From: an uncultured Prevotellaceae bacterium
GTDB taxonomy: Bacteria; Bacteroidota; Bacteroidia; Bacteroidales; Bacteroidaceae
NCBI GenBank assembly: GCA_900316285.1
Contig: ONCG01000025.1
Location: 1-64,000 of the forward strand
DNA length: 64,000 bases
Direction: 5' to 3'
The translations under genes were made by a program, and so were the position numbers. Position 1 is the stretch's first letter, and each line of letters opens with the position of its first letter. This document shows positions 1-64,000 of this stretch, piece by piece. Under the pieces are notes generated by a model, which was not told the DNA's origin, did not search any database, and saw only the letters and a program-made list of their open reading frames with translations.

Positions 1-601
1 TTTTCCCGATGCAACGCTTATTGAGTTTATTACGTGCCTCCATGCCATTGGCTACATTCATAAACGCTATGGCATAGTAACGCTTTCCTCGAAGGGAATA
101 ATGTACTTCCTTGCAGAACCTTTGTGCTATGCTATAGTCAATGCGACGCTGGATGACATAATCACGAAGGAATGGATGGGAAAGAGGTACTACCATTTCC
201 ACAACCGTTTCCTGGTTCAGCTGCTCCTCTCGCTCTGCTCGTTTCCCTTCAAGCCAGCGTTTCTTCTCTTCTTCCTCTTCAAGTCTGGCATTATAGTCTT
301 CACTGAAATCCAGCTTCAAATCCTTTATCTGCTGCTCTATGTATGACAACACCTGATGTTCTGACCAGGAGGGATTAAGCTGCTCAACAAGGTTGATGAT
401 ATTACCACCATTTTTGTTGGCACTGCCAAAATCACACCAGAGGTTCTTGGCTGTATTGACACAGAAAGAGGGTGTCCTTTCAGAACGAAGTGGAGAACAA
501 TAGAAGTAATTGCGTCCTTTCCGGGTTCCCTCACCATAATTATTGGATCGCATCCACTGAAGGATGCTGACCGACTTGATTTCGTCTATTGTCATATTCA
601 T
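1..601 (-). CDS. CHC2 zinc-finger DNA primase (partial, runs off left edge)
   Basis: The minus strand is open from ATG 601 to the window edge (about 200 residues seen). The N-terminus begins MNMTIDEIKSVSI and continues with YFYCSPLRSERTPSFCVN and LWCDFGSANKNGGN. This is the layout of the CHC2-type zinc-finger domain of DnaG-like primases carried by Bacteroidales mobile elements. A charged stretch rich in E, K and R follows near residues 110-135. The catalytic Toprim part would lie beyond the window. It is the last visible gene of the leftward operon after the helix-turn-helix protein and the ATPase, with 61 bp between the ATPase stop and this start. Role inferred: priming replication of the excised or transferred element. 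A second in-frame ATG at 595 is possible. Family assignment is fairly sure; the exact product is not. Confidence 0.8.
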   Translation of the reverse strand, partial: MNMTIDEIKSVSILQWMRSNNYGEGTRKGRNYFYCSPLRSERTPSFCVNTAKNLWCDFGSANKNGGNIINLVEQLNPSWSEHQVLSYIEQQIKDLKLDFSEDYNARLEEEEEKKRWLEGKRAEREEQLNQETVVEMVVPLSHPFLRDYVIQRRIDYSIAQRFCKEVHYSLRGKRYYAIAFMNVANGMEARNKLNKRCIGK

Positions 602-662
602 TTATGATTTTGTGCGCATGTGCGCGCGCGTATGTGATATATATACTCTTTAAACCTAAACC

Positions 663-1814
663 TTAAACCTGACTTTCCAAAGTCTGGCTTGGCGAGTCAA
701 AACATTCTGATTTGTAAGTATATACATTGTTGTCCTTTACGATAATGCCCTTGCTTGAAAGAAGTTTAAGCAGATTCTTGATTCCATTCATCCCACGCTT
801 GTAGCCAGCAGTTTCGTAAGCTTGGGAAACAAGTTCCACCAACTCGCTGTACTTTGATGGCGCGTGTTCCTCAAAGAGCTTACACAAAATTTCTTTGTGA
901 ACATCGTTATCAAGGCTAACAAGCGACTTTTCTCTTGGCTTGACAACCGTTACAGACATACTTGAATCGAGTACGGGCAGTCTGTTGTCATCAATATGAA
1001 AAGCAAACGTCGTAAACTCCTTGTCTCTCATGTGCATTGGTTTCACCTCACTGATACTATTGTTCTGGATATTCTTGCTAATAATCAGAACTGTCTCTGC
1101 CTTGTTTTCCAGTTCTGTACCAATGTGGCCACGTGGATTGTTATCATTCTTGTTCAGATGAAGAACGGTATGGATATGAAGGTCATATACACTTGTCCAT
1201 GCCATAAGAACCGTCATTACATCCGTGGCTTCTTTACCATTGTTGATGTCATACATTAGGTCTCTTAATCCATCAATGATAACAAGGCCGACACCCTCAT
1301 ACTTACGCAAAGCATAATCAATGACTGCAATACGCAATTTGGGAGTATATTCTCTTAAGCCCCAGAACATAAGGCGCGGATCATCTTTTTGAAGAGACAA
1401 GCCTGAGAGTTTGTATATTCGTTCAAGGACAGTATGACAGTGATACTTGCTCTGTTCCGTATCGAAATATAGGATTTTGCGTTTCCCTTCAGGAAGGCAA
1501 GCACGATAATTGAGTACCGTAGTGTTCGTGACAGCAGCTGCCACCATCGCTGAAATATTGAACGTTTTCTTGCTCTTAGCCTTACCTGTAGATGCGCTGA
1601 AATTTCCGAAGGTGGCTATGGTACAGTCGCCTACAAACAAAATCTTAGGCGGAACGGTTATCTCATCACATGCCTTGATTGCACCCTTAGAAAGATAGGA
1701 TTCCAGTTCTTCATCGCTGAAGCTATCCTTGTTAAGCATAGATACCTCCAGCGATTGTTGCTCCAACGGTTCTTGTTGGGTGTCCTGTCCTTTCTTTTTA
1801 GCTCTTTTTTCCAT
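663..1814 (-). CDS. RepA/KaiC-like AAA ATPase of mobile element
   Basis: Protein of 383 residues from ATG 1814. The reading frame stays open upstream, but this start is preferred because it overlaps the end of the preceding small gene by 17 bp, which suggests translational coupling. A P-loop-like GKAKSKKT motif (about residue 80) is followed by a Walker B-like GLVIIDGLRD (about residue 155-165). The C-terminus resembles a winged-helix region (YSELVELVSQAYETAGY...). This is the architecture of RepA-type replicative helicases or loaders found in Bacteroidales mobilizable elements. The P-loop has KKT where GKT/GKS is usual. Partner genes are the CHC2 primase downstream and the helix-turn-helix gene upstream. 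Role inferred: DNA loading or unwinding for replication or mobilisation of the element. Confidence 0.75.
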   Translation of the reverse strand: MEKRAKKKGQDTQQEPLEQQSLEVSMLNKDSFSDEELESYLSKGAIKACDEITVPPKILFVGDCTIATFGNFSASTGKAKSKKTFNISAMVAAAVTNTTVLNYRACLPEGKRKILYFDTEQSKYHCHTVLERIYKLSGLSLQKDDPRLMFWGLREYTPKLRIAVIDYALRKYEGVGLVIIDGLRDLMYDINNGKEATDVMTVLMAWTSVYDLHIHTVLHLNKNDNNPRGHIGTELENKAETVLIISKNIQNNSISEVKPMHMRDKEFTTFAFHIDDNRLPVLDSSMSVTVVKPREKSLVSLDNDVHKEILCKLFEEHAPSKYSELVELVSQAYETAGYKRGMNGIKNLLKLLSSKGIIVKDNNVYTYKSECFDSPSQTLESQV

Positions 1815-1947
1815 TTTGATCCTTTTTCTTTGATTTACTTTTGATGCCCTTGACAGAGATAACACACCTGTCAAGAAGTTCTACCAGACGGGAGTCGGGA
1901 AGATTTTCACCATCAATACTGTTCTTTTTAGAAGTCTTTTTTTTCAT
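1798..1947 (-). CDS. Small basic 49-residue protein of mobile element operon
   Basis: ATG at 1947 opens a 49-residue frame ending at TAA 1798-1800. It begins MKKKTSKKNSIDGENLPDSR and ends KKDQNGKKS. It lies 14 bp after the stop of the helix-turn-helix gene and overlaps the ATPase start by 17 bp in another frame, so the three genes look translationally coupled. The peptide is lysine-rich at both ends with a short central hydrophobic stretch (LVELLDRCVISV). I do not recognise a family. It could be a real small DNA-binding or coupling peptide, or only a leader that feeds ribosomes to the ATPase gene. Confidence 0.45.
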   Translation of the reverse strand: MKKKTSKKNSIDGENLPDSRLVELLDRCVISVKGIKSKSKKKDQNGKKS

Positions 1948-1961
1948 TGTCGCATGAGCCG

Positions 1962-2327
1962 TTAGGTACTTGACTTGGAACTTTTACGATTTTTACCTGA
2001 ACCACTTTTCGCGTTTTTCTTTATCCACTTGATAAGCTCCTTCTTTTCAAAGAAAATCATTTTACCACGTGGTTTGAAATGTGGAATCTCTCCATTACAG
2101 GTGAGTTTATATAGCATACTTTGGGAAATATCAAGATAATTGCACACATCCTTCATGTTCAATATTTCCTTGGTGGAGTAGAGAGTTTCTTCTATAGACT
2201 TGAACCGCTTGTCGATTGTGTCAGGATCAACGGACTTCAATTCTTTAATTTGCATCTTCATTAGTTCGAGACCTTTCTCTAATCGGTCAACACGCTTCTC
2301 CAATAGTTCGATTTCTTTTTTTGCCAT
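1962..2327 (-). CDS. Helix-turn-helix (excisionase-like) protein
   Basis: Protein of 121 residues starting MAKKEIELLEKRVDRLEKG. An ATG four codons upstream is also possible. The first 50 residues have the heptad pattern of a coiled coil (ELLEKRVDRLEKGLELMKMQ). From about residue 60 there is a MerR/excisionase-type HTH_17 domain with MKDVCNYLDISQSMLYKLTC, then IPHFKPRGKMIFFEKKELIKWI. The basic serine-rich tail (GSGKNRKSSKS) is typical of these Bacteroidales element regulators. It heads the leftward operon with the small basic peptide, the ATPase and the primase. Likely a DNA-binding regulator or directionality factor. The domain is clear; the precise role is inferred. Confidence 0.8.
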   Translation of the reverse strand: MAKKEIELLEKRVDRLEKGLELMKMQIKELKSVDPDTIDKRFKSIEETLYSTKEILNMKDVCNYLDISQSMLYKLTCNGEIPHFKPRGKMIFFEKKELIKWIKKNAKSGSGKNRKSSKSST

Positions 2328-2387
2328 AGATGTAAGCATTTAGTGTTATTGTGAGGGAGAGCCCTCGTTCTTGTTACATTTCAACTG

Positions 2388-2395
2388 CAAAGGTA
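2388..2395 (-). promoter_or_regulatory. Promoter -7 element for leftward element operon
   Basis: On the minus strand TACCTTTG fits the Bacteroidetes -7 consensus TAnnTTTG and lies about 60 bp before the helix-turn-helix start. A small GAGGG/CCCTC hairpin (2353-2366) lies in the presumed leader. No convincing -33 TTTG was seen. The rest of the 415 bp between the divergent genes (2328-2743) is AT-rich and shows no gene. Confidence 0.55.
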
Positions 2396-2607
2396 GATAG
2401 GGAAGATGACATGCATACCGATGACTGCTATATACGAGCAAATGTTTCGTGGTTATTTCGCTCAGATATTTTCTTTTGATTGGATTTATTGGTGTTTTCG
2501 TGATTTTATTTCACGTCGAAATGAGGAAATCACTTGATAATTAACGATTCCTGGACTAGCAATTCATATTTATGAGTATTGTGAAGATAGGCTGCACAGA
2601 GCGGTTT

Positions 2608-2615
2608 TACCTTTG
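2608..2615 (+). promoter_or_regulatory. Promoter -7 element for rightward element gene
   Basis: TACCTTTG on the plus strand, followed by GCGG, matches the Bacteroidetes -7 element. Transcription would begin about 120 bp before the ATG at 2744, leaving a long AT-rich leader. The gene downstream is the frame-broken accessory gene. Confidence 0.5.
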
Positions 2616-2743
2616 CGGCGGTTTTTGATTATTAATACAAATTGAAGTATGGAATCAGTTAAAGATAAAACATTGTGATGAGATATATTTCATCTAATAT
2701 ATATTCAATTTTTAGTAACATTTTTTATTTACACAAAAAGAAA

Positions 2744-3542
2744 ATGATACGGTTAAAGAACAACTCCGTGCTCTCTCTTTTTGTGGCCATGCTGTGTAAG
2801 CTGTACCAAGAAAACTGAGAAAGAGTTGCCAGGGGACGAACTCTGGCAACTGTGTCGTACCGCCTTCGAGCAGTACAAGTCTGAAATCATCAATGGCGAG
2901 AAAACTTATTCTCGCTATTTAAATGATTGGTTCTACTACAATCTTCCGGCCTCTGGCCTGAGTGAGGCTGACATGAAAACCCATTTTATGCATGTCTGCG
3001 AACTCAGGGAGCTACTTGAAGAACGTCGTGACCTTGTGGATGCTTTCTTCTCAAAGCCCAAGTTCAAGAAGAAGGACTTTCTGCAGATGTTCAATCTGTT
3101 CAATTCTGGTAAGTGTATTCAGCCAAAGCCAGAATTTCTTGCACACTTTTCAAACGAGCAGATAGCTCGTATAACAGAGTTTGCTACAGCTACAAGTTTG
3201 TTCAGGGTAGAGGTGACAGGAGAAGACGTTAGAAATCTATTTGAGTGCAAGCTTCAAAGACCACTACAGGCGAACAGCAACCGAAATGTTGCCTTGTTCT
3301 TCGGTGCTCTCCGAGAGCATGGACTTTTACCATTTCAATGGCAGATGATCCTAGAGAAAAACAAACTCCTGTCTTCCTCGACTAGCAATGAGCCGCTTCG
3401 TGCAAGCCAACTCCGTTGCAGTTTGTCACAAGCAAAAAATCCGAAGCTTGGCAAGAAAAAGCAATCCAACCAAAAGGATGAAGAAATCGGTTTCGAGTCA
3501 ACATGTAAAAGTTTCGTCATAAGACTGAAAGAAAGTATGTAA
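2744..3542 (+). CDS. Uncharacterised mobile-element protein with +1 frame break near start
   Basis: The long frame (to 3542) has no ATG near its beginning; its first possible start is a TTG at 2781. A better start lies in another frame: ATG 2744 gives MIRLKNNSVLSLF... for 24 residues ending LYQEN, then TGA at 2816-2818. Reading one base further along (AAC T GAG) joins directly to EKELPGDELWQLC and continues to the normal stop, giving about 265 residues. The joined sequence reads as one helical protein. This is either a single-base insertion that broke the gene or a programmed +1 shift at a stop codon. The C-terminus is basic (GKKKQSNQKDEE). I do not recognise the family; position between the regulator and the integrase suggests an accessory gene of the element. 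Confidence 0.6.
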
Positions 3543-3637
3543 AATGCAAGCAGTATAACAAACTGCAAACAAGAGAACGATATAACAACTATATAAGAAA
3601 TCGTATATAGTCGCTATCCGTCCGCTTATGATGTATA

Positions 3638-3683
3638 GGGGCTACCTTTGCAGCAGAATTCTTTCAAGCACGGAGGTAGCCCC
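3638..3683. repeat. Inverted repeat embedding a promoter
   Basis: GGGGCTACCT (3638-3647) is perfectly complementary to AGGTAGCCCC (3674-3683) across a 26 bp spacer. The left arm overlaps a TACCTTTG -7 element (3643-3650) placed about 65 bp before the helix-turn-helix gene at 3715. The arrangement fits an operator or a structure controlling that gene; it is not a classic terminator because no T-run follows. Confidence 0.55.
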
Positions 3684-3714
3684 TCCTTATCTATGTAATT
3701 AAATCACAAGAGAT

Positions 3715-3996
3715 ATGGACGATAATTCAGTACTTCAATTTGCAGACCTAACTGTCACATTCGAGCAATTCGTTGATTTGCTGGCGACAAAAGTTGCTTT
3801 AAGAATACATCAAGTCGAAAAAGGGCAGCTGGAGATTAGTCAAGCTCAGGCTTACAGGTTATTTGGTAGAGCTGATGTTGACAGATGGATTAAAAACGGC
3901 AAATTACAACCATCAAGAATATCACCAGGCAAAAAGCGATACAGACTTGTTGACCTCCAAGAGTTAGCAACCATCCAGCAAAACTACCTATTGTGA
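3715..3996 (+). CDS. Small helix-turn-helix DNA-binding protein
   Basis: Protein of 93 residues starting MDDNSVLQFADLTVTFEQF. The second half carries a MerR/excisionase-like helix-turn-helix: ISQAQAYRLFGRADVDRWI, then GKLQPSRISPGKKRYRLVDL. Such proteins next to tyrosine integrases usually act as directionality or regulatory factors, so a role in excision is inferred. It converges on the integrase gene, with a two-way terminator between them. Its promoter is buried in the inverted repeat at 3638-3683. Confidence 0.75.
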   Translation: MDDNSVLQFADLTVTFEQFVDLLATKVALRIHQVEKGQLEISQAQAYRLFGRADVDRWIKNGKLQPSRISPGKKRYRLVDLQELATIQQNYLL

Positions 3997-4017
3997 TGAT
4001 TAACAACATAGAAAAAA

Positions 4018-4046
4018 CTCAGATATGGCAATGTGCTATACCTGAG
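4018..4046. terminator. Bidirectional terminator between HTH and integrase genes
   Basis: CTCAG/CTGAG plus an inner TATGGCA/TGCTATA arm form a 13 bp stem with mismatches and a 3-base loop. A-rich sequence lies on the left and CTTTTTT on the right, so it can serve both converging genes. Confidence 0.65.
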
Positions 4047-4081
4047 CTTTTTTATGAGAAAACGCAAAGTCCTTCTCTTAC

Positions 4082-5539
4082 TTATCTAACAAGCCTTTGA
4101 TACATCTGGGTTAGATTCTTATCGACATTAGTAATCTTAAACTGAACACGTGCATTTTTGATTTTCTTTGGGAGTAGGGTTGTCAGTTTATCCATAATCT
4201 GATCAACATTACTAAATCCTGTATCTTCCAAAGCACATACCTTTTTCCCCATCACAAATGCTTCTGCACGCACATTATTATATTTGGAAATCCTTTCGAA
4301 GGTCTTATCTTCTTTCTCAACAAACTTTGATTCTTTGTCAGTAAAGAAAATAAAATTAATAACCTTTTCGTTCAGAATCCAAGCAGGTGTAAAATCCACC
4401 TGTACATAAACCTTTGCCATTTTGTTGGTCGAATGGTTAAGTCCAAAGTCAACCTCGTTCATAGATGCTCCACATTCATTCTGAGCAATAGTAGCCCAAC
4501 TGTGACGGAAGGCATATAAAGAGGCTTTAAAGTTTGGGTCAACTTTTTCCCATATCTGTTTAATGCCGATATTCACATTGGCACAAAAACTATCAGAGGT
4601 GGACAAACGGTCATGAAAGTTAAATAGCCAAGGGGAATTTGCTTTCTCAGACAGGTATTTCTCAAAAGTCGGCTTCAAGAACTCCGGCACCCGTATCTCG
4701 AAATAGCCTCTATCCGAACGAGTCATCCTGGTCTTCTGACGTTCATAATGGAAGATTCCATTCACATACTGGTCTTTCCTTGCATTAAATATATCAACTG
4801 CATTGAGACCACACATGCAGAACGATATTAAAGCGACATCTTGACCAACCTCCATAAGAGGATGGGTAAATCTACTTCTGTCTGGAACAACATGGAAGAA
4901 TTTACGCAACATGCTTGCTGAAATAGCACGCTTGACTGGAATATCACTTCTTGGTATTACGACATTGCCCCAAGGATTCTTAAGCTTGACGATTCCAAGT
5001 TCTTCATCATTGAAATCCTTCAACGCAGCCTTATAGACTTCACGAATGCATACAGGATATTGTTCTTTACAACGATTGGTTTCAGATAAAGACTCAATCC
5101 ATCGGTTAAGAAAAGCAGATGTCATGCGTGAAAACATTATATTGTCTGTTTCCGCGAACCTCTCCATGTGATTCAAAGCCCACTTATAGTTTCGGGAAGT
5201 TCGTTCCTGACCTCTGCTTTTCATCTTCTCGATATGATTTCTTGCATAGTCGGAGAAGGAGAGGTCGTTGTTGAACTCTGTTAAGTACTTGACAATCTCA
5301 GAAGTTGTCCATTTTGAAGTGTCTATCTGATTGAGTTGTTTATAATAACTATCAATCAAGACAGATGTCTGGTGGAAAACAAAGGGATCAGTAATGTTCT
5401 TTTTCTTATCCAAACCTTTGTCATTTACCACCCAAGAGGTCTTTACATATGAAACCTGATTACCTTTCGTAAAGCGGATGTAAACAGGATAAAGACCTTT
5501 CTTTGTTTTAACTCTTACTGTTGCTTTTAAGTTTACCAT
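4082..5539 (-). CDS. Tyrosine recombinase (element integrase)
   Basis: Protein of 485 residues. The N-terminus (MVNLKATVRVKTKKGLYPVY) matches the arm-DNA-binding domain of Bacteroidales integrases; a SAM-like core-binding domain follows (FSDYARNHIEKMKSRGQERT, about residues 95-200). The catalytic part contains CGLNAVDIF where box I usually has an arginine, then YAFRHSWATI (box II) and LNHSTNKMAKVYVQVD with the nucleophilic tyrosine. Lack of the canonical box I arginine is known for the CTnDOT integrase, so this need not mean inactivity. It catalyses integration and excision of the element seen from 1 to about 5.7 kb. It lies near the element end next to ppdK, with direct repeats upstream that may be its binding sites. 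Confidence 0.9.
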   Translation of the reverse strand: MVNLKATVRVKTKKGLYPVYIRFTKGNQVSYVKTSWVVNDKGLDKKKNITDPFVFHQTSVLIDSYYKQLNQIDTSKWTTSEIVKYLTEFNNDLSFSDYARNHIEKMKSRGQERTSRNYKWALNHMERFAETDNIMFSRMTSAFLNRWIESLSETNRCKEQYPVCIREVYKAALKDFNDEELGIVKLKNPWGNVVIPRSDIPVKRAISASMLRKFFHVVPDRSRFTHPLMEVGQDVALISFCMCGLNAVDIFNARKDQYVNGIFHYERQKTRMTRSDRGYFEIRVPEFLKPTFEKYLSEKANSPWLFNFHDRLSTSDSFCANVNIGIKQIWEKVDPNFKASLYAFRHSWATIAQNECGASMNEVDFGLNHSTNKMAKVYVQVDFTPAWILNEKVINFIFFTDKESKFVEKEDKTFERISKYNNVRAEAFVMGKKVCALEDTGFSNVDQIMDKLTTLLPKKIKNARVQFKITNVDKNLTQMYQRLVR

Positions 5540-5600
5540 GTGGACTAAAAATTAGTGAATTATTTGACTTCAATTTGTTCTCTCTTTTGCAGTGCCATTT

Positions 5601-5644
5601 TTTAGTGTAAAACATTTGCCGATTTAGTGTAAAGCATTTGTAAA
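5601..5644. repeat. Two 22 bp direct repeats beside integrase start
   Basis: TTTAGTGTAAAACATTTG at 5601-5618 recurs with one change at 5623-5640, exactly 22 bp later. The repeats lie 62 bp upstream of the integrase start, where arm-type integrase sites or the element end are expected. A second close repeat, GTGCAGAA twice, lies at about 5674-5690. The exact attachment core cannot be fixed because the other element end is outside the window. Confidence 0.5.
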
Positions 5645-5697
5645 ACAAACCCGTCATGGACTGCTTTTAGAATGTGCAGAACGTGCAGAAAAGAAGC

Positions 5698-5730
5698 GAG
5701 GCAAGTACCTGTTCGCCAAGTACTTGCCTC
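5698..5730 (-). terminator. Terminator of ppdK
   Basis: GAGGCAAGTAC (5698-5708) and GTACTTGCCTC (5720-5730) form a perfect 11 bp stem. On the minus strand it follows the ppdK stop by 30 bp and is followed by GCTTCTTTTC. It marks the end of host sequence or lies very close to the element junction. Confidence 0.65.
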
Positions 5731-5759
5731 GTATCTCACTAATTTTCAGCATCTTTCGA

Positions 5760-8480
5760 TTATTCCTCGACGGCTGCCTGGGCGGCGGCAAGGCGAGCGA
5801 TGGGCACACGGAAGGGCGAGCAGCTAGCGTAGTTCAGACCAATCTTGGCGCAGAACTTCACAGAGCTGGGCTCACCACCATGCTCACCGCAGATACCAGT
5901 GCGCAGGTTCGGACGTACGGCGCGACCCTTCTCGACAGCCATCTTCACGAGCTGGCCGACACCCTTCTGATCGAGCACCTGGAACGGGTCGACCTTCAGG
6001 ATCTTCTTCTCGAGATAGACGGGCAGGAACGAAGCGATGTCGTCGCGGCTGTATCCGAAGGTCATCTGCGTGAGGTCGTTGGTACCGAACGAGAAGTACT
6101 CAGCCTGCTCGGCGATGCGGTCAGCGGTGAGGGCTGCACGCGGAATCTCGATCATCGTACCGATCTCGAACTTGATCTCTACACCATACTCTTCGAACAC
6201 TTCCTTGGCAACCTTCTCGATGATGGCCTTCTGCTGCTCGAGCTCGTGGAGTGTACCAATCAGCGGAACCATGATCTCGGGCTGAGGATCCTTGCCTTCC
6301 TTCTTCAGCTCGCAAGCGGCACCGAGGATGGCGCGTGTCTGCATAGCGGTGATCTCGGGGAAGGTGATGCCAAGACGGCAACCACGATGACCCAGCATCG
6401 GGTTGTTCTCGGCCAGCGAAGCCACACGGCGCTGGATGGTCTCAAGGCTTACGCCCATCTCCTTGGCCATTGTCTCCTGACCAGCCTTATCGTGGGGAAC
6501 GAACTCGTGGAGAGGCGGGTCGAGCAGACGGATGTTCACGGGCAGGCCGTCCATAGCCTCGAGAATGCCCTTGAAGTCAGCCTTCTGGTAAGGCAGCAGC
6601 TTGGCAAGTGCCTTCTCGCGACCCTCGGGAGTGTCGGAGAGGATCATCTCGCGCATAGCGATGATCTTCTTATCGTCGAAGAACATGTGCTCCGTACGAG
6701 TCAGACCGATACCCTTTGCACCGAAGGCGCGAGCCACCTGTGCATCGTGGGGAGTGTCGGCATTCGTGCGAACCTGCAGCTTCGTGTACTTGTCGCAGAG
6801 GTCCATGAGCTCCTTGAAGTCGCCACTCAGCTCAGCAGCCTTGGTGGGAACCTCGCCGGCATAGACCTGACCAGTGGTACCATTCAGCGAGAGGAAGTCG
6901 CCTTCCTTATAGACAACGCCGTCGATCTCGACAGTCTTCGTCTTGTAGTCAACGTTCAGAGCACCTACACCCGATACGCAGCACTTACCCATACCACGTG
7001 CCACAACAGCAGCGTGAGAGGTCATGCCACCACGAGCGGTGAGGATACCCTCGGCAGCCGACATACCAGCGAGGTCCTCAGGAGAGGTCTCGATACGAAC
7101 GAGAACCACCTTGTGACCATCAGCATGCCAAGCCTGAGCATCGTCGGCGTGGAACACAATCTGACCGCAGGCAGCACCCGGGCTGGCGGGCAGACCCTGT
7201 GCGATGACCTTTGCCTTCGAGAGTGCAACCTTGTCGAATACGGGATGAAGCAGCTCGTCGAGCTTGTTGGGCTCGCAACGCATGATGGCGGTCTTCTCAT
7301 CAATCATACCCTCGTGGAGCAGGTCGATGGCGATCTTCACCATAGCAGCACCCGTGCGCTTACCGTTACGTGTCTGGAGGAACCAGAGCTTGCCTTCCTG
7401 TACGGTGAACTCCATGTCCTGCATGTCGCGGTAGTGCTTCTCGAGCTTCTCCTGAATGCCATTCAGCTGAGCGTAGATCTCAGGCATAGCCTCTTCCATC
7501 GAAGGATACTTCTCAACACGCTCTTCCTCGGAGATGCCGGCACGCTTTGCCCAACGCTGCGAGCCAAGCTTCGTGATCTGCTGCGGAGTGCGGATACCGG
7601 CAACGACATCCTCGCCCTGAGCGTTCACAAGATACTCACCGTTGAACACGTTCTCACCATTGGCGGCGTCGCGGCTGAAGCATACACCCGTTGCAGAGGT
7701 GTCGCCCATGTTACCAAACACCATAGCCATCACGCTGACAGCCGTACCCCACTCGTCGGGGATGCCTTCCATCTTACGATAGAGGATGGCGCGCTCGTTC
7801 ATCCAGCTGCGGAACACAGCGCAGATGGCGCCCCAGAGCTGCTCGATGGGATCGTTGGGGAAGTCCTTACCTGTGCGCTCCTTGATAGCTGCCTTGAAGA
7901 GGGCAACCAGCTTCTTCAGCTCGTCGACGCTGAGGTCCTTGTCGAGCTTCACGCCACGCTCAGCCTTCACCTGCTCGATGATCTCCTCGAACGGGTCGAT
8001 GTCTTCCTTGTTGACGGGCTTCATCTCGAGCACCACGTCGCCATACATCTGTACGAAGCGACGATAGCTGTCGTATACGAAGTGGGGATTCTGTGTCTTG
8101 GCAACCATACCCTCGGCAACCTCGTCGTTCAGACCGAGGTTCAGGATGGTATCCATCATGCCAGGCATAGAGGCACGAGCACCCGAACGTACGCTGACGA
8201 GCAGAGGATTCACCTTGTCGCCGAACTTCGAGTTCATCAAATCCTCGATGTGCTTCACGGCTGCCATCACGTCATCGTTGAGGAGCTCCATGATCTTCTC
8301 CTGGCCCACCTTATAATACTCGTTGCAGCAATCAGTCGTGATAGTGAAACCCGGAGGAACGGGAACACCAATCAGATTCATCTCAGCCAGGTTGGCACCT
8401 TTACCACCCAGCGCTTCACGCATTTGCGCGTTACCTTCAGCCTTACCGTTACCAAAGGTGTAAACTCTTTTCTGGTTCAT
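5760..8480 (-). CDS. ppdK: Pyruvate, phosphate dikinase
   Basis: Full-length protein of 906 residues. It interconverts pyruvate, ATP and phosphate with phosphoenolpyruvate, AMP and pyrophosphate in the cytoplasm. The nucleotide-binding domain begins VYTFGNGKAEGN and has GGKGANLAEM. The swivelling domain has the phosphohistidine motif GGMTSHAAVVARGMGK (about residue 485). The C-terminal PEP/pyruvate barrel contains FGTNDLTQMTFGYSRDD and the catalytic cysteine in GICGEHGG (about residue 863). It stands alone between the integrated element and the divergent mmdA operon. With pyruvate kinase elsewhere in the window it gives reversible control of the PEP/pyruvate step, as is common in anaerobic Bacteroidales. 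Confidence 0.98.
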   Translation of the reverse strand: MNQKRVYTFGNGKAEGNAQMREALGGKGANLAEMNLIGVPVPPGFTITTDCCNEYYKVGQEKIMELLNDDVMAAVKHIEDLMNSKFGDKVNPLLVSVRSGARASMPGMMDTILNLGLNDEVAEGMVAKTQNPHFVYDSYRRFVQMYGDVVLEMKPVNKEDIDPFEEIIEQVKAERGVKLDKDLSVDELKKLVALFKAAIKERTGKDFPNDPIEQLWGAICAVFRSWMNERAILYRKMEGIPDEWGTAVSVMAMVFGNMGDTSATGVCFSRDAANGENVFNGEYLVNAQGEDVVAGIRTPQQITKLGSQRWAKRAGISEEERVEKYPSMEEAMPEIYAQLNGIQEKLEKHYRDMQDMEFTVQEGKLWFLQTRNGKRTGAAMVKIAIDLLHEGMIDEKTAIMRCEPNKLDELLHPVFDKVALSKAKVIAQGLPASPGAACGQIVFHADDAQAWHADGHKVVLVRIETSPEDLAGMSAAEGILTARGGMTSHAAVVARGMGKCCVSGVGALNVDYKTKTVEIDGVVYKEGDFLSLNGTTGQVYAGEVPTKAAELSGDFKELMDLCDKYTKLQVRTNADTPHDAQVARAFGAKGIGLTRTEHMFFDDKKIIAMREMILSDTPEGREKALAKLLPYQKADFKGILEAMDGLPVNIRLLDPPLHEFVPHDKAGQETMAKEMGVSLETIQRRVASLAENNPMLGHRGCRLGITFPEITAMQTRAILGAACELKKEGKDPQPEIMVPLIGTLHELEQQKAIIEKVAKEVFEEYGVEIKFEIGTMIEIPRAALTADRIAEQAEYFSFGTNDLTQMTFGYSRDDIASFLPVYLEKKILKVDPFQVLDQKGVGQLVKMAVEKGRAVRPNLRTGICGEHGGEPSSVKFCAKIGLNYASCSPFRVPIARLAAAQAAVEE

Positions 8481-8571
8481 TTGTTAGTGAATTAAGTTAT
8501 TTTATTAAAATTTCTCTTTTTACGTTCTCATGATGAATAAGGACTTTTCGGAATCACTTCCAAAAGTTGCG

Positions 8572-8603
8572 CAAAAGTACTCATTTTTGTGCAATTATCC
8601 AAA
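8572..8603 (-). promoter_or_regulatory. ppdK promoter
   Basis: On the minus strand TACTTTTG (8572-8579) is a -7 element with TTTG at 8600-8603, 20 bp upstream, matching Bacteroidetes sigma-ABfr spacing. The leader before the ppdK ATG is about 85 bases. The remaining intergenic DNA up to 8800 is AT-rich without a gene. Confidence 0.65.
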
Positions 8604-8802
8604 TGTTTTAAGTATTATTTGCAATCTCTACATTACATTTTCAAAATTCATTTCCATAATGTTTACAAACTCCGCTTTTTACAACATTATAGAATAAGGT
8701 TCATGAAGAACAGAAAGACTCACTAAGAGCCATTCTACGCACCATTTTCGGCCCTTCAACATGCGAAAGTTCGACTTATCTACTTAAAAAACAATAAATT
8801 CT

Positions 8803-8833
8803 TTTGTGCTCCCCCCAATTTTTTGTAACTTTG
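8803..8833 (+). promoter_or_regulatory. mmdA operon promoter
   Basis: TTTG (8803-8806) and TAACTTTG (8826-8833) are separated by 19 bp, a near-perfect Bacteroidetes promoter. Transcription would start about 30 bp before the ATG at 8873. This supports that ATG over in-frame starts further upstream. Confidence 0.75.
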
Positions 8834-8872
8834 CATTCGTTTTGTGAGAAATCAATAAAAGTTCACGATAAA

Positions 8873-10438
8873 ATGAGTAAACAAACAGAAAAAATCAAGG
8901 ACCTCATTGCCCGTCGGGAGAAAGCCCGTCTGGGCGGAGGAGAGAAAGCGATCGACAAGCAGCACCAGCGTGGCAAATACACCGCCCGTGAGCGCATTGA
9001 GATGCTCGTCGACGAGGGTTCCTTCGAGGAGTACGACATGTTCAAGCTGCATCGCTGCCACAACTTCGGAATGGAGAAGAAGCAGTTCCCCGGCGACGGC
9101 GTCGTAGTAGGTTCTGCCACCATCGACGGCCGCCTGGTGTATGTCAGCGCACAAGACTTCACGGTGAACGGCGGATCGCTCTCTGAGACGATGTCGCAGA
9201 AGATTTGCAAGGTTATGGATATGGCTATGCAGAACGGTGCACCGATGATTTGCATGAACGACTCGGGCGGCGCCCGCATTCAGGAAGGTATCTGCTCGCT
9301 GGCCGGCTATGGTGAAATCTTCGAGCGCAACATCCTTGCCTCGGGTGTGATTCCGCAGATCTCGGCCATCATGGGTCCGTGCGCAGGTGGTGCCGTCTAC
9401 TCCCCTGCCCTCACCGATTTCATCTTGATGATGGAGAACACATCGTATATGTTCCTGACCGGTCCTGCCGTTGTGAAGGCTGTAACGGGCGAGGATGTTG
9501 ATTCCGAGAATCTCGGTGGAGCCAGCGTTCACGCCTCTAAGAGTGGTGTGACGTCGTTCACGGCCAAGACCGAAGAGGAGGCAATGGCGATGATCAAGAC
9601 GCTGCTTTCCTACATTCCTTCGAACAACATGGAGGAGGCTCCACGTGTGGAGTGCACCGACCCCATCGACCGCAAGGAAGACCTGCTCAACGAAATCATC
9701 CCCGACGACCCCAACAAGGCCTATGATATGTATAAGGTGATAACTGCTATCACCGACAACGGAGAATTCTTTGAGGTGCAGCCCAAGTTTGCAAAGAACA
9801 TCATCGTCGGCTTTGCACGCTTCAACGGACAAAGCGTGGGCATCGTGGCCAACCAGCCTGCCGCCTATGCCGGTGTGCTCGACACCAACGCCTCGCGCAA
9901 GGGTGCCCGCTTCGTGCGCTTCTGCGATGCGTTCAACATTCCCATTGTGAGCCTTGTCGACGTTCCAGGATTCCTGCCCGGAACGGGTCAGGAGTACAAT
10001 GCCGTCATCCTGCATGGAGCCCAGCTGCTCTACGCTTACGGCGAGGCCACCGTTCCCAAGGTTACGATTACACTCCGCAAGTCGTATGGCGGCAGCCACA
10101 TCGTGATGGGATGTAAGCAGCTGCGTGCCGACCTGAACTTCGCATGGCCCTCCAGCGAGATTGCCGTGATGGGAGCCTCGGGTGCCGTTGCCGTGCTCTG
10201 CGCCAAGGAAGCCAAGGCCAAGAAGGAAGCCGGCGAGGACGTTCGCGCCTTCCTTGCTGAGAAGGAGGAAGAGTATAGCGAACTCTTCGCAAATCCTTAT
10301 CAGGCAGCACAATACGGCTACATCGACGACGTCATCGAACCTCGCAACACGCGCTTCCGCATCTGTCGCGGACTGGCCCAGCTGGCTTGCAAGAAACAGT
10401 CGCTCCCGGCCAAGAAACACGGCTGCATGCCTATGTAG
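8873..10438 (+). CDS. mmdA: Methylmalonyl-CoA decarboxylase alpha / propionyl-CoA carboxylase carboxyltransferase
   Basis: Protein of 521 residues starting MSKQTEKIKDLIARREKARLGG. It is the carboxyltransferase component that moves a carboxyl group between biotin and an acyl-CoA (propionyl/methylmalonyl-CoA). Two crotonase-like halves are visible: GGSLSETMSQK and NDSGGARIQEGICSLAGYGE in the first, and SLVDVPGFLPGTGQE with YGGSHIVMGCK in the second. Length is normal for the family. It is followed by an OadG-like fragment and a biotin carrier gene, so the operon encodes a biotin-dependent carboxylase or decarboxylase. The membrane beta subunit of the sodium pump is not nearby, which leaves open whether the complex pumps sodium or is soluble. 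The start is set by the promoter at 8803-8833. Confidence 0.93.
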   Translation: MSKQTEKIKDLIARREKARLGGGEKAIDKQHQRGKYTARERIEMLVDEGSFEEYDMFKLHRCHNFGMEKKQFPGDGVVVGSATIDGRLVYVSAQDFTVNGGSLSETMSQKICKVMDMAMQNGAPMICMNDSGGARIQEGICSLAGYGEIFERNILASGVIPQISAIMGPCAGGAVYSPALTDFILMMENTSYMFLTGPAVVKAVTGEDVDSENLGGASVHASKSGVTSFTAKTEEEAMAMIKTLLSYIPSNNMEEAPRVECTDPIDRKEDLLNEIIPDDPNKAYDMYKVITAITDNGEFFEVQPKFAKNIIVGFARFNGQSVGIVANQPAAYAGVLDTNASRKGARFVRFCDAFNIPIVSLVDVPGFLPGTGQEYNAVILHGAQLLYAYGEATVPKVTITLRKSYGGSHIVMGCKQLRADLNFAWPSSEIAVMGASGAVAVLCAKEAKAKKEAGEDVRAFLAEKEEEYSELFANPYQAAQYGYIDDVIEPRNTRFRICRGLAQLACKKQSLPAKKHGCMPM

Positions 10439-10441
10439 TTT

Positions 10442-10504
<63 letters not shown>

Positions 10505-10505
10505 T

Positions 10506-10658
10506 ATGGACAAGAACATCTATGCAGCCATAGCCCTTGCGCTCCATGAGTACAAAGGCAACAACGTGCACGACAAGGAGCCGGGCTTCATCACCATCAA
10601 GCCGCGCCACACGCTGTGGAACGCCAAGTTCCTCACTATGACGCAGAAGCCTCGCTAA
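10506..10658 (+). CDS. Short OadG-like C-terminal peptide (50 residues)
   Basis: ATG 10506 opens MDKNIYAAIALALHEYKGNN, and the frame ends at TAA 10656-10658 after TLWNAKFLTMTQKPR. The pattern (AAIALALHEY, NNVHD, a short beta segment, then PR.T.W..K) resembles the cytoplasmic tail of OadG-type gamma subunits of decarboxylase pumps. The N-terminal membrane helix of OadG is absent. It sits between mmdA and the biotin carrier, the usual gamma-subunit position. Inferred role: a soluble linker stabilising the carboxyltransferase-carrier complex. Assignment rests on pattern and position rather than on a search. Confidence 0.65.
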   Translation: MDKNIYAAIALALHEYKGNNVHDKEPGFITIKPRHTLWNAKFLTMTQKPR

Positions 10659-10714
10659 CAGCGCATCGCGAAGAAAGAAAAATTTTAACAGAGAACAGAA
10701 GTCAACAAAGCGAT

Positions 10715-11140
10715 ATGAAAGAATACAAATACACCATCGATGGCAAGGAATACAACGTGGCCATCGGCGACATCGTTGACAATGTGGCAACGGTAACCGT
10801 GAACGGTGAGGAGTACAAAGTGGAGATGGAGCCCGAGCAGGAGCCTGAAAAGAAAAAGGTGGTGCTCGGACAGCCTGCCGCCGAGAAGAGCCAGGACGAG
10901 GCCACTCCTGCCGCCAACGTCAACACCAACAACGCCGTGAAGGCACCGCTGCCCGGCGTCATCACCGACATCAAGGTAAACGTGGGCGACCAGGTGAAGA
11001 AGGGCGACGTGGTCATCGTGCTCGAAGCCATGAAGATGGCCAACAACCTCGAGGCCGAAAGCGACGGCACCGTCACGGCCATCTGCGTGAAGATGGGTGA
11101 GAACGTCTTGGAAGACGCTCCGCTCGTCGTCATCGAATGA
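10715..11140 (+). CDS. Biotin carboxyl carrier protein
   Basis: Protein of 141 residues starting MKEYKYTIDGKEYNVAIGD. The N-terminal 45 residues form a small beta domain (VNGEEYKVEME), then comes a flexible acidic, alanine-rich linker (about residues 45-72). The biotinyl domain has APLPGVITDIKVNVGDQVKK and the biotin-accepting lysine in EAMKM, about residue 108. It carries CO2 on biotin between the carboxylase and the MmdA carboxyltransferase. It closes the mmdA operon; a strong terminator follows. The in-frame region upstream lacks family similarity, so this ATG is preferred. Confidence 0.93.
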   Translation: MKEYKYTIDGKEYNVAIGDIVDNVATVTVNGEEYKVEMEPEQEPEKKKVVLGQPAAEKSQDEATPAANVNTNNAVKAPLPGVITDIKVNVGDQVKKGDVVIVLEAMKMANNLEAESDGTVTAICVKMGENVLEDAPLVVIE

Positions 11141-11173
11141 AAAAGATAAAAAATGAAAAAGCATAACGGGTAA

Positions 11174-11220
11174 AAAGGTAAAAAACCATAAAAAATTCAA
11201 CATTTTATGGTTTTACCTTT
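11174..11220 (+). terminator. Terminator of mmdA operon
   Basis: AAAGGTAAAA plus CCATAAAA pair with TTTTATGG plus TTTTACCTTT across a two-base bulge and a nine-base loop, followed by TTTCTTTTTT. It ends the carboxylase operon about 35 bp after the biotin carrier stop. Confidence 0.75.
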
Positions 11221-11250
11221 TTTCTTTTTTATTATCTCAATATTTTTTTG

Positions 11251-11258
11251 TACCTTTG
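11251..11258 (+). promoter_or_regulatory. Promoter -7 element for starch-synthase-like gene
   Basis: TACCTTTG lies 20 bp before the ATG at 11279 and directly after the mmdA-operon terminator. The short distance implies a very short leader and excludes the upstream in-frame start. Confidence 0.65.
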
Positions 11259-11278
11259 CGTATTCAATCAATTTGACT

Positions 11279-12091
11279 ATGGCAAAGAAAGTATTGTACA
11301 TCAATCAGGAGATATTCCCATACGTTCCAGAGAGCGAGATGTCGGTCATGGGTAAAGAAGTACCTCACAGAATCCAAGAAGGAGGCTATGAGATTAGAAC
11401 CTTCATGCCCAAATGGGGTAACATCAACGAGCGCAGGGGCAATCTGCATCCCGTGATCCGCCTGTCGGGAATGAACATCATCATCGATGACACCGACCAG
11501 CCGCTGCTCATCAAGGTCGCCACCATTCCCAACACTCGCATACAAGTGTACTTCATCGACAACGACGACTACTTCATGAAGCGTCAGATGACCGTCGACG
11601 AACAGGGACAGGAGTATGCCGACAATGGTGAACGAGCTATCTTCTTTGCCCGCGGCGTGCTCGAAACCGTGAAGAAGCTGCGCTGGTCGCCCGACATCAT
11701 ACATTGTCAGGGCTGGATGAGCGCCGTCATTCCTCTCTACGTGAAGACCGCCTATCGCGACGAGCCCGCCTTTGCCAACACGAAGGTTGTCAGCTCGCTG
11801 TTCCAAGACCAGCCGAAGGGCACGTTGGGCGACAACTTCAAGCGCAGCATCGAGTTCCGCGATGCCAACGCCGAGATGCTGCAGCCCTACAAGGAGCAGT
11901 TCGACTTCATGGAGCTGGGCAAGCTGGCCATCGACTACAGCGACGGCATCATCGAGGCTGGCCCCGAGGTGAACAAGACGCTGATTGAATACGCTACCCA
12001 GAAGGGATGTCCGCTGCTGAGCTATCCCGGCGAAGATTTCGGCGGTGCCTACCAGCAGTTCTACGAGCAGCTCTCACCAAACGAAGAGTAA
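11279..12091 (+). CDS. Short glycogen/starch synthase-like protein (GT5 N-terminal domain)
   Basis: Protein of 270 residues starting MAKKVLYINQEIFPYVPESE. It looks like the N-terminal Rossmann half of GT5 glycogen/starch synthases: an ISQEI-like start, then DIIHCQGWMSAVIPLYVKT (compare the synthase DxxHxHDW motif) and YSDGIIEAGPEVN near the end. The C-terminal nucleotide-sugar-binding half is absent, so it is about half the usual length. Such short forms are common and conserved in Bacteroidales, so it is probably a regular family member rather than a truncation. The canonical KxGGL donor-binding motif is replaced by GKEVPHR. Catalysis is therefore doubtful; a structural or regulatory role is possible. 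It precedes a DUF4270 lipoprotein, a common pairing. Confidence 0.75.
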   Translation: MAKKVLYINQEIFPYVPESEMSVMGKEVPHRIQEGGYEIRTFMPKWGNINERRGNLHPVIRLSGMNIIIDDTDQPLLIKVATIPNTRIQVYFIDNDDYFMKRQMTVDEQGQEYADNGERAIFFARGVLETVKKLRWSPDIIHCQGWMSAVIPLYVKTAYRDEPAFANTKVVSSLFQDQPKGTLGDNFKRSIEFRDANAEMLQPYKEQFDFMELGKLAIDYSDGIIEAGPEVNKTLIEYATQKGCPLLSYPGEDFGGAYQQFYEQLSPNEE

Positions 12092-12110
12092 GCGCAACCG
12101 CACTCAACCC

Positions 12111-12156
12111 GACGTTGGTTGATTTCATATAAAACAGACGTTGGTTGATTACATAT
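12111..12156 (+). repeat. 26 bp direct repeat
   Basis: GACGTTGGTTGATTTCATAT at 12111-12130 recurs at 12137-12156 with one base changed. It lies in the 96 bp between the starch-synthase-like gene and the DUF4270 gene. No promoter consensus was seen, so the two genes may be co-transcribed. Confidence 0.75.
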
Positions 12157-12187
12157 ACAACAACAAAAAAAGCATCATCAATAAGAT

Positions 12188-13603
12188 ATGAAATTGAAAT
12201 ATCTTGTGGGCGTTATGCTCACGATGTTTATCCTCTCGTCGTGCGACGACACAACAAACGAAATCGGCACATCACTCATTCATGACATGGACAACCTTGA
12301 TGTCACCACCGACACGTTCAAGGTTTCTTCTCGCACGCTCGTTGCCGACTCCGTCTACTCCCGTTCCACCTACGGCTATCTCGGCACCATTCGTGATCCC
12401 GAGACGGGCAATGTCATCAAGGGCAACTTCATGACGCAGTTCTGTACCCTTGAGGATTATGCACGCACCTTCCCCGCAGCCGACAGCATTGCCAGCCGAC
12501 TTGACGGAAAGATCATTGCCGACTCGTGCGAGATACGCCTGTTCTTCACCAAATTCTACGGTGACTCGCTGTCAACGATGAAGGTGACGGCCTACGAGAT
12601 GTCGAAGCCCATGCTCGAGAACCAGCGCTACTACTCCAACTTCGACCCGAAGAAGGAAGGCTATCTGCGGCAGGGCGGCATCGTGAAGGAGAGAGCCTAC
12701 ACGCTCGCCGACCAGAGCCTCAGCCAGACAACGCGCAACAGCAGTAGCTACACGCCGAACATCTGCATACAGTTGAACGATGCCTACACCGACCGCGACG
12801 GCAACCACTACAACAACTACGGCTCGTACATCATCAACTCCCTGTATAAGGACCGCGCGAACTTCTCCGACCAGCTGAAGTTCATCAAGAACGTGGTGCC
12901 GGGCTTCTACTTCGAGAGCACGGGCGGCATCGGCTCGATGGCGAACATCTTCACCAGCAAGCTCATCGTCTACTTCCGTGTGGCGAGCGAGGATTCCGTC
13001 TTCAACGCGCTGATTGAGTTCGGTGGTACCGAAGAGGTGTTGCAGACCACGAATATCGAGAACAACGACGAGTACATGAAGACCTTCGCCGCCGACAACA
13101 GCTGCACCTACCTGAAGACGCCCGCAGGACTCTTCACCGAGCTCACGCTGCCCGTCGACGACATTCTGAAAGGCCATGCTGCCGACTCGCTGAGCTCTGC
13201 AAAGCTCGTTCTGCCGCGCATCAACGACTCCCAGCACAGCAACTACAACCTGCCGGCACCCTCGCAGCTGCTGCTCATCCCGAAGGACAGCCTCTACTCG
13301 TTCTTCGAGAACAATCGCCTCATCAACAACCGAACATCGTATCTGGCAACGTCGCCCAGCGCAACGGGCAACAACACTTACGTGTATAGCAACATTGCCA
13401 CACTCATCTCGGCGATGAACAAGAACCGCCAGTCGGCAAACTGGAACAAGGTAGTGCTTGTGCCCGTGGACGTCACCACCTCCTCCAGCGTAATCGTGAA
13501 GATTTCGCACTCGATGGAGCTCAGCAGCACCCGCCTTGTGGGCGGTAGCGACAATCCCTACAAGCCCATCCAGCTCAGCGTCATCTACGGAAAGTTCAAG
13601 TAG
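12188..13603 (+). CDS. DUF4270 family lipoprotein
   Basis: Protein of 471 residues with a lipoprotein signal peptide: MKLKYLVGVMLTMFILSSCDD, with the lipobox cysteine at about residue 19. The body has the features of DUF4270: NEIGTSL, YSRSTYGYLGTIRDPETGNV, beta-rich segments and a conserved C-terminus (GGSDNPYKPIQLSVIYGKF). It is expected to be attached to the periplasmic face of a membrane or exported to the surface. The function of the family is unknown. It follows the short starch-synthase-like gene in the same direction, a pairing seen in other Bacteroidales, which hints at a link to polysaccharide metabolism. Confidence 0.85.
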   Translation: MKLKYLVGVMLTMFILSSCDDTTNEIGTSLIHDMDNLDVTTDTFKVSSRTLVADSVYSRSTYGYLGTIRDPETGNVIKGNFMTQFCTLEDYARTFPAADSIASRLDGKIIADSCEIRLFFTKFYGDSLSTMKVTAYEMSKPMLENQRYYSNFDPKKEGYLRQGGIVKERAYTLADQSLSQTTRNSSSYTPNICIQLNDAYTDRDGNHYNNYGSYIINSLYKDRANFSDQLKFIKNVVPGFYFESTGGIGSMANIFTSKLIVYFRVASEDSVFNALIEFGGTEEVLQTTNIENNDEYMKTFAADNSCTYLKTPAGLFTELTLPVDDILKGHAADSLSSAKLVLPRINDSQHSNYNLPAPSQLLLIPKDSLYSFFENNRLINNRTSYLATSPSATGNNTYVYSNIATLISAMNKNRQSANWNKVVLVPVDVTTSSSVIVKISHSMELSSTRLVGGSDNPYKPIQLSVIYGKFK

Positions 13604-13667
13604 CGCGATAGACATTATCTATCAGTCTTTATCACATCAGAGCTTACCCATCAGCCCTTATCACATC

Positions 13668-13814
13668 ATGGCCGACAACTATCTTGAACGACACCGCGAG
13701 GAATATGAGCAACGCAAACAGGCGTGGCTGAAAAAGAAAAAGCATATTCCGAAGGCGAAGCAGAAAGCGTCGGACGTAAGGCAAATAGAACGACCCGACG
13801 ACGAGGCACTTTAA
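13668..13814 (+). CDS. Small conserved charged protein (48 residues)
   Basis: ATG 13668 gives MADNYLERHREEYEQRKQAW, followed by a lysine-rich run (LKKKKHIPKAKQKA) and an acidic end (ERPDDEAL). Short proteins starting MADNYLE are widespread in Bacteroidales and are often labelled dehydrogenase by mistake. Function is unknown. It lies 64 bp after the DUF4270 gene. The stop is immediately followed by the composite repeat block. Confidence 0.65.
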   Translation: MADNYLERHREEYEQRKQAWLKKKKHIPKAKQKASDVRQIERPDDEAL

Positions 13815-13816
13815 AA

Positions 13817-14127
13817 AAGCCCCCCTTTCGTCCCCCGTCGCAAATGAGGGATTTGCTCCCCTGTGTGGGGCCGCAGCCACACTGGTGGCTGCTCTAAAGA
13901 CCCCAGTCGCCCCCGAGGGGGACACTATACCTTTTCCCCACTGTAGGGGCAGACTCCTGTGTCTGCCCGTTTTGTTGTTTGGGGATTCATAATTGTTCGG
14001 GCAGACACGGGGGTCTGCCCCTACGCGTGAGAAGCGTGTAAAAAAGACTGTCACAATTGTCACACATTGAGAGGCACGCGTGAGAAGCGTGTAAAAATGA
14101 CTGTCACAATTGTCACAATTGTCACAA
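13817..14127. repeat. Composite repeat block
   Basis: No gene lies in this block. 13817-13942 is an inverted counterpart of about 24631-24768 (GTCGCAAATGAGG..., GGGGCCGCAGCCACAC, AGAGCAGCCACC in complement). Two palindromic units with GGGCAGAC and GTCTGCCCCTAC arms follow at 13943-13969 and 13998-14024. A duplicated segment (from about 14022 and 14077) starts GCGTGAGAAGCGTGTAAAAA and ends in two to three tandem TTGTCACAA units. Confidence 0.85.
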
Positions 14128-14146
14128 ATGGTGCGGCACACCTCCT

Positions 14147-16675
14147 TTATCCTATGATTGTGTATCTTGCAAACTTCAGCAGGAGTTGCTTTGTGCCAAC
14201 GTTGCGGAAGTCCACTGTAGCCTTGGTGTTCTCGCCTGTACCCTCCACCTTGATGACGGTTCCCACACCAAAGCGCTGATGCTCGATGATGTTGCCTTCG
14301 GCGAGAGGGGCCTGAGCTGATGCGGCTGGAGACGAAGACGAATGAGTGGCACCAATTGCGGAAGAGCCCGCTCCACGTGAGGCATCAGTCGCTGCCCCAC
14401 GAGAGGCATCGGAGCCTGTTGGCATCGCACGCCCACCATTCCGCAACGCTTCGCTGACACGCCGCATGTTGCCCCCCGATGCTGCCAACTGACGCTTGAA
14501 GCTCTCGGTGAACGGGTCGACGGCGGCTTCTGGACGACGCGGCGAAGTGATCTTCGGCTTCTCATCGGCCATGAACTGCGTTGCCACAGGCCGTGAGTTC
14601 TGCATGCGACCCAAGGCACCTGGTCGGCGACCACCATAGCCCCCACCCCATTCGTGTGTGCCGGTATAGCTGCGGTTGTGCTCGTAGTCGCCCCCCTCGA
14701 AGCTGCCCTCAATAGTCATCAGCGATGGGTCTATGTCGCGCAGGAATCGGCTAGGCGTATCGAACTCCATCTTGCCAAAGCGCCAACGGTTCTTCGCACA
14801 CGTCAGGATACAATGTCGCTCGGCTCGCGTGATGGCCACATACAGCAGACGGCGCTCCTCTTCCAGTTCACGAAGCGAATTACACGACATCGGGCTTGGG
14901 AAGATGTTCTCCTCCATTCCCACGATGAACACCGTCGGGAACTCCAATCCCTTCGCGGCATGAATCGTCATCAGCACCACACGGCTCTCGCTGCCGTCGT
15001 CGCTATCGAGGTCGGTGAGCAGCGACACCTCCTGCAGGAAATCGGGCAGGAACACCTCACCCTCGCGGCCTTCCTCGCGGCGTGTGTCGACGAACTCCTG
15101 CAAACCGTTCATGAACTCCTCGAGGTTCTGCTGGCGCGAGACGTCGTCGGGGTCTTTGCCGGCAAAGAGGTCGGCTGAGATGCCACTCTCGCGGATAATC
15201 TCGCGTCCCAGCTCATAGGCATCGGTGGTGCGTAGTTTGGTGATAAAACCGCTCATCAACGCCATGAAAGCCTGTAGCTTCGAGAGCGTACCGCGGTTCA
15301 CGTCGAGTCCGTAGCGTCGTGCATCGCTGATCACCTGCCAATAGCTCACCTCATGTTCCGTGGCCGTCGCGCCAATCTTCTGCACGGTGGTGTTGCCAAT
15401 GCCGCGTGCCGGATAGTTGATGATGCGCTTCATAGCCTCCTCGTCGTCGGGGTTGCACACCAGCCGGAAATAGGCGATGATGTCCTTGATTTCCTTGCGC
15501 TGATAGAAGCTCAAACCGCCGTAGATGCGGTAGGGAATGCCCTGTCGGCGCATCTCCTCCTCGAAGGTGCGGCTCTGCGCATTGGTGCGGTAGAGGATGG
15601 CGAAGTCGCTATACTCGCTGCTCTCCTTGCGCCGGATGGTCTTGATGTCCTTGCAAACGATGGATGCCTCCTCCTTGTCGGAGTATGCCCGCTTCAGCAC
15701 CAGCTTCTCGCCTTCATCGTTGCGGCTGTAGACGTCCTTCGAAATCTGCCGCTCGTTCTTCTTGATCAGGCTGTTGGCGGCCTGCACGATGCGTTGCGTG
15801 GAACGGTAGTTCTGCTCCAACTTGAAGAGCTTCGCATCGGGGTATATGGTTTGGAAGTTCAGGATGTTGTCGATGTTTGCACCGCGGAAGGCATAGATGC
15901 TCTGTGCATCGTCGCCCACCACACACACGCGCTGATGCTCGCGTGAGAGCTGCAACACTATCTGCTGCTGGGCATAGTTAGTGTCCTGGTACTCGTCGAC
16001 GAGGATGTATTGGAATCGCTGCTGATACTTCTGCAACATCTCGCGGTGGTCGCGCAGAAGGCGGTAGGTCATCACCAGCAGGTCGTCGAAGTCCATCGCA
16101 TTTGCCTGGCGGCAACGCTGCTCGTAGGCCAGGAAGATGCGGCCCGTCTCGGGCACCTTCGCATAGCTGTCGCGCTGCTGCACCTCGGCGTCGGCAGCAT
16201 ATTCGGCAGCCGAAATGAGGTGGTTCTTCGCCATCGAGATGAGGTGATGCACCGAGGCTGGCTTGTACACCTTTTCATCGAGGTTCATCTCCTTCACCAG
16301 CGACTTGATGAGCGACCGCGAGTCGGCCTCGTCGTAGATGGTGAAGTTGGAGTTGAAGCCGATGAGCTCAGCCTCCACGCGCAGCACACGCGAGAACACC
16401 GAGTGGAACGTGCCCATCTGCAGGCGCGAGGCAGCCTCCTGTCCCACGAGCTTTGCAATGCGCTGCTTCATCTCATTGGCGGCCTTGTTGGTGAACGTCA
16501 GCGCCAGCAGGTCCCACGGCCGCATGCCCTGCTGCAACAAGTAGGCAATCTTATACGTCAGCACGCGCGTCTTGCCCGAGCCCGCACCCGCTATCACCAG
16601 CTGTGGCCCGTCGCAATACTCCACGGCCTTCCGCTGGCTGTCGTTCAAGTCATTCAATAGTTCGCTATTCATCAT
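14147..16675 (-). CDS. uvrD: ATP-dependent DNA helicase UvrD/PcrA
   Basis: Protein of 842 residues; superfamily 1A 3'-5' helicase used in nucleotide-excision and mismatch repair and in displacing recombinase filaments. Motif I is GAGSGKT (about residue 30), motif II VDEYQDTN, motif III VVGDDAQSIYAFRG, motif IV region EQNYRST, motif V TIHAAKGLEFPTVF, and motif VI YVAITRAERHC. The C-terminus has a low-complexity linker (ASRGAATDASRGAG, serine/alanine-rich) and a Tudor-like PcrA tail (HQRFGVGTVIKVEG). The start ATG (16675) overlaps the TGA of the upstream fic gene as ATGA, so translation is probably coupled. A second ATG follows directly. Family assignment is secure. Confidence 0.96.
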   Translation of the reverse strand: MMNSELLNDLNDSQRKAVEYCDGPQLVIAGAGSGKTRVLTYKIAYLLQQGMRPWDLLALTFTNKAANEMKQRIAKLVGQEAASRLQMGTFHSVFSRVLRVEAELIGFNSNFTIYDEADSRSLIKSLVKEMNLDEKVYKPASVHHLISMAKNHLISAAEYAADAEVQQRDSYAKVPETGRIFLAYEQRCRQANAMDFDDLLVMTYRLLRDHREMLQKYQQRFQYILVDEYQDTNYAQQQIVLQLSREHQRVCVVGDDAQSIYAFRGANIDNILNFQTIYPDAKLFKLEQNYRSTQRIVQAANSLIKKNERQISKDVYSRNDEGEKLVLKRAYSDKEEASIVCKDIKTIRRKESSEYSDFAILYRTNAQSRTFEEEMRRQGIPYRIYGGLSFYQRKEIKDIIAYFRLVCNPDDEEAMKRIINYPARGIGNTTVQKIGATATEHEVSYWQVISDARRYGLDVNRGTLSKLQAFMALMSGFITKLRTTDAYELGREIIRESGISADLFAGKDPDDVSRQQNLEEFMNGLQEFVDTRREEGREGEVFLPDFLQEVSLLTDLDSDDGSESRVVLMTIHAAKGLEFPTVFIVGMEENIFPSPMSCNSLRELEEERRLLYVAITRAERHCILTCAKNRWRFGKMEFDTPSRFLRDIDPSLMTIEGSFEGGDYEHNRSYTGTHEWGGGYGGRRPGALGRMQNSRPVATQFMADEKPKITSPRRPEAAVDPFTESFKRQLAASGGNMRRVSEALRNGGRAMPTGSDASRGAATDASRGAGSSAIGATHSSSSPAASAQAPLAEGNIIEHQRFGVGTVIKVEGTGENTKATVDFRNVGTKQLLLKFARYTIIG

Positions 16676-17622
16676 ATTTCCCAATGACCACCTTTATCAC
16701 CGCCTACACGGCGAATCAATCCTTCTGCCTTCAATTGACGGATAATCTTCTTTACACCGCTTTCAGAAAGTCCCGTCACTCCCTGCAATTCACGAATGGT
16801 CACGAAGGGGTTATGACGCAATGCGGAGAGTATTTTCTGGTTACTTTTCTGGTTACTTTTCTGGTTACTTTCTTCCATCTCCTGCAAAGCCTGCTTCAAG
16901 CATTGCAGCATAAACGTGATGAAAGATGAGCTATTTGCTTCATGATCGCTTTGCGCAATAGCAGCATAATAATCCTGCTGGTGCTCCTTGACGATGGTTT
17001 CAACAGGAATCCATGCAAACACAGGTTTCCATTGCATCAGTAGCAACGTCTGCCACATACGCCCCATACGCCCGTTGCCGTCGGCAAAGGGATGAATAAA
17101 TTCAAACTCATAGTGGAACACGCAAGAACTGATGAGCGGATGAACCTTTGTCTCTTTCACCCATCGCAGCAAATCGGCCATTAACAAAGGAACGCGCGGG
17201 GCTGGAGGCGCTATGTGGATGCATTTCTGTCCATCGAACACACCTACATCACCTTGACGGTAGCGGCCGTTTTCGTTCACCAAGTCTGTCATCATCAGCT
17301 GATGAGCCCTCATCAAATCTTTCTCCTTATACGGATTCAGTTCTAACAGTAACTCGTAGGCATCAATGGCATTCTTCACCTCCTGTATCTCCTTGGGAGC
17401 ACCGAGCACACGTTTGCCATCCAAAATGGCCGACACCTGGTCTACGGAAAGAGAGTTATTTTCGATAGCCAGCGACGACTGGATAGTCTTAATACGGTTC
17501 TCTTTTCGCAGATGAGGTGCAGGCAGATGACCGGCTGTTGCTGAAAGATGTCCAACCAGTTCGGCAATCTCTGCTATCAGCGACGTAATTTCGTCCGTTA
17601 TTGTAAATGGTGGTATATACAT
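16672..17622 (-). CDS. Fic family protein with C-terminal winged helix
   Basis: Protein of 316 residues. Fic proteins transfer AMP or another nucleotide moiety to target hydroxyls. The core motif is HPFADGNGRMGR (about residue 180). The N-terminal inhibitory motif SLAIEN fits (S/T)xxxE(G/N), so activity is probably autoinhibited. A flap region (RYRQGDVGVFDG) precedes the core. The C-terminus is a winged helix (NPFVTIRELQGVTGLSESGV) that could bind DNA and give autoregulation. Between the domains lies a three-fold SNQK repeat encoded by a perfect 12 bp tandem repeat. Codon use looks AT-richer than uvrD, suggesting later acquisition. It overlaps uvrD by four bases and appears to lead that operon. 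Confidence 0.93.
   Translation of the reverse strand: MYIPPFTITDEITSLIAEIAELVGHLSATAGHLPAPHLRKENRIKTIQSSLAIENNSLSVDQVSAILDGKRVLGAPKEIQEVKNAIDAYELLLELNPYKEKDLMRAHQLMMTDLVNENGRYRQGDVGVFDGQKCIHIAPPAPRVPLLMADLLRWVKETKVHPLISSCVFHYEFEFIHPFADGNGRMGRMWQTLLLMQWKPVFAWIPVETIVKEHQQDYYAAIAQSDHEANSSSFITFMLQCLKQALQEMEESNQKSNQKSNQKILSALRHNPFVTIRELQGVTGLSESGVKKIIRQLKAEGLIRRVGGDKGGHWEI
16837..16872 (-). repeat. In-frame 12 bp tandem repeat in fic
   Basis: Three units of CTGGTTACTTTT (last one ending TTTC) encode SNQK repeated between the Fic core and the winged helix. A multiple of three keeps the frame, so copy-number change would alter linker length without breaking the gene. Confidence 0.85.
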
Positions 17623-17758
17623 ATCTTTTTCGTTTCAACTTACAAAGATACGAATAAGTGAGGAGAAAACAAAAAGAAAAAGCGCTTTTCTTTTTTTTCT
17701 CGAGCGAGAGTATCTAAAACCGCAGGTAAAAGATAGTGAAAATGAGAATACAAACAAA

Positions 17759-17936
17759 CGTAGGGGCAGACCCCGTGTCTGCCCGTTTTATCCGCAATGC
17801 GGGCTTTCAAAAACAAAAGAAAACAAAAAACACATAAGAAAACCCATTGTTTTTTCATGTTTTCTATGTTTTCTGATGTTTTCTTAAAGACGCGAAAGCG
17901 TACCTCATTCGGGCAGACACGGGGGTCTGCCCCTAC
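17759..17936 (+). repeat. Long inverted repeat, copy 1
   Basis: This 178 bp stretch is almost identical to the reverse complement of 24452-24630. It begins and ends with GGGCAGAC/GTCTGCCCC palindromes (17760-17785 and 17910-17936). Between them lie matching segments such as ACACATAAGAAAACCCATTG and TTCTTAAAGACGCGAAAGCG. Together the two copies bracket the HIRAN/primase module, mltG and gph. Confidence 0.9.
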
Positions 17937-17940
17937 AGTG

Positions 17941-18050
17941 GTCGATACGGAGATATGCTTTAGTCAATACGGAGATATGCTTTAGTCAATACGGAGATAT
18001 GCTTTAGTCGATACGGAGATATGCTTTAGTCGATACAGAGATATGCTTTA
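17941..18050 (+). repeat. Array of five 22 bp tandem repeats
   Basis: Five contiguous 22 bp units, nearly identical. Each has ATACGGAGATATGCTTTA preceded by GTCG or GTCA; the last unit has CAGAG for CGGAG. Units start at 17941, 17963, 17985, 18007 and 18029. There are no spacers, so this is not a CRISPR array. The unit aligns with arrays at 41.4 and 55.2 kb. Confidence 0.95.
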
Positions 18051-18091
18051 GGTTCACGTGGGAGGGTTTCCACGGTGTCCTTTTCTTAGGC

Positions 18092-18130
18092 TGTGACAAT
18101 TGTGACAATTGTGACAGTCATTTTTTTACG
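18092..18130 (-). repeat. TTGTCACAA tandem tract
   Basis: On the minus strand, GTAAAAAAATGACTG is followed by repeated TGTCACAATTGTCACA. This matches the tracts at 14.05-14.13 and 24.40-24.45 kb, including the TGACTG and GTAAAAA flank. It lies between the 22 bp array and the AT-rich stretch. Confidence 0.85.
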
Positions 18131-18149
18131 CACATCGGCTGGCGAGGGG

Positions 18150-18335
18150 ATCAATATACAAAGAACAAGTATATTTATTAAATATTTATTAAATAAGAAT
18201 TATCATATTAAATAATCTTATTAATCATCATCAACGCAATCTTCATCATAACAATCATCATCATTACAATAATAATCATCAAATTATTATATATACATAT
18301 TTATATATTTATATTTATTTGTTTACTATTTTTCT
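18150..18335. other. AT-rich low-complexity tract
   Basis: About 185 bp almost without G or C, made of TATTTATTAAATA, AATCATCATCA and TATATATTTATA runs. It has no open frame. Its position beside iteron-like 22 bp repeats and upstream of a primase-like gene resembles a DNA-unwinding element, but that reading is an inference. Confidence 0.6.
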
Positions 18336-18351
18336 TCGCCTCCCCATTTTC

Positions 18352-18463
18352 TGAGGCGTGCAAAATTCGACTGTCCAATTGTCACAATTGTCACACTCGT
18401 GGGCGGCACGCGTGTGGAGGCGCGCAAAATTCGACTGTCCAATTGTCACAATTGTCACACCGA
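18352..18463 (+). repeat. 65 bp direct duplication with TTGTCACAA
   Basis: GAGGCGTGCAAAATTCGACT at 18352 recurs as GAGGCGCGCAAAATTCGACT at 18417. Each is followed by GTCCAATTGTCACAATTGTC. This is another form of the TTGTCACAA repeat, placed directly upstream of the HIRAN-like gene. Confidence 0.85.
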
Positions 18464-18490
18464 AAAATTTGGGCATTCGCCTACTTATTT

Positions 18491-18547
18491 GTATCTTTGC
18501 AGTCGATATGAAAAAAACAGTATCTTTGCAATCACTATGGAAAAAAT
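18491..18547 (+). promoter_or_regulatory. Duplicated promoter and short leader frame
   Basis: A 28 bp segment with TATCTTTG, six to eight bases and an ATG followed by AAAAAA occurs twice, at 18491 and 18520. The first copy supplies the likely -7 element (18492-18499) and an ATG that opens a 17-codon frame (MKKTVSLQSLWKKYDSM) overlapping the true start. The second copy supplies the ATG of the HIRAN-like gene at 18537. The short frame could act as a leader controlling translation. Confidence 0.6.
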
Positions 18548-19868
18548 ACGATTCGATGTAGTGGGATTATACCACTGGGATGTGCGCAGCCACTGGAAGG
18601 AATATGCTGCCGGAGCCGTGGGAAAGCAGTTGGTGCTGCAGCCGCACCCTGAGAACATGAAAGACCCGCTGGCCATCCGTGCACGCGAGGGAAGGCTGCA
18701 TGTGGGCTATGTGGCCGTGCCCGACCTCGACATCGTTCATCAGGCCTTGAAGGGTAGTGGCCGGAAGCGGTTGCACGGCGTGGTGGTAGAGAGCAACCCC
18801 GAACCGCCCGTGCTCACCGTAGAGTGCGAGGTAGAGGCTATCGACTGGGACTATGACCCTTTCGACAACAGCGCCTATGTTGGCTGGCACTACGACGGGT
18901 TGCCACTCATCCCCAAACGGCTGGAGCAGCTGGACGATCTGACCGCCGACCTGATTGACGGGCTGGAGACCCCTGCCGCCCCTGGAGACAATGGTTTGGA
19001 AGAGCTGACCAAGGAATTGCTGGAGTCGAACCTCTACGATATGAGTCGCGACATGATTCGTGCCCGCTTTCGCATAGAGCGCCTGCTGAAAGCGCAGGGC
19101 AATGCGGCATTGCAGGCCGCAGCCCAAAAGCTGAGCCATCAGAAAGGCATGCTCATGCGCCACGAGAACCGCGACCTGGTGGCTCGCTACCTGTTCCTCG
19201 ACCACCCCACGGCGCTAAGGCAGAAAGGCCTTGAGGACAGCCACTACACCTACGACAACCGCCTTGACGAGCTGGAACAGCAGTTGCGGGCGTTCCCCTA
19301 TCAGCTCTACGACAAGTTCCTGAGCGACCCCGTCGACTTCCTGCGCGAGGTGTACTACAAGCACGTGCCGCGCAAATACCTCAACCAACTCCTCTCGGGC
19401 ATCGTGCTGATGATTCTGAAAGGCCGCGTAAATATCAAGAAATGGGGCCGCGAGGGCGACACAGAGCCCATCAAGCGGATAGAGGCCTTGGTTCCGACCA
19501 TCAATCCTACCGACCGCGAGAAGGCCATGAAAGCCGCCATCCGCGAACTCTTAGAGATGAGGAACGCGCGCGGGAACCTTATTATATCTCAGAAGAACCA
19601 GTGGGCAGGCATCTTGAGCATACTCACGTTCGACTATAACGTGCCCAGCAACGACCTGCGCGACCTCTGCCGCAAGATGCAGGCATGGGGCTTCGGCGAG
19701 GGCAGCGGACTGAAGTGCTACTGCGACTACGACAGCGTGAGCAAATGTTCCGACTATGCCAACCTGCCCTTCAGCCAGTGGCGCGGCTCGGGCACCGCCT
19801 ACAAGCGACAAGTGAAAGCCGCCACCGAGCTTCGCGGCATCCTGCGACCGCGAATCGGCTACCGTTGA
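18537..19868 (+). CDS. HIRAN-like domain protein of unknown function
   Basis: Protein of 443 residues starting MEKIRFDVVGLYHWDVRSHW. Residues about 8-75 look like a HIRAN domain: an LVLQPHPENMKDPLAIRARE stretch, then GRLHVGYVAVPDL, comparable to the HIRAN pattern of REP-DNP-DxxAI followed by GYVP. HIRAN domains bind DNA ends, as in HLTF/Rad5. The remaining 360 residues are mostly helical with a charged middle (RKYLNQLLSGIVLMILKGRV) and a C-terminal CYCDYDSVSKCSDYANL. I do not recognise them. No signal peptide or membrane helix is seen. The start follows a duplicated promoter. It is followed 193 bp later by the primase/helicase-like gene in the same direction, and the pair is isolated from other functions by repeat blocks. 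The HIRAN assignment is tentative. Confidence 0.6.
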   Translation: MEKIRFDVVGLYHWDVRSHWKEYAAGAVGKQLVLQPHPENMKDPLAIRAREGRLHVGYVAVPDLDIVHQALKGSGRKRLHGVVVESNPEPPVLTVECEVEAIDWDYDPFDNSAYVGWHYDGLPLIPKRLEQLDDLTADLIDGLETPAAPGDNGLEELTKELLESNLYDMSRDMIRARFRIERLLKAQGNAALQAAAQKLSHQKGMLMRHENRDLVARYLFLDHPTALRQKGLEDSHYTYDNRLDELEQQLRAFPYQLYDKFLSDPVDFLREVYYKHVPRKYLNQLLSGIVLMILKGRVNIKKWGREGDTEPIKRIEALVPTINPTDREKAMKAAIRELLEMRNARGNLIISQKNQWAGILSILTFDYNVPSNDLRDLCRKMQAWGFGEGSGLKCYCDYDSVSKCSDYANLPFSQWRGSGTAYKRQVKAATELRGILRPRIGYR

Positions 19869-19987
19869 CGCCTCTGGAAAGAGCCGAAATGAGGGAGTTT
19901 CCAATGCCGACATTCCATTGCCGTTCGAACGTTCCAACGAACATTCCAACGGCTTTTTTCATGCTTGGGGGTATAAGAATGATTTCG

Positions 19988-19995
19988 TAAATTTG
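19988..19995 (+). promoter_or_regulatory. Promoter -7 element for primase-like gene
   Basis: TAAATTTG followed by CATTG lies 66 bp before the ATG at 20062. It follows a region with CCGTTCGAACGTTCCAACG and a GGCTTTTTTC, which can end the upstream transcript. The gene may therefore be transcribed separately from the HIRAN-like gene. Confidence 0.55.
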
Positions 19996-20061
19996 CATTG
20001 TCATTCGGCCGATGACATGAGATGATTAACACATTCTACGAACAAACAAAAAACGACAAGC

Positions 20062-22350
20062 ATGAATAAAACAACATTTTCATTTTCAAAGTCAATTCTG
20101 ACTCCCGCTCAGATGCAACCCTGCACGCCTGAGCTACTGAACGCTGCGCTCGACAGCCAGCAAGTTGCCAACACCTGCCGGGAGATTGCCCGCAGGCTGG
20201 AAGAAGTTAAAAATGGTACGCTCACGCGCGAGGACTTCGAGAAGCTGAAGACGCAGCTGAAAGCCGACAACCTGCCCGTGGTGTGCTTCCACGCTTCGTT
20301 CTCCGACGGCTATCGCCACAATCAGTCGGCGGTACCCAGCGGGCTCTCCATCTACGATGCCGACCACCTGCCGCTCGACCCTCGTGTCTACTACATCAAC
20401 AAAGTGGCGGGCCGCGAAGCCGAGCTGGGCATATGCCTGGCTCACGTCTCACCCAGTGGTGAGGGCATCCGCCTGGTATTCGAAGTGCCGCAGGGAATGT
20501 CGCTCGCCGAGGCTCAGCAATGGATGGCTGGGCAGCTGGCCGACGACAGCTACGACGGTTGCGTGAAAGACTTGGCTCGCTGCTCGTTCCTCGTGGGTCG
20601 CGACTATGTGCTCTATTACGACGAAGAGGAACTCTTCAAGGAGCGCCAAGCCGTTGTGCCCGAGAGTGCTGTGACAATTGTGACAAAGGACAATGCGATT
20701 TCTGCGCCCCTGCCCCCGACTGCCGACGAGCCTGCGGTCTACGAGGAGGACTTCGACGGCATCCCCTATCCGCAGATCGTGCGGGCAATGGAGGAGCAGC
20801 TCGGCGGTGTGCCTGCCCAAGGAGCCCGCAACAACTTCATCTTCACGATGGCATGCTTCCTGCGCTACGTTTGCAACGACGACCCGCAATGGATTGCCCG
20901 GGTGATGCCCCGATATGGTGAGGAGGAGCAGAAATTCCTCTCTACCCTTCGATCGGCCTGCAACCGCCCGCAAACAAAGGCGGTGCCCGAACTCGTCAGC
21001 CGTGCACTCGACCAAGCCCGGCGGCAGCAACAAGTTGAGACGGCCATCATAGCCAACGGCGTGAATGCGGCACAACCGCCCAAGATGCCGCGCCGACTGA
21101 CGAAGTTCATGCGCCTCATCACCCAGAACGTGCCCGACGAACTGAAACCAGCTGTAGCGATGGCCGTATTCCCGGCTTTAGGTGCCCATTGCAAGGGCGT
21201 GAAGTTCCGCTACAACGACAACGCCCTCGTCGAGCCAACGTTCATGAATGTACTGGTGGCTGAGATGTCGAGCGGAAAATCGTGCGTCAACGAACCCATC
21301 AACGCCATCATGGCCGACATCAAGGAGCGTGATACCGAAAACCGCCGTCTGATGCAAGAATACAAAGAGGAATACGACACCTGCCCCGCCAACGAAAAGA
21401 AGCCCGATCGCCCCAGAGGGTTGGCCGTGCAATGGGTGAAATCGGATATGACGCCCGCGGCTTTCGTACAACTCATGGCCGATGCCGGAGGAAGATTCCT
21501 CTACAGCCGTATGGATGAGATTGGCTTGCTCAACCAGCTGAAGACCAACGGCAAGGGAAACAACGTGACCGAGATTCTGCGCTTGGCCTACGACTGCGGC
21601 GAATACGGCCAGGAGCGCGTGGGAACCAAGTCGGTCAGCGAATGCGTGGAAGTGCGATGGAACTGGAATGCGTCGACAACGCCGGGCAAGTGCCGCAACT
21701 TCTTCAAGGACTCCATGCTCGACGGAACACTCTCGCGCATCTCGTTCAGCACCATCTACACCGACGACGACCGCATGCCCGTCTACGGCTCCTACGACGA
21801 AGTTTTCCAGCAGCAGGTGAAGGCCTCTGTCGAACATCTCAACGATGCCACAGGACTCATCGTCTGCAAGAAAGCAAACCTGCTGGCCGCAAAAATGATT
21901 GAGGAAAACCGAATGTTCACTTCACTTGCTGACGACGACACCTATCGCGAACTCTCCTATCGCGCCACCCTCTCGGCCTTCAAGCGAGGCATGGTGCTCT
22001 ATCTGCTCAACGACAGGAGGTGGTCGCGCGACATCGAGAACTTCGTGCGCTGGTCGTTCCACTACGACATGTGGTGCAAGATGTGGATTTTCGGCGAGAG
22101 AATGCGGCGGGCGATGGAGAAAGACCAAGCCATCGTGGTGCCTGGGCGACGCAACCTCATGGAACTGCTGCCCGACACGTTCACCCTCGACGACCTCAAC
22201 ATCGTGCGTCGAGCACAGGGCATCAGCGGCAACGGCAACTCCCAACTCCGCAAGTGGGTAAGTCGCGGCTACTGCACGCTCGACACCGCAAGCCAGAAGT
22301 ATATGAAGGGCCCAGAGTTTCTGAGCAACCACCCGAGCAAGACGGCATAA
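20062..22350 (+). CDS. Primase/helicase-like protein (BT4734-like N-terminus plus DUF3987)
   Basis: Protein of 762 residues. Residues about 70-190 match the BT4734/VirE-N family, related to archaeo-eukaryotic primases: SGLSIYDADHLPLD with the acidic pair, HVSPSGEGIRLVFEV, and DLARCSFLVGRDYVLYYDEE. Residues about 240-310 resemble a PriCT-type helical region (GARNNFIFTMACFLRYV). From about residue 350 a DUF3987 helicase-like domain has a P-loop variant AEMSSGKS (about residue 402) and SRMDEIGLLNQL as a possible Walker B segment. Relatives occur in phage, plasmids and islands of Bacteroidales. A TGTGACAATTGTGACA tract inside the gene (20669-20684) encodes VTIVT and copies the surrounding intergenic repeats. 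No integrase or relaxase is near. Role inferred: replication or DNA processing in an inherited module. Confidence 0.75.
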   Translation: MNKTTFSFSKSILTPAQMQPCTPELLNAALDSQQVANTCREIARRLEEVKNGTLTREDFEKLKTQLKADNLPVVCFHASFSDGYRHNQSAVPSGLSIYDADHLPLDPRVYYINKVAGREAELGICLAHVSPSGEGIRLVFEVPQGMSLAEAQQWMAGQLADDSYDGCVKDLARCSFLVGRDYVLYYDEEELFKERQAVVPESAVTIVTKDNAISAPLPPTADEPAVYEEDFDGIPYPQIVRAMEEQLGGVPAQGARNNFIFTMACFLRYVCNDDPQWIARVMPRYGEEEQKFLSTLRSACNRPQTKAVPELVSRALDQARRQQQVETAIIANGVNAAQPPKMPRRLTKFMRLITQNVPDELKPAVAMAVFPALGAHCKGVKFRYNDNALVEPTFMNVLVAEMSSGKSCVNEPINAIMADIKERDTENRRLMQEYKEEYDTCPANEKKPDRPRGLAVQWVKSDMTPAAFVQLMADAGGRFLYSRMDEIGLLNQLKTNGKGNNVTEILRLAYDCGEYGQERVGTKSVSECVEVRWNWNASTTPGKCRNFFKDSMLDGTLSRISFSTIYTDDDRMPVYGSYDEVFQQQVKASVEHLNDATGLIVCKKANLLAAKMIEENRMFTSLADDDTYRELSYRATLSAFKRGMVLYLLNDRRWSRDIENFVRWSFHYDMWCKMWIFGERMRRAMEKDQAIVVPGRRNLMELLPDTFTLDDLNIVRRAQGISGNGNSQLRKWVSRGYCTLDTASQKYMKGPEFLSNHPSKTA

Positions 22351-22390
22351 ACGACAATGACGCTGAACGAAGCGTTCACCATTCACACAA

Positions 22391-22422
22391 ACAGGGGGGT
22401 AACGAATCGTTACACCCCCTGT
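22391..22422. terminator. Palindrome between convergent genes
   Basis: A 32 bp near-palindrome (ACAGGGGGGTAACGAATC and its counterpart ending CACCCCCTGT) lies 41 bp after the primase-like gene and 33 bp from the mltG stop. It can end both converging transcripts, although no long T-run follows. Confidence 0.55.
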
Positions 22423-22455
22423 CGTTATGTCGAATGTACTAATTCTCCTACAGCA

Positions 22456-23502
22456 TCACTGGATGCCCCGGCTGTTCAGCGCCTTCGAGTAGCGGGCGGC
22501 ATTCTGCAGATGCTCGCTATAGGTGGCGGCGAAGTTGTGGGTGCCGCTGAAGTCCTCCTTCGCACACATGTAGAGATAGTTGTGGTGGGCGTAGTTCAGC
22601 ACGGCGTCGATGCCAGCAACGGTGGGAATGCGAATGGGTCCTGGCGGCAGACCAGCCCGGCGATAAGTGTTATACGGGCTGTCGATGGAGAGCAGCTTGT
22701 TGTAGATGCGCTTCAACTCGAACTTCTGCCACGCAAACTTGATGGTGGGGTCGGCCTGCAAAGGCATACCGTTGGGGTACTCGCCGTTCCTCAAGTTCAG
22801 GCGGTTGAGGTACATGCCGGCAATCATGGGCTTCTCGGCATTGTTGGCGGTTTCCTCATCCACGATGCTCGCCAACGTGATGACCTCCACGGGCGTAAGA
22901 CCCATCTTGTCGGCCTTTGCCTGGCGGTCGCCCTTCCAAAAGGCATCGCTCTCCTTCTTCATGCGGTCGAGGAACTTCTCGAGGCCCACATTCCAATACA
23001 GCTCGTAGGTGTTGGGCACGAACATGCAGGCGATGGTAGCCGGCTCGTAGCCGTATTTCTGACACGTAGCGGTGTCGGTGAGAGCCTCAACAATGGTGGC
23101 GCTGTCGAGCATGAGCTTCTTCGAGAGTTCGGCACCCAGACGGTCGACGGTGCGCACAGAAGGAATGGTGAGGTTGAGCGGCTCCTGCTGGCCGTTTTTC
23201 AGGCGTCGGAACACCGTGAGCGCGCAGTCGTTGTCGTCGATGGCGTAGCGGCCCGAACGAATGTTGTCGGCATAGCCGCTGTGGCGGATGAGCGTCTTCA
23301 TTCCGCTGATGGCGTGGTTGTTGCCGATGCGTGAGAGCTTCACGAATACGGAGTCCACCGTGTCGTCGTTGTCGACGTATAGGTATTCCGTCTGCCCACT
23401 CTTGCTCAGGGGCGTTAGGAAGAAATAGGCGAGAATGGCACAAAACAGCAGCAAGCAGCCTATTCCCGACATCAGATAAATGGATTTCTGTTTCTTTTTC
23501 AT
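22456..23502 (-). CDS. mltG: Endolytic transglycosylase MltG
   Basis: Protein of 348 residues from ATG 23502, chosen because a promoter lies just upstream and the preceding frame is unlike the family. A membrane helix (about residues 11-31: SGIGCLLLFCAILAYFFL) anchors it in the inner membrane with the catalytic part outside. The YceG-like domain has FVPNTYELYWN and LASIVDEETANNAEKP; the glutamate near residue 215 corresponds to the catalytic residue of E. coli MltG. The C-terminal PYNTYRRAGLPPGPI is a family hallmark. It cleaves nascent glycan strands and sets their length. It converges on the primase-like gene and diverges from gph. Confidence 0.93.
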   Translation of the reverse strand: MKKKQKSIYLMSGIGCLLLFCAILAYFFLTPLSKSGQTEYLYVDNDDTVDSVFVKLSRIGNNHAISGMKTLIRHSGYADNIRSGRYAIDDNDCALTVFRRLKNGQQEPLNLTIPSVRTVDRLGAELSKKLMLDSATIVEALTDTATCQKYGYEPATIACMFVPNTYELYWNVGLEKFLDRMKKESDAFWKGDRQAKADKMGLTPVEVITLASIVDEETANNAEKPMIAGMYLNRLNLRNGEYPNGMPLQADPTIKFAWQKFELKRIYNKLLSIDSPYNTYRRAGLPPGPIRIPTVAGIDAVLNYAHHNYLYMCAKEDFSGTHNFAATYSEHLQNAARYSKALNSRGIQ

Positions 23503-23523
23503 TGTTGATATTGATTTATCTTG

Positions 23524-23656
23524 CAAAGTTACAAAAAATCGAGCGCAGAACAAAAGAAACTCGTTTCTTTTTTTTGCCGAGATGATGCAACTTCGCGACT
23601 TTGGTCGCAAAGATACGAATAAGTGAGCGAAATGCAAAAAAATTTTTGTATTTTTG
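23524..23656. promoter_or_regulatory. Divergent promoters for mltG and gph
   Basis: On the minus strand TAACTTTG (23524-23531) lies just before mltG. On the plus strand TATTTTTG (23649-23656) lies 32 bp before gph. Between them is GCAAAGATACGAATAAGTGA, a motif also found upstream of fic at 17.64 kb; it contains a minus-strand TATCTTTG. Confidence 0.65.
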
Positions 23657-23688
23657 CACACTGAAAGCAAAATAAGCAGATTCATAGC

Positions 23689-24330
23689 ATGAAATACCAA
23701 ACATACATCTTCGACCTCGACGGCACATTGCTCGACACGCTGGGCGATCTCGCAGCAAGTTGTAACCATGCATTAAAGGTGAACGGAATGCCCGAACGCA
23801 CCATCGACGAGGTGAGGCAGTTTGTGGGCAACGGAGTGGCGAAGCTGATAGAACGCGCCGTTCCCTCAGGTACCACCGATGAGAGGCGCGAAGCGGTGTT
23901 GCAATCGTTTCGCAGCTATTATCTTGAGCATAGCGAAGACACCACGAAGCCCTACGAGGGAATCATGGAAATGTTGCAGGCCCTGCGCCAGAAGGGTTGT
24001 CGCGTGGCGGTGGTGAGCAATAAGTTCATGGAGGCCACGCAAGCGTTGTGCCGCCACTACTTCGGCAACTTGGTGGAGGTGGCCATCGGCGAGAACGAGC
24101 ACATCAGGAAGAAACCCGCTGCCGACGCGGTCTTGGAAGCGTTGCAACAGCTGGGCGTAGGCCCTGAGGGGGGCGTCTACGTGGGCGACAGCGATGTTGA
24201 CATCCTTACGGCGCGCAACGCCGCCCTGCCTTGCATAAGCGTGTTGTGGGGTTTCCGCGACCGCCCGTTCCTCGAGGAGCATGGTGCCACCGTGTTCGTC
24301 GCACATCCCAGGGAGTTAATCCCCGAATAA
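23689..24330 (+). CDS. gph: HAD-family phosphoglycolate phosphatase
   Basis: Protein of 213 residues with HAD motif I FDLDGTLLDTLGD (residues 6-18), motif II VVSNK (about residue 107), a motif III lysine in RKKPAADAVL and motif IV GDSDVDILTARNA. The helical cap (residues 18-85) is of the Gph/PGP type. It removes phosphate from 2-phosphoglycolate or related small phosphate esters in the cytoplasm. It stands alone, divergent from mltG. The composite repeat block begins about 20 bp after its stop. Substrate is inferred from family resemblance only. Confidence 0.85.
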   Translation: MKYQTYIFDLDGTLLDTLGDLAASCNHALKVNGMPERTIDEVRQFVGNGVAKLIERAVPSGTTDERREAVLQSFRSYYLEHSEDTTKPYEGIMEMLQALRQKGCRVAVVSNKFMEATQALCRHYFGNLVEVAIGENEHIRKKPAADAVLEALQQLGVGPEGGVYVGDSDVDILTARNAALPCISVLWGFRDRPFLEEHGATVFVAHPRELIPE

Positions 24331-24350
24331 ATCGATTTTTACATACACGT

Positions 24351-24768
24351 GTAGGTGCAGACCCCCGTGTCTGCCCGAAGGCCCCAATATGTTAGCAACC
24401 CCATTTGTGACAATTGTGACAATTGTGACTGTCATTTTTACACACTCACGCGTAGGGACAGCCCCCTGTGTCTGCCCGAATGGGGTACGCTTTCGCGTCT
24501 TTAAGAAAACATCAAAAAACATAGAAAACATGAAAAAACAATGGGTTTTCTTATGTGTTTTTTGTTTTCTTTTGTTTTTGAAAAGCCCGCGTAGCGGATA
24601 AAACGTGCAGACACGGGGGTCTGCCCCTACAGTGGGGGAAGGGTATCGTGTCCCCCTCGGGGCGACTGGGGTCTTTAGAGCAGCCACCGGTGTGGCTGCG
24701 GCCCCACAAAGGGGAGCAAATTCCTCATTTGCGACGGGGGACGACAGGGGGGCTAAAAAAAGACCGCA
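24351..24768. repeat. Composite repeat block, inverted copies of 13.8 and 17.8 kb blocks
   Basis: From left to right: a GGGCAGAC-type palindrome (24351-24377), a TTGTGACAA tract (about 24402-24430), a second palindrome (24452-24478), the inverted counterpart of 17759-17936 (to 24630) with a third palindrome (24604-24630), and the counterpart of 13817-13942 (24631-24768, with TCCTCATTTGCGACGGGGG). No gene is present between gph and rng. Confidence 0.9.
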
Positions 24769-24833
24769 ACGCAGGAATAACGCTTCCTTGTGTTGCAGCC
24801 TTTAAGTGTTTGTGTGGTGAGCAGCGCGCTCCC

Positions 24834-26408
24834 CTACTTCGTCTCGATTTCTTCTTTCATGTCGATGAACTGCTTGTTGGCATCGTAGAATTCATATTGC
24901 AAGAAAGCGAGTTTCTGTGAGGAGACCACTCTCACACCCATGCCGTACTTCATCTGCCAGCGGCGCTTCAAGGACATGAAGCCCTGATTGATGTAGGCCG
25001 CCACATAGGGATGTACGTGCAGGTAGAATTTCTTGACTCCAATCTTGTTGACCAGGTTGTCAATCTTGCTCTCAAGTTGATCTGTAAAGAGGATGCTCGA
25101 CTTGATGGTGCCCTTGCCGAAACAAGTGGGACAGGTCTCTTCGACGCTTACGTCCATAGCCGGGCGCACACGCTGACGCGTGATTTGCATCAGTCCGAAC
25201 TTCGACAGAGGAAGAATGTTGTGGCGGGCGCGATCCTGCTGCATGTTCTTACACATGCGCTCGTAGAGCATCTGGCGGTCTTCGGCAAGGTTCATGTCGA
25301 TGAAGTCTACGACGATGATACCTCCCATATCCCTGAGCCTGAGCTGGCGTGCCAGTTCGTCGGCAGCGCCGAGGTTCACTTCCAGTACGTTCGCCTCTTG
25401 TCCTTCAGCTGAGCGGGTGCGGTTGCCGCTGTTTACGTCCACAACATGCAAGGCCTCGGTGTGCTCGATGATGAGATAGGCGCCATGCTTGTAGTTTACA
25501 ATCTTGCCAAAGCTCGACTTGATTTGCTTGGTGACGTTGAAGTTGTCGAAGATGGGCACCTTGCCGTTGTATCGCTTCACGATACCTACCTTGTCGGGTG
25601 CAATGAGTGAGATGTAGTTTCTAACCTCTTCGAATACTTCGTCGTCGTTGACGTGGATGCTCTCGTAAGTGGGGTTGAACAAGTCACGCAGGAGTGCTAC
25701 CGTGCGACCTGTCTCTTCAAACACGAGCTGGGGTCGCTGTTGTGTCTTCTGCACTTTCTGGATGGCGTCTTCCCACCGACGGTTTAATACTTTGAGTTCT
25801 GCGTCGAGTTCGGCAACTCTCTTCCCTTCGGCTACAGTGCGCACGATGACACCGCAGTTCTTGGGCTTGATGCTGTGGATGAGCTGTTTCAGGCGGGCAC
25901 GCTCCTCACCGCTTTTGATCTTCGACGATACAGACACCTTGTCGTTGAAGGGGATGAGGACGAGGTAGCGTCCTGCAAACGAGAGCTCGCCCGTCAGACG
26001 AGGTCCCTTGGTGGAGATGGGCTCCTTCACAATCTGAACCAACACCTCCTGCCCAACCTTCAGAGTGGTCTGCACGCTGCCGTCTTTCTTCAGATCGGGT
26101 TGGCGTGTGGCCTTGCTGAAAGGAAAAAGCTTCTTCCTGTCGCTTTGTACCTGCTTAAGATACTTTTCGTAAGAGTTAAATTGATTTCCTAAGTCAAGGT
26201 AGTGAAGAAAGGCGTCGCGTTCATAGCCGACATCTACGAAACAGGCATTGAGCCCAGGCATAAGCTTCTTGACCTTTGCCATGTAGATGTTGCCGACGGA
26301 GAATGATGCCGAGCGTGGTTCGTTCTGATACTCTACGAGTCTCTGATCTTCCAGCAGGGCAATCGATATCTCTTTTTGTCGGACGTCAATTACAACTTCG
26401 CTGGTCAT
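24834..26408 (-). CDS. rng: Ribonuclease G/E family
   Basis: Protein of 524 residues. It starts MTSEVVIDVRQKEISIALLE, then an S1-like RNA-binding segment (VGNIYMAKVKKLMPGLNACF). The catalytic DNase I-like part has VVDVNSGNRTRS and IIVVDFIDMN with the two metal-binding aspartates, and the zinc-link motif CPTCFGKG near residue 420. It is an endoribonuclease for 16S rRNA 5'-end maturation and mRNA turnover. In Bacteroidales it commonly neighbours a HU gene and the tiny COX24-like gene, as here; all three point left. Length is typical of RNase G rather than RNase E, with no degradosome tail. Confidence 0.95.
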   Translation of the reverse strand: MTSEVVIDVRQKEISIALLEDQRLVEYQNEPRSASFSVGNIYMAKVKKLMPGLNACFVDVGYERDAFLHYLDLGNQFNSYEKYLKQVQSDRKKLFPFSKATRQPDLKKDGSVQTTLKVGQEVLVQIVKEPISTKGPRLTGELSFAGRYLVLIPFNDKVSVSSKIKSGEERARLKQLIHSIKPKNCGVIVRTVAEGKRVAELDAELKVLNRRWEDAIQKVQKTQQRPQLVFEETGRTVALLRDLFNPTYESIHVNDDEVFEEVRNYISLIAPDKVGIVKRYNGKVPIFDNFNVTKQIKSSFGKIVNYKHGAYLIIEHTEALHVVDVNSGNRTRSAEGQEANVLEVNLGAADELARQLRLRDMGGIIVVDFIDMNLAEDRQMLYERMCKNMQQDRARHNILPLSKFGLMQITRQRVRPAMDVSVEETCPTCFGKGTIKSSILFTDQLESKIDNLVNKIGVKKFYLHVHPYVAAYINQGFMSLKRRWQMKYGMGVRVVSSQKLAFLQYEFYDANKQFIDMKEEIETK

Positions 26409-26525
26409 TTCTTTCCTTGATATAGTTTAATCAAAAATTGTGGGCAATGGGTGTTGGTGGTTTGCATAGCTGTTTTAGCCGACACCTAACATCCATCACC
26501 CATCGCACTTTGTTACAGAACAGAC

Positions 26526-26615
26526 TTATTTGCTCTTATGTCTATTCTTACGCAGTCTTTTTTTACGCTTGTGCGTAGCCATCTTGTGGCCCTTTTTCTT
26601 TTTACCGTTTGGCAT
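26526..26615 (-). CDS. 29-residue basic peptide, AURKAIP1/COX24 (mS38-like) domain
   Basis: ATG 26615 opens MPNGKKKKGHKMATHKRKKR, ending LRKNRHKSK before TAA. More than half of the residues are K, R or H. The pattern HKMxTHKRKKRLRKNRHK matches the short Bacteroidetes members of the COX24_C/AURKAIP1 domain, which resembles the C-terminus of mitochondrial ribosomal protein mS38. It is therefore probably a ribosome-associated protein. It lies between HU and rng, the usual place. The gene is below the size limit of many gene finders. Confidence 0.85.
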   Translation of the reverse strand: MPNGKKKKGHKMATHKRKKRLRKNRHKSK

Positions 26616-26664
26616 AATTCTAATTGATTTAAAAAGTGATGTTTATGTATTTGAATTCTATTTC

Positions 26665-26943
26665 TTAGCCTTTCATCTGCTCAGCGAAGCTCTTGGCGGG
26701 CTTAAAACCGGGAAGGTCGTGAGCATCGATGGTGATAGTGGTATTCTTCTTGATGTTGCGGGCAGTCTTGGCAGCGCGATGCTTGATGATGAAACTACCA
26801 AAGCCTCTGAGGTACACGTTGTCGTGCTTCTCCAGAAGGCTCTTCTTAATCGTCTCCATAAAACTCTCAACCACAACGGCCACGTCTCTTTTCTGCAGGC
26901 CGGTGGCAACTGTTATCTCGTTGATAATGTCTGCTTTCGTCAT
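26665..26943 (-). CDS. hup: HU family DNA-binding protein
   Basis: Protein of 92 residues starting MTKADIINEITVATGLQKRD. The fold is that of HU/IHF: two N-terminal helices, the GFGSFIIKHRAAKTARN beta arm and the C-terminal DLPGFKPAKSFAEQMK. It forms a dimer that bends and wraps DNA. A promoter lies about 57 bp upstream on the minus strand. It leads the set HU, COX24-like peptide and rng. Length and arm residues are normal. Confidence 0.95.
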   Translation of the reverse strand: MTKADIINEITVATGLQKRDVAVVVESFMETIKKSLLEKHDNVYLRGFGSFIIKHRAAKTARNIKKNTTITIDAHDLPGFKPAKSFAEQMKG

Positions 26944-26999
26944 TGTCTATTCTTTCTCTAAATTTGATAACTAATACTATGTTCTTTAGTTTTGGGATG

Positions 27000-27007
27000 C
27001 AAAGATA
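27000..27007 (-). promoter_or_regulatory. HU promoter -7 element
   Basis: On the minus strand TATCTTTG lies 57 bp before the HU start, giving a leader of about 50 bases. Confidence 0.6.
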
Positions 27008-27100
27008 CAAGTTTTTCGCGTGATATGAAAATTTATTTGCTTTTTTTTGCCTAAAAAAGTGCAGAAGTGCCTAATTTTCAGTCTTTTAGGCCACAAAAAA

Positions 27101-27124
27101 GGGGCGAATTGATGATTTCGCCCC
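27101..27124 (-). terminator. Terminator of DUF4332 gene
   Basis: GGGGCGAA and TTCGCCCC form a perfect 8 bp stem with an 8-base loop. On the minus strand a T-run follows, 27 bp after the DUF4332 stop. Confidence 0.8.
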
Positions 27125-27150
27125 ATTTTTCATGCTGTTGTTTCAGAAGA

Positions 27151-27558
27151 TTAGTACTCCATCACGGGCTCCAATTCCTTGGCCTGAGCAACCATCTTCT
27201 CGACTTCCTTCAAGCTGGGAACACGTCTCACGAGTTTCTTCTCGGCGTTCACCTCTTCGAGTTTCGGCTGGAGGTTGGCGGGCACGCGGTTGCGGAATTC
27301 CTTCACGGTGTCAACACCGGCAGCCTCGAGAAGTTCGGAGAACTGCGGGCCAATGCCCTTGATACGCATCAGGTCGGCGTGGTTGCACCATGTGAGGATG
27401 AGCTTGCCGGAAATGCCTGTAGCCTCTTCCAGCTCTTTGCGGCCTGCGGGCTTGCATCCCTTTTCGAGGAGTTGGTCAACTGTCTTGATGCCTGCATTCA
27501 CAAGCTTCTCTGAATAAACTTCGCCGATTCCCTCGACGTCTACAATCTTGTAAGTCAT
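27151..27558 (-). CDS. DUF4332 helix-hairpin-helix protein
   Basis: Protein of 135 residues made of two helix-hairpin-helix-like repeats: VDVEGIGEVYSEKLVNAGI and LMRIKGIGPQFSELLEAAGV, each followed by a helix with TVDQLL or TVKEFR. This is the DUF4332 pattern, widespread in Bacteroidetes. Repeated GIG motifs suggest non-sequence-specific DNA binding, but no enzymatic domain is present. It diverges from dinB and shares the intergenic region with it. Function is unknown. Confidence 0.85.
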   Translation of the reverse strand: MTYKIVDVEGIGEVYSEKLVNAGIKTVDQLLEKGCKPAGRKELEEATGISGKLILTWCNHADLMRIKGIGPQFSELLEAAGVDTVKEFRNRVPANLQPKLEEVNAEKKLVRRVPSLKEVEKMVAQAKELEPVMEY

Positions 27559-27623
27559 AAGTCAATGTTGTTTAAGTGAATGATTAAATGCCTGTTTTCT
27601 TTGATAGTTTGATTTTCAATGGG

Positions 27624-27682
27624 CAAATATAGTGAAAAGATTTTATTTCTGCAAGTTTTTTCGCGCGTTTTTGCTATCTTTG
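27624..27682. promoter_or_regulatory. Divergent promoters for DUF4332 gene and dinB
   Basis: TATATTTG on the minus strand (27624-27631) and TATCTTTG on the plus strand (27675-27682) are -7 elements for the two divergent genes. The dinB ATG lies only 20 bp after its element. Confidence 0.6.
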
Positions 27683-27702
27683 CAAATATTTTTCAAAAAT
27701 AC

Positions 27703-28800
27703 ATGCGAAAGATTATCCATATCGACATGGATGCCTACTTTGCCTCCGTTGAGCAGAGAGACCATCCTGAATGGCGCGGAATACCCATCGCCGTGGGCTT
27801 CGACGGAGAGCGAGGCGTGGTCTCGACAGCCAGCTACGAAGCCCGCCGGTATGGTGTTCATTCTGCCCAGTCGGTAGTGGTGGCCAAGCGACTCTGCCCG
27901 CATCTGCTGGTGGTGCCGCCCCGCTTCAAGGTCTATAAGCAAGTTTCGGAACAAGTGCACGCCATCTTTCATGAATACACTGATTTGGTGGAACCGCTGT
28001 CGCTCGACGAGGCTTTCCTCGATGTCACCAACAATCGGGCGGGCATCGAGTTGGCTCAGGACATCGCGATGGAAATCAAGCAGAAGATTCGCGAGGCCAC
28101 ATCGCTCACGGCATCGGCCGGCGTGAGCTACAACAAGTTTCTGGCAAAAATTGCTTCCGACTATCGCAAGCCCGACGGCCTGTTCGTCATACACCCCGAC
28201 CGCGCTAGCTCGTTCATCGCCAAGCTACCCATCGAGCGTTTCTGGGGCGTTGGACCGAAGACTGCCGAGCGTATGCACCACATGGGCATCTATACGGGCG
28301 AGCAGCTGCGCCAGGTGTCGTTGCAGCATCTCACGGAGGTGTTTGGAAAAGCAGGACAAGTCTACTACGACTTCGCGCGAGGCATCGACAACCGCGAGGT
28401 GATCGTGGAACGCGAGCGCAAGTCGGTGGGCTGCGAACAAACATTCCTCGAGGATCTCTACAAAACGTCGGCGGTCATCATTGAGCTCTATCACACGGTG
28501 ATGGAGTTGGTTGAGCGCATTGCCCGTTCAGGCTTCGAGGGCCACACGCTGACGCTGAAGGTGAAATACTTCGACTTCGTGCAGATCACGCGCAGCCTCA
28601 CCGTTGCTGACACGCTGACGACGAAAGACCAGATTCTGCCGCTCGCCAAGAGGCTGCTGGCCGAAGTGGAATACTCGGCACAACGGCCCATCCGACTGCT
28701 GGGACTCTCGGTGTCGCGCACGTCGGCAGCTACAGGCTCCACCTCCGACGAAGCCACATGGGAGGAAGGATGGCTCGACTTCGAAGACTGGGCAACGTAA
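27703..28800 (+). CDS. dinB: DNA polymerase IV (Y family)
   Basis: Protein of 365 residues starting MRKIIHIDMDAYFASVEQRD; an upstream in-frame ATG overlaps the promoter and is rejected. Catalytic residues are visible in HIDMDAYFASVE (Asp8 and neighbours) and SLDEAFLDVT (about residues 100-110). The palm and fingers continue with SAGVSYNKFLAKIASDYRKP, a helix-hairpin-helix thumb has FWGVGPKTAERMH, and the little finger covers about residues 240-345. It is an error-prone translesion polymerase. The C-terminus is short, without an obvious beta-clamp motif. Divergent from a DUF4332 gene. Confidence 0.96.
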   Translation: MRKIIHIDMDAYFASVEQRDHPEWRGIPIAVGFDGERGVVSTASYEARRYGVHSAQSVVVAKRLCPHLLVVPPRFKVYKQVSEQVHAIFHEYTDLVEPLSLDEAFLDVTNNRAGIELAQDIAMEIKQKIREATSLTASAGVSYNKFLAKIASDYRKPDGLFVIHPDRASSFIAKLPIERFWGVGPKTAERMHHMGIYTGEQLRQVSLQHLTEVFGKAGQVYYDFARGIDNREVIVERERKSVGCEQTFLEDLYKTSAVIIELYHTVMELVERIARSGFEGHTLTLKVKYFDFVQITRSLTVADTLTTKDQILPLAKRLLAEVEYSAQRPIRLLGLSVSRTSAATGSTSDEATWEEGWLDFEDWAT

Positions 28801-28867
28801 TCATGCATTTTCCACCGCCCTACTAAACTTTTTCCTCCTATTTTTATGCATCTTGCCATTTTTTTTG

Positions 28868-28875
28868 TAACTTTG
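28868..28875 (+). promoter_or_regulatory. Promoter -7 element for BNR_4 exoprotein
   Basis: TAACTTTG followed by CC lies 27 bp before the ATG at 28903, supporting that start rather than the earlier in-frame ATG at 28846. Confidence 0.7.
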
Positions 28876-28902
28876 CCGAAAATCCTAAATAACACTGATA
28901 GA

Positions 28903-31758
28903 ATGAAAAGATTTTTATTGACTTTGACAGCAGTATTGCTCATTGCTGGCAACACATTGGCTCAGAGCAACGACAGCTACGAGGGCACCGTCGTCAGCGA
29001 CGAGGGAGCCTGGTGTTGGTTTGCCGATTCGCGCGCGTTATTTTATAAAGGTGTAGCCTACGTGGGCTATATCGATGTTCACGGCAACGTGAAGGCGGCA
29101 CAGATGAAGGTTGGAACCAATGGCGTAGAGAGCAAGGAGGAAGTGCTCGTGCGCAGCTATTTCCAACCCGACGACCACAACAATCCTACGTTCCTCGTTC
29201 TTCCCGACGAGCGCATCATGATTTTCTATACCCGCCACACCGACGAGGCGAAAATCTGGTATCGCATCTCACGCAAGCCGCTCGACATCACGCAGCTGGG
29301 CGAGGAGAAATACCTCACCACACAGAACAACACCACCTACCCTTCGCCCTTCATCCTCAGCGACGACCCCGACCACATCTACCTCTGCTGGCGAGGTATC
29401 AACTGGCACCCGACGATTGCCCGCCTGACGATGCCCGATGCCGACGACAACTGCCGTTTCGACTTCGGCCCGAAGCAGATTGTGCAGTCGACAGGCGCCC
29501 GACCTTATGCAAAGTATCACAGCAACGGCAAGGATAAAATCTACCTTTGCTACACCACCGGACATCCTGACAACGAGCAGCCTAACTGGTTGTATTTCAA
29601 CGTGATAGACATCAACAAGGGCAACGGTCCCCTCCTGCGCGACATCAACGGCAAGCAGCTCAGCGAAATCAGCAAAGGCACATTTGCCGTGAACAAGACT
29701 AGCGGCTATGCCTCGAATTATCCTGCAACGATTGTCGACAAGACAGCCAGCATTCGCAACTGGGTGTGGCAGATAGCACTCGACAAGGACGAACATCCCG
29801 TCATTGCCTACACGCACATCGACGATGCAAAGACCACACACGTCTACTGGTACGGTCGTTGGACGGGTAGCGAGTGGCAGCTCACCTGGGTGCAATATGC
29901 CGGACACGCCTTCCACCAGAATTGGAACTCTACGGAGAGATGCTATTCGGGCGGTATGGCCCTCGACCCCGACAACATCAACGACCTCTACCTCTCGATT
30001 CCCACCAAGAACGGAACCTACAACAAAGACGGGGTCTATGAGATATGGAAATACACCGTCGGCGACGACGGAAAAGTGTCTGGTTCAGAACAAGTTACAC
30101 GCAATTCGTTAAAGAATAACATGCGCCCCTTCATGATGCCTGGCGCAAAGGATTCCAAGCTCCGCCTCCTATGGATGAACGGCGACTATTACTACTGGAT
30201 GGTGAACAGAAACTACCCCAGCGGCTACCCCACCAGCATCCGCATGGATTGCGAGATTGCGTTAGATGCTTTCCCAACGTTGGCCCCCCTCTGTAGCGGT
30301 TCGCCTGCTGTAGCTGTGACGCCCGATAGCCCATATGTCATCGACTCCTGGGAGGAAGGAGAGAAGAAAGACGGAAATGGTTTCACCATCTTGTTGAACT
30401 GGAGCCTTGATGCCGACAACTACGGTGGAACAATGCTGAAGATGGGTAATCTGGAATACGGAGTAGACAAGAAGACGCTGAAACCGTACGTGAAGATTGG
30501 CGACCAGAACTATAGCAGCGAGAACATGCTCTGCACCTCGGATGCCTGGAAGATTGACTGCACGGGAACCGACGGAAAGTCGTACATGTCGAAAGTGGGA
30601 CTTTTCAATACTGCCATTCACTATGACGAATGGGATAAATTGCTCACCGTTTATCGCAACGGACTCATCGACCAGCGCTTTGAAGTTGAAGGTCTGAAAC
30701 TTGACAAAATGGTGGTAGGCGGCTTCAAGGGAATGCTCTACACCTACCGCATCTACGACGACAGCGCTGGCATCGCCTTCCTGGAACAAAGTATGGAAGA
30801 AGGAGCATTGCAGCCCATCACGGTGCCCACTGATGTCTATACAGACATTGTGTTGCCCGCAACGACAGCTAACGGCAAGCAGCTCACTTGGACGTCTGAT
30901 AACGAGAAGGTCCTTTCTACGAAAGGTATTGCAAAACTGCCCGAAACAGAAACACAGGTTCGGCTGACCACTTTCATTCCTCACGGCAATTCGCATCGGG
31001 CAGAAAAGAGCTGGATTGTGACGGTTCATCCCCGCGACATCGCCAACAACCTACGCTATCAGCACGATGAAGCCCTCGACCAAACCAAGAACACGGCATC
31101 GGGTTTCGCCACCAATAAATATGGTAAAGCACCCGAGGGCCTGCTCAGCGGTCTGCGCTCCTACACCTTTCTGCTTTCGGCCAACGCCAAGCAGCTCAGC
31201 AACCAGCCGCGACTCTACGACTTTGGTGTGAACTCGGGCAACAGCGTGTTCCTGCGTGCCAACCAACTCTCGGCAGGCATCAAATACAACAACGGGTCTA
31301 CCACGATGGTGAACGGCAAGACTGCGCTGAAGACGAATCAAGACTACCAGCTGGCTGTGACCTTCGATGCTGCCACGAAGAAAACATGTCTTTATGTGAA
31401 CGGAAAACTCGATGCTGAAGGCACCGCCAACCAATCAGAACCTTACCAGCTGACGGAGGCCGGCAGCGATACGCGCAACTACATCGGCCGCACCCAATGG
31501 TGGGACAGCAACGTGAAAGCAGACAACGTGGATTTCGTGGGCACCATCAGCGGTTTCCGCCTCTACAACATCGCCCTCACGCGTGATGAGATTGCCCAGA
31601 TTCAATCGGACATCAGCGGTATCGTGGAACTCAGCGACCCGCATCAGAACGCTCTTGCCGGCACCCTTTACGACTTACAGGGACGCAAGCTGGAGAGTGT
31701 CCACACGCCCGGCATCTACATCGCTAACGGCCAGAAGATGCTGCTTCTCAGACAATAA
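28903..31758 (+). CDS. Secreted BNR_4 / LamG multidomain protein
   Basis: Protein of 951 residues with signal peptide MKRFLLTLTAVLLIAGNTLA. Residues about 25-420 look like a BNR_4 beta-propeller (GAWCWFADSRALFYKG, DDHNNPTFLVLPDERIMIFY, CWRGINWHPTIARLTMPDAD), a fold found with polysaccharide lyases and sialidase-like proteins. A jelly-roll-like segment follows (about 490-620), then a bacterial Ig-like domain (about 640-710, VLPATTANGKQLTWTSDNEK) and a LamG/concanavalin domain (about 740-905, with LYVNGKLDAEG and GFRLYNIALTRDEI). The C-terminus GTLYDLQGRKLESVHTPGIY is the sorting tail typical of Prevotella exoproteins. It probably binds or cuts a plant or host glycan. No SusC/SusD pair is nearby. 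Catalytic activity cannot be stated. Confidence 0.8.
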   Translation: MKRFLLTLTAVLLIAGNTLAQSNDSYEGTVVSDEGAWCWFADSRALFYKGVAYVGYIDVHGNVKAAQMKVGTNGVESKEEVLVRSYFQPDDHNNPTFLVLPDERIMIFYTRHTDEAKIWYRISRKPLDITQLGEEKYLTTQNNTTYPSPFILSDDPDHIYLCWRGINWHPTIARLTMPDADDNCRFDFGPKQIVQSTGARPYAKYHSNGKDKIYLCYTTGHPDNEQPNWLYFNVIDINKGNGPLLRDINGKQLSEISKGTFAVNKTSGYASNYPATIVDKTASIRNWVWQIALDKDEHPVIAYTHIDDAKTTHVYWYGRWTGSEWQLTWVQYAGHAFHQNWNSTERCYSGGMALDPDNINDLYLSIPTKNGTYNKDGVYEIWKYTVGDDGKVSGSEQVTRNSLKNNMRPFMMPGAKDSKLRLLWMNGDYYYWMVNRNYPSGYPTSIRMDCEIALDAFPTLAPLCSGSPAVAVTPDSPYVIDSWEEGEKKDGNGFTILLNWSLDADNYGGTMLKMGNLEYGVDKKTLKPYVKIGDQNYSSENMLCTSDAWKIDCTGTDGKSYMSKVGLFNTAIHYDEWDKLLTVYRNGLIDQRFEVEGLKLDKMVVGGFKGMLYTYRIYDDSAGIAFLEQSMEEGALQPITVPTDVYTDIVLPATTANGKQLTWTSDNEKVLSTKGIAKLPETETQVRLTTFIPHGNSHRAEKSWIVTVHPRDIANNLRYQHDEALDQTKNTASGFATNKYGKAPEGLLSGLRSYTFLLSANAKQLSNQPRLYDFGVNSGNSVFLRANQLSAGIKYNNGSTTMVNGKTALKTNQDYQLAVTFDAATKKTCLYVNGKLDAEGTANQSEPYQLTEAGSDTRNYIGRTQWWDSNVKADNVDFVGTISGFRLYNIALTRDEIAQIQSDISGIVELSDPHQNALAGTLYDLQGRKLESVHTPGIYIANGQKMLLLRQ

Positions 31759-31804
31759 TCAACAACCAACACCATTCAATTCATGAACTAAAAACCAGAC
31801 AACA

Positions 31805-32422
31805 ATGAGAAAACTATTGACCCTTGCCCTCATGATGATGCTCAGCACAAGCATGATGGCCCAGAATGTGCAGCAGCTGCCTGCCCCGAAGTTCGACAAG
31901 AAGAGCAATATGTCGCTCGTCGACGTACTGCAAAAACGCGAATCGGTTCGCGAGTATGCTGCCGACCCCCTCACCGACCAGGAACTCTCCAACATTCTGT
32001 GGGGAGCATGCGGCATCAACCGTCCTGAGTCGAAACGACTGACGGCTCCCTCGGCGGTGAACGCACAAGACATCATCGTCTACGTCTGTCGCGCTGACGG
32101 CGCTTGGCGCTACGATGCCCAGCAGAACACCCTCACCCGTATCACCGAGCTCGACTTGCGAAAGGCTGTTGCCGGCCGTCAGCCATTCGCCGCCAACGCT
32201 CCCGTCTGCCTGTTGCTGGTGAGCGATTTGTCGAAGTTGAGAGGCAACCGCGAGTATGGTGCTATGGATGCCGGCTATGTGTCGGAGAACATCTACCTTA
32301 TCTGCACCGCTATGGGCCTGAAGACCGTTGCCCGCGCGATGATGGAGCGCGACGCCCTGGTGCGCGAACTCGGCCTAAACGACTCGCAGGTTCCGATGCT
32401 CAATCACCCAATTGGGAGGTAG
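31805..32422 (+). CDS. Exported nitroreductase-family protein
   Basis: Protein of 205 residues with a signal peptide (MRKLLTLALMMMLSTSMMAQ). The mature part is a nitroreductase/SagB-like flavoprotein: VDVLQKRESVREYAADPLTDQELSNILWGACGINR, shown here only in part as RESVREYAADPL and ILWGACGINR, then SAVNAQDIIVYV and GYVSENIYLICTAMGLKTV. Export of a flavin enzyme is unusual but common in Bacteroidales. It would reduce quinones or nitro compounds in the periplasm; the substrate is unknown. It follows the BNR_4 gene by 46 bp in the same direction. Confidence 0.85.
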   Translation: MRKLLTLALMMMLSTSMMAQNVQQLPAPKFDKKSNMSLVDVLQKRESVREYAADPLTDQELSNILWGACGINRPESKRLTAPSAVNAQDIIVYVCRADGAWRYDAQQNTLTRITELDLRKAVAGRQPFAANAPVCLLLVSDLSKLRGNREYGAMDAGYVSENIYLICTAMGLKTVARAMMERDALVRELGLNDSQVPMLNHPIGR

Positions 32423-32525
32423 GTTGGAAAGAGTCGGGCAAGTCGGAATAATCAGAAAATTCGGAATAATCTGAATAATCTGAAGTACTCCGGCAATTCA
32501 GAGAACAACAACAAACGCCACCAAT

Positions 32526-33983
32526 ATGAAACAAACTAAAATCGTATGCTCCATCAGCGATTTCCGCTGCGACGTGGAGTTTCTGCGCAAGCTGTTCTTC
32601 GAAGGCATGAATGTGGTGCGAATGAACACCGCCCATGCTACGAAGGAAGGAATGACGCAAGTCATCAAGAACGTGCGTGCCGTTTCGCCGCACATCGGAA
32701 TCCTCATCGACACGAAAGGTCCTGAGGTTCGCTCTACCACCGTCAAGGAACCCATCAGCTACAAGACGGGCGACGTGGTGAAAATCTTCGGACGACCGGA
32801 GATGGAGTCCACTCACGACATCGTGAATGTGTCGTACAAAGACTTCTGCCGCGATGTGCATGAGGGCGATCATATCCTCTTCGACGACGGTGCTCTCGAC
32901 ATGCTGGTGATGGAGAACACCGGTCCGATGATCGTGGCACAAGTGCAGAACGACGGTGTGCTGGGCTCTCGCAAGAGTGTCAACGTGCCGGGCGTACACA
33001 TCGACCTGCCCGCCATCACCGAGCGCGACCGCAGCAACATTCTCTTCGCCATCGAGCAAGACATCGACTTCATTGCCCATTCCTTCGTGCGCTCAGCAGC
33101 CGACGTGAAGGCCGTTCAGGACATTCTCGACGAGCACAACAGCGACATCAAGATCATTTCGAAGATTGAGAACCAGGAAGGTGTCGACAACATCGATGAG
33201 ATCATCGAGGCCAGCTATGGAATCATGGTTGCACGCGGCGACCTCGGCATCGAGATTCCGCTGGAACGCATCCCCGGCATCCAGCGCGAGATTATCCGTA
33301 AGTGTGTACATGCCCGCAAGCCCGTCATCGTGGCCACGCAGATGCTCCACTCGATGATTACCCAGCCGCGTCCCACGCGTGCTGAGGTCACCGACATCGC
33401 CAACGCCATCTATATGCGTACCGATGCCCTGATGCTCTCCGGCGAAACGGCAACGGGTAAGTATCCGATAGAAGCGGTGAAGACGATGTCGACGATTGCC
33501 GAGCAAGCAGAGCGCGACCGCCAGCGCCTGAGCGGCTTCGACATCCCGTTGTCTCCCAACTGCTCGCAGAAGGAATATCTGGCTTATGCAGCCATCGACT
33601 CCACCCGTCGACTGGGTGTGGCAGGCATCATCGCCGACTCGATGACCGGCGAGGTTGTTCGCTACCTCGCATCGTTCCGCGGGCCAAAGCCCATCCTTGC
33701 CATTTGCTATCGCGACAAGACACAGCGACTGCTTAACCTCAGCTACGGCGTGATTCCCGTCTTCCAGCAGGATGCCAATTCACCCGAGTTCACCTTCCTG
33801 GCTGCCTTGCGCATGCTGAAGCAGAAAGGCTATGTCACGATGGACGACAAGATTGCCTACCTCAGCGGTAACCTCGGCTTGGCAGCAGGCACGACGTTCC
33901 TCGAGATCAACCCCGTCAGGCGCGTCTTCGAGAACATCGACTTCTTCCACCTGCCGCAGTATTCCGGTCATCGCATCGAGTAG
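32526..33983 (+). CDS. pyk: Pyruvate kinase
   Basis: Protein of 485 residues. It transfers phosphate from PEP to ADP, making pyruvate and ATP. Seen: KIVCSISDFRCDVEFLRKLF, VVRMNTAHATKEG, LIDTKGPEVRS, IISKIENQEGVDNIDEII with the catalytic lysine, GIMVARGDLGIEIP, TQMLHSMITQPRPTRAEV, and DALMLSGETATGKYPIEAV. The C-terminal domain is complete. The 100 bp upstream holds short AATAATC(A/T)GAA repeats (about 32445-32480). A clear terminator follows. Together with ppdK it controls the PEP/pyruvate node. Confidence 0.97.
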   Translation: MKQTKIVCSISDFRCDVEFLRKLFFEGMNVVRMNTAHATKEGMTQVIKNVRAVSPHIGILIDTKGPEVRSTTVKEPISYKTGDVVKIFGRPEMESTHDIVNVSYKDFCRDVHEGDHILFDDGALDMLVMENTGPMIVAQVQNDGVLGSRKSVNVPGVHIDLPAITERDRSNILFAIEQDIDFIAHSFVRSAADVKAVQDILDEHNSDIKIISKIENQEGVDNIDEIIEASYGIMVARGDLGIEIPLERIPGIQREIIRKCVHARKPVIVATQMLHSMITQPRPTRAEVTDIANAIYMRTDALMLSGETATGKYPIEAVKTMSTIAEQAERDRQRLSGFDIPLSPNCSQKEYLAYAAIDSTRRLGVAGIIADSMTGEVVRYLASFRGPKPILAICYRDKTQRLLNLSYGVIPVFQQDANSPEFTFLAALRMLKQKGYVTMDDKIAYLSGNLGLAAGTTFLEINPVRRVFENIDFFHLPQYSGHRIE

Positions 33984-33993
33984 CAACCAATAA

Positions 33994-34030
33994 CAATGCC
34001 CCGCAAAATCTTGCGAGGCATTGCTTTTTT
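33994..34030 (+). terminator. Terminator of pyk
   Basis: CAATGCCCCGCAA (33994-34006) pairs with TTGCGAGGCATTG (34011-34023) with one mismatch and a four-base loop, followed by C and six T. It lies 11 bp after the pyk stop. Confidence 0.9.
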
Positions 34031-34081
34031 ATGGCGAACACCGGTTGCCAATTTCTTTTCAGAGCAACAACCGGTCGTACA

Positions 34082-35272
34082 TCAGAACGAGTAGTTGAAG
34101 CCAATCGACAAGTACTCCTTGAACATCCAGTAGCCGTGATGGTCGTCGCGCTGGCGGTTGTCGTCGAAGCGCGGATGGATGAAGAGTTTCGAGGAGATGT
34201 ACTTGTTGAACTGGAAGGAGAACGTGTTTTCCCATTCATACTCCACACGCTTGTAGCTTGTGAAGCCATACATACGCGACTTCCACGAGATGTTCTCGGC
34301 CATCTTCCACGTGAAATCGATGATGAACTGCGAACCGAGGTCGGTGAGCGAATGATGGTCGGCTTCTACTCCATGTCTAGATGGGAACCACTGGGCGTTC
34401 TCGCCGTTCATGAAGATGGTGCGGTCCACGTAGCGATAGTTCACAGCCAGCGGCGAGATGTTCACCGTTCCCGTGAGCTTCTTGTTGAACCACTCCATCT
34501 TGTAGTCCATACCAATACCCACGTTGAGGTTGAAAGGCGACATGAAGTCGGAATAGGTGCGGAGGTCGTTAGGCTTCAGACCTCGTGTGAACTGCGTGTA
34601 GGCGAGCAGCTGAATCGTGTAGTACCAATGCTTCGTTGCCTGCAGTCCCAACTTCGAGGTCAGACGAATGAGGTCTTCGTTGGCCTTGAACTTGTTGACC
34701 GTGTCCGAGCGCGACGTCTGGAAGCCGAGCTTCATCTCCAGCTTGTTATCCCACTTCAGCTTCGACTTGTTGTTGTAGTTGGCTTCCAGCGTGAGGCTAG
34801 AGAGCATCGAGTAGTTGCTCTCACCACCTTTATACCAGTTGCCCGACACGTAGTTCTGCAGGAACTGCAGGAAGCCGTCGCCCTTGAAAGTCCAGAAGTT
34901 GGGTTTCGTCACCTCTACATCCACATCGGGAGTCTCGGGCTCTACGGGAGCCGGCACATCGACAACGGTGGGCAGCGGTGCGGGAGTAGGCTTGTCGGCA
35001 ATCTCGTCGGCTGGTGCCGCATAGTCGTCGCGCAGCTCCGACTCGGTAGCTTGCACGAGGTCGGGACGGTTCAGATAAGCCTCGAGAAGCGCCTTGCTTG
35101 CTTCAGAGGGGGTGCCGTCGAGCGAGAGCGCATCGTGGGCAACACTATTATAGAATGTCAGAGGCAGGAACAACTGCGGCGACTGAGTGCTGAGTGAGCT
35201 CGTGCTGTTCTGTGCCTGCAGGCCTGTGAGCGCCATCATAAGCGCTGAGATGAGTAGAAATGTCTTTTTCAT
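34082..35272 (-). CDS. DUF3078 outer-membrane beta-barrel protein
   Basis: Protein of 396 residues with signal peptide MKKTFLLISALMMALTGLQAQ. A proline/valine-rich linker lies at about residues 95-125 (PAPVEPETPDVDVEV). From about residue 130 there are alternating beta strands: FLQFLQNYVSGNWYKGGESN, NKLEMKLGFQTSRSD, ending in YLSIGFNYSF with the terminal phenylalanine typical of outer-membrane barrels. This is the DUF3078 family of Bacteroidetes. Function is unknown. It converges with pyk and diverges from yidC. Confidence 0.88.
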   Translation of the reverse strand: MKKTFLLISALMMALTGLQAQNSTSSLSTQSPQLFLPLTFYNSVAHDALSLDGTPSEASKALLEAYLNRPDLVQATESELRDDYAAPADEIADKPTPAPLPTVVDVPAPVEPETPDVDVEVTKPNFWTFKGDGFLQFLQNYVSGNWYKGGESNYSMLSSLTLEANYNNKSKLKWDNKLEMKLGFQTSRSDTVNKFKANEDLIRLTSKLGLQATKHWYYTIQLLAYTQFTRGLKPNDLRTYSDFMSPFNLNVGIGMDYKMEWFNKKLTGTVNISPLAVNYRYVDRTIFMNGENAQWFPSRHGVEADHHSLTDLGSQFIIDFTWKMAENISWKSRMYGFTSYKRVEYEWENTFSFQFNKYISSKLFIHPRFDDNRQRDDHHGYWMFKEYLSIGFNYSF

Positions 35273-35298
35273 ATCCTATATCTTTACTTTTTCTGCGG

Positions 35299-35306
35299 CA
35301 AAGATA
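35299..35306 (-). promoter_or_regulatory. Promoter -7 element for DUF3078 gene
   Basis: On the minus strand TATCTTTG followed by CC lies 27 bp before the DUF3078 start. Confidence 0.65.
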
Positions 35307-35397
35307 GTAAAAAACGAGCGAACGACCATCGATGCTCGCACTTTTTTCTTTGAAAAAACACAGAAATCAGAATTATTTTGTGGAATTTGGCATTTTT

Positions 35398-35429
35398 TTT
35401 GCCAGTTTCAGGAAAAAGCAGTAAATTTG
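35398..35429 (+). promoter_or_regulatory. yidC promoter
   Basis: TTTG (35398-35401) and TAAATTTG (35422-35429) are 20 bp apart, a good Bacteroidetes promoter. The leader before the yidC ATG is about 80 bases and contains a duplicated segment. Confidence 0.7.
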
Positions 35430-35459
35430 CACGTTTGAAACGACACATTATTAAATTAA

Positions 35460-35510
35460 AAGCGATAAAACAAAGTAAATTAAATCAATAAGCGATAAAA
35501 ACAAAGTAAA
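35460..35510 (+). repeat. Duplicated leader segment before yidC
   Basis: AAGCGATAAAACAAAGTAAA at 35460 recurs at 35490 with one extra A. The second copy ends 7 bp before the yidC ATG, so the duplication doubles the ribosome-approach region. Confidence 0.75.
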
Positions 35511-35517
35511 AACAGAT

Positions 35518-37425
35518 ATGGATAAGAACACAACCACAGGATTCATCCTGATTGCCATCGTGCTGATTGCCTTCAGCTACTTCAACCGCCCGTCGGCGGA
35601 AGAACAGCGTGCTGCCTTCGTGCAGGACTCCATCGCACAGGTGGCTCGTATGAACGCAGAAAAGAAACAAAAGGCCGAGGCCGCCGCGAAGGAAGCCCTC
35701 GCCAAGCAGAAAGCCGAAGAGGACACCACAGCCCTCTTCCACAACGCCCTGAAGGGTTCGGCACAGGACATCGTGCTGAAGAACGACAAGGTGGAGCTGA
35801 CGCTCTCCTCGAAGGGTGCTACGGTGGTGAAGGCCGTCGTGAAGGGTTTCAAGGACCGCAAGGGCAACCCCGACGTGACGCTCTTCAACGGTAAGGAGCA
35901 GCAGCTCAACTACATGCTTTCTGCCAAGGAGAGCAACATCGCCACGCAGGACCTCTTCTTCGAGCCTGCCAACATCACCGATTCCACCGTTACCTTCACC
36001 GCTGCAGCCGGAGAAGGCAAGTACATCGTGATGGACTACCAGCTCGGCCGCGACTACATGCTCCACATGAAGATGCACGCTGAAGGCATGAGCGGACTGT
36101 TTGCGCCCACCACACAGTCGATGGACGTCAACTGGCAGGAGCTCTGCCCGCAGCAGGAGCGCGGTTTCATGTTTGAGAACCGCTACTGCACGCTCACCTA
36201 CAAAGAAAAGGACAGCTCCACCGACCACCTCAACGAGACTTCCGAGAAGCGCGACGTCACCATCGAGGAAGCCCTCGACTGGGTGGCCTTCAAAGATCAG
36301 TTCTTCTCGTCCATCATGATTGCGAAGAACGACTTCCAGGCAAATTCCCTGATGACGAGCATTCCGCAGGAGAAGGGCTCGGGCTACCTGAAGCAGTTCG
36401 AGGCCAAGATGAAGACCTTCTTCGACCCCAGCGGCCGCACTCCTTCGGAGTTTGAGTTCTACTACGGTCCCAACGACTTCCGCAAGCTGCAGGCCGTAGA
36501 GACCGAGAGCACGTTTGGCAAGGACCTCGAGATGAAGAAGCTCGTCTATCTGGGCTGGCCCATCGTGCGCTGGATCAACCGTTTCTTCACCATCTACGTC
36601 TTCGACTGGCTGACGGGCTTCGGCCTGAACATGGGTATCGTGCTGATTCTCATCACGTTGCTGCTGAAGGCCATCACCTATCCGCTGGTGAAGAAGAGCT
36701 ATATGTCGTCGGCAAAGATGCGCGTGCTGAAGCCGAAACTCGAGGAGGCCACGAAGCAATACAACAGCCCCGACGACCAGATGCAGAAGCAGCAGGCCAT
36801 GATGCAGGAGTATGCCAAATACGGCGTGAGCCCGATGGCCGGCTGTCTGCCCATGCTCATCCAGATGCCTATCTGGATTGCGATGTTCAACTTCGTGCCG
36901 AACGCCATCCAGCTGCGTGGCGAGAAGTTCCTGTGGATTGACGACCTCTCCACCTACGACCCCATCATCGAGTGGCAAAAGAACATCTGGGGTATCGGCG
37001 ACCACCTGTCGCTGACGTGCATTCTGTTCTGCGTGGCCAACATCCTCTACTCCTTCATGACCATGCGTCAGCAGAAGGACCAGATGGTGGGTCAGCAGGC
37101 CGAGCAGATGAAGATGATGCAGTGGATGATGTACCTCATGCCGCTCATGTTCTTCTTCATGTTCAACGACTACAGCTCAGGTCTGAACTTCTACTACTTC
37201 GTGTCGCTCTTCTTCTCGGCAGCCATCATGTTCCTGCTCCGCAAGACCACGAACGACGAGAAGTTGCTGGCAAAGCTCGAGGCCCGCTACGAGGAGAACA
37301 AGCGCAACCCGCAGAAGAAGCTCGGCGGCCTTGCCGGTCGTCTGCAGGCCATGCAGGAAGAGCAGCAGCGTCTGCAGCAGCAGCGTGAGGAGCTCGAGCG
37401 CAAGCGCAAAGGACTTGGGAAGTAA
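35518..37425 (+). CDS. yidC: Membrane protein insertase YidC
   Basis: Protein of 635 residues. An N-terminal membrane anchor (GFILIAIVLIAFSYF, residues 8-22) is followed by a lysine/alanine-rich helix and the periplasmic P1 domain (about 80-350). The conserved insertase core has VYLGWPIVRWINRFF, GLNMGIVLILITLLLKAITY, a charged cytoplasmic hairpin (KMRVLKPKLEEATKQYN), PMAGCLPMLIQMPIWIAMF and a final helix pair (MMYLMPLMFFFMFNDYSSGL). A basic tail follows (KKLGGLAGRLQAM...RKRKGLGK), as in forms that contact the ribosome. It inserts proteins into the inner membrane with or without SecYEG. Promoter and start are clear. Confidence 0.97.
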   Translation: MDKNTTTGFILIAIVLIAFSYFNRPSAEEQRAAFVQDSIAQVARMNAEKKQKAEAAAKEALAKQKAEEDTTALFHNALKGSAQDIVLKNDKVELTLSSKGATVVKAVVKGFKDRKGNPDVTLFNGKEQQLNYMLSAKESNIATQDLFFEPANITDSTVTFTAAAGEGKYIVMDYQLGRDYMLHMKMHAEGMSGLFAPTTQSMDVNWQELCPQQERGFMFENRYCTLTYKEKDSSTDHLNETSEKRDVTIEEALDWVAFKDQFFSSIMIAKNDFQANSLMTSIPQEKGSGYLKQFEAKMKTFFDPSGRTPSEFEFYYGPNDFRKLQAVETESTFGKDLEMKKLVYLGWPIVRWINRFFTIYVFDWLTGFGLNMGIVLILITLLLKAITYPLVKKSYMSSAKMRVLKPKLEEATKQYNSPDDQMQKQQAMMQEYAKYGVSPMAGCLPMLIQMPIWIAMFNFVPNAIQLRGEKFLWIDDLSTYDPIIEWQKNIWGIGDHLSLTCILFCVANILYSFMTMRQQKDQMVGQQAEQMKMMQWMMYLMPLMFFFMFNDYSSGLNFYYFVSLFFSAAIMFLLRKTTNDEKLLAKLEARYEENKRNPQKKLGGLAGRLQAMQEEQQRLQQQREELERKRKGLGK

Positions 37426-37564
37426 CCAATAATTGATAATTGATAGTTGATAATTGATAATTATGATTACCATTGCCTTGTGCAACCAATCATATCTTTA
37501 TTTTATTATCCTATCATCACTCACCATCGAACCCCATCAAACCCTATAATTTCCAAAAACAACA

Positions 37565-39028
37565 ATGAAAATAGGTTTCGACAACGACAAATACATCAAG
37601 CTGCAATCGGAACATATCCGTGAGCGAATAGCCCAGTTTGATGGAAAGCTATACATGGAGCTCGGCGGAAAGCTCTTCGACGACAACCACGCCTCGCGCG
37701 TACTGCCCGGCTTCAAGCCCGACTCGAAGCTCCGCATGCTCGGACAGTTGCGCGAGAGCATAGAGATCATCATCGTGGTGAACGCGGAAGACATGGAGAA
37801 GAACAAGGTGCGTGCCGACCTCGGCATCACCTACGACGAGGATGTGCTCCGCCTGCGCGACGAGTTCATGCGCCGCGACTTCATGGTGGGCTCGGTCGTC
37901 ATCACCCACTACAACGGCCAGCATGCTGCCGACCAGTTCCGCCACCGCCTGGAGCGAATGGGCATCAAGAGCTACATCCACTACCCCATCGACGGCTATC
38001 CACACAATGTGGAACTCATCGCCAGCGACGAGGGATTCGGCAAGAACGACTACGTGGAGACCACGCGTCCGCTCGTCATCGTGACGGCTCCCGGACCTGG
38101 TAGCGGCAAGATGGCAACCTGTTTGTCGCAGCTCTACAACGAGAACAAGCGGGGCATCCGTGCCGGCTACGCGAAGTTCGAGACCTTCCCCGTCTGGAAC
38201 CTGCCGCTGAAGCATCCCGTGAACATCGCCTACGAGGCTGCTACCGCCGACCTCAACGACGTGAACATGATCGACCCATTCCACCTCGAGGCCTACGGCA
38301 AGACCGCCATCAACTACAACCGCGATGTAGAAATCTTCCCCGTGCTGAATGCCCTGTTCGAAGGCATCTACGGCGAGAACCCCTACAAGTCGCCCACCGA
38401 TATGGGTGTCAACATGGTGGGCTTCTGCATCTGCGACGACGAGGTGTGCTGCGAGGCATCGCGCGACGAGATCATCCGCCGCTTCTACGATGCTACGAAC
38501 AAGATGGCAAACGGTGCCGACAACGAAAGCGAGGTGAACAAGATTCGTCTGCTGTTCAACCAGGCAAAGATCTCTACGGCCACCCGAAAGGTCACCGTCG
38601 CCGCCTACGAGCGTAAGATTCAGAGTGGCAACCACGCGGCAGCCATCGAAATGGAAGACGGCACCATCGTCACCTCGAAGACCACAGCGCTCCTCGGCTG
38701 CTGTGCCGCTCTGCTGCTGAACGCCATGAAGCATCTGGCGGGCATCGACCACGACATCAAACTCATTCCGCAGAGCATGATCGAGCCTATCCAGAAGACG
38801 AAGATTGAATACCTGGGAGGTAAGAATCCACGTCTGCACACCGACGAGGTGCTCGTGGCGCTGAGTGTGCTCTCGCAACGCGACGAGAACTGCCGTAAAG
38901 CTTTAGAGCAGCTGCCGAAACTCCGTGGCTGTCAAGTACATACGACAGTCATGCTCAGCGAGGTAGACCGCAAGATTTGGCGCAAGCTGGGATGTGGTCT
39001 CACCTGCGATCCAGTGAAGAAGAAGTAA
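37565..39028 (+). CDS. DUF1846 domain protein
   Basis: Protein of 487 residues starting MKIGFDNDKYIKLQSEHIRE. Segments such as LYMELGGKLFDDNHASRVLP, TAPGPGSGKMATCLSQLYN (P-loop-like), GYAKFETFPVWNLPL and NPYKSPTDMGVNMVGF are characteristic of DUF1846 (UPF0371). The family is cytoplasmic and conserved in many anaerobes; its enzymatic role is unknown, although a nucleotide-binding loop is likely. It lies between yidC and the dipeptidyl peptidase, all in the same direction, but long gaps with repeats separate them. Confidence 0.9.
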   Translation: MKIGFDNDKYIKLQSEHIRERIAQFDGKLYMELGGKLFDDNHASRVLPGFKPDSKLRMLGQLRESIEIIIVVNAEDMEKNKVRADLGITYDEDVLRLRDEFMRRDFMVGSVVITHYNGQHAADQFRHRLERMGIKSYIHYPIDGYPHNVELIASDEGFGKNDYVETTRPLVIVTAPGPGSGKMATCLSQLYNENKRGIRAGYAKFETFPVWNLPLKHPVNIAYEAATADLNDVNMIDPFHLEAYGKTAINYNRDVEIFPVLNALFEGIYGENPYKSPTDMGVNMVGFCICDDEVCCEASRDEIIRRFYDATNKMANGADNESEVNKIRLLFNQAKISTATRKVTVAAYERKIQSGNHAAAIEMEDGTIVTSKTTALLGCCAALLLNAMKHLAGIDHDIKLIPQSMIEPIQKTKIEYLGGKNPRLHTDEVLVALSVLSQRDENCRKALEQLPKLRGCQVHTTVMLSEVDRKIWRKLGCGLTCDPVKKK

Positions 39029-39030
39029 AG

Positions 39031-39084
39031 CCTACCCCCATCCCCTCCCCAAGGGAGGGGAGCCCAAAGGGGCAGGGGTATTGT
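39031..39084. repeat. GC-rich palindromic repeat (CCCCTCC family)
   Basis: CCCCTCCC (39042-39049) pairs with GGGAGGGG (39053-39060), flanked by CTACCCCCAT and GGGGCAGGGGTATTG. Related copies occur at 41.58-41.72, 55.61-55.65 and inside the GH13 gene at 56.61 kb. After it, CACTCCT-like short repeats run to about 39145. Confidence 0.7.
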
Positions 39085-39163
39085 CTACACTCCTGCACTC
39101 CTTTCACTCCTACACTCCTAAATCCTCCACTCCTCAACCTCTCAACTTCTCAATCTCAAAAAT

Positions 39164-41332
39164 ATGAACACCTTCAAATCCCTCTTCGTGGCTGCCCTGC
39201 TCATGCTCGGCACCACCGCACAAGCACAAGAAATGATTCAGAAGCAAAACATCCGTCTCTCCTCCGACCGTATGACGCCCGAGGCCCTTTGGGCAATGGG
39301 CCGCATCGGCGGCTATGCTGCCTCGCCCGACGGCAAGCACATCGTCTACAACGTCGCCTACTACAGCGTGAAGGAGAACAAGAGCCACCATATTCTATAT
39401 GTGATGGACGCCGACGGACAAAACCAGCGTAAGCTCACCACCTCGGCAAAGAGCGAAACCGATGCCGCCTGGCTCTCGAACGACCGCATCGCCTTCATCA
39501 CCGGAGGCGAGGTCTGGGCGATGAACATCGACGGCAGCAACCGCCAGCAACTCTCGAAGACCGACGGCGAAGTGGAGGGATTCCTCTTCTCGCCCGACCA
39601 GACGAAGGTCATCCTGCTGAAGTCGCTACCCTACTACGGCAGCATCCGCAAGCGTCCCGACGACCTGCCAAAGTCAACCGGCCGACTGGTCACCGACATG
39701 AACTACCGCCACTGGGACCACTACGTGGAGAGCATCGTGCACCCGTTCCTCTGCTCTGTTAGCGGCGAGGCCATTGCCGCCGACGGCAAGGACCTGCTCA
39801 ACGGCGAGCCCTACGAGTGCCCCACAGCACCCTTCGGAGGCATCGAGCAGCTGGCGTGGAGCACCGACTCGAAGTCGATTGCCTACACCTGCCGCAAGAA
39901 GGAAGGCGTGGAGTACGCCATCTCCACCGATACCGACATCTTCCTCTACGACACCGCCACAGGCAAGACAAGCAACCTCTGCAAGCCCGAAGGCTATGTG
40001 GAACCGAAGAGCGATGCCACGAAGACCATGAAGTATCAGGCCGTGAACGCTGAATCGAACCTGCAGAACAACCCCGGCTACGACCAGAACCCGAAGTTCT
40101 CGCCCGACGGCCGCTATGTGGCCTGGCTCTCGATGGCCCGCAACGGCTATGAGAGCGACCGCCAGCGCCTGTGCGTCTATGAGCTGAAGACGGGTCAGAA
40201 GCGCTACGTCACAGAGTCGTTCGATTCCAACGTCGACGACTTCGTGTGGAGCGACTCTAAGGATGCCATGATCTATTTCATTGGTGTGTGGCACGCCACC
40301 GAAAACCTCTATGCCGTCAACTGGAAAGGCGAACTGAAGCAGCTCACCAACGACTGCGCCGACTTCGGATCGCTGCAGCTGCTGAACAACGGGCGTCAGC
40401 TCGTGATGGAGCGCCACGACTACTTCCATCCTGCCGACCTCTATGTCGTCACGCCCAACTTCAAGAAGCCTGAGAAGACCGACATCCAGCAGATCACGCA
40501 AGAGAACAAGCACATTCTCGACCAGCTGGCAAGCGGAACCTCCGAGCAGCGCTGGGTGAAGACCACCGACGGCAAGGAGATGCTCTACTGGGTGATCTTG
40601 CCGCCGCACTTCGACGCTACGAAGAAGTACCCCACCCTGCTCTTCTGCGAAGGCGGACCGCAGAGTCCCGTGAGCCAGTTCTGGAGCTATCGCTGGAACT
40701 TCTTCATCATGGCCTCTCAGGGATATGTCGTCATCGCTCCTAACCGTCACGGCCTGCCGGGCTTCGGCTCTGAGTGGTGCGAAGAGATCTCAGGCGACTG
40801 GACAGGCCAGTGCATGGACGACTACCTCACCGCCATCGACGATGCCTGCGAGCAGCTGCCCTATGTCGACCGCGACCGACTTGGTGCCGTAGGTGCCTCG
40901 TTCGGTGGATTCAGCGTGTACTACCTCGCCGGCCATCACGACAAGCGCTTCAAGTGCTTCATCGCCCACGACGGTGCCTTCAACCTCGAGTCGATGTATA
41001 CCGATACCGAGGAGGTGTGGTTCTCCAACTGGGAGTATGAAGACGCCTACTGGGCTAAGGACCAGACGGCCAACGCCCGCAAGACTTACGAGAACTCCCC
41101 GCATCGCTTCGTCGACAAGTGGGACACCCCCATCCTCTGCATACACGGCGAACTGGACTACCGCATCAATGCCAACCAGGGCATGGGAGCCTTCAACGCT
41201 GCACGTCTGCGTGGCATCCCCGCCGAACTCCTCATCTTCCCCGACGAGAACCACTGGGTATTGAAGCCCCAGAACGGCATCCTCTGGCAGCGCACCTACT
41301 TCGAGTGGCTCGACCGCTGGCTGAAGAAATAA
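39164..41332 (+). CDS. S9 family dipeptidyl peptidase (DPP5-like)
   Basis: Protein of 722 residues with signal peptide MNTFKSLFVAALLMLGTTAQA. The N-terminal two thirds form a beta-propeller with repeated SPDG segments (ASPDGKHIVYNVAYY, FSPDGRYVAWLSM). The C-terminal alpha/beta hydrolase has the serine in GASFGGFS (about residue 580), the aspartate in HGELDYRINANQ and the histidine in DENHWVLKP. This is the S9C / dipeptidyl peptidase 5 type, which releases dipeptides in the periplasm and supports peptide feeding. It ends at a terminator built from a 22 bp repeat array. Confidence 0.92.
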   Translation: MNTFKSLFVAALLMLGTTAQAQEMIQKQNIRLSSDRMTPEALWAMGRIGGYAASPDGKHIVYNVAYYSVKENKSHHILYVMDADGQNQRKLTTSAKSETDAAWLSNDRIAFITGGEVWAMNIDGSNRQQLSKTDGEVEGFLFSPDQTKVILLKSLPYYGSIRKRPDDLPKSTGRLVTDMNYRHWDHYVESIVHPFLCSVSGEAIAADGKDLLNGEPYECPTAPFGGIEQLAWSTDSKSIAYTCRKKEGVEYAISTDTDIFLYDTATGKTSNLCKPEGYVEPKSDATKTMKYQAVNAESNLQNNPGYDQNPKFSPDGRYVAWLSMARNGYESDRQRLCVYELKTGQKRYVTESFDSNVDDFVWSDSKDAMIYFIGVWHATENLYAVNWKGELKQLTNDCADFGSLQLLNNGRQLVMERHDYFHPADLYVVTPNFKKPEKTDIQQITQENKHILDQLASGTSEQRWVKTTDGKEMLYWVILPPHFDATKKYPTLLFCEGGPQSPVSQFWSYRWNFFIMASQGYVVIAPNRHGLPGFGSEWCEEISGDWTGQCMDDYLTAIDDACEQLPYVDRDRLGAVGASFGGFSVYYLAGHHDKRFKCFIAHDGAFNLESMYTDTEEVWFSNWEYEDAYWAKDQTANARKTYENSPHRFVDKWDTPILCIHGELDYRINANQGMGAFNAARLRGIPAELLIFPDENHWVLKPQNGILWQRTYFEWLDRWLKK

Positions 41333-41381
41333 ATCCCCGTCTGCTGATCATCCGCAGCCCCCACTACTGATCATTGACCAC

Positions 41382-41505
41382 AAGAGCTATGCTCCATTCG
41401 AACTAGAGCTATGCTCCATTCAATACAGAGCTATGCCCCATTCAACTAAAAGCTATGCTCCATTCAATACAGAGCTATGCTCCTTTCACACTGGAGCATA
41501 GCTCC
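41382..41505 (+). repeat. 22 bp tandem array, second locus
   Basis: Five units of 22 bp start at 41382, 41404, 41426, 41448 and 41470. The shared core is AGAGCTATGCTCCATTC with a variable tail (AATA, AACT, GAAC). The array ends in an inverted copy of the core (GGAGCATAGCTC, 41493-41504). The unit matches the 17.9 kb array at the core GAG.TATGCT. Confidence 0.93.
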
Positions 41506-41510
41506 TTTTT
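41472..41510 (+). terminator. Terminator of dipeptidyl peptidase formed by array units
   Basis: GAGCTATGCTCC (41472-41483) and GGAGCATAGCTC (41493-41504) make a perfect 12 bp stem with a 9-base loop, followed by CTTTTT. Earlier array units carry the same left arm, so alternative pairings are possible. Confidence 0.85.
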
Positions 41511-41581
41511 GTGTGGATGAAGCCTTTTCCACCCTCCTCGGTAGGAGGGTGTGTCATAATAGAGTAAGGAGTCATTTTGTA

Positions 41582-41720
41582 GTCCCCTCCTTCTGGAAGG
41601 AGGGGTCAGGGGTGGTAGAGACAAAAAAGGTTCGACCATTTCATAAACATATGATTTATAATAGGTTATGTCATTATTTTTCTCTACCACCCCTAACCCC
41701 TCCTCCCAGGAGGAGGGGAC
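41582..41720. mobile_element. 139 bp element with 40 bp inverted ends (MITE-like)
   Basis: 41582-41621 (GTCCCCTCCTTCTGGAAGGA... ending GGTGGTAGAGA) is the inverted match of 41681-41720 (TCTCTACCACCCCTAACCCC...). About 60 bp of AT-rich DNA lies between them. Each arm is itself palindromic. There is no open frame, so it would need a transposase in trans. Target duplications were not identified. Confidence 0.6.
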
Positions 41721-41859
41721 CACAGGCAGCGACTTTTCGTCCATTATTCTTATTTTGACACTCCCTCGAACGGCCTGTGAATGTCCCTCGTCTGACTTCT
41801 GCCTGCGAACGCCCCGTCTTCTTCTGCCCGATTGCCAACGAATGCCCCGTTTCGTTTTT

Positions 41860-41886
41860 CGGGCAGACACAGGGGTCTGCCCCTAC
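41860..41886. repeat. GGGCAGAC palindromic repeat, eighth copy
   Basis: CGGGCAGACACAGGGGTCTG followed by CCCCTAC. It is the same 27 bp palindrome as at 13.94, 14.00, 17.76, 17.91, 24.35, 24.45 and 24.60 kb, and the only copy outside the 13.9-24.6 kb region. Confidence 0.85.
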
Positions 41887-42135
41887 AGTTGGATGAAAAA
41901 CGCCGTTTTGTGCTCCCCAATTGCGTTTCCGATGCATCTCAAACACACTACAAAGTTACGAAAAATTCTTGAAACTTACAAATTGTAAGCACAAAACTTT
42001 TAAAAAACTTTTCGTCGGCGCGGCTATATTGCTATGTATCAAGCAGTTGCAAAAATTTAAAAGTAAAATATTGATTACAAACGATTTACGGCATTTTTAC
42101 CGCCCATATCTTCCGCACTCATTTTTACCAGTTTG

Positions 42136-42345
42136 CGTTACACGTTACAGATTACAGTTTTTTTATGAGCCCATCATCCGCAGAGAGGCTTGAAAAATAG
42201 CAAAATATGTAAGTAAAAATATTTACTATTATATAAGTAAAAATATTTACTATTATATATATAATTTATTATATATAAATAGTAAGCTCTATTTTCCCTC
42301 TTTTACCCCCTTCATAATAAAACTGTAATCTGTAACACTGTAACG
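42136..42345. repeat. 210 bp inverted-repeat element with AT-rich core
   Basis: The left arm (42136-42168: CGTTACACGTTACAGATTAC... ending TTTATGA) is the imperfect inverse of the right arm (42312-42345: TCATAATAAAACTGTAATCT... ending GTAACG). Between them are two direct copies of AAGTAAAAATATTTACTATT and a TATATA run. No frame is present. The rest of 41.9-42.6 kb shows no gene. Confidence 0.7.
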
Positions 42346-42540
42346 TGAGAGCAGAAATTCAGATGAAATCGTGGCCGAATGAAGACACGGGGAAAAGCAT
42401 GAAGTGATGAGGGCATGTATTTTCCCATTTCGCACCAAAACAACGACCGCAACTACTTGATAGCCAACCAATTACGCGTTCAAAACGAAAATAAACGAAC
42501 ATTTATTCCCCAATTATTTGTATATGTCGGAAAAATTTCG

Positions 42541-42548
42541 TATCTTTG
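42541..42548 (+). promoter_or_regulatory. Promoter -7 element for putative glycosidase
   Basis: TATCTTTG followed by CAG, 82 bp before the start at 42630. The preceding bases (ATTTGTATATGTCGG) are AT-rich. Confidence 0.6.
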
Positions 42549-42629
42549 CAGTATAGAAAGAAATAGAAAGAGAAAGCCCCCGCTTACTGAAAACCGTCTG
42601 ACCCCTCACGACTTAACTGATTAAAAACA

Positions 42630-44528
42630 ATGAAGATGACAAGCATGAAAAGTACCCTTTTGGCAGTTGCCCTGCTGCTGATCCCCGCAGCGATGCATGC
42701 AGGAAAGTTCCAGCATTTCAAGGTGTCCACCTACATCCGCGCCCAGGATGTAGCAAGGATGGACGACGAGAAGTTCCTGAAGTCCACGTGGGAGACCGTG
42801 AGCACCCAGGTAGACCTCGACAAAATCTATCTTGAGACCCACCGCGACGCTTTCATCGTGCCAGAGAAAATACTCAACAAAGTAAAAAAGTTTTTTCTCT
42901 CAAAAGGACTGGAAGTAGGCGGCGGCATCACCTTCACACGGTCAGAACCCACCGATTTCGAGACCTATAGCTATGCGCGTGAGGAGGAGCGCCAGTTAGT
43001 GAAGAAAATCTCAGAGTACACAGCCCGTTTTTTTGATGACATCATCCTCGACGACTTCTTCTTCATCGACCTGAAGAACGACGACGAGATCCGCGCGAAG
43101 GGCAGCAAGAGCTGGACTGACTACCGCCTGCGGCTGATGGCCGATGCCGGTCGCGAGCTGGTGGTGAACCCGGCGAAGGCCGTGAACCCGAAGGTGAAGG
43201 TCATCATCAAATACCCCAACTGGTACGACCACTTCCACGGACTGGGCTTCAACCTCGAGGAGGAACCGCTCTACTTCGACGGCCTCTGGACGGGCACCGA
43301 GACCCGCGACCCCGGTTCGGCACAACACCTGCAGAACTACCTGAGCTACAACATCGTGCGCTACTTCGACAACATCGCTCCCGGTCGCAATGGTGGCGGA
43401 TGGGTCGACGCCGGAGGCATCCACATGAGCATGGACCGCTATGCCGAGCAGCTGCATCTCACCATGCTGTCGCGCACGCCGGAGATCATCCTCTGGAACT
43501 ACATGCAGCTGGCCGAAGTGAAGATCACCCCGCAGATGCGAGCCCCCTGGCAGGATGCGGGCGGCAACAGCTTCCGCTACGACGAGATGGTGGCTCCGTT
43601 CACGAAGGACGGCAAGACGGTGACGCCCACCACGATGGCACGCTTTGCGAACGTCACGCTCCACCAGACCGACCAGCTCGTGGGACAGCTGGGCAACCCC
43701 GTCGGCCTGGTGTCGTATAAGCCCTACCACTCCTCGGGCGAGGACTTCCTGCAGAACTACCTCGGCATGATCGGTCTGCCGATGGACATGCACCCCCAGT
43801 GGAAGGACGACCGGCAGCAGATTCTCCTCACCGAGCAGGCTGCGAAGGACAAGGAGATTGTGGAGAAGATAAAAGGTCAGCTGCGGAAGGGCGGCGACGT
43901 GATCATCACCACAGGACTGCTGAAGGCCATCAAGGACCAGCTTGCCGACGTCTGTGAGCTCTACTGCGGCGACCTGAAGGCCATCGTCAACGACTTCGGC
44001 TTCTCCGGCAAGAGCGAACGCGAGTTCATCATCCCGCAGGTGAAATACTTCACGAACGACGCCTGGGAGGTGGTGAGTGCAGGCCGTCCTCTCAACGGCG
44101 GTGTGTCGGGCTATCCCATTCTGCTGCGCGACACCTATTCGAAGGGCATTCTGTTCGTGCTGACCATCCCCGACGACTTCGGCAACCTCTACGACTATCC
44201 CGCCGGCGCGCTGAACATCATCCGCCGGGCAATGAGCAAGGACGTTGGGGCCTACATCGAAGGGCCGTCGAAGGTTTCGCTCTTCCCCTACGACAACAAG
44301 ACGCTCGTCGTGGAAAACTTCAACGACCAGGCGGTGAGCGTGCGAGTGGTCGTCAACAGCAAGGTGGGCAGCCTGCGCAACCTGCTCACGGGCGAACAGC
44401 TCAAGCCTGCCTCCCTCCCTACCCCGCAAGGGTTCTTCGGCCGCAACCGCTTCTACGGCTATGCCGAGGGCGCTACTGTGTTCGACGTCACCCTGCCGGC
44501 ACATAGCTACGTAGGATTGGGGTATTAG
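42630..44528 (+). CDS. Secreted putative glycoside hydrolase of unassigned family
   Basis: Protein of 632 residues with signal peptide (MKMTSMKSTLLAVALLLIPA; a start at the third methionine is also possible). The body looks like a TIM barrel: KVSTYIRAQDVARMDD, GLEVGGGITFTRSE, then a strand end rich in acids FDDIILDDFFFIDLKND (about residues 135-152), KVKVIIKYPNWYDHF, and WVDAGGIHMSMDRYAEQLHL. Smaller beta domains follow, including NKTLVVENFNDQAVSVRVVV near the end, as in many glycosidases. Acidic residues after strands suit a retaining glycosidase, but I do not recognise the family. A GH3 remnant lies immediately after its stop, suggesting it once belonged to a larger polysaccharide locus. 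Confidence 0.65.
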   Translation: MKMTSMKSTLLAVALLLIPAAMHAGKFQHFKVSTYIRAQDVARMDDEKFLKSTWETVSTQVDLDKIYLETHRDAFIVPEKILNKVKKFFLSKGLEVGGGITFTRSEPTDFETYSYAREEERQLVKKISEYTARFFDDIILDDFFFIDLKNDDEIRAKGSKSWTDYRLRLMADAGRELVVNPAKAVNPKVKVIIKYPNWYDHFHGLGFNLEEEPLYFDGLWTGTETRDPGSAQHLQNYLSYNIVRYFDNIAPGRNGGGWVDAGGIHMSMDRYAEQLHLTMLSRTPEIILWNYMQLAEVKITPQMRAPWQDAGGNSFRYDEMVAPFTKDGKTVTPTTMARFANVTLHQTDQLVGQLGNPVGLVSYKPYHSSGEDFLQNYLGMIGLPMDMHPQWKDDRQQILLTEQAAKDKEIVEKIKGQLRKGGDVIITTGLLKAIKDQLADVCELYCGDLKAIVNDFGFSGKSEREFIIPQVKYFTNDAWEVVSAGRPLNGGVSGYPILLRDTYSKGILFVLTIPDDFGNLYDYPAGALNIIRRAMSKDVGAYIEGPSKVSLFPYDNKTLVVENFNDQAVSVRVVVNSKVGSLRNLLTGEQLKPASLPTPQGFFGRNRFYGYAEGATVFDVTLPAHSYVGLGY

Positions 44529-44529
44529 C

Positions 44530-44736
44530 CCCCAAGACATAAACCAGCTGAAGGCCTTCAAGCGCGTGAACGTAAAAGCCGGCGAGCGCAAGTCGGTGAC
44601 CATCAGCGTTCGCCGTTCCGACCTCTGCCATTGGGACGAGAGCGCGCAAGCGTGGATGCTCGAGCCGGGCGAGCTCATCATCCATGTAGGTTCCTCTTCC
44701 AACCAGCTTCCCCTTCAGGCAGAGGCGGCGATTTAG
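44530..44736 (+). pseudogene. Remnant of GH3 beta-glucosidase (C-terminal Fn3-like domain)
   Basis: From 44530 the frame reads QDINQLKAFKRVNVKAGERK, then SVTISVRRSDLCHWDE and MLEPGELIIHVGSSSNQL, ending at TAG 44734-44736. This is the C-terminal fibronectin-like domain of GH3 enzymes (consensus L.gF.kv.l..GE...v.f, then epG...v.vGsSS). No start codon and no upstream GH3 sequence are present; the fragment begins directly after the stop of the upstream gene. A deletion has removed the rest of the GH3 gene. Too short for ordinary gene calling. Confidence 0.85.
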
Positions 44737-44789
44737 CAAAAGAAATCGACTTTTTGCACTCATTGCTTGGCTATTTCGAAAAAAATAAC

Positions 44790-44797
44790 TATCTTTG
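44790..44797 (+). promoter_or_regulatory. pheS promoter -7 element
   Basis: TATCTTTG followed by CAGG, 58 bp before the pheS ATG. Confidence 0.65.
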
Positions 44798-44855
44798 CAG
44801 GCTCATAAAGCAAGCAACGAAAAAGATTGTATCATTCTAAAATAGAAAGATAAAG

Positions 44856-45893
44856 ATGTTATTAGAGAAAATCGAAGCACTTCTCAAAGAAGTGAGCACC
44901 CTGACCGCATCGAATGCAGAAGAGATTGAACAGCTGCGTCTGAAATACCTCAGCCGCAAGGGTGAGATTAATGCGCTGATGCAGGACTTCCGCAATGTGG
45001 CAGCCGAGGACAAGAAGACCGTCGGCATGAAGATCAACGAACTGAAGCAACTCGCCTTCGACCACATCAACGCCCTGAAGGAGCAGTTGGAGAACGGAGC
45101 CGAGGAAGCCGACGACCTCGACCTCACGCGTACGCCCTACCCCATCCAGCTGGGCACACGCCACCCGCTGACCATCGTGAAGAACGAGATCATCGACATC
45201 TTCCAGCGCATGGGATTCACGCTGGCCGAAGGTCCGGAGATCGACGACGACCTGCACGTGTTCACCAAGCTGAACTTCGCCGCCGACCATCCTGCCCGCG
45301 ACATGCAGGACACCTTCTTCATCGAGACCAGTCCCGACGATGTGGCGAAGAATGTCATCCTCCGCTCGCACACATCGAACGACCAGGCACACTATATGGA
45401 GACGCACCAACCGCCCATCCGCGTCATCTGCCCGGGCCGCGTCTATCGCAACGAGGCCATCTCGGCTCGCGCCCATTGCTTCTTCCATCAGGTGGAAGGA
45501 CTCTACATCGACAAGAACGTTTCGTTCACCGACCTGAAGCAAGTGCTACTGTCGTTTGCACGCGAGATGTTCGGTCCCGACACGAAGATTCGTCTGCGCC
45601 CGAGCTACTTCCCGTTCACCGAGCCTTCAGCCGAGATGGACATCTCCTGCCACATCTGTGGCGGCGAGGGCTGCGGCTTCTGCAAGCATACCGGCTGGGT
45701 GGAGATTCTGGGCTGCGGAATGGTAGACCCGAATGTGCTCGAGGCCTGCGGCATCGACAGCACACAGTACACGGGCTATGCCTTCGGTATGGGTGTGGAG
45801 CGCATCACTAACCTGAAATACCGTGTGGCCGACCTTCGTATGTTCTCCGAGAACGACACCCGCTTCCTGCGTGAGTTCGAGGCAGCACACTAA
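44856..45893 (+). CDS. pheS: Phenylalanyl-tRNA synthetase alpha subunit
   Basis: Protein of 345 residues. The N-terminal coiled coil (residues 1-85) includes LRLKYLSRKGEINALMQDFR. The class II catalytic core has GTRHPLTIVKNEIIDIFQRM, FTLAEGPEIDDDLHVFTKLN, the motif 2 region PPIRVICPGRVYRNEAISAR and motif 3 FGMGVERITNLKY. A cysteine-rich insert CHICGGEGCGFCKHTGW is typical of bacterial forms. It joins phenylalanine to tRNA-Phe with PheT, which is not in the window. Length and motifs are normal. Confidence 0.98.
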   Translation: MLLEKIEALLKEVSTLTASNAEEIEQLRLKYLSRKGEINALMQDFRNVAAEDKKTVGMKINELKQLAFDHINALKEQLENGAEEADDLDLTRTPYPIQLGTRHPLTIVKNEIIDIFQRMGFTLAEGPEIDDDLHVFTKLNFAADHPARDMQDTFFIETSPDDVAKNVILRSHTSNDQAHYMETHQPPIRVICPGRVYRNEAISARAHCFFHQVEGLYIDKNVSFTDLKQVLLSFAREMFGPDTKIRLRPSYFPFTEPSAEMDISCHICGGEGCGFCKHTGWVEILGCGMVDPNVLEACGIDSTQYTGYAFGMGVERITNLKYRVADLRMFSENDTRFLREFEAAH

Positions 45894-45894
45894 G

Positions 45895-46035
45895 GTTACA
45901 AAGTAACAAGGTAACGAAGTAACAAGGTAACAAAGTAACAAGGTAGCAAAGTAACAAGAAGGGAGGGCATGAAATGAGAATGCATTCTTATCCTCGCGCA
46001 ATAGTTACTTTGCTACTTTGTCATTTTGTTACTTT
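45895..46035 (+). repeat. Eight-base array with inverted copy across a start codon
   Basis: Eight units of 8 bp (GTAACAAG/GTAACAAA variants) fill 45895-45958. Their inverted counterpart lies at 46004-46035 inside the next gene. 45924-45955 pairs with 46004-46035 over 32 positions with one mismatch and three G-T pairs. The ATG of the PagL-like gene (45974) is in the 48-base loop. Confidence 0.85.
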
Positions 46036-47281
46036 CGTTTCTGCCCAAGAACGCGATTCGGTGAGCCACTGGAGCATAGGGGCCAGCGTCAGCCCCGGAA
46101 GGCTCATCGTGATGGAGAAATATCAGAAGAAATACCAGAAAGACAGGAAGACGACGGCGTTTTCCTTAGAACTAGACTATACGCCCCAGCCTTCCGACAA
46201 CAATCCGTTTGCCGACGACTACAACTATCCCACGTTCGGCTTCGGCATCAGGCTGAACCGCAACGATATTTCGATGCACCGAAGCAAGGAAGACGGCTGG
46301 GGAATGGCCGAAGAAGTTGACTACGACTCGCAGCTGGGAAACATCGTAAGCGCCTACAGCACGTTTACACGACCTGTGTTGGTGTGGCCTCGCCACGCGG
46401 CACCCGGCCAGCGACGCTTCGAAGTGGACTACACGCTCGGGCTGGGCTTAGCCTACGCCAAACATAAATACAGTCGCGGCAACAACATCGACAACGAACT
46501 CATCGGCTCGCGCTTCCTTATTTACTTCGTTGGAGGCACGCATGCCACGTGGCATGTTTCGCCGTCGTGGGCGGTGTTCGGCGGTCTTGAGTACACCCAC
46601 CACAGCAACGGGGCGCTGAACCGCCCGAACAAAGGTGCAAACTATTGGGGACCTGTCGCCGGCGTGCGTTATACGCCGACTCACGGAAAGACAGAGAGCG
46701 GTAGTAACGAGGTCAGCAGCAAACCCTTCAACCCGTATTGGTTTGCCAACGTGGCTGTAGGCGTCGGAGGAAAAACGCTGAACGAAGACTGGCAGATCAC
46801 GCAGTTCCGCACACCACCCGACTCAGCTCGCTATCGCACCAGCCGTTTCCATCTCTATGCTGCCTACTCCCTGCAAACCCACGTGATGTATCGCTATGCT
46901 CGCCGCTGGGCATCGGGTATCGGCATCGATGCGTTCTACGGCACCTATGCCGACCACGTAAGGGAGATTGAAAAGAGTCGTGTGCTTACTTCACCCGAAG
47001 CCTCCATAGCGAAGGTGAGCCCTTGGTCGCTGGCCGTTGCCATCAAGCATCATGTGTACTACGGAAATCTCTCGGCACGCATGTCGCTGGGTTGCTACCT
47101 GCTGCGACACATGGGTACCAACGCAAAAGAAGTAGAGAAACCCTACTACGAACAGATCGGGGTTCACTACTCCTTTCCTAAATGGGGCGGTCTGACCATT
47201 GGAGCCAGCATTCAGGCGCATCGCACCAAGGCCGACCTCACCGAAATCATCGTTAGCTATCCGCTTCGGCTTACAAGATAA
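45974..47281 (+). CDS. PagL-like lipid A deacylase (acyloxyacyl hydrolase family)
   Basis: Protein of 435 residues. The N-terminus MRMHSYPRAIVTLLLCHFVT acts as signal peptide, cleaved after about residue 24 (VSA-QERD). The mature part has alternating beta strands of an outer-membrane barrel (WSIGASVSPGRLIVMEKY, YTLGLGLAYAKHKYS). The motif GGLEYTHHSNGALNRPNKG matches the His-x-Ser-Asn active site of PagL/acyloxyacyl hydrolases. It would remove a fatty acyl chain from lipid A. The protein is longer than PagL (about 170 residues), as is usual in Bacteroidetes. Its start codon lies in the loop of a long potential mRNA hairpin. Confidence 0.75.
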   Translation: MRMHSYPRAIVTLLLCHFVTFVSAQERDSVSHWSIGASVSPGRLIVMEKYQKKYQKDRKTTAFSLELDYTPQPSDNNPFADDYNYPTFGFGIRLNRNDISMHRSKEDGWGMAEEVDYDSQLGNIVSAYSTFTRPVLVWPRHAAPGQRRFEVDYTLGLGLAYAKHKYSRGNNIDNELIGSRFLIYFVGGTHATWHVSPSWAVFGGLEYTHHSNGALNRPNKGANYWGPVAGVRYTPTHGKTESGSNEVSSKPFNPYWFANVAVGVGGKTLNEDWQITQFRTPPDSARYRTSRFHLYAAYSLQTHVMYRYARRWASGIGIDAFYGTYADHVREIEKSRVLTSPEASIAKVSPWSLAVAIKHHVYYGNLSARMSLGCYLLRHMGTNAKEVEKPYYEQIGVHYSFPKWGGLTIGASIQAHRTKADLTEIIVSYPLRLTR

Positions 47282-47333
47282 TGATTTATGTTTAGGGAGT
47301 TAAATATCTTCTTTAACATCCGAAACTAAAAAA

Positions 47334-48071
47334 CTACTCGTAATCGTCGATGACAGCATTCATGAAGTCCATCATCGGCTTTGCTACCTTGAAAATCTTC
47401 ACCGCCTCAGCAAGCCACTCGTCGCCCTCGAAGAAGTCGTCGGGCACGCGATGCCAGCAGCAATAGTCCTTCATGCGAAGATACTCAATGTGTTCGTAGT
47501 CGCGAGGGAAGCCCGCAGGACACGTCTTCAGCATCGAAAGTCCGAAACCCTTCTCGCTGACCTTCACGCCTTCTTCTTGAGCCTCGTCGCCGTATTCAGG
47601 CCACACGCCGGCTCCGGGACGGCCGAACATCTTCACAAACTTCTGATTTGCGACGGCCGCCAGCCACTGGTCTATGTTGCCCATGATTTCATTCCGACAC
47701 GAGGTGAGGATGTTCGTCGGCAGCCAATAGCTACCCGTAGCCAGCATGCAGTTGCCGGGCTCCAAGTGGATGTAGTAGCCGCCACGCAACGCCTTCTTTC
47801 CCTTTGCACAGATGTAGCCGCCGAAGTGTCGCTTGTAGGGCGATTTGTCGGGTGAGAAGCGGGTGTCGCGGTTAAAGCGATACACGCAGTCCTTCACTTG
47901 TACGTGGGCTATCTCGTCGTCGAACTCAGCCAGGCGGTTGATGGCCTTCGCGATTCCGTCGTTGAAACTCTTGCGGCAAGCATCGTATTCTGCCTTGTGT
48001 TCCAGATACCAAGCCCGGTTGTTGTTGGCAGCGATGCCGCGAAGAAAGTTCAAGATTCTTGCTGCTTCCAT
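47334..48071 (-). CDS. DUF2461 (TIGR02453) family protein
   Basis: Protein of 245 residues. Typical segments are ILNFLRGIAANNNRAWYLEH, YRFNRDTRFSPDKSPYKRHF, GGYYIHLEPGNCMLATGSYW and a C-terminal PDDFFEGDEWL. This matches the DUF2461 family, cytoplasmic and of unknown function. No membrane helix or signal peptide. It precedes nothing in its own direction; the downstream side converges with the PagL-like gene. Upstream lie heptamer repeats and then nth in the same direction. Confidence 0.88.
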   Translation of the reverse strand: MEAARILNFLRGIAANNNRAWYLEHKAEYDACRKSFNDGIAKAINRLAEFDDEIAHVQVKDCVYRFNRDTRFSPDKSPYKRHFGGYICAKGKKALRGGYYIHLEPGNCMLATGSYWLPTNILTSCRNEIMGNIDQWLAAVANQKFVKMFGRPGAGVWPEYGDEAQEEGVKVSEKGFGLSMLKTCPAGFPRDYEHIEYLRMKDYCCWHRVPDDFFEGDEWLAEAVKIFKVAKPMMDFMNAVIDDYE

Positions 48072-48080
48072 AATAATATA

Positions 48081-48135
48081 AACACTAAACTCTCAGCACT
48101 CAACTCTAAACTCTCAACTCTCAACTCTCAACTCT
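48081..48135 (-). repeat. Seven-base repeats at the nth 3' end
   Basis: Units of ACTCTCA/ACTCTAA repeat between DUF2461 and nth, the reverse complement of the 10.44 kb heptamers. They run into the nth gene and supply its last codons and stop (VES, then TGA). Confidence 0.8.
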
Positions 48136-48759
48136 CTTCGGGCAAATCCCATCGAAGGGGCACTTCTCGCAATGAGGCTTGCGGCTGGTGCAGACGTAGC
48201 GCCCGTGCAGCAGCAGCCAATGGTGAGCATTCGGCACATCTTCTGCAGGAATGTTGCGCATGAGCTCCAGCTCCACCTTCAGCGGCGTGTTAGCACGCTC
48301 AGGAACAAGGCCGAGCCGATGGCTGACGCGAAACACATGAGTATCGACGGCCATCGCCGCACGACCAAACCACACTGCCTGCATGACGTTGGCTGTCTTG
48401 CGGCCCACACCCGGCAAGCGTACGAGCTCATCCATATCGCTGGGCACCTCGCCTCCGAAGTCGTTCACCAACATGCGCGACATCTCAACAAGACGCTTCG
48501 CCTTTGAGTTGGGATAGCTGACGCTGCTCACATACTCCAGCACCTCTTCGGGCTCTGCCTGCGACATCGCCTGCGCATCAGGATAGCGGGCAAAGAGGGC
48601 GGGCGTCACCTGGTTGATGCGCTTATCGGTGCATTGGGCACTGAGCAAAGTAGCACAAAGGAGTTGGAAGGCTGAGCCAAATTCCAACTCCGTTGTCACC
48701 ACGGGCTGACGCTCGCGGAAATAGTCTAAGATGTACTGATAGCGTTCTTTCTTGGTCAT
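48121..48759 (-). CDS. nth: Endonuclease III
   Basis: Protein of 212 residues. It is a DNA glycosylase/AP lyase for oxidised pyrimidines. The helix-hairpin-helix has LPGVGRKTANVMQ with the catalytic lysine, followed by the aspartate in AVDTHVFRVSHRLGL. The iron-sulfur cluster cysteines appear as C-x6-C-x2-C-x5-C in CTSRKPHCEKCPFDGIC. The last residues are encoded by the heptamer repeat. The ompH-type gene ends 6 bp before the nth start on the same strand, so they probably form an operon. Confidence 0.97.
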   Translation of the reverse strand: MTKKERYQYILDYFRERQPVVTTELEFGSAFQLLCATLLSAQCTDKRINQVTPALFARYPDAQAMSQAEPEEVLEYVSSVSYPNSKAKRLVEMSRMLVNDFGGEVPSDMDELVRLPGVGRKTANVMQAVWFGRAAMAVDTHVFRVSHRLGLVPERANTPLKVELELMRNIPAEDVPNAHHWLLLHGRYVCTSRKPHCEKCPFDGICPKRVES

Positions 48760-48765
48760 TGTCGA

Positions 48766-49410
48766 TTACTTCTTGGCAGGAGTCTCGGCGGCCTTTTCCT
48801 TCTTTGCTTCAGCCTTTGCTGCCGGCTTCTTGTAAGCCTTGTTCAGACCTGCCACCACCTCGTTCGTGATGTCGAAGGCCTTGTCGGCATAGAGAAGGTT
48901 GTCGCCAGCCTTGCTGAGAATCATGCTGTATTTCTTATCCTTATTATATTTAGCAAGGAAGTGCTGGATGGAGTCGCGAAGCGCATTGTTGTACTTCTCG
49001 GTCTCGGCGGCAAACTCGTTGCTCAGACGCTGGTTCAGAGCATCAAGGTCGGCACCCTGCTTCTGCAGACTAGCCTGAATGCCTTCGGCCTGCTCGCGGG
49101 TGTAGGCATTCTGCTGCAACTTCTGCTGGAAGTTCGTAGCAGCCTGCTGCAGCGAGCGCTGCTTGGCGGCGAGGGTGTTCTGAATGTTCTGACCTTTCTT
49201 CTGCAGAATCTCGGTGTAGTCCTTGCAGAAGGTGTACTGCGTCATGATGGAGTCTACCTCAACGAAGGCAATCTTCAGTTCTGCAGGTGCCGACTGCTCA
49301 GCAGCCTGCGATTTCTCATCCATCTTCGGAGCAGAGTTGTCACACGATGTCATAGCGGCGCTTGCCACTACGGCAACGGCCAATGTACGGAAAAAATTCT
49401 TTTTGTTCAT
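48766..49410 (-). CDS. OmpH/Skp-family lipoprotein
   Basis: Protein of 214 residues. The signal peptide ends in a lipobox (VVASAAMTSCDNS, cysteine near residue 23), so it is lipidated. A short strand (ELKIAFVEVDSIM) precedes a long coiled coil (about residues 60-140; ILQKKGQNIQNTLAAKQRSL), then KKYSMILSKAGDNLLYAD, characteristic of OmpH/Skp chaperones that hold unfolded outer-membrane proteins. A lysine/alanine-rich tail (KKPAAKAEAKKEKAAE) follows. Operon with nth, 6 bp gap. Confidence 0.88.
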   Translation of the reverse strand: MNKKNFFRTLAVAVVASAAMTSCDNSAPKMDEKSQAAEQSAPAELKIAFVEVDSIMTQYTFCKDYTEILQKKGQNIQNTLAAKQRSLQQAATNFQQKLQQNAYTREQAEGIQASLQKQGADLDALNQRLSNEFAAETEKYNNALRDSIQHFLAKYNKDKKYSMILSKAGDNLLYADKAFDITNEVVAGLNKAYKKPAAKAEAKKEKAAETPAKK

Positions 49411-49520
49411 TTCTTTTTTTGTTATTTGTTAATTATCAATTTTCAATCTTATTCTTGAAACTAGACACTCGACCCGCAAAGACTCTTTCGTAGCGCAGCG
49501 GAGAAAGAACTAGAAACTAT

Positions 49521-49563
49521 AAACTAGAAACTACTCTCAACTCTAAACTCTAAACTCTCAACT
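49521..49563 (-). repeat. Short repeats (ACTCTAA heptamers and related)
   Basis: AACTAGAAACTATAAACTAG, then ACTCTCAACTCTAAACTCTA runs up to the small membrane protein gene. Just before, 49486-49510 contains CTTTCGTAGCGCAGCGGAGA, also present near 61.34 kb. Confidence 0.7.
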
Positions 49564-49756
49564 AATACGCCCTCCCCTTCTCGCGTGCCTCGCGGTCTTG
49601 GTCGATGACACAATGGATGCCGCGCTCCTTCATTGCCTCACTGTCGTGAATATGCTGCGATGAGAAGCGTCCATTCTTCTTCAAAACCACTTTTATCAGT
49701 AATAATGCTACTGCGATAGCAATTATTAACACGCTAAAGAGCAAAGTTTCAATCAT
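49562..49756 (-). CDS. Small single-helix membrane protein (64 residues)
   Basis: Start chosen at ATG 49756 (MIETLLFSVLIIAIAVALLL); an ATG seven codons earlier is possible. Residues 5-24 form one membrane helix. The cytoplasmic part has GRFSSQHIHDSEAMKERGIH and ends REAREKGRAY. I recognise it as a small protein kept in Bacteroidales but know no function. The stop touches a heptamer repeat. It is divergent from pepD. Confidence 0.65.
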   Translation of the reverse strand: MIETLLFSVLIIAIAVALLLIKVVLKKNGRFSSQHIHDSEAMKERGIHCVIDQDREAREKGRAY

Positions 49757-49834
49757 TTTTTGTAATTTTGCCTGCAAAGTTAATTAAAACCTCTCAATTA
49801 CCGAAAGAATAACGCAATAAAATAACATAATTAA

Positions 49835-51283
49835 ATGAATAAAAACGAATTGAAACCTGCATGCGTGTTCGAACAGTTCGCACGCATCAACGAAATTCCC
49901 CGCCCTTCAAAGCGCGAGGAAAAGATGATTGAGTATCTGAAAAACTTTGGTAAAAGCCGCGGTCTTGCTACGAAAGTAGACGAAACGGGCAACGTGCTCA
50001 TCTGCAAACCTGCTACGCCGGGAATGGAGAACAAGCCGACCATCATCCTGCAAAGCCATATGGATATGGTGTGCGAGAAGTTGGTCGACGTCGACTTCGA
50101 TTTCGACCGTGATGCCATCCAGACTTACGTCGACGGTGAGTGGCTCTGCGCAAAGGGCACCACGCTCGGTGCCGACGACGGCATCGGCTGCGCCATCGAG
50201 CTGGCTATCCTCGACAGCAACGACCTCGTTCACGGTCCGCTGGAGTGCGTCTTCACACGCGACGAGGAGACTGGTCTGACGGGTGCCGAAGGCATGAAGG
50301 CCGGCTTTATGACGGGCGACATGCTCATCAACCTCGACTCGGAGGACGAAGGACAGATCTTCGTCAGCTGTGCTGGCGGACGCAACACCACCGCTACGTT
50401 CCACTATGAGCGCGAGGACGCTCCAAAGGGTGCTTTCTTCCTGAAGGCTTCGCTGAAGGGTCTTGTTGGCGGCCACTCGGGTGACGACATCAACAAGAAG
50501 CGCGCCAATGCGCTGAAGATCCTCGCCCGCTTCCTCTATCAGACACAGGAGCGCTACGGACTTTGCCTCGCTCAGTATAATGCCGGCAAGCTGCACAACG
50601 CTATCCCCCGCGACGGCGTCATCGTGTTCGCCGTTCCTGAGGATAAGAAGGAGAACGTGCGCGCCGATTGGAACGTTTTCGTCAGCGAGGTGGAAGAAGA
50701 ATACCACGTGACGGAGAAGACCATGCAGTTCAACATGGAGAGTACCGATGCCGAGAAGGTGCTGCCTCAGGCAGTCAGCACACGTCTGGTGCAGGCCATG
50801 CAGGCTGTCGACAACGGCGTGTTCGCCATGTGTCAGGACGAGGCTGTGGCCTGGCTGGTTGAGACCTCGAACAACGTGGCAAGCATCGTCACCGGCGAGA
50901 AGGAAGCCAAGGTGACCTGCTCGCAGCGCTCGAACGTGATGAGTGCCCTCGACAACCAGGCTGCCACCATCAAGGCTGTGTTCCAGCTGGCTGGCGCCGA
51001 GGTCGTACAGGGTGAAGGCTATCCCGCTTGGAAGATGCGCGCCGACAGCAAGCTCACGGCGCTGACCGTAGAGACCTACAAGCAGCTCTTCGGCAAGGAG
51101 CCGAAGGTACTGGGCATCCATGCTGGTTTGGAGTGCGGTCTGTTCTCGGAGAAGTATCCGAACCTCGATATGGTGAGCTTCGGTCCGACGCTGCGCGGCG
51201 TTCACTCGCCCGACGAGCGTCTGCTCATCCCCACCGTACAAATGGTGTGGGATCATCTGCTCGCTATTCTTAAAAATGTCTGA
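49835..51283 (+). CDS. pepD: Aminoacyl-histidine dipeptidase (M20)
   Basis: Protein of 482 residues. It is a cytosolic metallo-dipeptidase acting on Xaa-His and other dipeptides. Metal ligands are seen in LQSHMDMVCEK (residues about 70-80), TLGADDGIGCAIELA and TRDEETGLTGAEGM. The dimerisation or lid domain follows (LKGLVGGHSGDDINKKRANA). The C-terminus has HAGLECGLFSEKYPNLDMVS and GVHSPDERL, as in PepD. No signal peptide. A small lipoprotein gene follows after 26 bp. Confidence 0.96.
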   Translation: MNKNELKPACVFEQFARINEIPRPSKREEKMIEYLKNFGKSRGLATKVDETGNVLICKPATPGMENKPTIILQSHMDMVCEKLVDVDFDFDRDAIQTYVDGEWLCAKGTTLGADDGIGCAIELAILDSNDLVHGPLECVFTRDEETGLTGAEGMKAGFMTGDMLINLDSEDEGQIFVSCAGGRNTTATFHYEREDAPKGAFFLKASLKGLVGGHSGDDINKKRANALKILARFLYQTQERYGLCLAQYNAGKLHNAIPRDGVIVFAVPEDKKENVRADWNVFVSEVEEEYHVTEKTMQFNMESTDAEKVLPQAVSTRLVQAMQAVDNGVFAMCQDEAVAWLVETSNNVASIVTGEKEAKVTCSQRSNVMSALDNQAATIKAVFQLAGAEVVQGEGYPAWKMRADSKLTALTVETYKQLFGKEPKVLGIHAGLECGLFSEKYPNLDMVSFGPTLRGVHSPDERLLIPTVQMVWDHLLAILKNV

Positions 51284-51309
51284 GTGTCATCACCAATGAT
51301 TCGGAGAAC

Positions 51310-51687
51310 ATGAACAAGACGAAAGTTGTCATCACCGCAATGCTTGTTGCGGTGATGGCTTTCTCTTCCTGCAATAAGGAAAAATCTGCAGCAAAGGAGC
51401 TGGTGAAGGAGTTCCTGAAGGAAAACCTCGTGAGCGAAGATTACAAGGTGTTGTACTGTTACGACTTGTCAACGACGAAGTTCGTCACCGACTCGATGTG
51501 CCAAGAGATGCGCGCCAAGATGGCAAGCAACAAACGGTTCAAGCCCAACATGCACTATGCCGAGGGTCCCGCGTCGAAGAATTTGCATTTCATCCGTGTG
51601 AAATACCGCGTCGACAAGGATACTGTTTACCAAACCTTCTATCTCGACGAGCAGCAAACACGCGTGGTGGCATTCAAGGAGAATTAA
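51310..51687 (+). CDS. Small lipoprotein of unknown function
   Basis: Protein of 125 residues with a lipobox: MNKTKVVITAMLVAVMAFSS followed by CNKEKS, cysteine at residue 21. The mature part contains two or three beta strands (YKVLYCYDLSTTKFVTD, LHFIRVKYRVDKDTVYQTFY). I do not recognise a domain. It follows pepD closely and precedes the tkt promoter, so it may be co-transcribed with pepD. Confidence 0.75.
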   Translation: MNKTKVVITAMLVAVMAFSSCNKEKSAAKELVKEFLKENLVSEDYKVLYCYDLSTTKFVTDSMCQEMRAKMASNKRFKPNMHYAEGPASKNLHFIRVKYRVDKDTVYQTFYLDEQQTRVVAFKEN

Positions 51688-51738
51688 GAGAATAACTACT
51701 TTTTCACCGTTTCATTTCCCTAACTGCATTTTTTTTGC

Positions 51739-51746
51739 TACCTTTG
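51739..51746 (+). promoter_or_regulatory. tkt promoter -7 element
   Basis: TACCTTTG after TTTTTTTTGC, 48 bp before the tkt ATG at 51795. It excludes the in-frame upstream start. Confidence 0.7.
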
Positions 51747-51794
51747 CAAACAAGAATAAGAATCAATAATTCTATAACAAAACACTATCAAACA

Positions 51795-53804
51795 ATGAAC
51801 GACAACAAAGTAATGATGCGTGCAGCCGACAACATCCGCATTCTGGCTGCAGCAATGGTCGAAAAGGCCAAGAGTGGTCATCCTGGTGGCGCTATGGGCG
51901 GTGCCGATTTCATCAATACACTTTATTCGGAGTTCCTCGTATACGATCCCGAACATCCCGAGTGGGAAGGTCGCGACCGCTTCTTCCTCGATCCCGGCCA
52001 CATGGCCCCGATGCTCTACTCGCAGCTCTGCCTCATCGGCAAGTACACGCTGGAGGACCTGCAGAACCTGCGTCAGTGGGGAAGCGTCACTCCCGGACAC
52101 CCCGAGCGCGAAATCGCACGCGGCATTGAGAACACCAGCGGTCCTCTCGGACAGGGCCACACCTTCGCCGTGGGTGCTGCTATCGCTGCTAAGTTCCTGA
52201 AGGCTCGCCTGGGCGACGTGATGAATCAGACCATCTATGCATACATCTCTGACGGTGGTGTGCAGGAGGAAATCTCGCAGGGCGCTGGCCGTATCGCCGG
52301 TAACCTGGGTCTCGACAACCTCATCATGTTCTACGATGCCAACGACATCCAGCTCTCCACCCGTACGGAAGTGGTGACCTGCGAGGACACCGCTAAGAAG
52401 TATGAGGCTTGGGGATGGTTCGTACAGAACATCGACGGCAACGACGTCGACCAGATTCGCGAGGCTCTCCGCAAGGCTCAGGCCGAGAAGGAACGTCCAA
52501 GTCTCATCATCGGTCATTGCGTCATGGGTAAGGGTGCCCGTAAGGCCGACGGCTCCAGCTACGAGAGCAACTGCGCTACACACGGTGCTCCGCTTGGCGG
52601 CGACAACTTCGTGCAGACAATGAAGAACCTCGGTGCCGATCCAGAGAATCCCTTCCAGGTATTCCCCGAGGTGCAGGAACTCTACGCAAAGCGTGCTGAG
52701 GAACTGAAGAAGATCTGCGCCGAGCGCTATGCTCAGAAGGCTGAATGGGCAAAGGCCAATCCCGAAAAGGCTGCTCTCATGGAAGAGTGGTTCAGCGGCA
52801 AGGCTCCGAAGATCGACTGGACAGCTGTTCAGCAGAAGGCTGGTGCCGCCACACGTGGTGCTTCGGCAACCGTTCTGAGCGTACTCGCCGAGCAGGTTCC
52901 CAACATGATTTGTGCTTCGGCCGACCTCTCGAACTCTGATAAGACCGACGGCTTCCTGAAGAAGACGCACAACATCGTGAAGGGCGACTTCACGGGTGCA
53001 TTCTTCCAGGCTGGTGTGGCTGAGCTCACAATGGCTTGCTGCTGCATCGGTATGGCTCTGCACGGTGGTGTCATCCCCGCTTGCGGTACGTTCTTCGTAT
53101 TCAGTGACTACATGAAACCCGCCGTTCGTATGGCTGCTCTGATGGAACTGCCCGTGAAGTTCATCTGGACTCACGACGCCTTCCGTGTGGGCGAGGATGG
53201 TCCTACGCATGAGCCCGTTGAGCAGGAGGCACAGATCCGCCTGATGGAGAAGCTGAAGAACCACCACGGCCGCAACTCGATGCTCGTGCTGCGTCCCGCC
53301 GATGCCGAGGAGACCACCGTCTGCTGGCGTATGGCAATGGAGAACACGCTCACGCCGACGGCCCTCATCTTCTCGCGTCAGAACATCGACATGCTGCCCG
53401 AGGGCAACGACTACAATCAGGCCACCAAGGGTGCTTATGTGGTTGCCGGTAGCGATGAGGACTACGATGTCATCCTGTTGGCCAGCGGCTCTGAGGTTTC
53501 CACACTCGAGGCTGGTGCCAAGCTCCTCCGCGCCGACGGCGTGAAGGTTCGCCTGGTGAGCGTTCCCTCCGAGGGATTGTTCCGTTCGCAGCCCGTTGAG
53601 TATCAGCAGAGCGTGCTCCCCGCAGGCAAGAAGAAGTTCGGTATGACCGCTGGTCTGCCCGTCACCCTCGAAGGTCTTGTAGGCGCCGACGGTTGCGTCT
53701 GGGGTCTCAACAGCTTCGGCTTCTCCGCTCCCTACAAGGTGCTCGACGAGAAGCTCGGCTACAACGGCCAGAACGTCTATGAGCAGGTGAAGAAGCTGCT
53801 GTAA
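51795..53804 (+). CDS. tkt: Transketolase
   Basis: Protein of 669 residues starting MNDNKVMMRAADNIRILAAA. Thiamine-diphosphate binding is seen in KAKSGHPGGAMGGADF (residues about 23-38) and the GDG-like YISDGGVQEEISQGAG, NLIMFYDANDIQLS region. The pyrimidine-binding half contains GVAELTMACCCIGMALHGG, FFVFSDYMKPAVRMAALM and THDAFRVGEDGPTHEPVEQ. It exchanges two-carbon units in the non-oxidative pentose phosphate pathway. rpiB, which acts in the same pathway, follows after a four-helix-bundle gene. Confidence 0.97.
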   Translation: MNDNKVMMRAADNIRILAAAMVEKAKSGHPGGAMGGADFINTLYSEFLVYDPEHPEWEGRDRFFLDPGHMAPMLYSQLCLIGKYTLEDLQNLRQWGSVTPGHPEREIARGIENTSGPLGQGHTFAVGAAIAAKFLKARLGDVMNQTIYAYISDGGVQEEISQGAGRIAGNLGLDNLIMFYDANDIQLSTRTEVVTCEDTAKKYEAWGWFVQNIDGNDVDQIREALRKAQAEKERPSLIIGHCVMGKGARKADGSSYESNCATHGAPLGGDNFVQTMKNLGADPENPFQVFPEVQELYAKRAEELKKICAERYAQKAEWAKANPEKAALMEEWFSGKAPKIDWTAVQQKAGAATRGASATVLSVLAEQVPNMICASADLSNSDKTDGFLKKTHNIVKGDFTGAFFQAGVAELTMACCCIGMALHGGVIPACGTFFVFSDYMKPAVRMAALMELPVKFIWTHDAFRVGEDGPTHEPVEQEAQIRLMEKLKNHHGRNSMLVLRPADAEETTVCWRMAMENTLTPTALIFSRQNIDMLPEGNDYNQATKGAYVVAGSDEDYDVILLASGSEVSTLEAGAKLLRADGVKVRLVSVPSEGLFRSQPVEYQQSVLPAGKKKFGMTAGLPVTLEGLVGADGCVWGLNSFGFSAPYKVLDEKLGYNGQNVYEQVKKLL

Positions 53805-53810
53805 AACATT

Positions 53811-53930
53811 GTCGGACGGGTCGGTTTTCCGACTCGTCCGACTTGCTTAATTGTCCAACCTGCCTGCCCCGTCCGACCTGTCCGACTTGTCTGACTAGTC
53901 CGACAAGTCCGACAAGTCCGACAAGTCCGG
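53811..53930 (+). terminator. Hairpin and GTCCGACAA repeats after tkt
   Basis: GTCGGACGGGTCGG (53811-53824) pairs with CCGACTCGTCCGAC (53829-53842), one G-T pair, four-T loop. It is a likely tkt terminator although only TTGCTTAATTG follows. Degenerate GTCCGAC(AA/CT) repeats continue to about 53930, becoming perfect 9-mers at the end. Confidence 0.65.
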
Positions 53931-53978
53931 TCCCAAATCAACCATCCACTCACCTCCCAATCAAAATAATACAATCCC

Positions 53979-54533
53979 ATGAACACCTTCCTGCACAACA
54001 ATGGCGGCTATCGCAAACTAAGAGTTTATCAAGTGACAGTCATCATTCATGACATCACTTACTACTTTGCCAATCGCTATTTTGTGAAAGGAGATCGTAC
54101 CATCGACCAGATGATACAAGCTGCAAGGTCAGGGAAGCAAAACATTGCTGAAGGAAGTGAAGCATCAACCACCTCGCGTGAAACAGAGATCAAGCTAACG
54201 AATGTGGCAAAGGCGAGTCTGGAAGAATTGCTCGTCGATTACGAAGACTACCTGCGACAACATGGCTTGTCTAAATGGGATGCAAATCATCCGCGTTATG
54301 AGAGAATGCGTGCTTTTGTGTGCAGCAACCAGTTCAATGAGGATTATCAGAATTTGATCCCGAGACTCAATGAGGAAGAGTTATGCAATTTGTGCATAAC
54401 ACTCATTAACCAGTCAACCTATATGCTTCGCAAACTGATAGAACGTCAGCAGCAGCAATTCTTACAGGAGGGAGGAATTAGGGAGCAGATGTACAAGGCT
54501 CGTCTAGCAGCGAGGACAGTTCCGACAAAATAA
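53979..54533 (+). CDS. Four-helix-bundle protein (23S rRNA IVP family)
   Basis: Protein of 184 residues. The core YRKLRVYQVTVIIHDITYYF, VKGDRTIDQMIQAARSGKQN, NIAEGSEASTTSRETEI and ASLEELLVDYEDYLRQH matches the four-helix-bundle family named after proteins in 23S rRNA intervening sequences; Avd of diversity-generating retroelements shares the fold. A C-terminal suffix (CNLCITLINQSTYMLRKLIE) is typical of the Bacteroidales version. It probably binds nucleic acid as a pentamer. It sits between tkt and rpiB, is AT-richer than both, and is preceded by repeats, which suggests insertion. No reverse transcriptase is near. Confidence 0.88.
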   Translation: MNTFLHNNGGYRKLRVYQVTVIIHDITYYFANRYFVKGDRTIDQMIQAARSGKQNIAEGSEASTTSRETEIKLTNVAKASLEELLVDYEDYLRQHGLSKWDANHPRYERMRAFVCSNQFNEDYQNLIPRLNEEELCNLCITLINQSTYMLRKLIERQQQQFLQEGGIREQMYKARLAARTVPTK

Positions 54534-54567
54534 GCCATCTCAACATTATAAATCATCTAAATCAGAA

Positions 54568-55023
54568 ATGATGAAAGAAGTAAAAACACCATCAACAATC
54601 GGCATCGCCTCCGATCACGCTGGCTTTGCCTTAAAACAGTTCGTGAAGAAATACCTCGAGGAGAAAGGCTTCGAATACAAGGACTACGGCACCTATACCG
54701 AGGACTCGTGCGACTACTCAGACTTCGGTCACGCCCTGGCTCGCGGCATCGAGGAAGGTGAAGTCTATCCTGGCATCGCTATCTGCGGTTCGGGCGAAGG
54801 TATCAACATGACGCTCAACAAGCACCAGTCCATTCGTGCTGGCCTCTGCTGGATTCCCGAAATTGCCCACCTCATCCGCCAGCACAACAACGCCAATGTG
54901 CTCGTGATGCCTGGCCGCTTCATCGATGAAGACATGGCCCGTAAAATCATGGATGAGTTCTTCGCCACCGAATTCGAAGGCGGACGCCACCAGCGCCGTA
55001 TCGATAAGATTCCCGTGCAGTAA
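54568..55023 (+). CDS. rpiB: Ribose 5-phosphate isomerase B
   Basis: Protein of 151 residues. Typical motifs are IGIASDHAGFALKQFVKKY, YKDYGTYTEDSCDYSDF, the active-site cysteine in GIAICGSGEGINMTLNK, and NVLVMPGRFIDEDMA. It interconverts ribose and ribulose 5-phosphate, and acts with transketolase, whose gene lies upstream. A strong terminator follows. Confidence 0.96.
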   Translation: MMKEVKTPSTIGIASDHAGFALKQFVKKYLEEKGFEYKDYGTYTEDSCDYSDFGHALARGIEEGEVYPGIAICGSGEGINMTLNKHQSIRAGLCWIPEIAHLIRQHNNANVLVMPGRFIDEDMARKIMDEFFATEFEGGRHQRRIDKIPVQ

Positions 55024-55059
55024 TTTTTCTGCAAGGGGAATCCCTTCAAATCAACTAAA

Positions 55060-55105
55060 ACAGGTTGACGCATTCTGATGTTATGGAATGCATCAACCTG
55101 TTTTT
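55060..55105 (+). terminator. Terminator of rpiB
   Basis: ACAGGTTGACGCATTC (55060-55075) pairs with GAATGCATCAACCTGT (55086-55101), one mismatch, 10-base loop. A-rich bases precede and TTTTC follows. Strong stem. Confidence 0.9.
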
Positions 55106-55186
55106 CTTTATAATCACGAAAAAACAAGAGTGCTTTTGCACTCAAGATATCGAACCATTTCTTGTGCGACTCACAAAAGAGCTTGA

Positions 55187-55560
55187 AAAGCAATGAGTTA
55201 GTGATGCTGGAGCAGTGCTTTGATGCGTGTGGAGCAGTACTTTGGTGAGTGCGGAGCAATGCTTTGGTGGGTAGAGAGCAATGAGGTTGAGAAGTAAATT
55301 AAGTGAGTTTGTTTTATAAATTAACTTGAATTGAAAAGTAAATTAAGTTAATTTGATGAGTAAATTAAGTTAATTTATAGAGTAAAATAAGTTAATTTAC
55401 TAAGTAAAATAAGTTAATTTACCGAACAAATTAAGTTAATTTGCTGAATAAAGTAAGTTGTTTTATAAAATGAGAACAATATTCTTCATTCACTGGAACA
55501 TTGCTTTGTAATCACGAGAGCAATATTCTACATTCACGAGAGCAGTGGTTTAGGAGAAAG
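55187..55560 (+). repeat. 17-unit array with exact 22 bp period
   Basis: Seventeen consecutive 22 bp units start at 55187. Units 1-5 resemble GGAGCAGTGCTTTGATG; units 6-13 change to AATTAAGTTAATTTGATG-type; units 14-17 return to AGAGCAATATTCTACATTC-type. The register never slips, although neighbouring blocks differ strongly. No spacers and no open frame. This occupies most of the 850 bp between rpiB and the AlaX-like gene. Confidence 0.92.
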
Positions 55561-55613
55561 AAAGGAATGAAATGGGGGACAAAACAGAAAATAGGTCAAG
55601 CATAGTTTGTCTC

Positions 55614-55743
55614 GCTACCACCCCTAACCCCTCCTCCCCGGAGGAGGGGACTACGCTGGGTGCAACCTATGAAACAACAAAAAGAAGGAGGGGACTACGC
55701 TGGGTGCCACCCTTGACATAGCCAAAAGAAGGAGGGGGCTACG
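55614..55743. repeat. CCCCTCC palindrome and 44 bp direct repeats
   Basis: GCTACCACCCCTAACCCCTC... (55614-55653) is another copy of the arm of the 41.6 kb element. GGAGGGGACTACGCTGGGTG starts at 55643 and again at 55687, and a third partial copy (GGAGGGGGCTACG) at 55731: a 44 bp period, twice 22. Confidence 0.8.
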
Positions 55744-55767
55744 TAACTTTGGGGGCGAATACTAAAA

Positions 55768-55792
55768 AAGGCTCGCGCAAATGGCGAGCCTT
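55768..55792 (-). terminator. Terminator of AlaX-like gene
   Basis: AAGGCTCGC and GCGAGCCTT form a perfect 9 bp stem with a 7-base loop. On the minus strand TTTTTAG follows, about 80 bp after the AlaX-like stop. Confidence 0.8.
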
Positions 55793-55873
55793 GAGGGGTA
55801 TGAACGTTATTTCCTGCGGGGAGGAAGTGTTCAGAGATTGCTGAAAGGGGACGCTGACGACTAAAAATGTGGT

Positions 55874-56374
55874 TCAGACGATTTTGTAGCGGATGCGGAA
55901 CGAACGCTTGTCGTTGTCCCAGTTGGTGCCGAGGAGTTCGAAACGGCCAATCTGGGAGGTGGAGCGGACATGCTTGCCGATGCAGGGACAAACGTCGAAG
56001 TCACCGATGCGGACAAGGCGAATGGTCTCTGAGGCGTCGTCGGGCAGGCGGTCGAGCGAGATGTGGGCATCGGGAGAATCCTCGTCGGCACTGAACACCA
56101 GTCCTTCCAGCTCAGCCCGTGTGTGGAACTCGAACGTCACCGGCAGGTCGTCATCAATCAGCTGGTTCATCTGTCGCACGATGGCCTGTTCGTCTTTACG
56201 ATCAGGCTTGCGGTCGAGAATCCACGAAATCTTGCTCTTCTTCCGCTCTATATGTGCATTGTTCGACCGCTCGCAGCCAAACAAACGCTGCATCACCTGG
56301 TTCAGCAGATGCTCTGCGGTATGTGCGGGCGGAAACTCGTCTTTATTGTGATCGTTCAGTATGTAGTCGTCCAT
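55874..56374 (-). CDS. AlaX-like tRNA editing protein
   Basis: Protein of 166 residues. The HxxxH zinc motif is HTAEHLLNQVM (residues 18-28), and the second metal site is CPCIGKHVRSTSQIG (about residues 129-143). This is the SAD domain shared by alanyl- and threonyl-tRNA synthetase editing sites, here without a synthetase. It probably hydrolyses mischarged tRNA such as Ser-tRNA-Ala. It follows the GH13 gene by 29 bp on the same strand. Confidence 0.85.
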   Translation of the reverse strand: MDDYILNDHNKDEFPPAHTAEHLLNQVMQRLFGCERSNNAHIERKKSKISWILDRKPDRKDEQAIVRQMNQLIDDDLPVTFEFHTRAELEGLVFSADEDSPDAHISLDRLPDDASETIRLVRIGDFDVCPCIGKHVRSTSQIGRFELLGTNWDNDKRSFRIRYKIV

Positions 56375-56403
56375 ATATAATAAATAGGTGTAGATATCGG
56401 TTT

Positions 56404-58071
56404 TTAGATTTTATAGATGCGTCCATTACACGGCGGAATCTCTACATGTATCGGTACGTCAGCTTTCATCGGCAACACGCACTTCTCATCCGTCAGCAAA
56501 TCGGTAGCTGCAAATTCACCTTCCGCCAAACCCAGATAATCAAATGCATGACTTGGAATGCTCACATCGATGGAAGCCGGTTCGTCGGCGAAGTTCACGA
56601 CAACAAGCAGGGCCTCTCCCCCTGCCCTCCCCTGCAGGGAGGAAGCCTCTTTACGCAGGAATGCATACTGGCGGTCGCCGATGTGCTGGTTGACGTACAT
56701 GAGGTCGAACATCTGTCCTTCGGTAACGGCAGGTTCTGTGCGTGAGATGTTGAGGATGCGCTTATGCAGTTCGTAGAGCGACTGCTCGTCGGCTGTGAGT
56801 TCGCCAGCATCGGCGCGGCAGAGTGTGTCGATGGACCAATAGTCGAAGATGGTCGTTCGACCGTCGTGACCGCTGAAGCCTTCCTGGTCCATGCCTCGTT
56901 CACCATATTCCTCGCCGGCATAGAGCATGAAGGGATTCGTTCCCAACATAGCGCTGACGATGAGTGCCGGCACGCCCTTTCGTCCGTCGGCAGCGAAGAA
57001 GTCGCAGGCAATGCGCTGTTCGTCGTGATTCTCGAGGAAGTAGAGCATGTGCTGACGAATGTCGTCGACTGCCTGCCATTGCTGAGTGATGTCGGCTGCA
57101 CGACGACGATGACAGACGATGTCGCGCAGCGTGTCGTACATACCCACTTTGTCATAAAGCCAATCGAAGCCTGCAGCGATGTAGTCGCGATAGAGCCAAG
57201 GGTCGTAGATCTCACCGATGAAACGCAAGTCAGGATACTTCTCTTTCACTTGCGGGATGACCCAGCGCCAGAACTCCACTGGAACCATGAACACCATGTC
57301 GCAGCGGAAGGCATCAACACCCTTGCCTGCCCAGAAGAGCAGCACGTCGAGCATCTTGTTCCACGTGTCGGGTATAGGGTCGAAATGACCGATTCGGCCG
57401 GCATAATAGTCTACTCCATAATTGAGTTTCACCGTTTCATACCAGTCGTTGCGGCCGGGAGCATTGTCGAAGTGGTCGTTGCCCGTTGCTTTGGCGGGCA
57501 GCTCCTCATAGGGAAGCAGCTCGCCGTGATAGAGGTCGAGATAAGGCGAGAAGGGCTGTCCGGGACAATAATAGAAATTGTTCTGCGGTGAGAAGCCCTG
57601 CGTGGTGTCGTCGTCCTCGCCGAAGTCGCGTACGCCCTCGGGCTTTGCCACACTACGGTACTCACGAGCCACGTGGTTTGGCACGAAGTCGATGACCACC
57701 TTCAGTCCTGCCCGATGGGTGCGTGCCACAAGCCGCTGGAACTCATCCATGCGCTTTCTGACATTCTGTGCCAAGTCGGGATCAACGTCGTAATAGTCGG
57801 CGATGGCGTAAGGCGACCCTGCCCTACCCTTCACTACAGCTGGATGTTGGCGCGGAATGCCGAAACGAGTGTAGTCGGTCATCGTCGCATGACGTATGAT
57901 ACCGGTATACCACACATGCGACACGCCCAGCTCACGAAGGTTCTTGAGCACCGTGGGCGTGAAGTCGGCCATCTTTCCACAGCCGTTTTCCTCGATGGTT
58001 CCGTTCTCCTTACGCGCCGTATTACGGTTTCCATAGAGACGCGTAAAGACTTGATATATAATAGGTTTCAA
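56404..58071 (-). CDS. GH13 alpha-amylase-family enzyme, cytoplasmic
   Basis: Protein of 555 residues without signal peptide. GH13 regions: VVIDFVPNHVAREY (region I), GVDAFRCDMVFMVP with the nucleophile aspartate (region II), RFIGEIYDPWLY with the acid/base glutamate (region III) and YFLENHDEQRIA (region IV). The barrel starts IIYQVFTRLYGNRNTA, and a C-terminal beta domain follows (LLVVVNFADEPASIDV). It probably acts on internal alpha-glucans or maltodextrins. Near residue 480 a short extra segment (SSLQGRAGGE) is encoded by a GC-rich palindromic repeat. The AlaX-like gene is downstream. Confidence 0.92.
   Translation of the reverse strand: MKPIIYQVFTRLYGNRNTARKENGTIEENGCGKMADFTPTVLKNLRELGVSHVWYTGIIRHATMTDYTRFGIPRQHPAVVKGRAGSPYAIADYYDVDPDLAQNVRKRMDEFQRLVARTHRAGLKVVIDFVPNHVAREYRSVAKPEGVRDFGEDDDTTQGFSPQNNFYYCPGQPFSPYLDLYHGELLPYEELPAKATGNDHFDNAPGRNDWYETVKLNYGVDYYAGRIGHFDPIPDTWNKMLDVLLFWAGKGVDAFRCDMVFMVPVEFWRWVIPQVKEKYPDLRFIGEIYDPWLYRDYIAAGFDWLYDKVGMYDTLRDIVCHRRRAADITQQWQAVDDIRQHMLYFLENHDEQRIACDFFAADGRKGVPALIVSAMLGTNPFMLYAGEEYGERGMDQEGFSGHDGRTTIFDYWSIDTLCRADAGELTADEQSLYELHKRILNISRTEPAVTEGQMFDLMYVNQHIGDRQYAFLRKEASSLQGRAGGEALLVVVNFADEPASIDVSIPSHAFDYLGLAEGEFAATDLLTDEKCVLPMKADVPIHVEIPPCNGRIYKI
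56612..56646. repeat. GC-rich palindromic repeat inside GH13 coding sequence
   Basis: CTGCCCTCCCCTGCAGGGAGG lies within the GH13 gene and resembles the intergenic CCCCTCC...GGAGGGG repeats. In the protein it adds roughly ten residues in a loop before a conserved LLVVVNF strand, keeping the frame. Confidence 0.6.
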
Positions 58072-58126
58072 GAGATTGACTAATTACTTTGTTTACGGTT
58101 GACTGATTGACGATTGACCATTAAAA

Positions 58127-59926
58127 TCAGAAGCTCTTCAAACCTACTGTCTTATTGAACACGATGTGATCAGGCGTGCTGTCGGGATCGGCCATGAAGT
58201 AACCGATGCGCTGGAACTGCAGATACTGTCCGGGCTGCATTGTTGCTGCGAAAGGCTCCACATAGCAATTCTTCAGCACGTGCAGCGAGTCGGGATTGAT
58301 GATCTGCTTCATAGCTGTCACAGCGTCGCACTGCTGCTCCTCGCGGATGGCAGCCATATCGTCGCGCGGGTTCTCCACCTTCCACAGACGCTCATAGAGG
58401 CGCACCTCGGCCTGTACGGCATGTGCGCAGCTCACCCAGTGGAGCGTCTTTCCCTTGATCTTACGATTGGCGCCGGGCATTCCGCTGCGCGTCTCGGGAT
58501 CATAGGTGCAATAGATGGTGGTGACGCGGCCGTCGGCATCCACCTCGTAAGGCTGACTTCCGTCGGGCATTGTCTCAGGACACTGTATGATATAAGCATT
58601 CTTCAGGCGCACCTCCTTACCAGGAGCCAAGCGCATGAACTTCTTTTCGGCAACGGCCTGGAAGTCGTCGCGCTCAATCCAAATCTCGCGGCTGAACTCA
58701 ACGGTGTGTGTTCCGTCGGCCTCGTTTTCGGGATTGTTGATGGCGGTGAGCTGTTCGATCTGTCCCTCGGGATAGTTGGTGATGACCACGCGAACAGGGT
58801 CGAGGACGGCAGACACACGCAACGCACGACTGTTCAGGTCGTCGCGAACGGCACTCTCCAGCAGCTGAATCTCGTTCAGGGCATCGTAGGTGGTGTAGCC
58901 AATCTTCTTAATGAACTTCACAATGCTTTCAGGACTGTAACCACGACGACGGAAGCCACAGATGGTCGGCATGCGGGGATCGTCCCAACCGCTCACCAGA
59001 TGCTCGTTGACAAGTGCCAACAGATTGCGCTTCGACATAAGGGTGTAGCTCAGGTTCAGCTTGTTGAACTCCGTCTGGCGCGGTCCCTGGTAGACATCCA
59101 GCTTATCGAGTTTCGACAGATAGCCCTTCGATTCGGGATTGGGCAGCGTGCCCAGCCATTCCTTCATCCAGCCAACGAACAGGTCGTACAAGGGTCGGTG
59201 CTCCACAAACTCCAGCGTGCAGAGCGAGTGGGTGACACCCTCCAGATAGTCGCACTGGCCGTGGGTGAAGTCGTACATGGGATAGGCGTTCCACTTTGAG
59301 CCCGTTTTCACGTGGGGAATGTTCAGCACACGATAGATAAGCGGATCGCGGAAGAGCATGTTGGGATGGGCCATATCGATCTTAGCACGCAGCACAAGGG
59401 TTCCAGGCTGGCACTCGCCGCTGTTCATGAACTCAAACAAGCGCAGGTTCTCCTCAACGGGACGGTCGCGGAACGGGCTGTTCTGACCCGGGCTGGTGGT
59501 GGTTCCCTTCTGCTGGGCAATCACTTCAGCACTCTGTTCGTCGACATAGGCGCGTCCCTGCTTGATGAGCCACACGGCAAAATCCCAGAGTTCCTGGAAG
59601 TAGTCGCTGGCATAATAGACATTTGCCCACTTGAATCCCAGCCACTTGATGTCGCGCTCAATGCTCTCGATGTACTCGGTGTCTTCCTTCTGGGGGTTCG
59701 TATCGTCGAAACGAAGGTTGCAGATGCCGCCGTTGTTTTCGGCTACACCGAAGTCCATAGCGATGGCCTTAGCGTGTCCGATGTGCAGATAGCCATTGGG
59801 TTCTGGCGGGAAACGTGTCTGCAGGCGTCCTCCGTTCTTGCCTTCGGCAAGGTCTTTCTCTACAATCTGTTCTACAAAACTCAGCGATTTCTTCTCCTCT
59901 ACGGGGTTCTGGTCGTTTGTTGCCAT
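58127..59926 (-). CDS. glnS: Glutaminyl-tRNA synthetase
   Basis: Protein of 599 residues from ATG 59926 (MATNDQNPVEEKKSLSFVEQ); the longer frame upstream crosses the promoter. Class I signatures: PPEPNGYLHIGHAKA (HIGH, residues 48-51) and LMSKRNLL (KMSKS equivalent). GlnRS-specific segments include NLRFDDTNPQKEDTEYIESI and TLEFVEHRPLYDLFVGW. The C-terminal anticodon-binding beta barrels are complete, ending FNKTVGLKSF. It charges tRNA-Gln directly with glutamine. Divergent from fabD. Confidence 0.97.
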   Translation of the reverse strand: MATNDQNPVEEKKSLSFVEQIVEKDLAEGKNGGRLQTRFPPEPNGYLHIGHAKAIAMDFGVAENNGGICNLRFDDTNPQKEDTEYIESIERDIKWLGFKWANVYYASDYFQELWDFAVWLIKQGRAYVDEQSAEVIAQQKGTTTSPGQNSPFRDRPVEENLRLFEFMNSGECQPGTLVLRAKIDMAHPNMLFRDPLIYRVLNIPHVKTGSKWNAYPMYDFTHGQCDYLEGVTHSLCTLEFVEHRPLYDLFVGWMKEWLGTLPNPESKGYLSKLDKLDVYQGPRQTEFNKLNLSYTLMSKRNLLALVNEHLVSGWDDPRMPTICGFRRRGYSPESIVKFIKKIGYTTYDALNEIQLLESAVRDDLNSRALRVSAVLDPVRVVITNYPEGQIEQLTAINNPENEADGTHTVEFSREIWIERDDFQAVAEKKFMRLAPGKEVRLKNAYIIQCPETMPDGSQPYEVDADGRVTTIYCTYDPETRSGMPGANRKIKGKTLHWVSCAHAVQAEVRLYERLWKVENPRDDMAAIREEQQCDAVTAMKQIINPDSLHVLKNCYVEPFAATMQPGQYLQFQRIGYFMADPDSTPDHIVFNKTVGLKSF

Positions 59927-59974
59927 GATGTTATCTTTGCTTATAGTTTTTATTACTTTTCTGATTTTAAGTTG

Positions 59975-59982
59975 CAAAAATA
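59975..59982 (-). promoter_or_regulatory. glnS promoter -7 element
   Basis: On the minus strand TATTTTTG followed by CAAC, 48 bp before the glnS start. The 335 bp between glnS and fabD holds no gene; it also contains a plus-strand TAACTTTG at 60026-60033. Confidence 0.6.
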
Positions 59983-60181
59983 CAAATATTAATTGAAAAA
60001 CCACTATCTTTCCCTGATTTTTTCGTAACTTTGCCAATAAAATTGGCGAACTTACTCCGTCTCGGCAATAAAAATAATTGTTTTATTTTGTATTGCTCTC
60101 GACTTTCGCAATTTTGGCTTTGCCGAAGTTACTTCCGTTCGGAAAAACTCAAATACATTTGGTTTTTCGCTTACTTATTCG

Positions 60182-60189
60182 TAACTTTG
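60182..60189 (+). promoter_or_regulatory. fabD promoter -7 element
   Basis: TAACTTTG followed by CGCCC, 72 bp before the fabD ATG. The upstream copy at 60026-60033 could be a second start. Confidence 0.65.
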
Positions 60190-60261
60190 CGCCCGAAATC
60201 ACAACCATAGTGTTTGTGAAGGCTTGAAAACAACATATTAAAATAAAAAAAGAAAAGAAAA

Positions 60262-61146
60262 ATGAAAGCATTTGTATTCCCCGGACAGGGCGCCCAATTT
60301 GTTGGAATGGGCAAGGATTTGTATGAACAGAACGAGAAGGCTCGCGAACTCTTCGACAAGGCTAACGAAGTACTTGGCTTCAGAATCACCGACATCATGT
60401 TCGATGGAACGGCAGAAGAGCTGAAGCAGACGAAGGTGACACAGCCTGCCGTGTTCCTGCATAGCGTGATAACAGCTATCTGCATGGGCGACGACTTCAA
60501 GCCCGCTATGGTGGCTGGCCACTCGCTGGGCGAGCTGTCGGCACTCGTGGCTGCTGGTGCGCTGACCTTCGAGGACGGCCTGCGCCTGGTTCATGCTCGT
60601 GCTATGGCTATGCAGAAGTGCTGCGAGGCTACGCCCGGCACGATGGCAGCCATCATCGCTCTTCCCGACGAGGTCGTTGAAGAGGTGTGCCGCAAGGTTA
60701 GCACCGATGACTGTCTGGTGATTCCCGCCAACTATAACTGCCCCGGCCAGCTGGTCATCTCGGGACATCAAGAGGCCGTCAACGCTGCATGCGAAGAGCT
60801 GAAGGCTGCCGGCGCCAAGCGTGCACTGATACTGCCCGTGAGCGGTGCCTTCCACTCACCGCTGATGCAAGCTGCGAAGGACGAACTCGCTGCCGCCATT
60901 GAGAAGACGGAGTTCCACACACCTTGCTGCCCTGTCTATCAGAATGTTGACGCCCTGCCCCACACCGATCCTGCAGAGATCAAGCAGAACCTCATGGCTC
61001 AGCTGACGGGTTCGGTGCGTTGGACCAAGAGTGTGCAGAACATGATTGCCGACGGAGCTACAGAATTCACCGAGTGCGGTCCCGGCAAGGCCCTGCAAGG
61101 CATGATTGCCAAGATTGACCGTAATGTAACGGTGCAGGGATGTTAA
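60262..61146 (+). CDS. fabD: Malonyl-CoA:ACP transacylase
   Basis: Protein of 294 residues. It moves malonyl groups from CoA to acyl carrier protein for fatty acid synthesis. Seen: FVFPGQGAQFVGMGKDLYEQ at the N-terminus, the serine nucleophile in AGHSLGELSALV (Ser88), RARAMAMQ-like HARAMAMQKCC with the arginine, VSGAFHSPLM with the histidine, and ECGPGKALQGMI near the end. Full length. The gene stop is directly followed by eight-base repeats. Confidence 0.97.
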   Translation: MKAFVFPGQGAQFVGMGKDLYEQNEKARELFDKANEVLGFRITDIMFDGTAEELKQTKVTQPAVFLHSVITAICMGDDFKPAMVAGHSLGELSALVAAGALTFEDGLRLVHARAMAMQKCCEATPGTMAAIIALPDEVVEEVCRKVSTDDCLVIPANYNCPGQLVISGHQEAVNAACEELKAAGAKRALILPVSGAFHSPLMQAAKDELAAAIEKTEFHTPCCPVYQNVDALPHTDPAEIKQNLMAQLTGSVRWTKSVQNMIADGATEFTECGPGKALQGMIAKIDRNVTVQGC

Positions 61147-61202
61147 GAGGTTGAGACGTTGAGAGGTTGAGAGGTTGAGACGTTGAGAGGTTGAGACGTT
61201 GA
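61147..61202 (+). repeat. Eight-base tandem repeat after fabD
   Basis: Seven units of GAGGTTGA or GACGTTGA in tandem start right after the fabD stop. Confidence 0.85.
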
Positions 61203-61380
61203 GATGCCGGAGGCATCGAACCGCGCGAAGCGCATTGATCTTTTGAACGCTGCGAAGCAGCTTTGAACCGCGCGAAGCGCATTGAACCCTTGAACGCTGC
61301 GTAGCAGCTTTGCGCTCGGCTTTGCCGCTTTCGTAGCATAGCGGAGAAAGAACCTTTGAACCGCGCCGCAGGCGCACAGC
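61203..61380 (+). repeat. Run of small three-base-loop hairpins
   Basis: Successive perfect stems with 3-base loops: GATGCC-GGA-GGCATC, GCGC-GAA-GCGC, GCTGC-GAA-GCAGC, GCGC-GAA-GCGC, GCTGC-GTA-GCAGC, CGGC-TTT-GCCG and GCGCC-GCA-GGCGC. Most are separated by TTGAAC-like linkers. No gene is present. Confidence 0.8.
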
Positions 61381-61382
61381 AT

Positions 61383-62828
61383 ATGGGAGATAAATATTTC
61401 GAGAGCGAGGAATTCAAGACGATACTCCAGAAGTACGAAGAGGCGGTGGCGCAAGGCCAGAGTCCCTATCTGGAGCCGGAGGAACTATCGGATATTGCAG
61501 AGTATTACGAAATGCTCGGCAATACGATAGCTTCTGCCGACGTCCTCGACTACGGCATCTCCATCTTCCCAAACTCGGCTGTGCTGCTGGCTCTACGGGC
61601 AAGGCTGGCACTGGTGCGCGACGGCGACGTTGCCGCCGCACGCCGTTACGTCAGCCTCATCGAAGACACTACTGCCTTCGAATACTATTACATCGTGGCC
61701 GAGATTATGATTACCGAGGACAAGGCCGACGAGGCTGACAGATACCTCAACGAGGTGCTCGAAACCCTCTACGACGATGAGCGCGAAGACTTCATCATCG
61801 ATGTCACAGGCATCTTTGCCGACTACCAGCAATGGGAGAAGGCGGCTCGGTGGCTGCAACTATCGACCGACGTTGAGGCGGCCGACTACAAGGAGCTGCG
61901 AGGACGCATCGCGATGAATCGCGGCAACTTCGAGGAGAGCGAACGCATCTTCAACGAGCTCATCGATAGCGACCCCTACTCTACGCCCTACTGGAATCAT
62001 CTCGCAATGGCGCAATACATGCACCACAACATTCGCGACTCCATACAGAGCAGCGAGTTCTCCATCGCCATCAACCCCGACGATACCGAGGCTATCCTCA
62101 ACAAGGCTAACGGACTATTCTGCCTCAGCAACTACGAGGAGGCAGGCCTGTTCTATCAGCGCTATGCCGACCTGTGTCCAGACGACGAGGTGGGCGAACT
62201 CTTTCACGGCATCTGCTGTCTGAACCTCGAGCAAATCGACGAAGGCATCAAGCACCTGCAACGTGCCGAGGCCATCGCCCTGCGTCATCGCCCCACCTCA
62301 TCGGGACAGCAGCTGGCACCAAGCAACCTGCCAGACATCTGGCAGGAGCTCGCCTTTGCCCTCTCGCAGAAAGGGATGACCGATGAAGCGCTGACATACA
62401 TCGACAAAATGTCTACCGAGCCAGGCGCCGATCCTTACGAAGTGCTCGTCATGCGTGGACATCTGCTCATGGAAGGTGGACGCCTTGAGGATGGACAGGC
62501 CTGCTACATGAAGGCCATCAGCGACTCTGCAGGAGCACCTCAAGTCTTTCTGCGTATCGCCATCTCTATCTACGACCTCGGCTATTATCAGCATTCATAT
62601 CGCATGTTCCAGATACTGCGCGACTGCACCGATGATTCTCGCACCGACGGCTATGCCTACGAGGCCTTGTGCTGCTATGCACTTGGCCGTTACGACGAGT
62701 TCAAGGAAAACGTACGGCTGGCCTGCGAGAAGAATCCCACCGAAGCACAGATGGTGCTGGCAGAGTTCTTCCCACCAGAGCTCGGGCCTCAAGACTACTA
62801 TCAGTGGCTTCTCGATAACAATCCATAA
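61383..62828 (+). CDS. TPR repeat protein
   Basis: Protein of 481 residues starting MGDKYFESEEFKTILQKYEE; an in-frame ATG nine codons earlier lies in the hairpin repeats and is rejected. Helical repeats spaced by about 34 residues are seen throughout: LSDIAEYYEMLGNTIASADV, DFIIDVTGIFADYQQWEKAA, YWNHLAMAQYMHHNIRDSIQ, DIWQELAFALSQKGMTDEAL. No signal peptide. TPR proteins act as scaffolds; no partner is evident. The DedA gene follows by 11 bp, so both may be co-transcribed. Confidence 0.85.
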   Translation: MGDKYFESEEFKTILQKYEEAVAQGQSPYLEPEELSDIAEYYEMLGNTIASADVLDYGISIFPNSAVLLALRARLALVRDGDVAAARRYVSLIEDTTAFEYYYIVAEIMITEDKADEADRYLNEVLETLYDDEREDFIIDVTGIFADYQQWEKAARWLQLSTDVEAADYKELRGRIAMNRGNFEESERIFNELIDSDPYSTPYWNHLAMAQYMHHNIRDSIQSSEFSIAINPDDTEAILNKANGLFCLSNYEEAGLFYQRYADLCPDDEVGELFHGICCLNLEQIDEGIKHLQRAEAIALRHRPTSSGQQLAPSNLPDIWQELAFALSQKGMTDEALTYIDKMSTEPGADPYEVLVMRGHLLMEGGRLEDGQACYMKAISDSAGAPQVFLRIAISIYDLGYYQHSYRMFQILRDCTDDSRTDGYAYEALCCYALGRYDEFKENVRLACEKNPTEAQMVLAEFFPPELGPQDYYQWLLDNNP

Positions 62829-62839
62829 CGCATTGAATC

Positions 62840-63475
62840 ATGGAAATCTACCAATTCATTCTCGAACACCTCAACTACTACTGGATATGGTTCCTCATGC
62901 TGCTGGAGAGTACAGTCATACCTGTACCCTCTGAGTTTGTGGTGCCACCGGCTGCCTATTTCTCCGCTAGCGGACACCTGAACGTGTGGATGGTCATTCT
63001 GGCCGCCACCATCGGAGCCGACTGCGGAGCCACCATCAACTACTTTGCCGGACGCTATCTCGGCCGACCCATCATCTATCGCTTTGCCAATAGCCGCTGG
63101 GGACATCTCTGCCTGCTCAATCAGGAGAAGGTGGAGAAGAGCGAACGCTACTTCAACCAACACGGCATCGCAGCCACGCTGACTGGTCGCTTTGTGCCCG
63201 TCATCCGCCATCTCATCTCCATCCCGGCAGGAATGGCACGCATGGGCTACTGGAAATTCCTGCTCTATACCACCATCGGTGCAGGTCTCTGGCACTCCGT
63301 TCTTGCCGCCTTGGGCTGGTATATGCAGACCATCGTGCCACAGGAACAGCTCTACGAGAGCCTTTCCGAGTATGGCCATTACATCAAGGTCGTCATCCTT
63401 GGCCTTGTCGGCATTGCTGCCGTTGTGCTCATCGCCCGCCACTATCTGAAGCGGAAGCCACAGGGAGAACAATAA
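62840..63475 (+). CDS. DedA family membrane protein
   Basis: Protein of 211 residues with several membrane helices. Hallmarks of DedA/SNARE-associated proteins are seen: LESTVIPVPSEFVVPPAAYF, ATIGADCGATINYFAGRYLG, GRFVPVIRHLISIPAGMARM (FxRfxPxxRxxxxxxAG pattern), and GLWHSVLAALGWYM. The family flips or transports lipid carriers such as undecaprenyl phosphate and influences envelope stress. Last gene of the rightward run; the C-terminus is basic (KRKPQGEQ). Confidence 0.93.
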   Translation: MEIYQFILEHLNYYWIWFLMLLESTVIPVPSEFVVPPAAYFSASGHLNVWMVILAATIGADCGATINYFAGRYLGRPIIYRFANSRWGHLCLLNQEKVEKSERYFNQHGIAATLTGRFVPVIRHLISIPAGMARMGYWKFLLYTTIGAGLWHSVLAALGWYMQTIVPQEQLYESLSEYGHYIKVVILGLVGIAAVVLIARHYLKRKPQGEQ

Positions 63476-63564
63476 TACAGCATAATTCCTTCTGCATCAC
63501 TCAATTAACCGTGATGATTAGAAAGAACGAAAAAAAGGTAGTTAAATATTTTTTTGAGCCACAC

Positions 63565-63640
63565 ATGTAGGGACGCGGCGTGCAGCGTTTATGGAGAGGA
63601 AAAGATAAATCCAGTTACGCGACACGTCGCGTCCCTACAT
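63565..63640. repeat. 76 bp hairpin element
   Basis: ATGTAGGGACGCGGCGTG (63565-63582) and CACGTCGCGTCCCTACAT (63623-63640) are inverted with one mismatch around a 40-base core. It resembles dispersed GTAGGGACGCG repeats of many genomes, and it differs from the other palindromes here. The remaining DNA between DedA and the last gene has no frame. Confidence 0.8.
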
Positions 63641-63674
63641 TTGAGTGGATAAATTCTATATAGTTTCTATGAAA

Positions 63675-63749
63675 AAAGGTAAGAAGCAAGAGACTAGCAT
63701 CTGCTCCAAGCGAGCATCTAGGGTGCCAAATCTCTTGCTTCTTACCTTT
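63675..63749 (-). terminator. Terminator of the leftward final gene
   Basis: AAAGGTAAGAAGCAAGAGA (63675-63693) and TCTCTTGCTTCTTACCTTT (63731-63749) form a perfect 19 bp stem around a 37-base loop. On the minus strand T-rich sequence follows. It lies 26 bp after the last gene's stop. Confidence 0.75.
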
Positions 63750-63775
63750 AATTGATTCTCAGAATCTGAAGGGGT

Positions 63776-64000
63776 TTATCCTTTGATGATTCCCTGTTCA
63801 ACGAAAATCTTCTTCAATGCCTTCACGGCACGCTCCACCTGCTCATTGGTGTGGGTGGCCATCAGTGCGAAACGCACGAGGGTATCCTCAGGAGCACAGG
63901 CAGGAGGAATAACGGGGTTGATGAACACACCGGCATTGTAGGCAAGCGCCGTCACGAGGAACGTCTTGTCGACATCGCGCACATAGAGCGGGATGATTGG
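63776..64000 (-). CDS. Serine palmitoyltransferase / AONS-family enzyme, C-terminal part
   Basis: The minus-strand frame enters from the right edge and ends at 63776. It reads PIIPLYVRDVDKTFLVTALA, then AGVFINPVIPPACAPEDTLV and RFALMATHTNEQVERAVKAL. This is the C-terminal domain of alpha-oxoamine synthases (pyridoxal-phosphate fold I). GVFINPVIPPACAP with LVRFALMATHT is the pattern I know from Bacteroidales serine palmitoyltransferase, which starts sphingolipid synthesis. Glycine C-acetyltransferase or BioF are alternatives, since the catalytic part is outside the window. Confidence 0.7.
   Translation of the reverse strand, partial: PIIPLYVRDVDKTFLVTALAYNAGVFINPVIPPACAPEDTLVRFALMATHTNEQVERAVKALKKIFVEQGIIKG

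What the first reader, a model, noticed from the sequence alone, without database searches (positions are those of the whole stretch)
17941..55560. A family of exact 22 bp tandem arrays at three distant intergenic loci
Arrays at 17941-18050 (5 units), 41382-41505 (5 units plus an inverted core) and 55187-55560 (17 units) all have a strict 22 bp period. Their units can be aligned to a shared core, roughly RGAGCWATGCTYYANTC. The conservation of period and core across 37 kb, with different sequences between the loci, is not explained by any gene or by CRISPR (no spacers). The period is about two helical turns, so repeated protein contacts on one DNA face, or a repetitive RNA, are possible.
Basis: partly seen in the sequence, partly recalled or inferred. 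Interest (0 to 1): 0.8.

Follow-up and report, generated by a model that had tools for sequence, protein, structure and literature searches.

The report
Prevotella 22-bp palindromic repeat arrays
Three places in this rumen Prevotella DNA carry short, often mirror-symmetric sequences repeated every 22 bases, part of a genome-wide set whose spacing is shared with related species while the sequence itself changes, which suggests evenly spaced docking sites for an unknown protein or an unusually regular satellite DNA.

Summary
The three arrays belong to a family in the host genome (Prevotella by its nearest relatives): 105 exact two-unit matches, 0 in the reversed control. In 41 stretches examined, nearest cores are exactly 22 bp apart in 260 of 286 steps up to 90 bp. 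The unit is a 13-bp dyad core, RRAGCWATGCTYY, plus a 9-bp linker. Array C is composite: GAGC-type units, eight AAATTAAGTTAATTT-type palindromes, GAGC-type units, on one lattice of dyad centres; this recurs elsewhere. Other Prevotellaceae show the same 22-bp period with different cores. In two orthologous arrays linkers diverge more than cores (24/165 against 5/190, centre bases left out), but cores with centre (11/247) diverge about as much as flanks (159/3461), so selection on cores is not proven. Best reading: phased sites for an unidentified symmetric DNA-binding protein, in arrays that grow and spread as satellites; a purely mutational satellite is a close rival. The general kind, fixed-length species-specific bacterial repeats, is published (PMC8161180). 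The two-family dyad lattice in Prevotella was not found in my literature searches.

The parts
17942..18051 (+). Array A: five 22-bp units, TCRATACRGAGATATGCTTTAG
41382..41491 (+). Array B: five 22-bp units around AGAGCTATGCTCCATTC, starting about 50 bp after the stop of the 722-aa gene 39164-41332
41493..41505 (+). Inverted core GGAGCATAGCTCC followed by TTTTT; pairs with the last unit of array B and may act as a terminator
   Evidence: terminator scan 2 found against 0.7 (sd 0.9) in shuffles, so weak
55182..55291 (+). Array C, left block: five degenerate GAGC-type units
55292..55467 (+). Array C, centre: eight AAATTAAGTTAATTT-type palindromic units
55468..55555 (+). Array C, right block: four degenerate GAGC-type units

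Best explanation
Dispersed intergenic arrays of dyad-symmetric DNA sites on a rigid 22-bp lattice. Each unit is a core (13 bp in this genome, different in other species) that a symmetric, probably dimeric, DNA-binding protein is inferred to recognise, plus a linker whose length but not sequence is kept. Neighbouring dimers would bind cooperatively about two helical turns apart and form a short filament, as on plasmid iterons or nucleoid-protein sites (comparison recalled, not tested). Arrays lengthen by local duplication of 22-bp units, and the AT-centred composites look as if they had been copied to several intergenic sites. Shown: lattice, core and linker, dyad symmetry of the core, intergenic position, composite architecture, turnover of cores between species. 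Inferred: the protein, cooperativity, and any effect on nucleoid or transcription.
For: Exact 22-bp step in 260 of 286 neighbour steps; in the 5 mixed arrays of this genome and L232 of a relative all 8 GAGC-to-AT steps are multiples of 22 centre to centre. Sharp core edges: information 0.92 and 1.13 bits at positions 8 and 20, 0.06 and 0.05 at 7 and 21. No pair covariation at core pair 9-19 (MI 0.013, shuffles 0.012) and G-C depleted at 8-20, which argues for sequence reading rather than base pairing. 0 of 43 arrays overlap a called gene by more than 30 bp and gene context resembles background. Linkers diverge more than cores in orthologous arrays, p = 5e-5.
Against: No protein found or sought beyond Y1_Tnp. 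Two unrelated cores in one genome and new cores in other species would need two or more proteins or repeated changes of specificity. Cores with their centre bases (11 of 247) diverge about as much as flanks (159 of 3461), so the core-linker contrast comes from fast linkers; it rests mainly on one pair (L118/L227: 2/100 against 19/84; L145/L229: 3/90 against 5/81), which also has an extra unit. Units were chosen by scoring positions 8-21 after a seed GAG..ATGCT, which inflates core conservation. GAGC and AT units could share a lattice by common descent.
Confidence: 0.4

Rival explanations
1. Functionless or selfish minisatellite. Palindromic units of about 22 nt multiply by replication slippage or hairpin-templated copying, and arrays spread by rare copying. 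The period reflects the copying mechanism; sameness of cores in one genome reflects recent spread and conversion; AT units derive from GAGC-type units and so keep the register.
For: Linker identity 0.62 between adjacent units, 0.42 within an array, 0.29 between arrays: local duplication. AT unit order and linkers partly shared between loci. Central triplets occur as reverse-complement pairs, AAT/ATT and TAT/ATA, with TTT once and AAA and TTA never among 321 units, and in L238 of G118 both arms of the palindrome change together (by eye): both expected from template switching in hairpins. Core divergence equals flank divergence. Cores differ between species.
Against: Arrays of very diverse units (309 distinct of 321; identical neighbours 6 of 268) keep the exact period, where drift should leave indels. 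The strongly conserved 13-bp core beside a free linker is not expected from drift alone. In this genome outer core pairs do not covary.
Confidence: 0.36
2. RNA-level element: transcribed hairpins act as terminators, mRNA 3' ends or small RNAs.
For: Array B ends in an inverted core and T run and folds better than all 200 shuffles on both strands; the AT block of C likewise. PMC8161180 reports transcription of 52-nt repeats in Bacillus coagulans (section 15).
Against: Array A folds worse than all 200 shuffles on both strands; GAGC part of C at chance. Of 36 arrays with both neighbours called, 12 are convergent, 18 codirectional, 6 divergent, against 17, 42, 14 of 73 gaps. Terminator scan near chance. 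No Rfam match in the window.
Confidence: 0.12
3. A BrickBuilt-like MITE: a tandem array inside a non-autonomous transposable element moved by an IS transposase.
For: Intergenic multi-copy tandem unit of similar size (23 nt) in another Bacteroidales species, P. gingivalis (PMC4596501 sections 5 and 7 part 1); composites look copied as wholes.
Against: Only 12 of 86 flanks have an array-adjacent match to another array on the same side, three of them the AT block itself and others REP-like elements, further units or one paralogous pair; no shared leader or tail seen. The BrickBuilt unit AGAYCATARTATCCTCTCRTRTG differs. 48 of 86 flanks do have some similarity to another flank, so interspersed repeats are common there.
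Confidence: 0.08

Closest known systems
Constant-length, variable-sequence bacterial tandem repeats (Subirana and Messeguer, PMC8161180; their J Bacteriol 2020 paper is not held)
   Same: Fixed unit length (20-23 nt in many bacterial groups, 52 nt in Firmicutes), species-specific sequence, several families per genome, mostly non-coding, a short conserved stretch in each unit; the authors also suggest a polymerising protein or small RNA.
   Different: Here: Prevotella, sharp period of 22, palindromic cores, two families on one dyad lattice, AT block flanked by GAGC blocks. The paper does not use the words palindrom, Prevotella or Bacteroid.
BrickBuilt minisatellite-MITE of Porphyromonas gingivalis (PMC4596501)
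   Same: Intergenic tandem arrays, unit 23 nt with a conserved and a variable half, many sites per genome.
   Different: Other sequence and period; BrickBuilt has leader, tail and IS5-like terminal repeats, not seen here.
REP elements, GTAG- or CGTC-tagged (PMC3733652, abstract and outline only)
   Same: Small extragenic palindromes in many copies.
   Different: REPs are 20-40 bp palindromes with a GTAG or CGTC tag, often in opposed pairs; these are head-to-tail arrays without such tags. REP-like GTAGGGACGCG elements sit beside some arrays as separate repeats.
Plasmid iterons (recalled)
   Same: Direct repeats near 22 bp spaced by two helical turns for a replication protein.
   Different: Dispersed over a chromosome in tens of copies; no replication protein tested.

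Membership tests
Constant-length variable-sequence bacterial tandem repeats | Constant unit length in a species and its relatives | tested here: met
   260 of 286 steps exactly 22 in own genome; in 80 Prevotellaceae loci 33 segments at lag 22, 14 at 21, 1 each at 20 and 23.
Constant-length variable-sequence bacterial tandem repeats | Unit sequence differs between species | tested here: met
   Own core found in 5 of 150 same-genus genomes, own included, and two of these (G076, G118) have control counts as high; CTATC core 108 and 10 matches in two of eight genomes, 0 in six.
Constant-length variable-sequence bacterial tandem repeats | Not coding | tested here: met
   0 of 43 arrays overlap a called gene by more than 30 bp; home-made gene caller.
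BrickBuilt MITE | 23-nt unit of the published consensus | tested here: not met
   Unit is 22 bp, different sequence.
BrickBuilt MITE | Leader and tail with terminal inverted repeats | tested here: not met
   12 of 86 flanks with array-adjacent match, none recognisable as a common leader or tail.
REP elements with RAYT | GTAG or CGTC tag and opposed pairs | tested here: not met
   Core and linker profile of 321 units shows neither tag; arrays head to tail.
REP elements with RAYT | Associated Y1 transposase | tested here: inconclusive
   Own genome has 3 Y1_Tnp matches; the 4 other same-genus genomes in that search have 0, but were not searched for arrays of their own core.
CRISPR | Repeats separated by unique spacers of about repeat length, with cas genes | tested here: not met
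   Variable part is 9 bp; cas genes were not searched for.
Protein-bound phased sites (iteron-like) | Cognate DNA-binding protein occupies the cores | not testable with these tools
   Needs pull-down, ChIP or footprinting.

The most novel reading that the evidence does not exclude
Prevotella chromosomes carry a genus-wide, fast-evolving architectural code: tens of intergenic protein filaments seeded on dyad sites with a fixed 22-bp step, some with an AT-palindrome centre flanked by GC-containing dyads on the same lattice, each species having its own site and matching protein.
Probability: 0.25. Interest if true: 0.85.

Novelty: new variant of a known kind. Interest (0 to 1): 0.6.

Why it matters
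Fixed-length, sequence-free tandem repeats of bacteria have no known function. Here the unit splits into a conserved dyad core and a linker of which only the length is kept, and two unrelated palindromic cores share one lattice of dyad centres. That makes the open question testable: which protein, if any, reads a 22-bp dyad lattice in Prevotella, a major rumen and gut genus; or which copying mechanism makes 22-bp units.

Tried and rejected
CRISPR: rejected on geometry. The core contains GAGCTATGCT, which I recall from the S. pyogenes crRNA repeat; taken as coincidence, not tested. BrickBuilt membership: rejected on unit and flanks. Rfam at gathering score: nothing in the window. tRNA or tmRNA: none.

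Compensatory hairpin in this genome: pair 9-19 at the shuffle mean; 8-20 MI 0.031 against mean 0.009 and maximum 0.040, in the direction against pairing (G-C depleted); 13-15 at the shuffle maximum; linker pairs 7-21 and 6-22 above the maximum. With a fixed centre the within-array excess of paired cells was +40.8, no more than at two other centres (+41.2, which is the second dyad of the lattice, and +41.9), and came mainly from one linker pair. One search chose the centre that maximises pairing, so its excess is biased and not used.

Palindromes in relatives: 17 of 54 lag-22 segments had p<=0.05 and 9 of 54 p<=0.01 against shuffled consensuses; lag 21 4 of 26, lag 24 0 of 13, lag 14 2 of 20, lag 28 1 of 13, lag 35 0 of 11, lag 42 4 of 18, but lag 18 6 of 11. 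So palindromes are enriched at lag 22, not confined to it, and 37 of 54 did not pass. The palindromes that I read by eye in L100 and in the first array of L107 did not pass (p 0.13 and 0.94); the second array of L107, L066 and L099 did.

Synteny: after the gene beside array B I printed up to 900 bases in 11 of the 80 related loci: GAGC- or AAAGC-type arrays further downstream in L031 and L084, a different-core array in L034, none noticed in the other eight (by eye). In G047 and G095 that gene matches at about 80% and the downstream region does not. Array A flanks gave only short repeat matches there.

Sampling limits: the 80 loci are the best 80 of 241. The 20 same-genus stretches include three genomes chosen for non-zero pattern or control counts, two of them with the stretch placed on a hit, so 14 segments in 0.38 Mb is somewhat enriched; other genera of the family gave 7 in 0.35 Mb, other families of the order 2 in 0.36 Mb. 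The 43 arrays came from an exact two-unit seed, of which 100 of 105 places were listed; array C is not among the 43. Of the 7 AT loci printed, only L159, L161 and L165 were found without GAGC selection.

Literature: searches found no paper on 22-bp arrays in Prevotella; only open-licence papers are searched, and the J Bacteriol 2020 survey that may list Prevotella is not held. Seen: PMC4596501 abstract, section 5, section 7 part 1, passages; PMC8161180 abstract, sections 11 and 15, passages; PMC6749651 abstract, outline, passages; PMC3733652 abstract and outline; others as listing only. Iterons and helical repeat are recalled.

Full report
Setting. The window is contig 10, 1-64000, of a 3.89 Mb genome in 38 contigs, completeness 94. 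The best matches to the gene beside array B are from Prevotella and uncultured Prevotellaceae MAGs, many of them from the rumen.

Observation. Tandem Repeats Finder and direct reading confirm arrays at 17941-18051, 41382-41505 and 55182-55555 with period 22. Array C is not exact: five GAGC-type, eight AT-palindrome and four GAGC-type units.

Genome-wide family. GAGNNATGCT-N12-GAGNNATGCT matches 105 times in the genome and never when read backwards. From 40 fetched stretches and the window I delimited 43 arrays with 321 units, 309 distinct. Positions 8-20 of the unit are conserved, RRAGCWATGCTYY; the other nine carry 0.05 to 0.37 bits. Units were accepted on a score over positions 8-21, so conservation is inflated, but position 21 still has 0.05 bits, and positions 8, 19 and 20, which are not in the seed, have about 0.9 to 1.1. 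In the 41 stretches, nearest core centres up to 90 bp apart are 22 bp apart in 260 of 286 cases, then 44 (10), 23 (8), 21 (2) and six single values; 33 never occurs. None of the 43 arrays overlaps a called gene by more than 30 bp (home-made caller).

Second family and composite lattice. AAATTAASTTAATTT palindromes also recur every 22 bp: 52 forward and 55 reverse two-unit matches, control 0, the strands largely counting the same pairs. In the five mixed arrays found in this genome and in L232 of a relative, all 8 steps between a GAGC centre and an AT centre are multiples of 22; one GAGC-to-GAGC step in L137 is 65. All 7 AT loci that I printed, and array C, show an AT block between GAGC-like units, some of them degenerate; four of the seven had been fetched for their GAGC units. 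Some loci share AT unit order and linkers, L131 and L132 most clearly, so at least these composites look copied as wholes (by eye).

Relatives. In 80 Prevotellaceae loci (1.00 Mb) the lag spectrum has its highest count at 22: 33 segments, against 14 at lag 21, 1 each at 20 and 23, 14 at lag 14 and 19 at the double, lag 44. Units differ by species; some are palindromic, such as AGTACATGG..TTGTACT in L066 (p 0.01), while others that look palindromic by eye, such as L100, did not pass. The own core occurs in 5 of 150 same-genus genomes including the own one; G076 and G118 have backwards-control counts as high as the forward ones, and G137 and G120 have control hits only. Units like TCGTAAGGAG in arrays that I read in G118 and G137 would give such control hits. 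A CTATC-centred pattern gives 108 matches in the genome of L107, 10 in that of L100, 0 in six others, with one control hit in one of those.

Evolution. Two arrays are kept at orthologous sites (L118/L227, 92.6% over 2.7 kb; L145/L229, 95.9% over 1.4 kb). Differences summed: core without centre 5 of 190, three centre bases 6 of 57, linkers 24 of 165, flanks 159 of 3461. Core against linker p = 5e-5, core with centre against linker p = 5e-4, linker against flank p = 2e-6. Core with centre (4.5%) equals flank (4.6%), so the contrast is due to fast linkers, mainly in the pair with an extra unit; unit shuffling or misalignment may add to it. Near array C, left flank and array both occur on one contig of G047 but about 5.7 kb apart.

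Mechanism. The core-linker split, sharp core edges, lack of pairing covariation at the outer core pairs and the shared dyad lattice favour a symmetric DNA-binding protein on neighbouring sites two turns apart. Absence of 33-bp steps shows that the unit length itself is fixed, by protein contacts or by the way units are copied. Linker identity (0.62 adjacent, 0.42 same array, 0.29 other arrays) shows growth by local duplication. Reverse-complement centre triplets and paired arm changes in G118 fit hairpin-templated copying, so a mutational satellite is a close rival. RNA function is less likely in general, though the end of array B may serve as a terminator. I set the odds at 0.40 against 0.36 because core divergence equals flank divergence.

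Known kind. Fixed-length species-specific bacterial tandem repeats of 20-23 and 52 nt are described with the same two functional guesses (PMC8161180). The present set fits that kind and adds palindromic cores, a two-family dyad lattice and composite architecture. It is not BrickBuilt.

Noticed in passing
L119:2316-2403, also L111, L115, L126, L132: REP-like inverted pairs with GTAGGGACGCGGCGTGCCGCGT beside some arrays; a TAGGGACGYG motif lies within 400 bp on 9 of 86 flanks.
   Followed up: partly
14102-14127, 18092-18116, 18372-18395, 18436-18459, 24405-24429: Short runs of TGTCACAAT or its complement, a second small repeat family; TGTGACAATTGTGACA is on 3 of 86 array flanks.
   Followed up: no
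L232 (G047) and window 54804-55109: About 5.7 kb lies between the left flank of array C and the array in G047 that is absent in the window: an insertion or deletion next to the array.
   Followed up: partly
L238:8257-8630 (G118): One array mixes AGGAG-ATGGC-CTCCT, GTGAG-ATGGC-CTCAC and TGAAGCATAGCTTCA units in register, with one mosaic unit: both palindrome arms change together.
   Followed up: partly
55642-55743: A 44-bp unit (AGGAGGGGACTACGCTGGGTGCAACC...) repeated 2.3 times just after array C.
   Followed up: no
10437-10503, 48081-48136, 49508-49563, 61142-61204: Runs of 7-8 bp units (AGTTGAG, AACTCTC, AACTAGA, GTTGAGAG).
   Followed up: no
L065:5681-5789, L057:1697-1788, L063:5680-5781: Non-microsatellite arrays with period 21 in related genomes, perhaps the same phenomenon one base shorter.
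   Followed up: no
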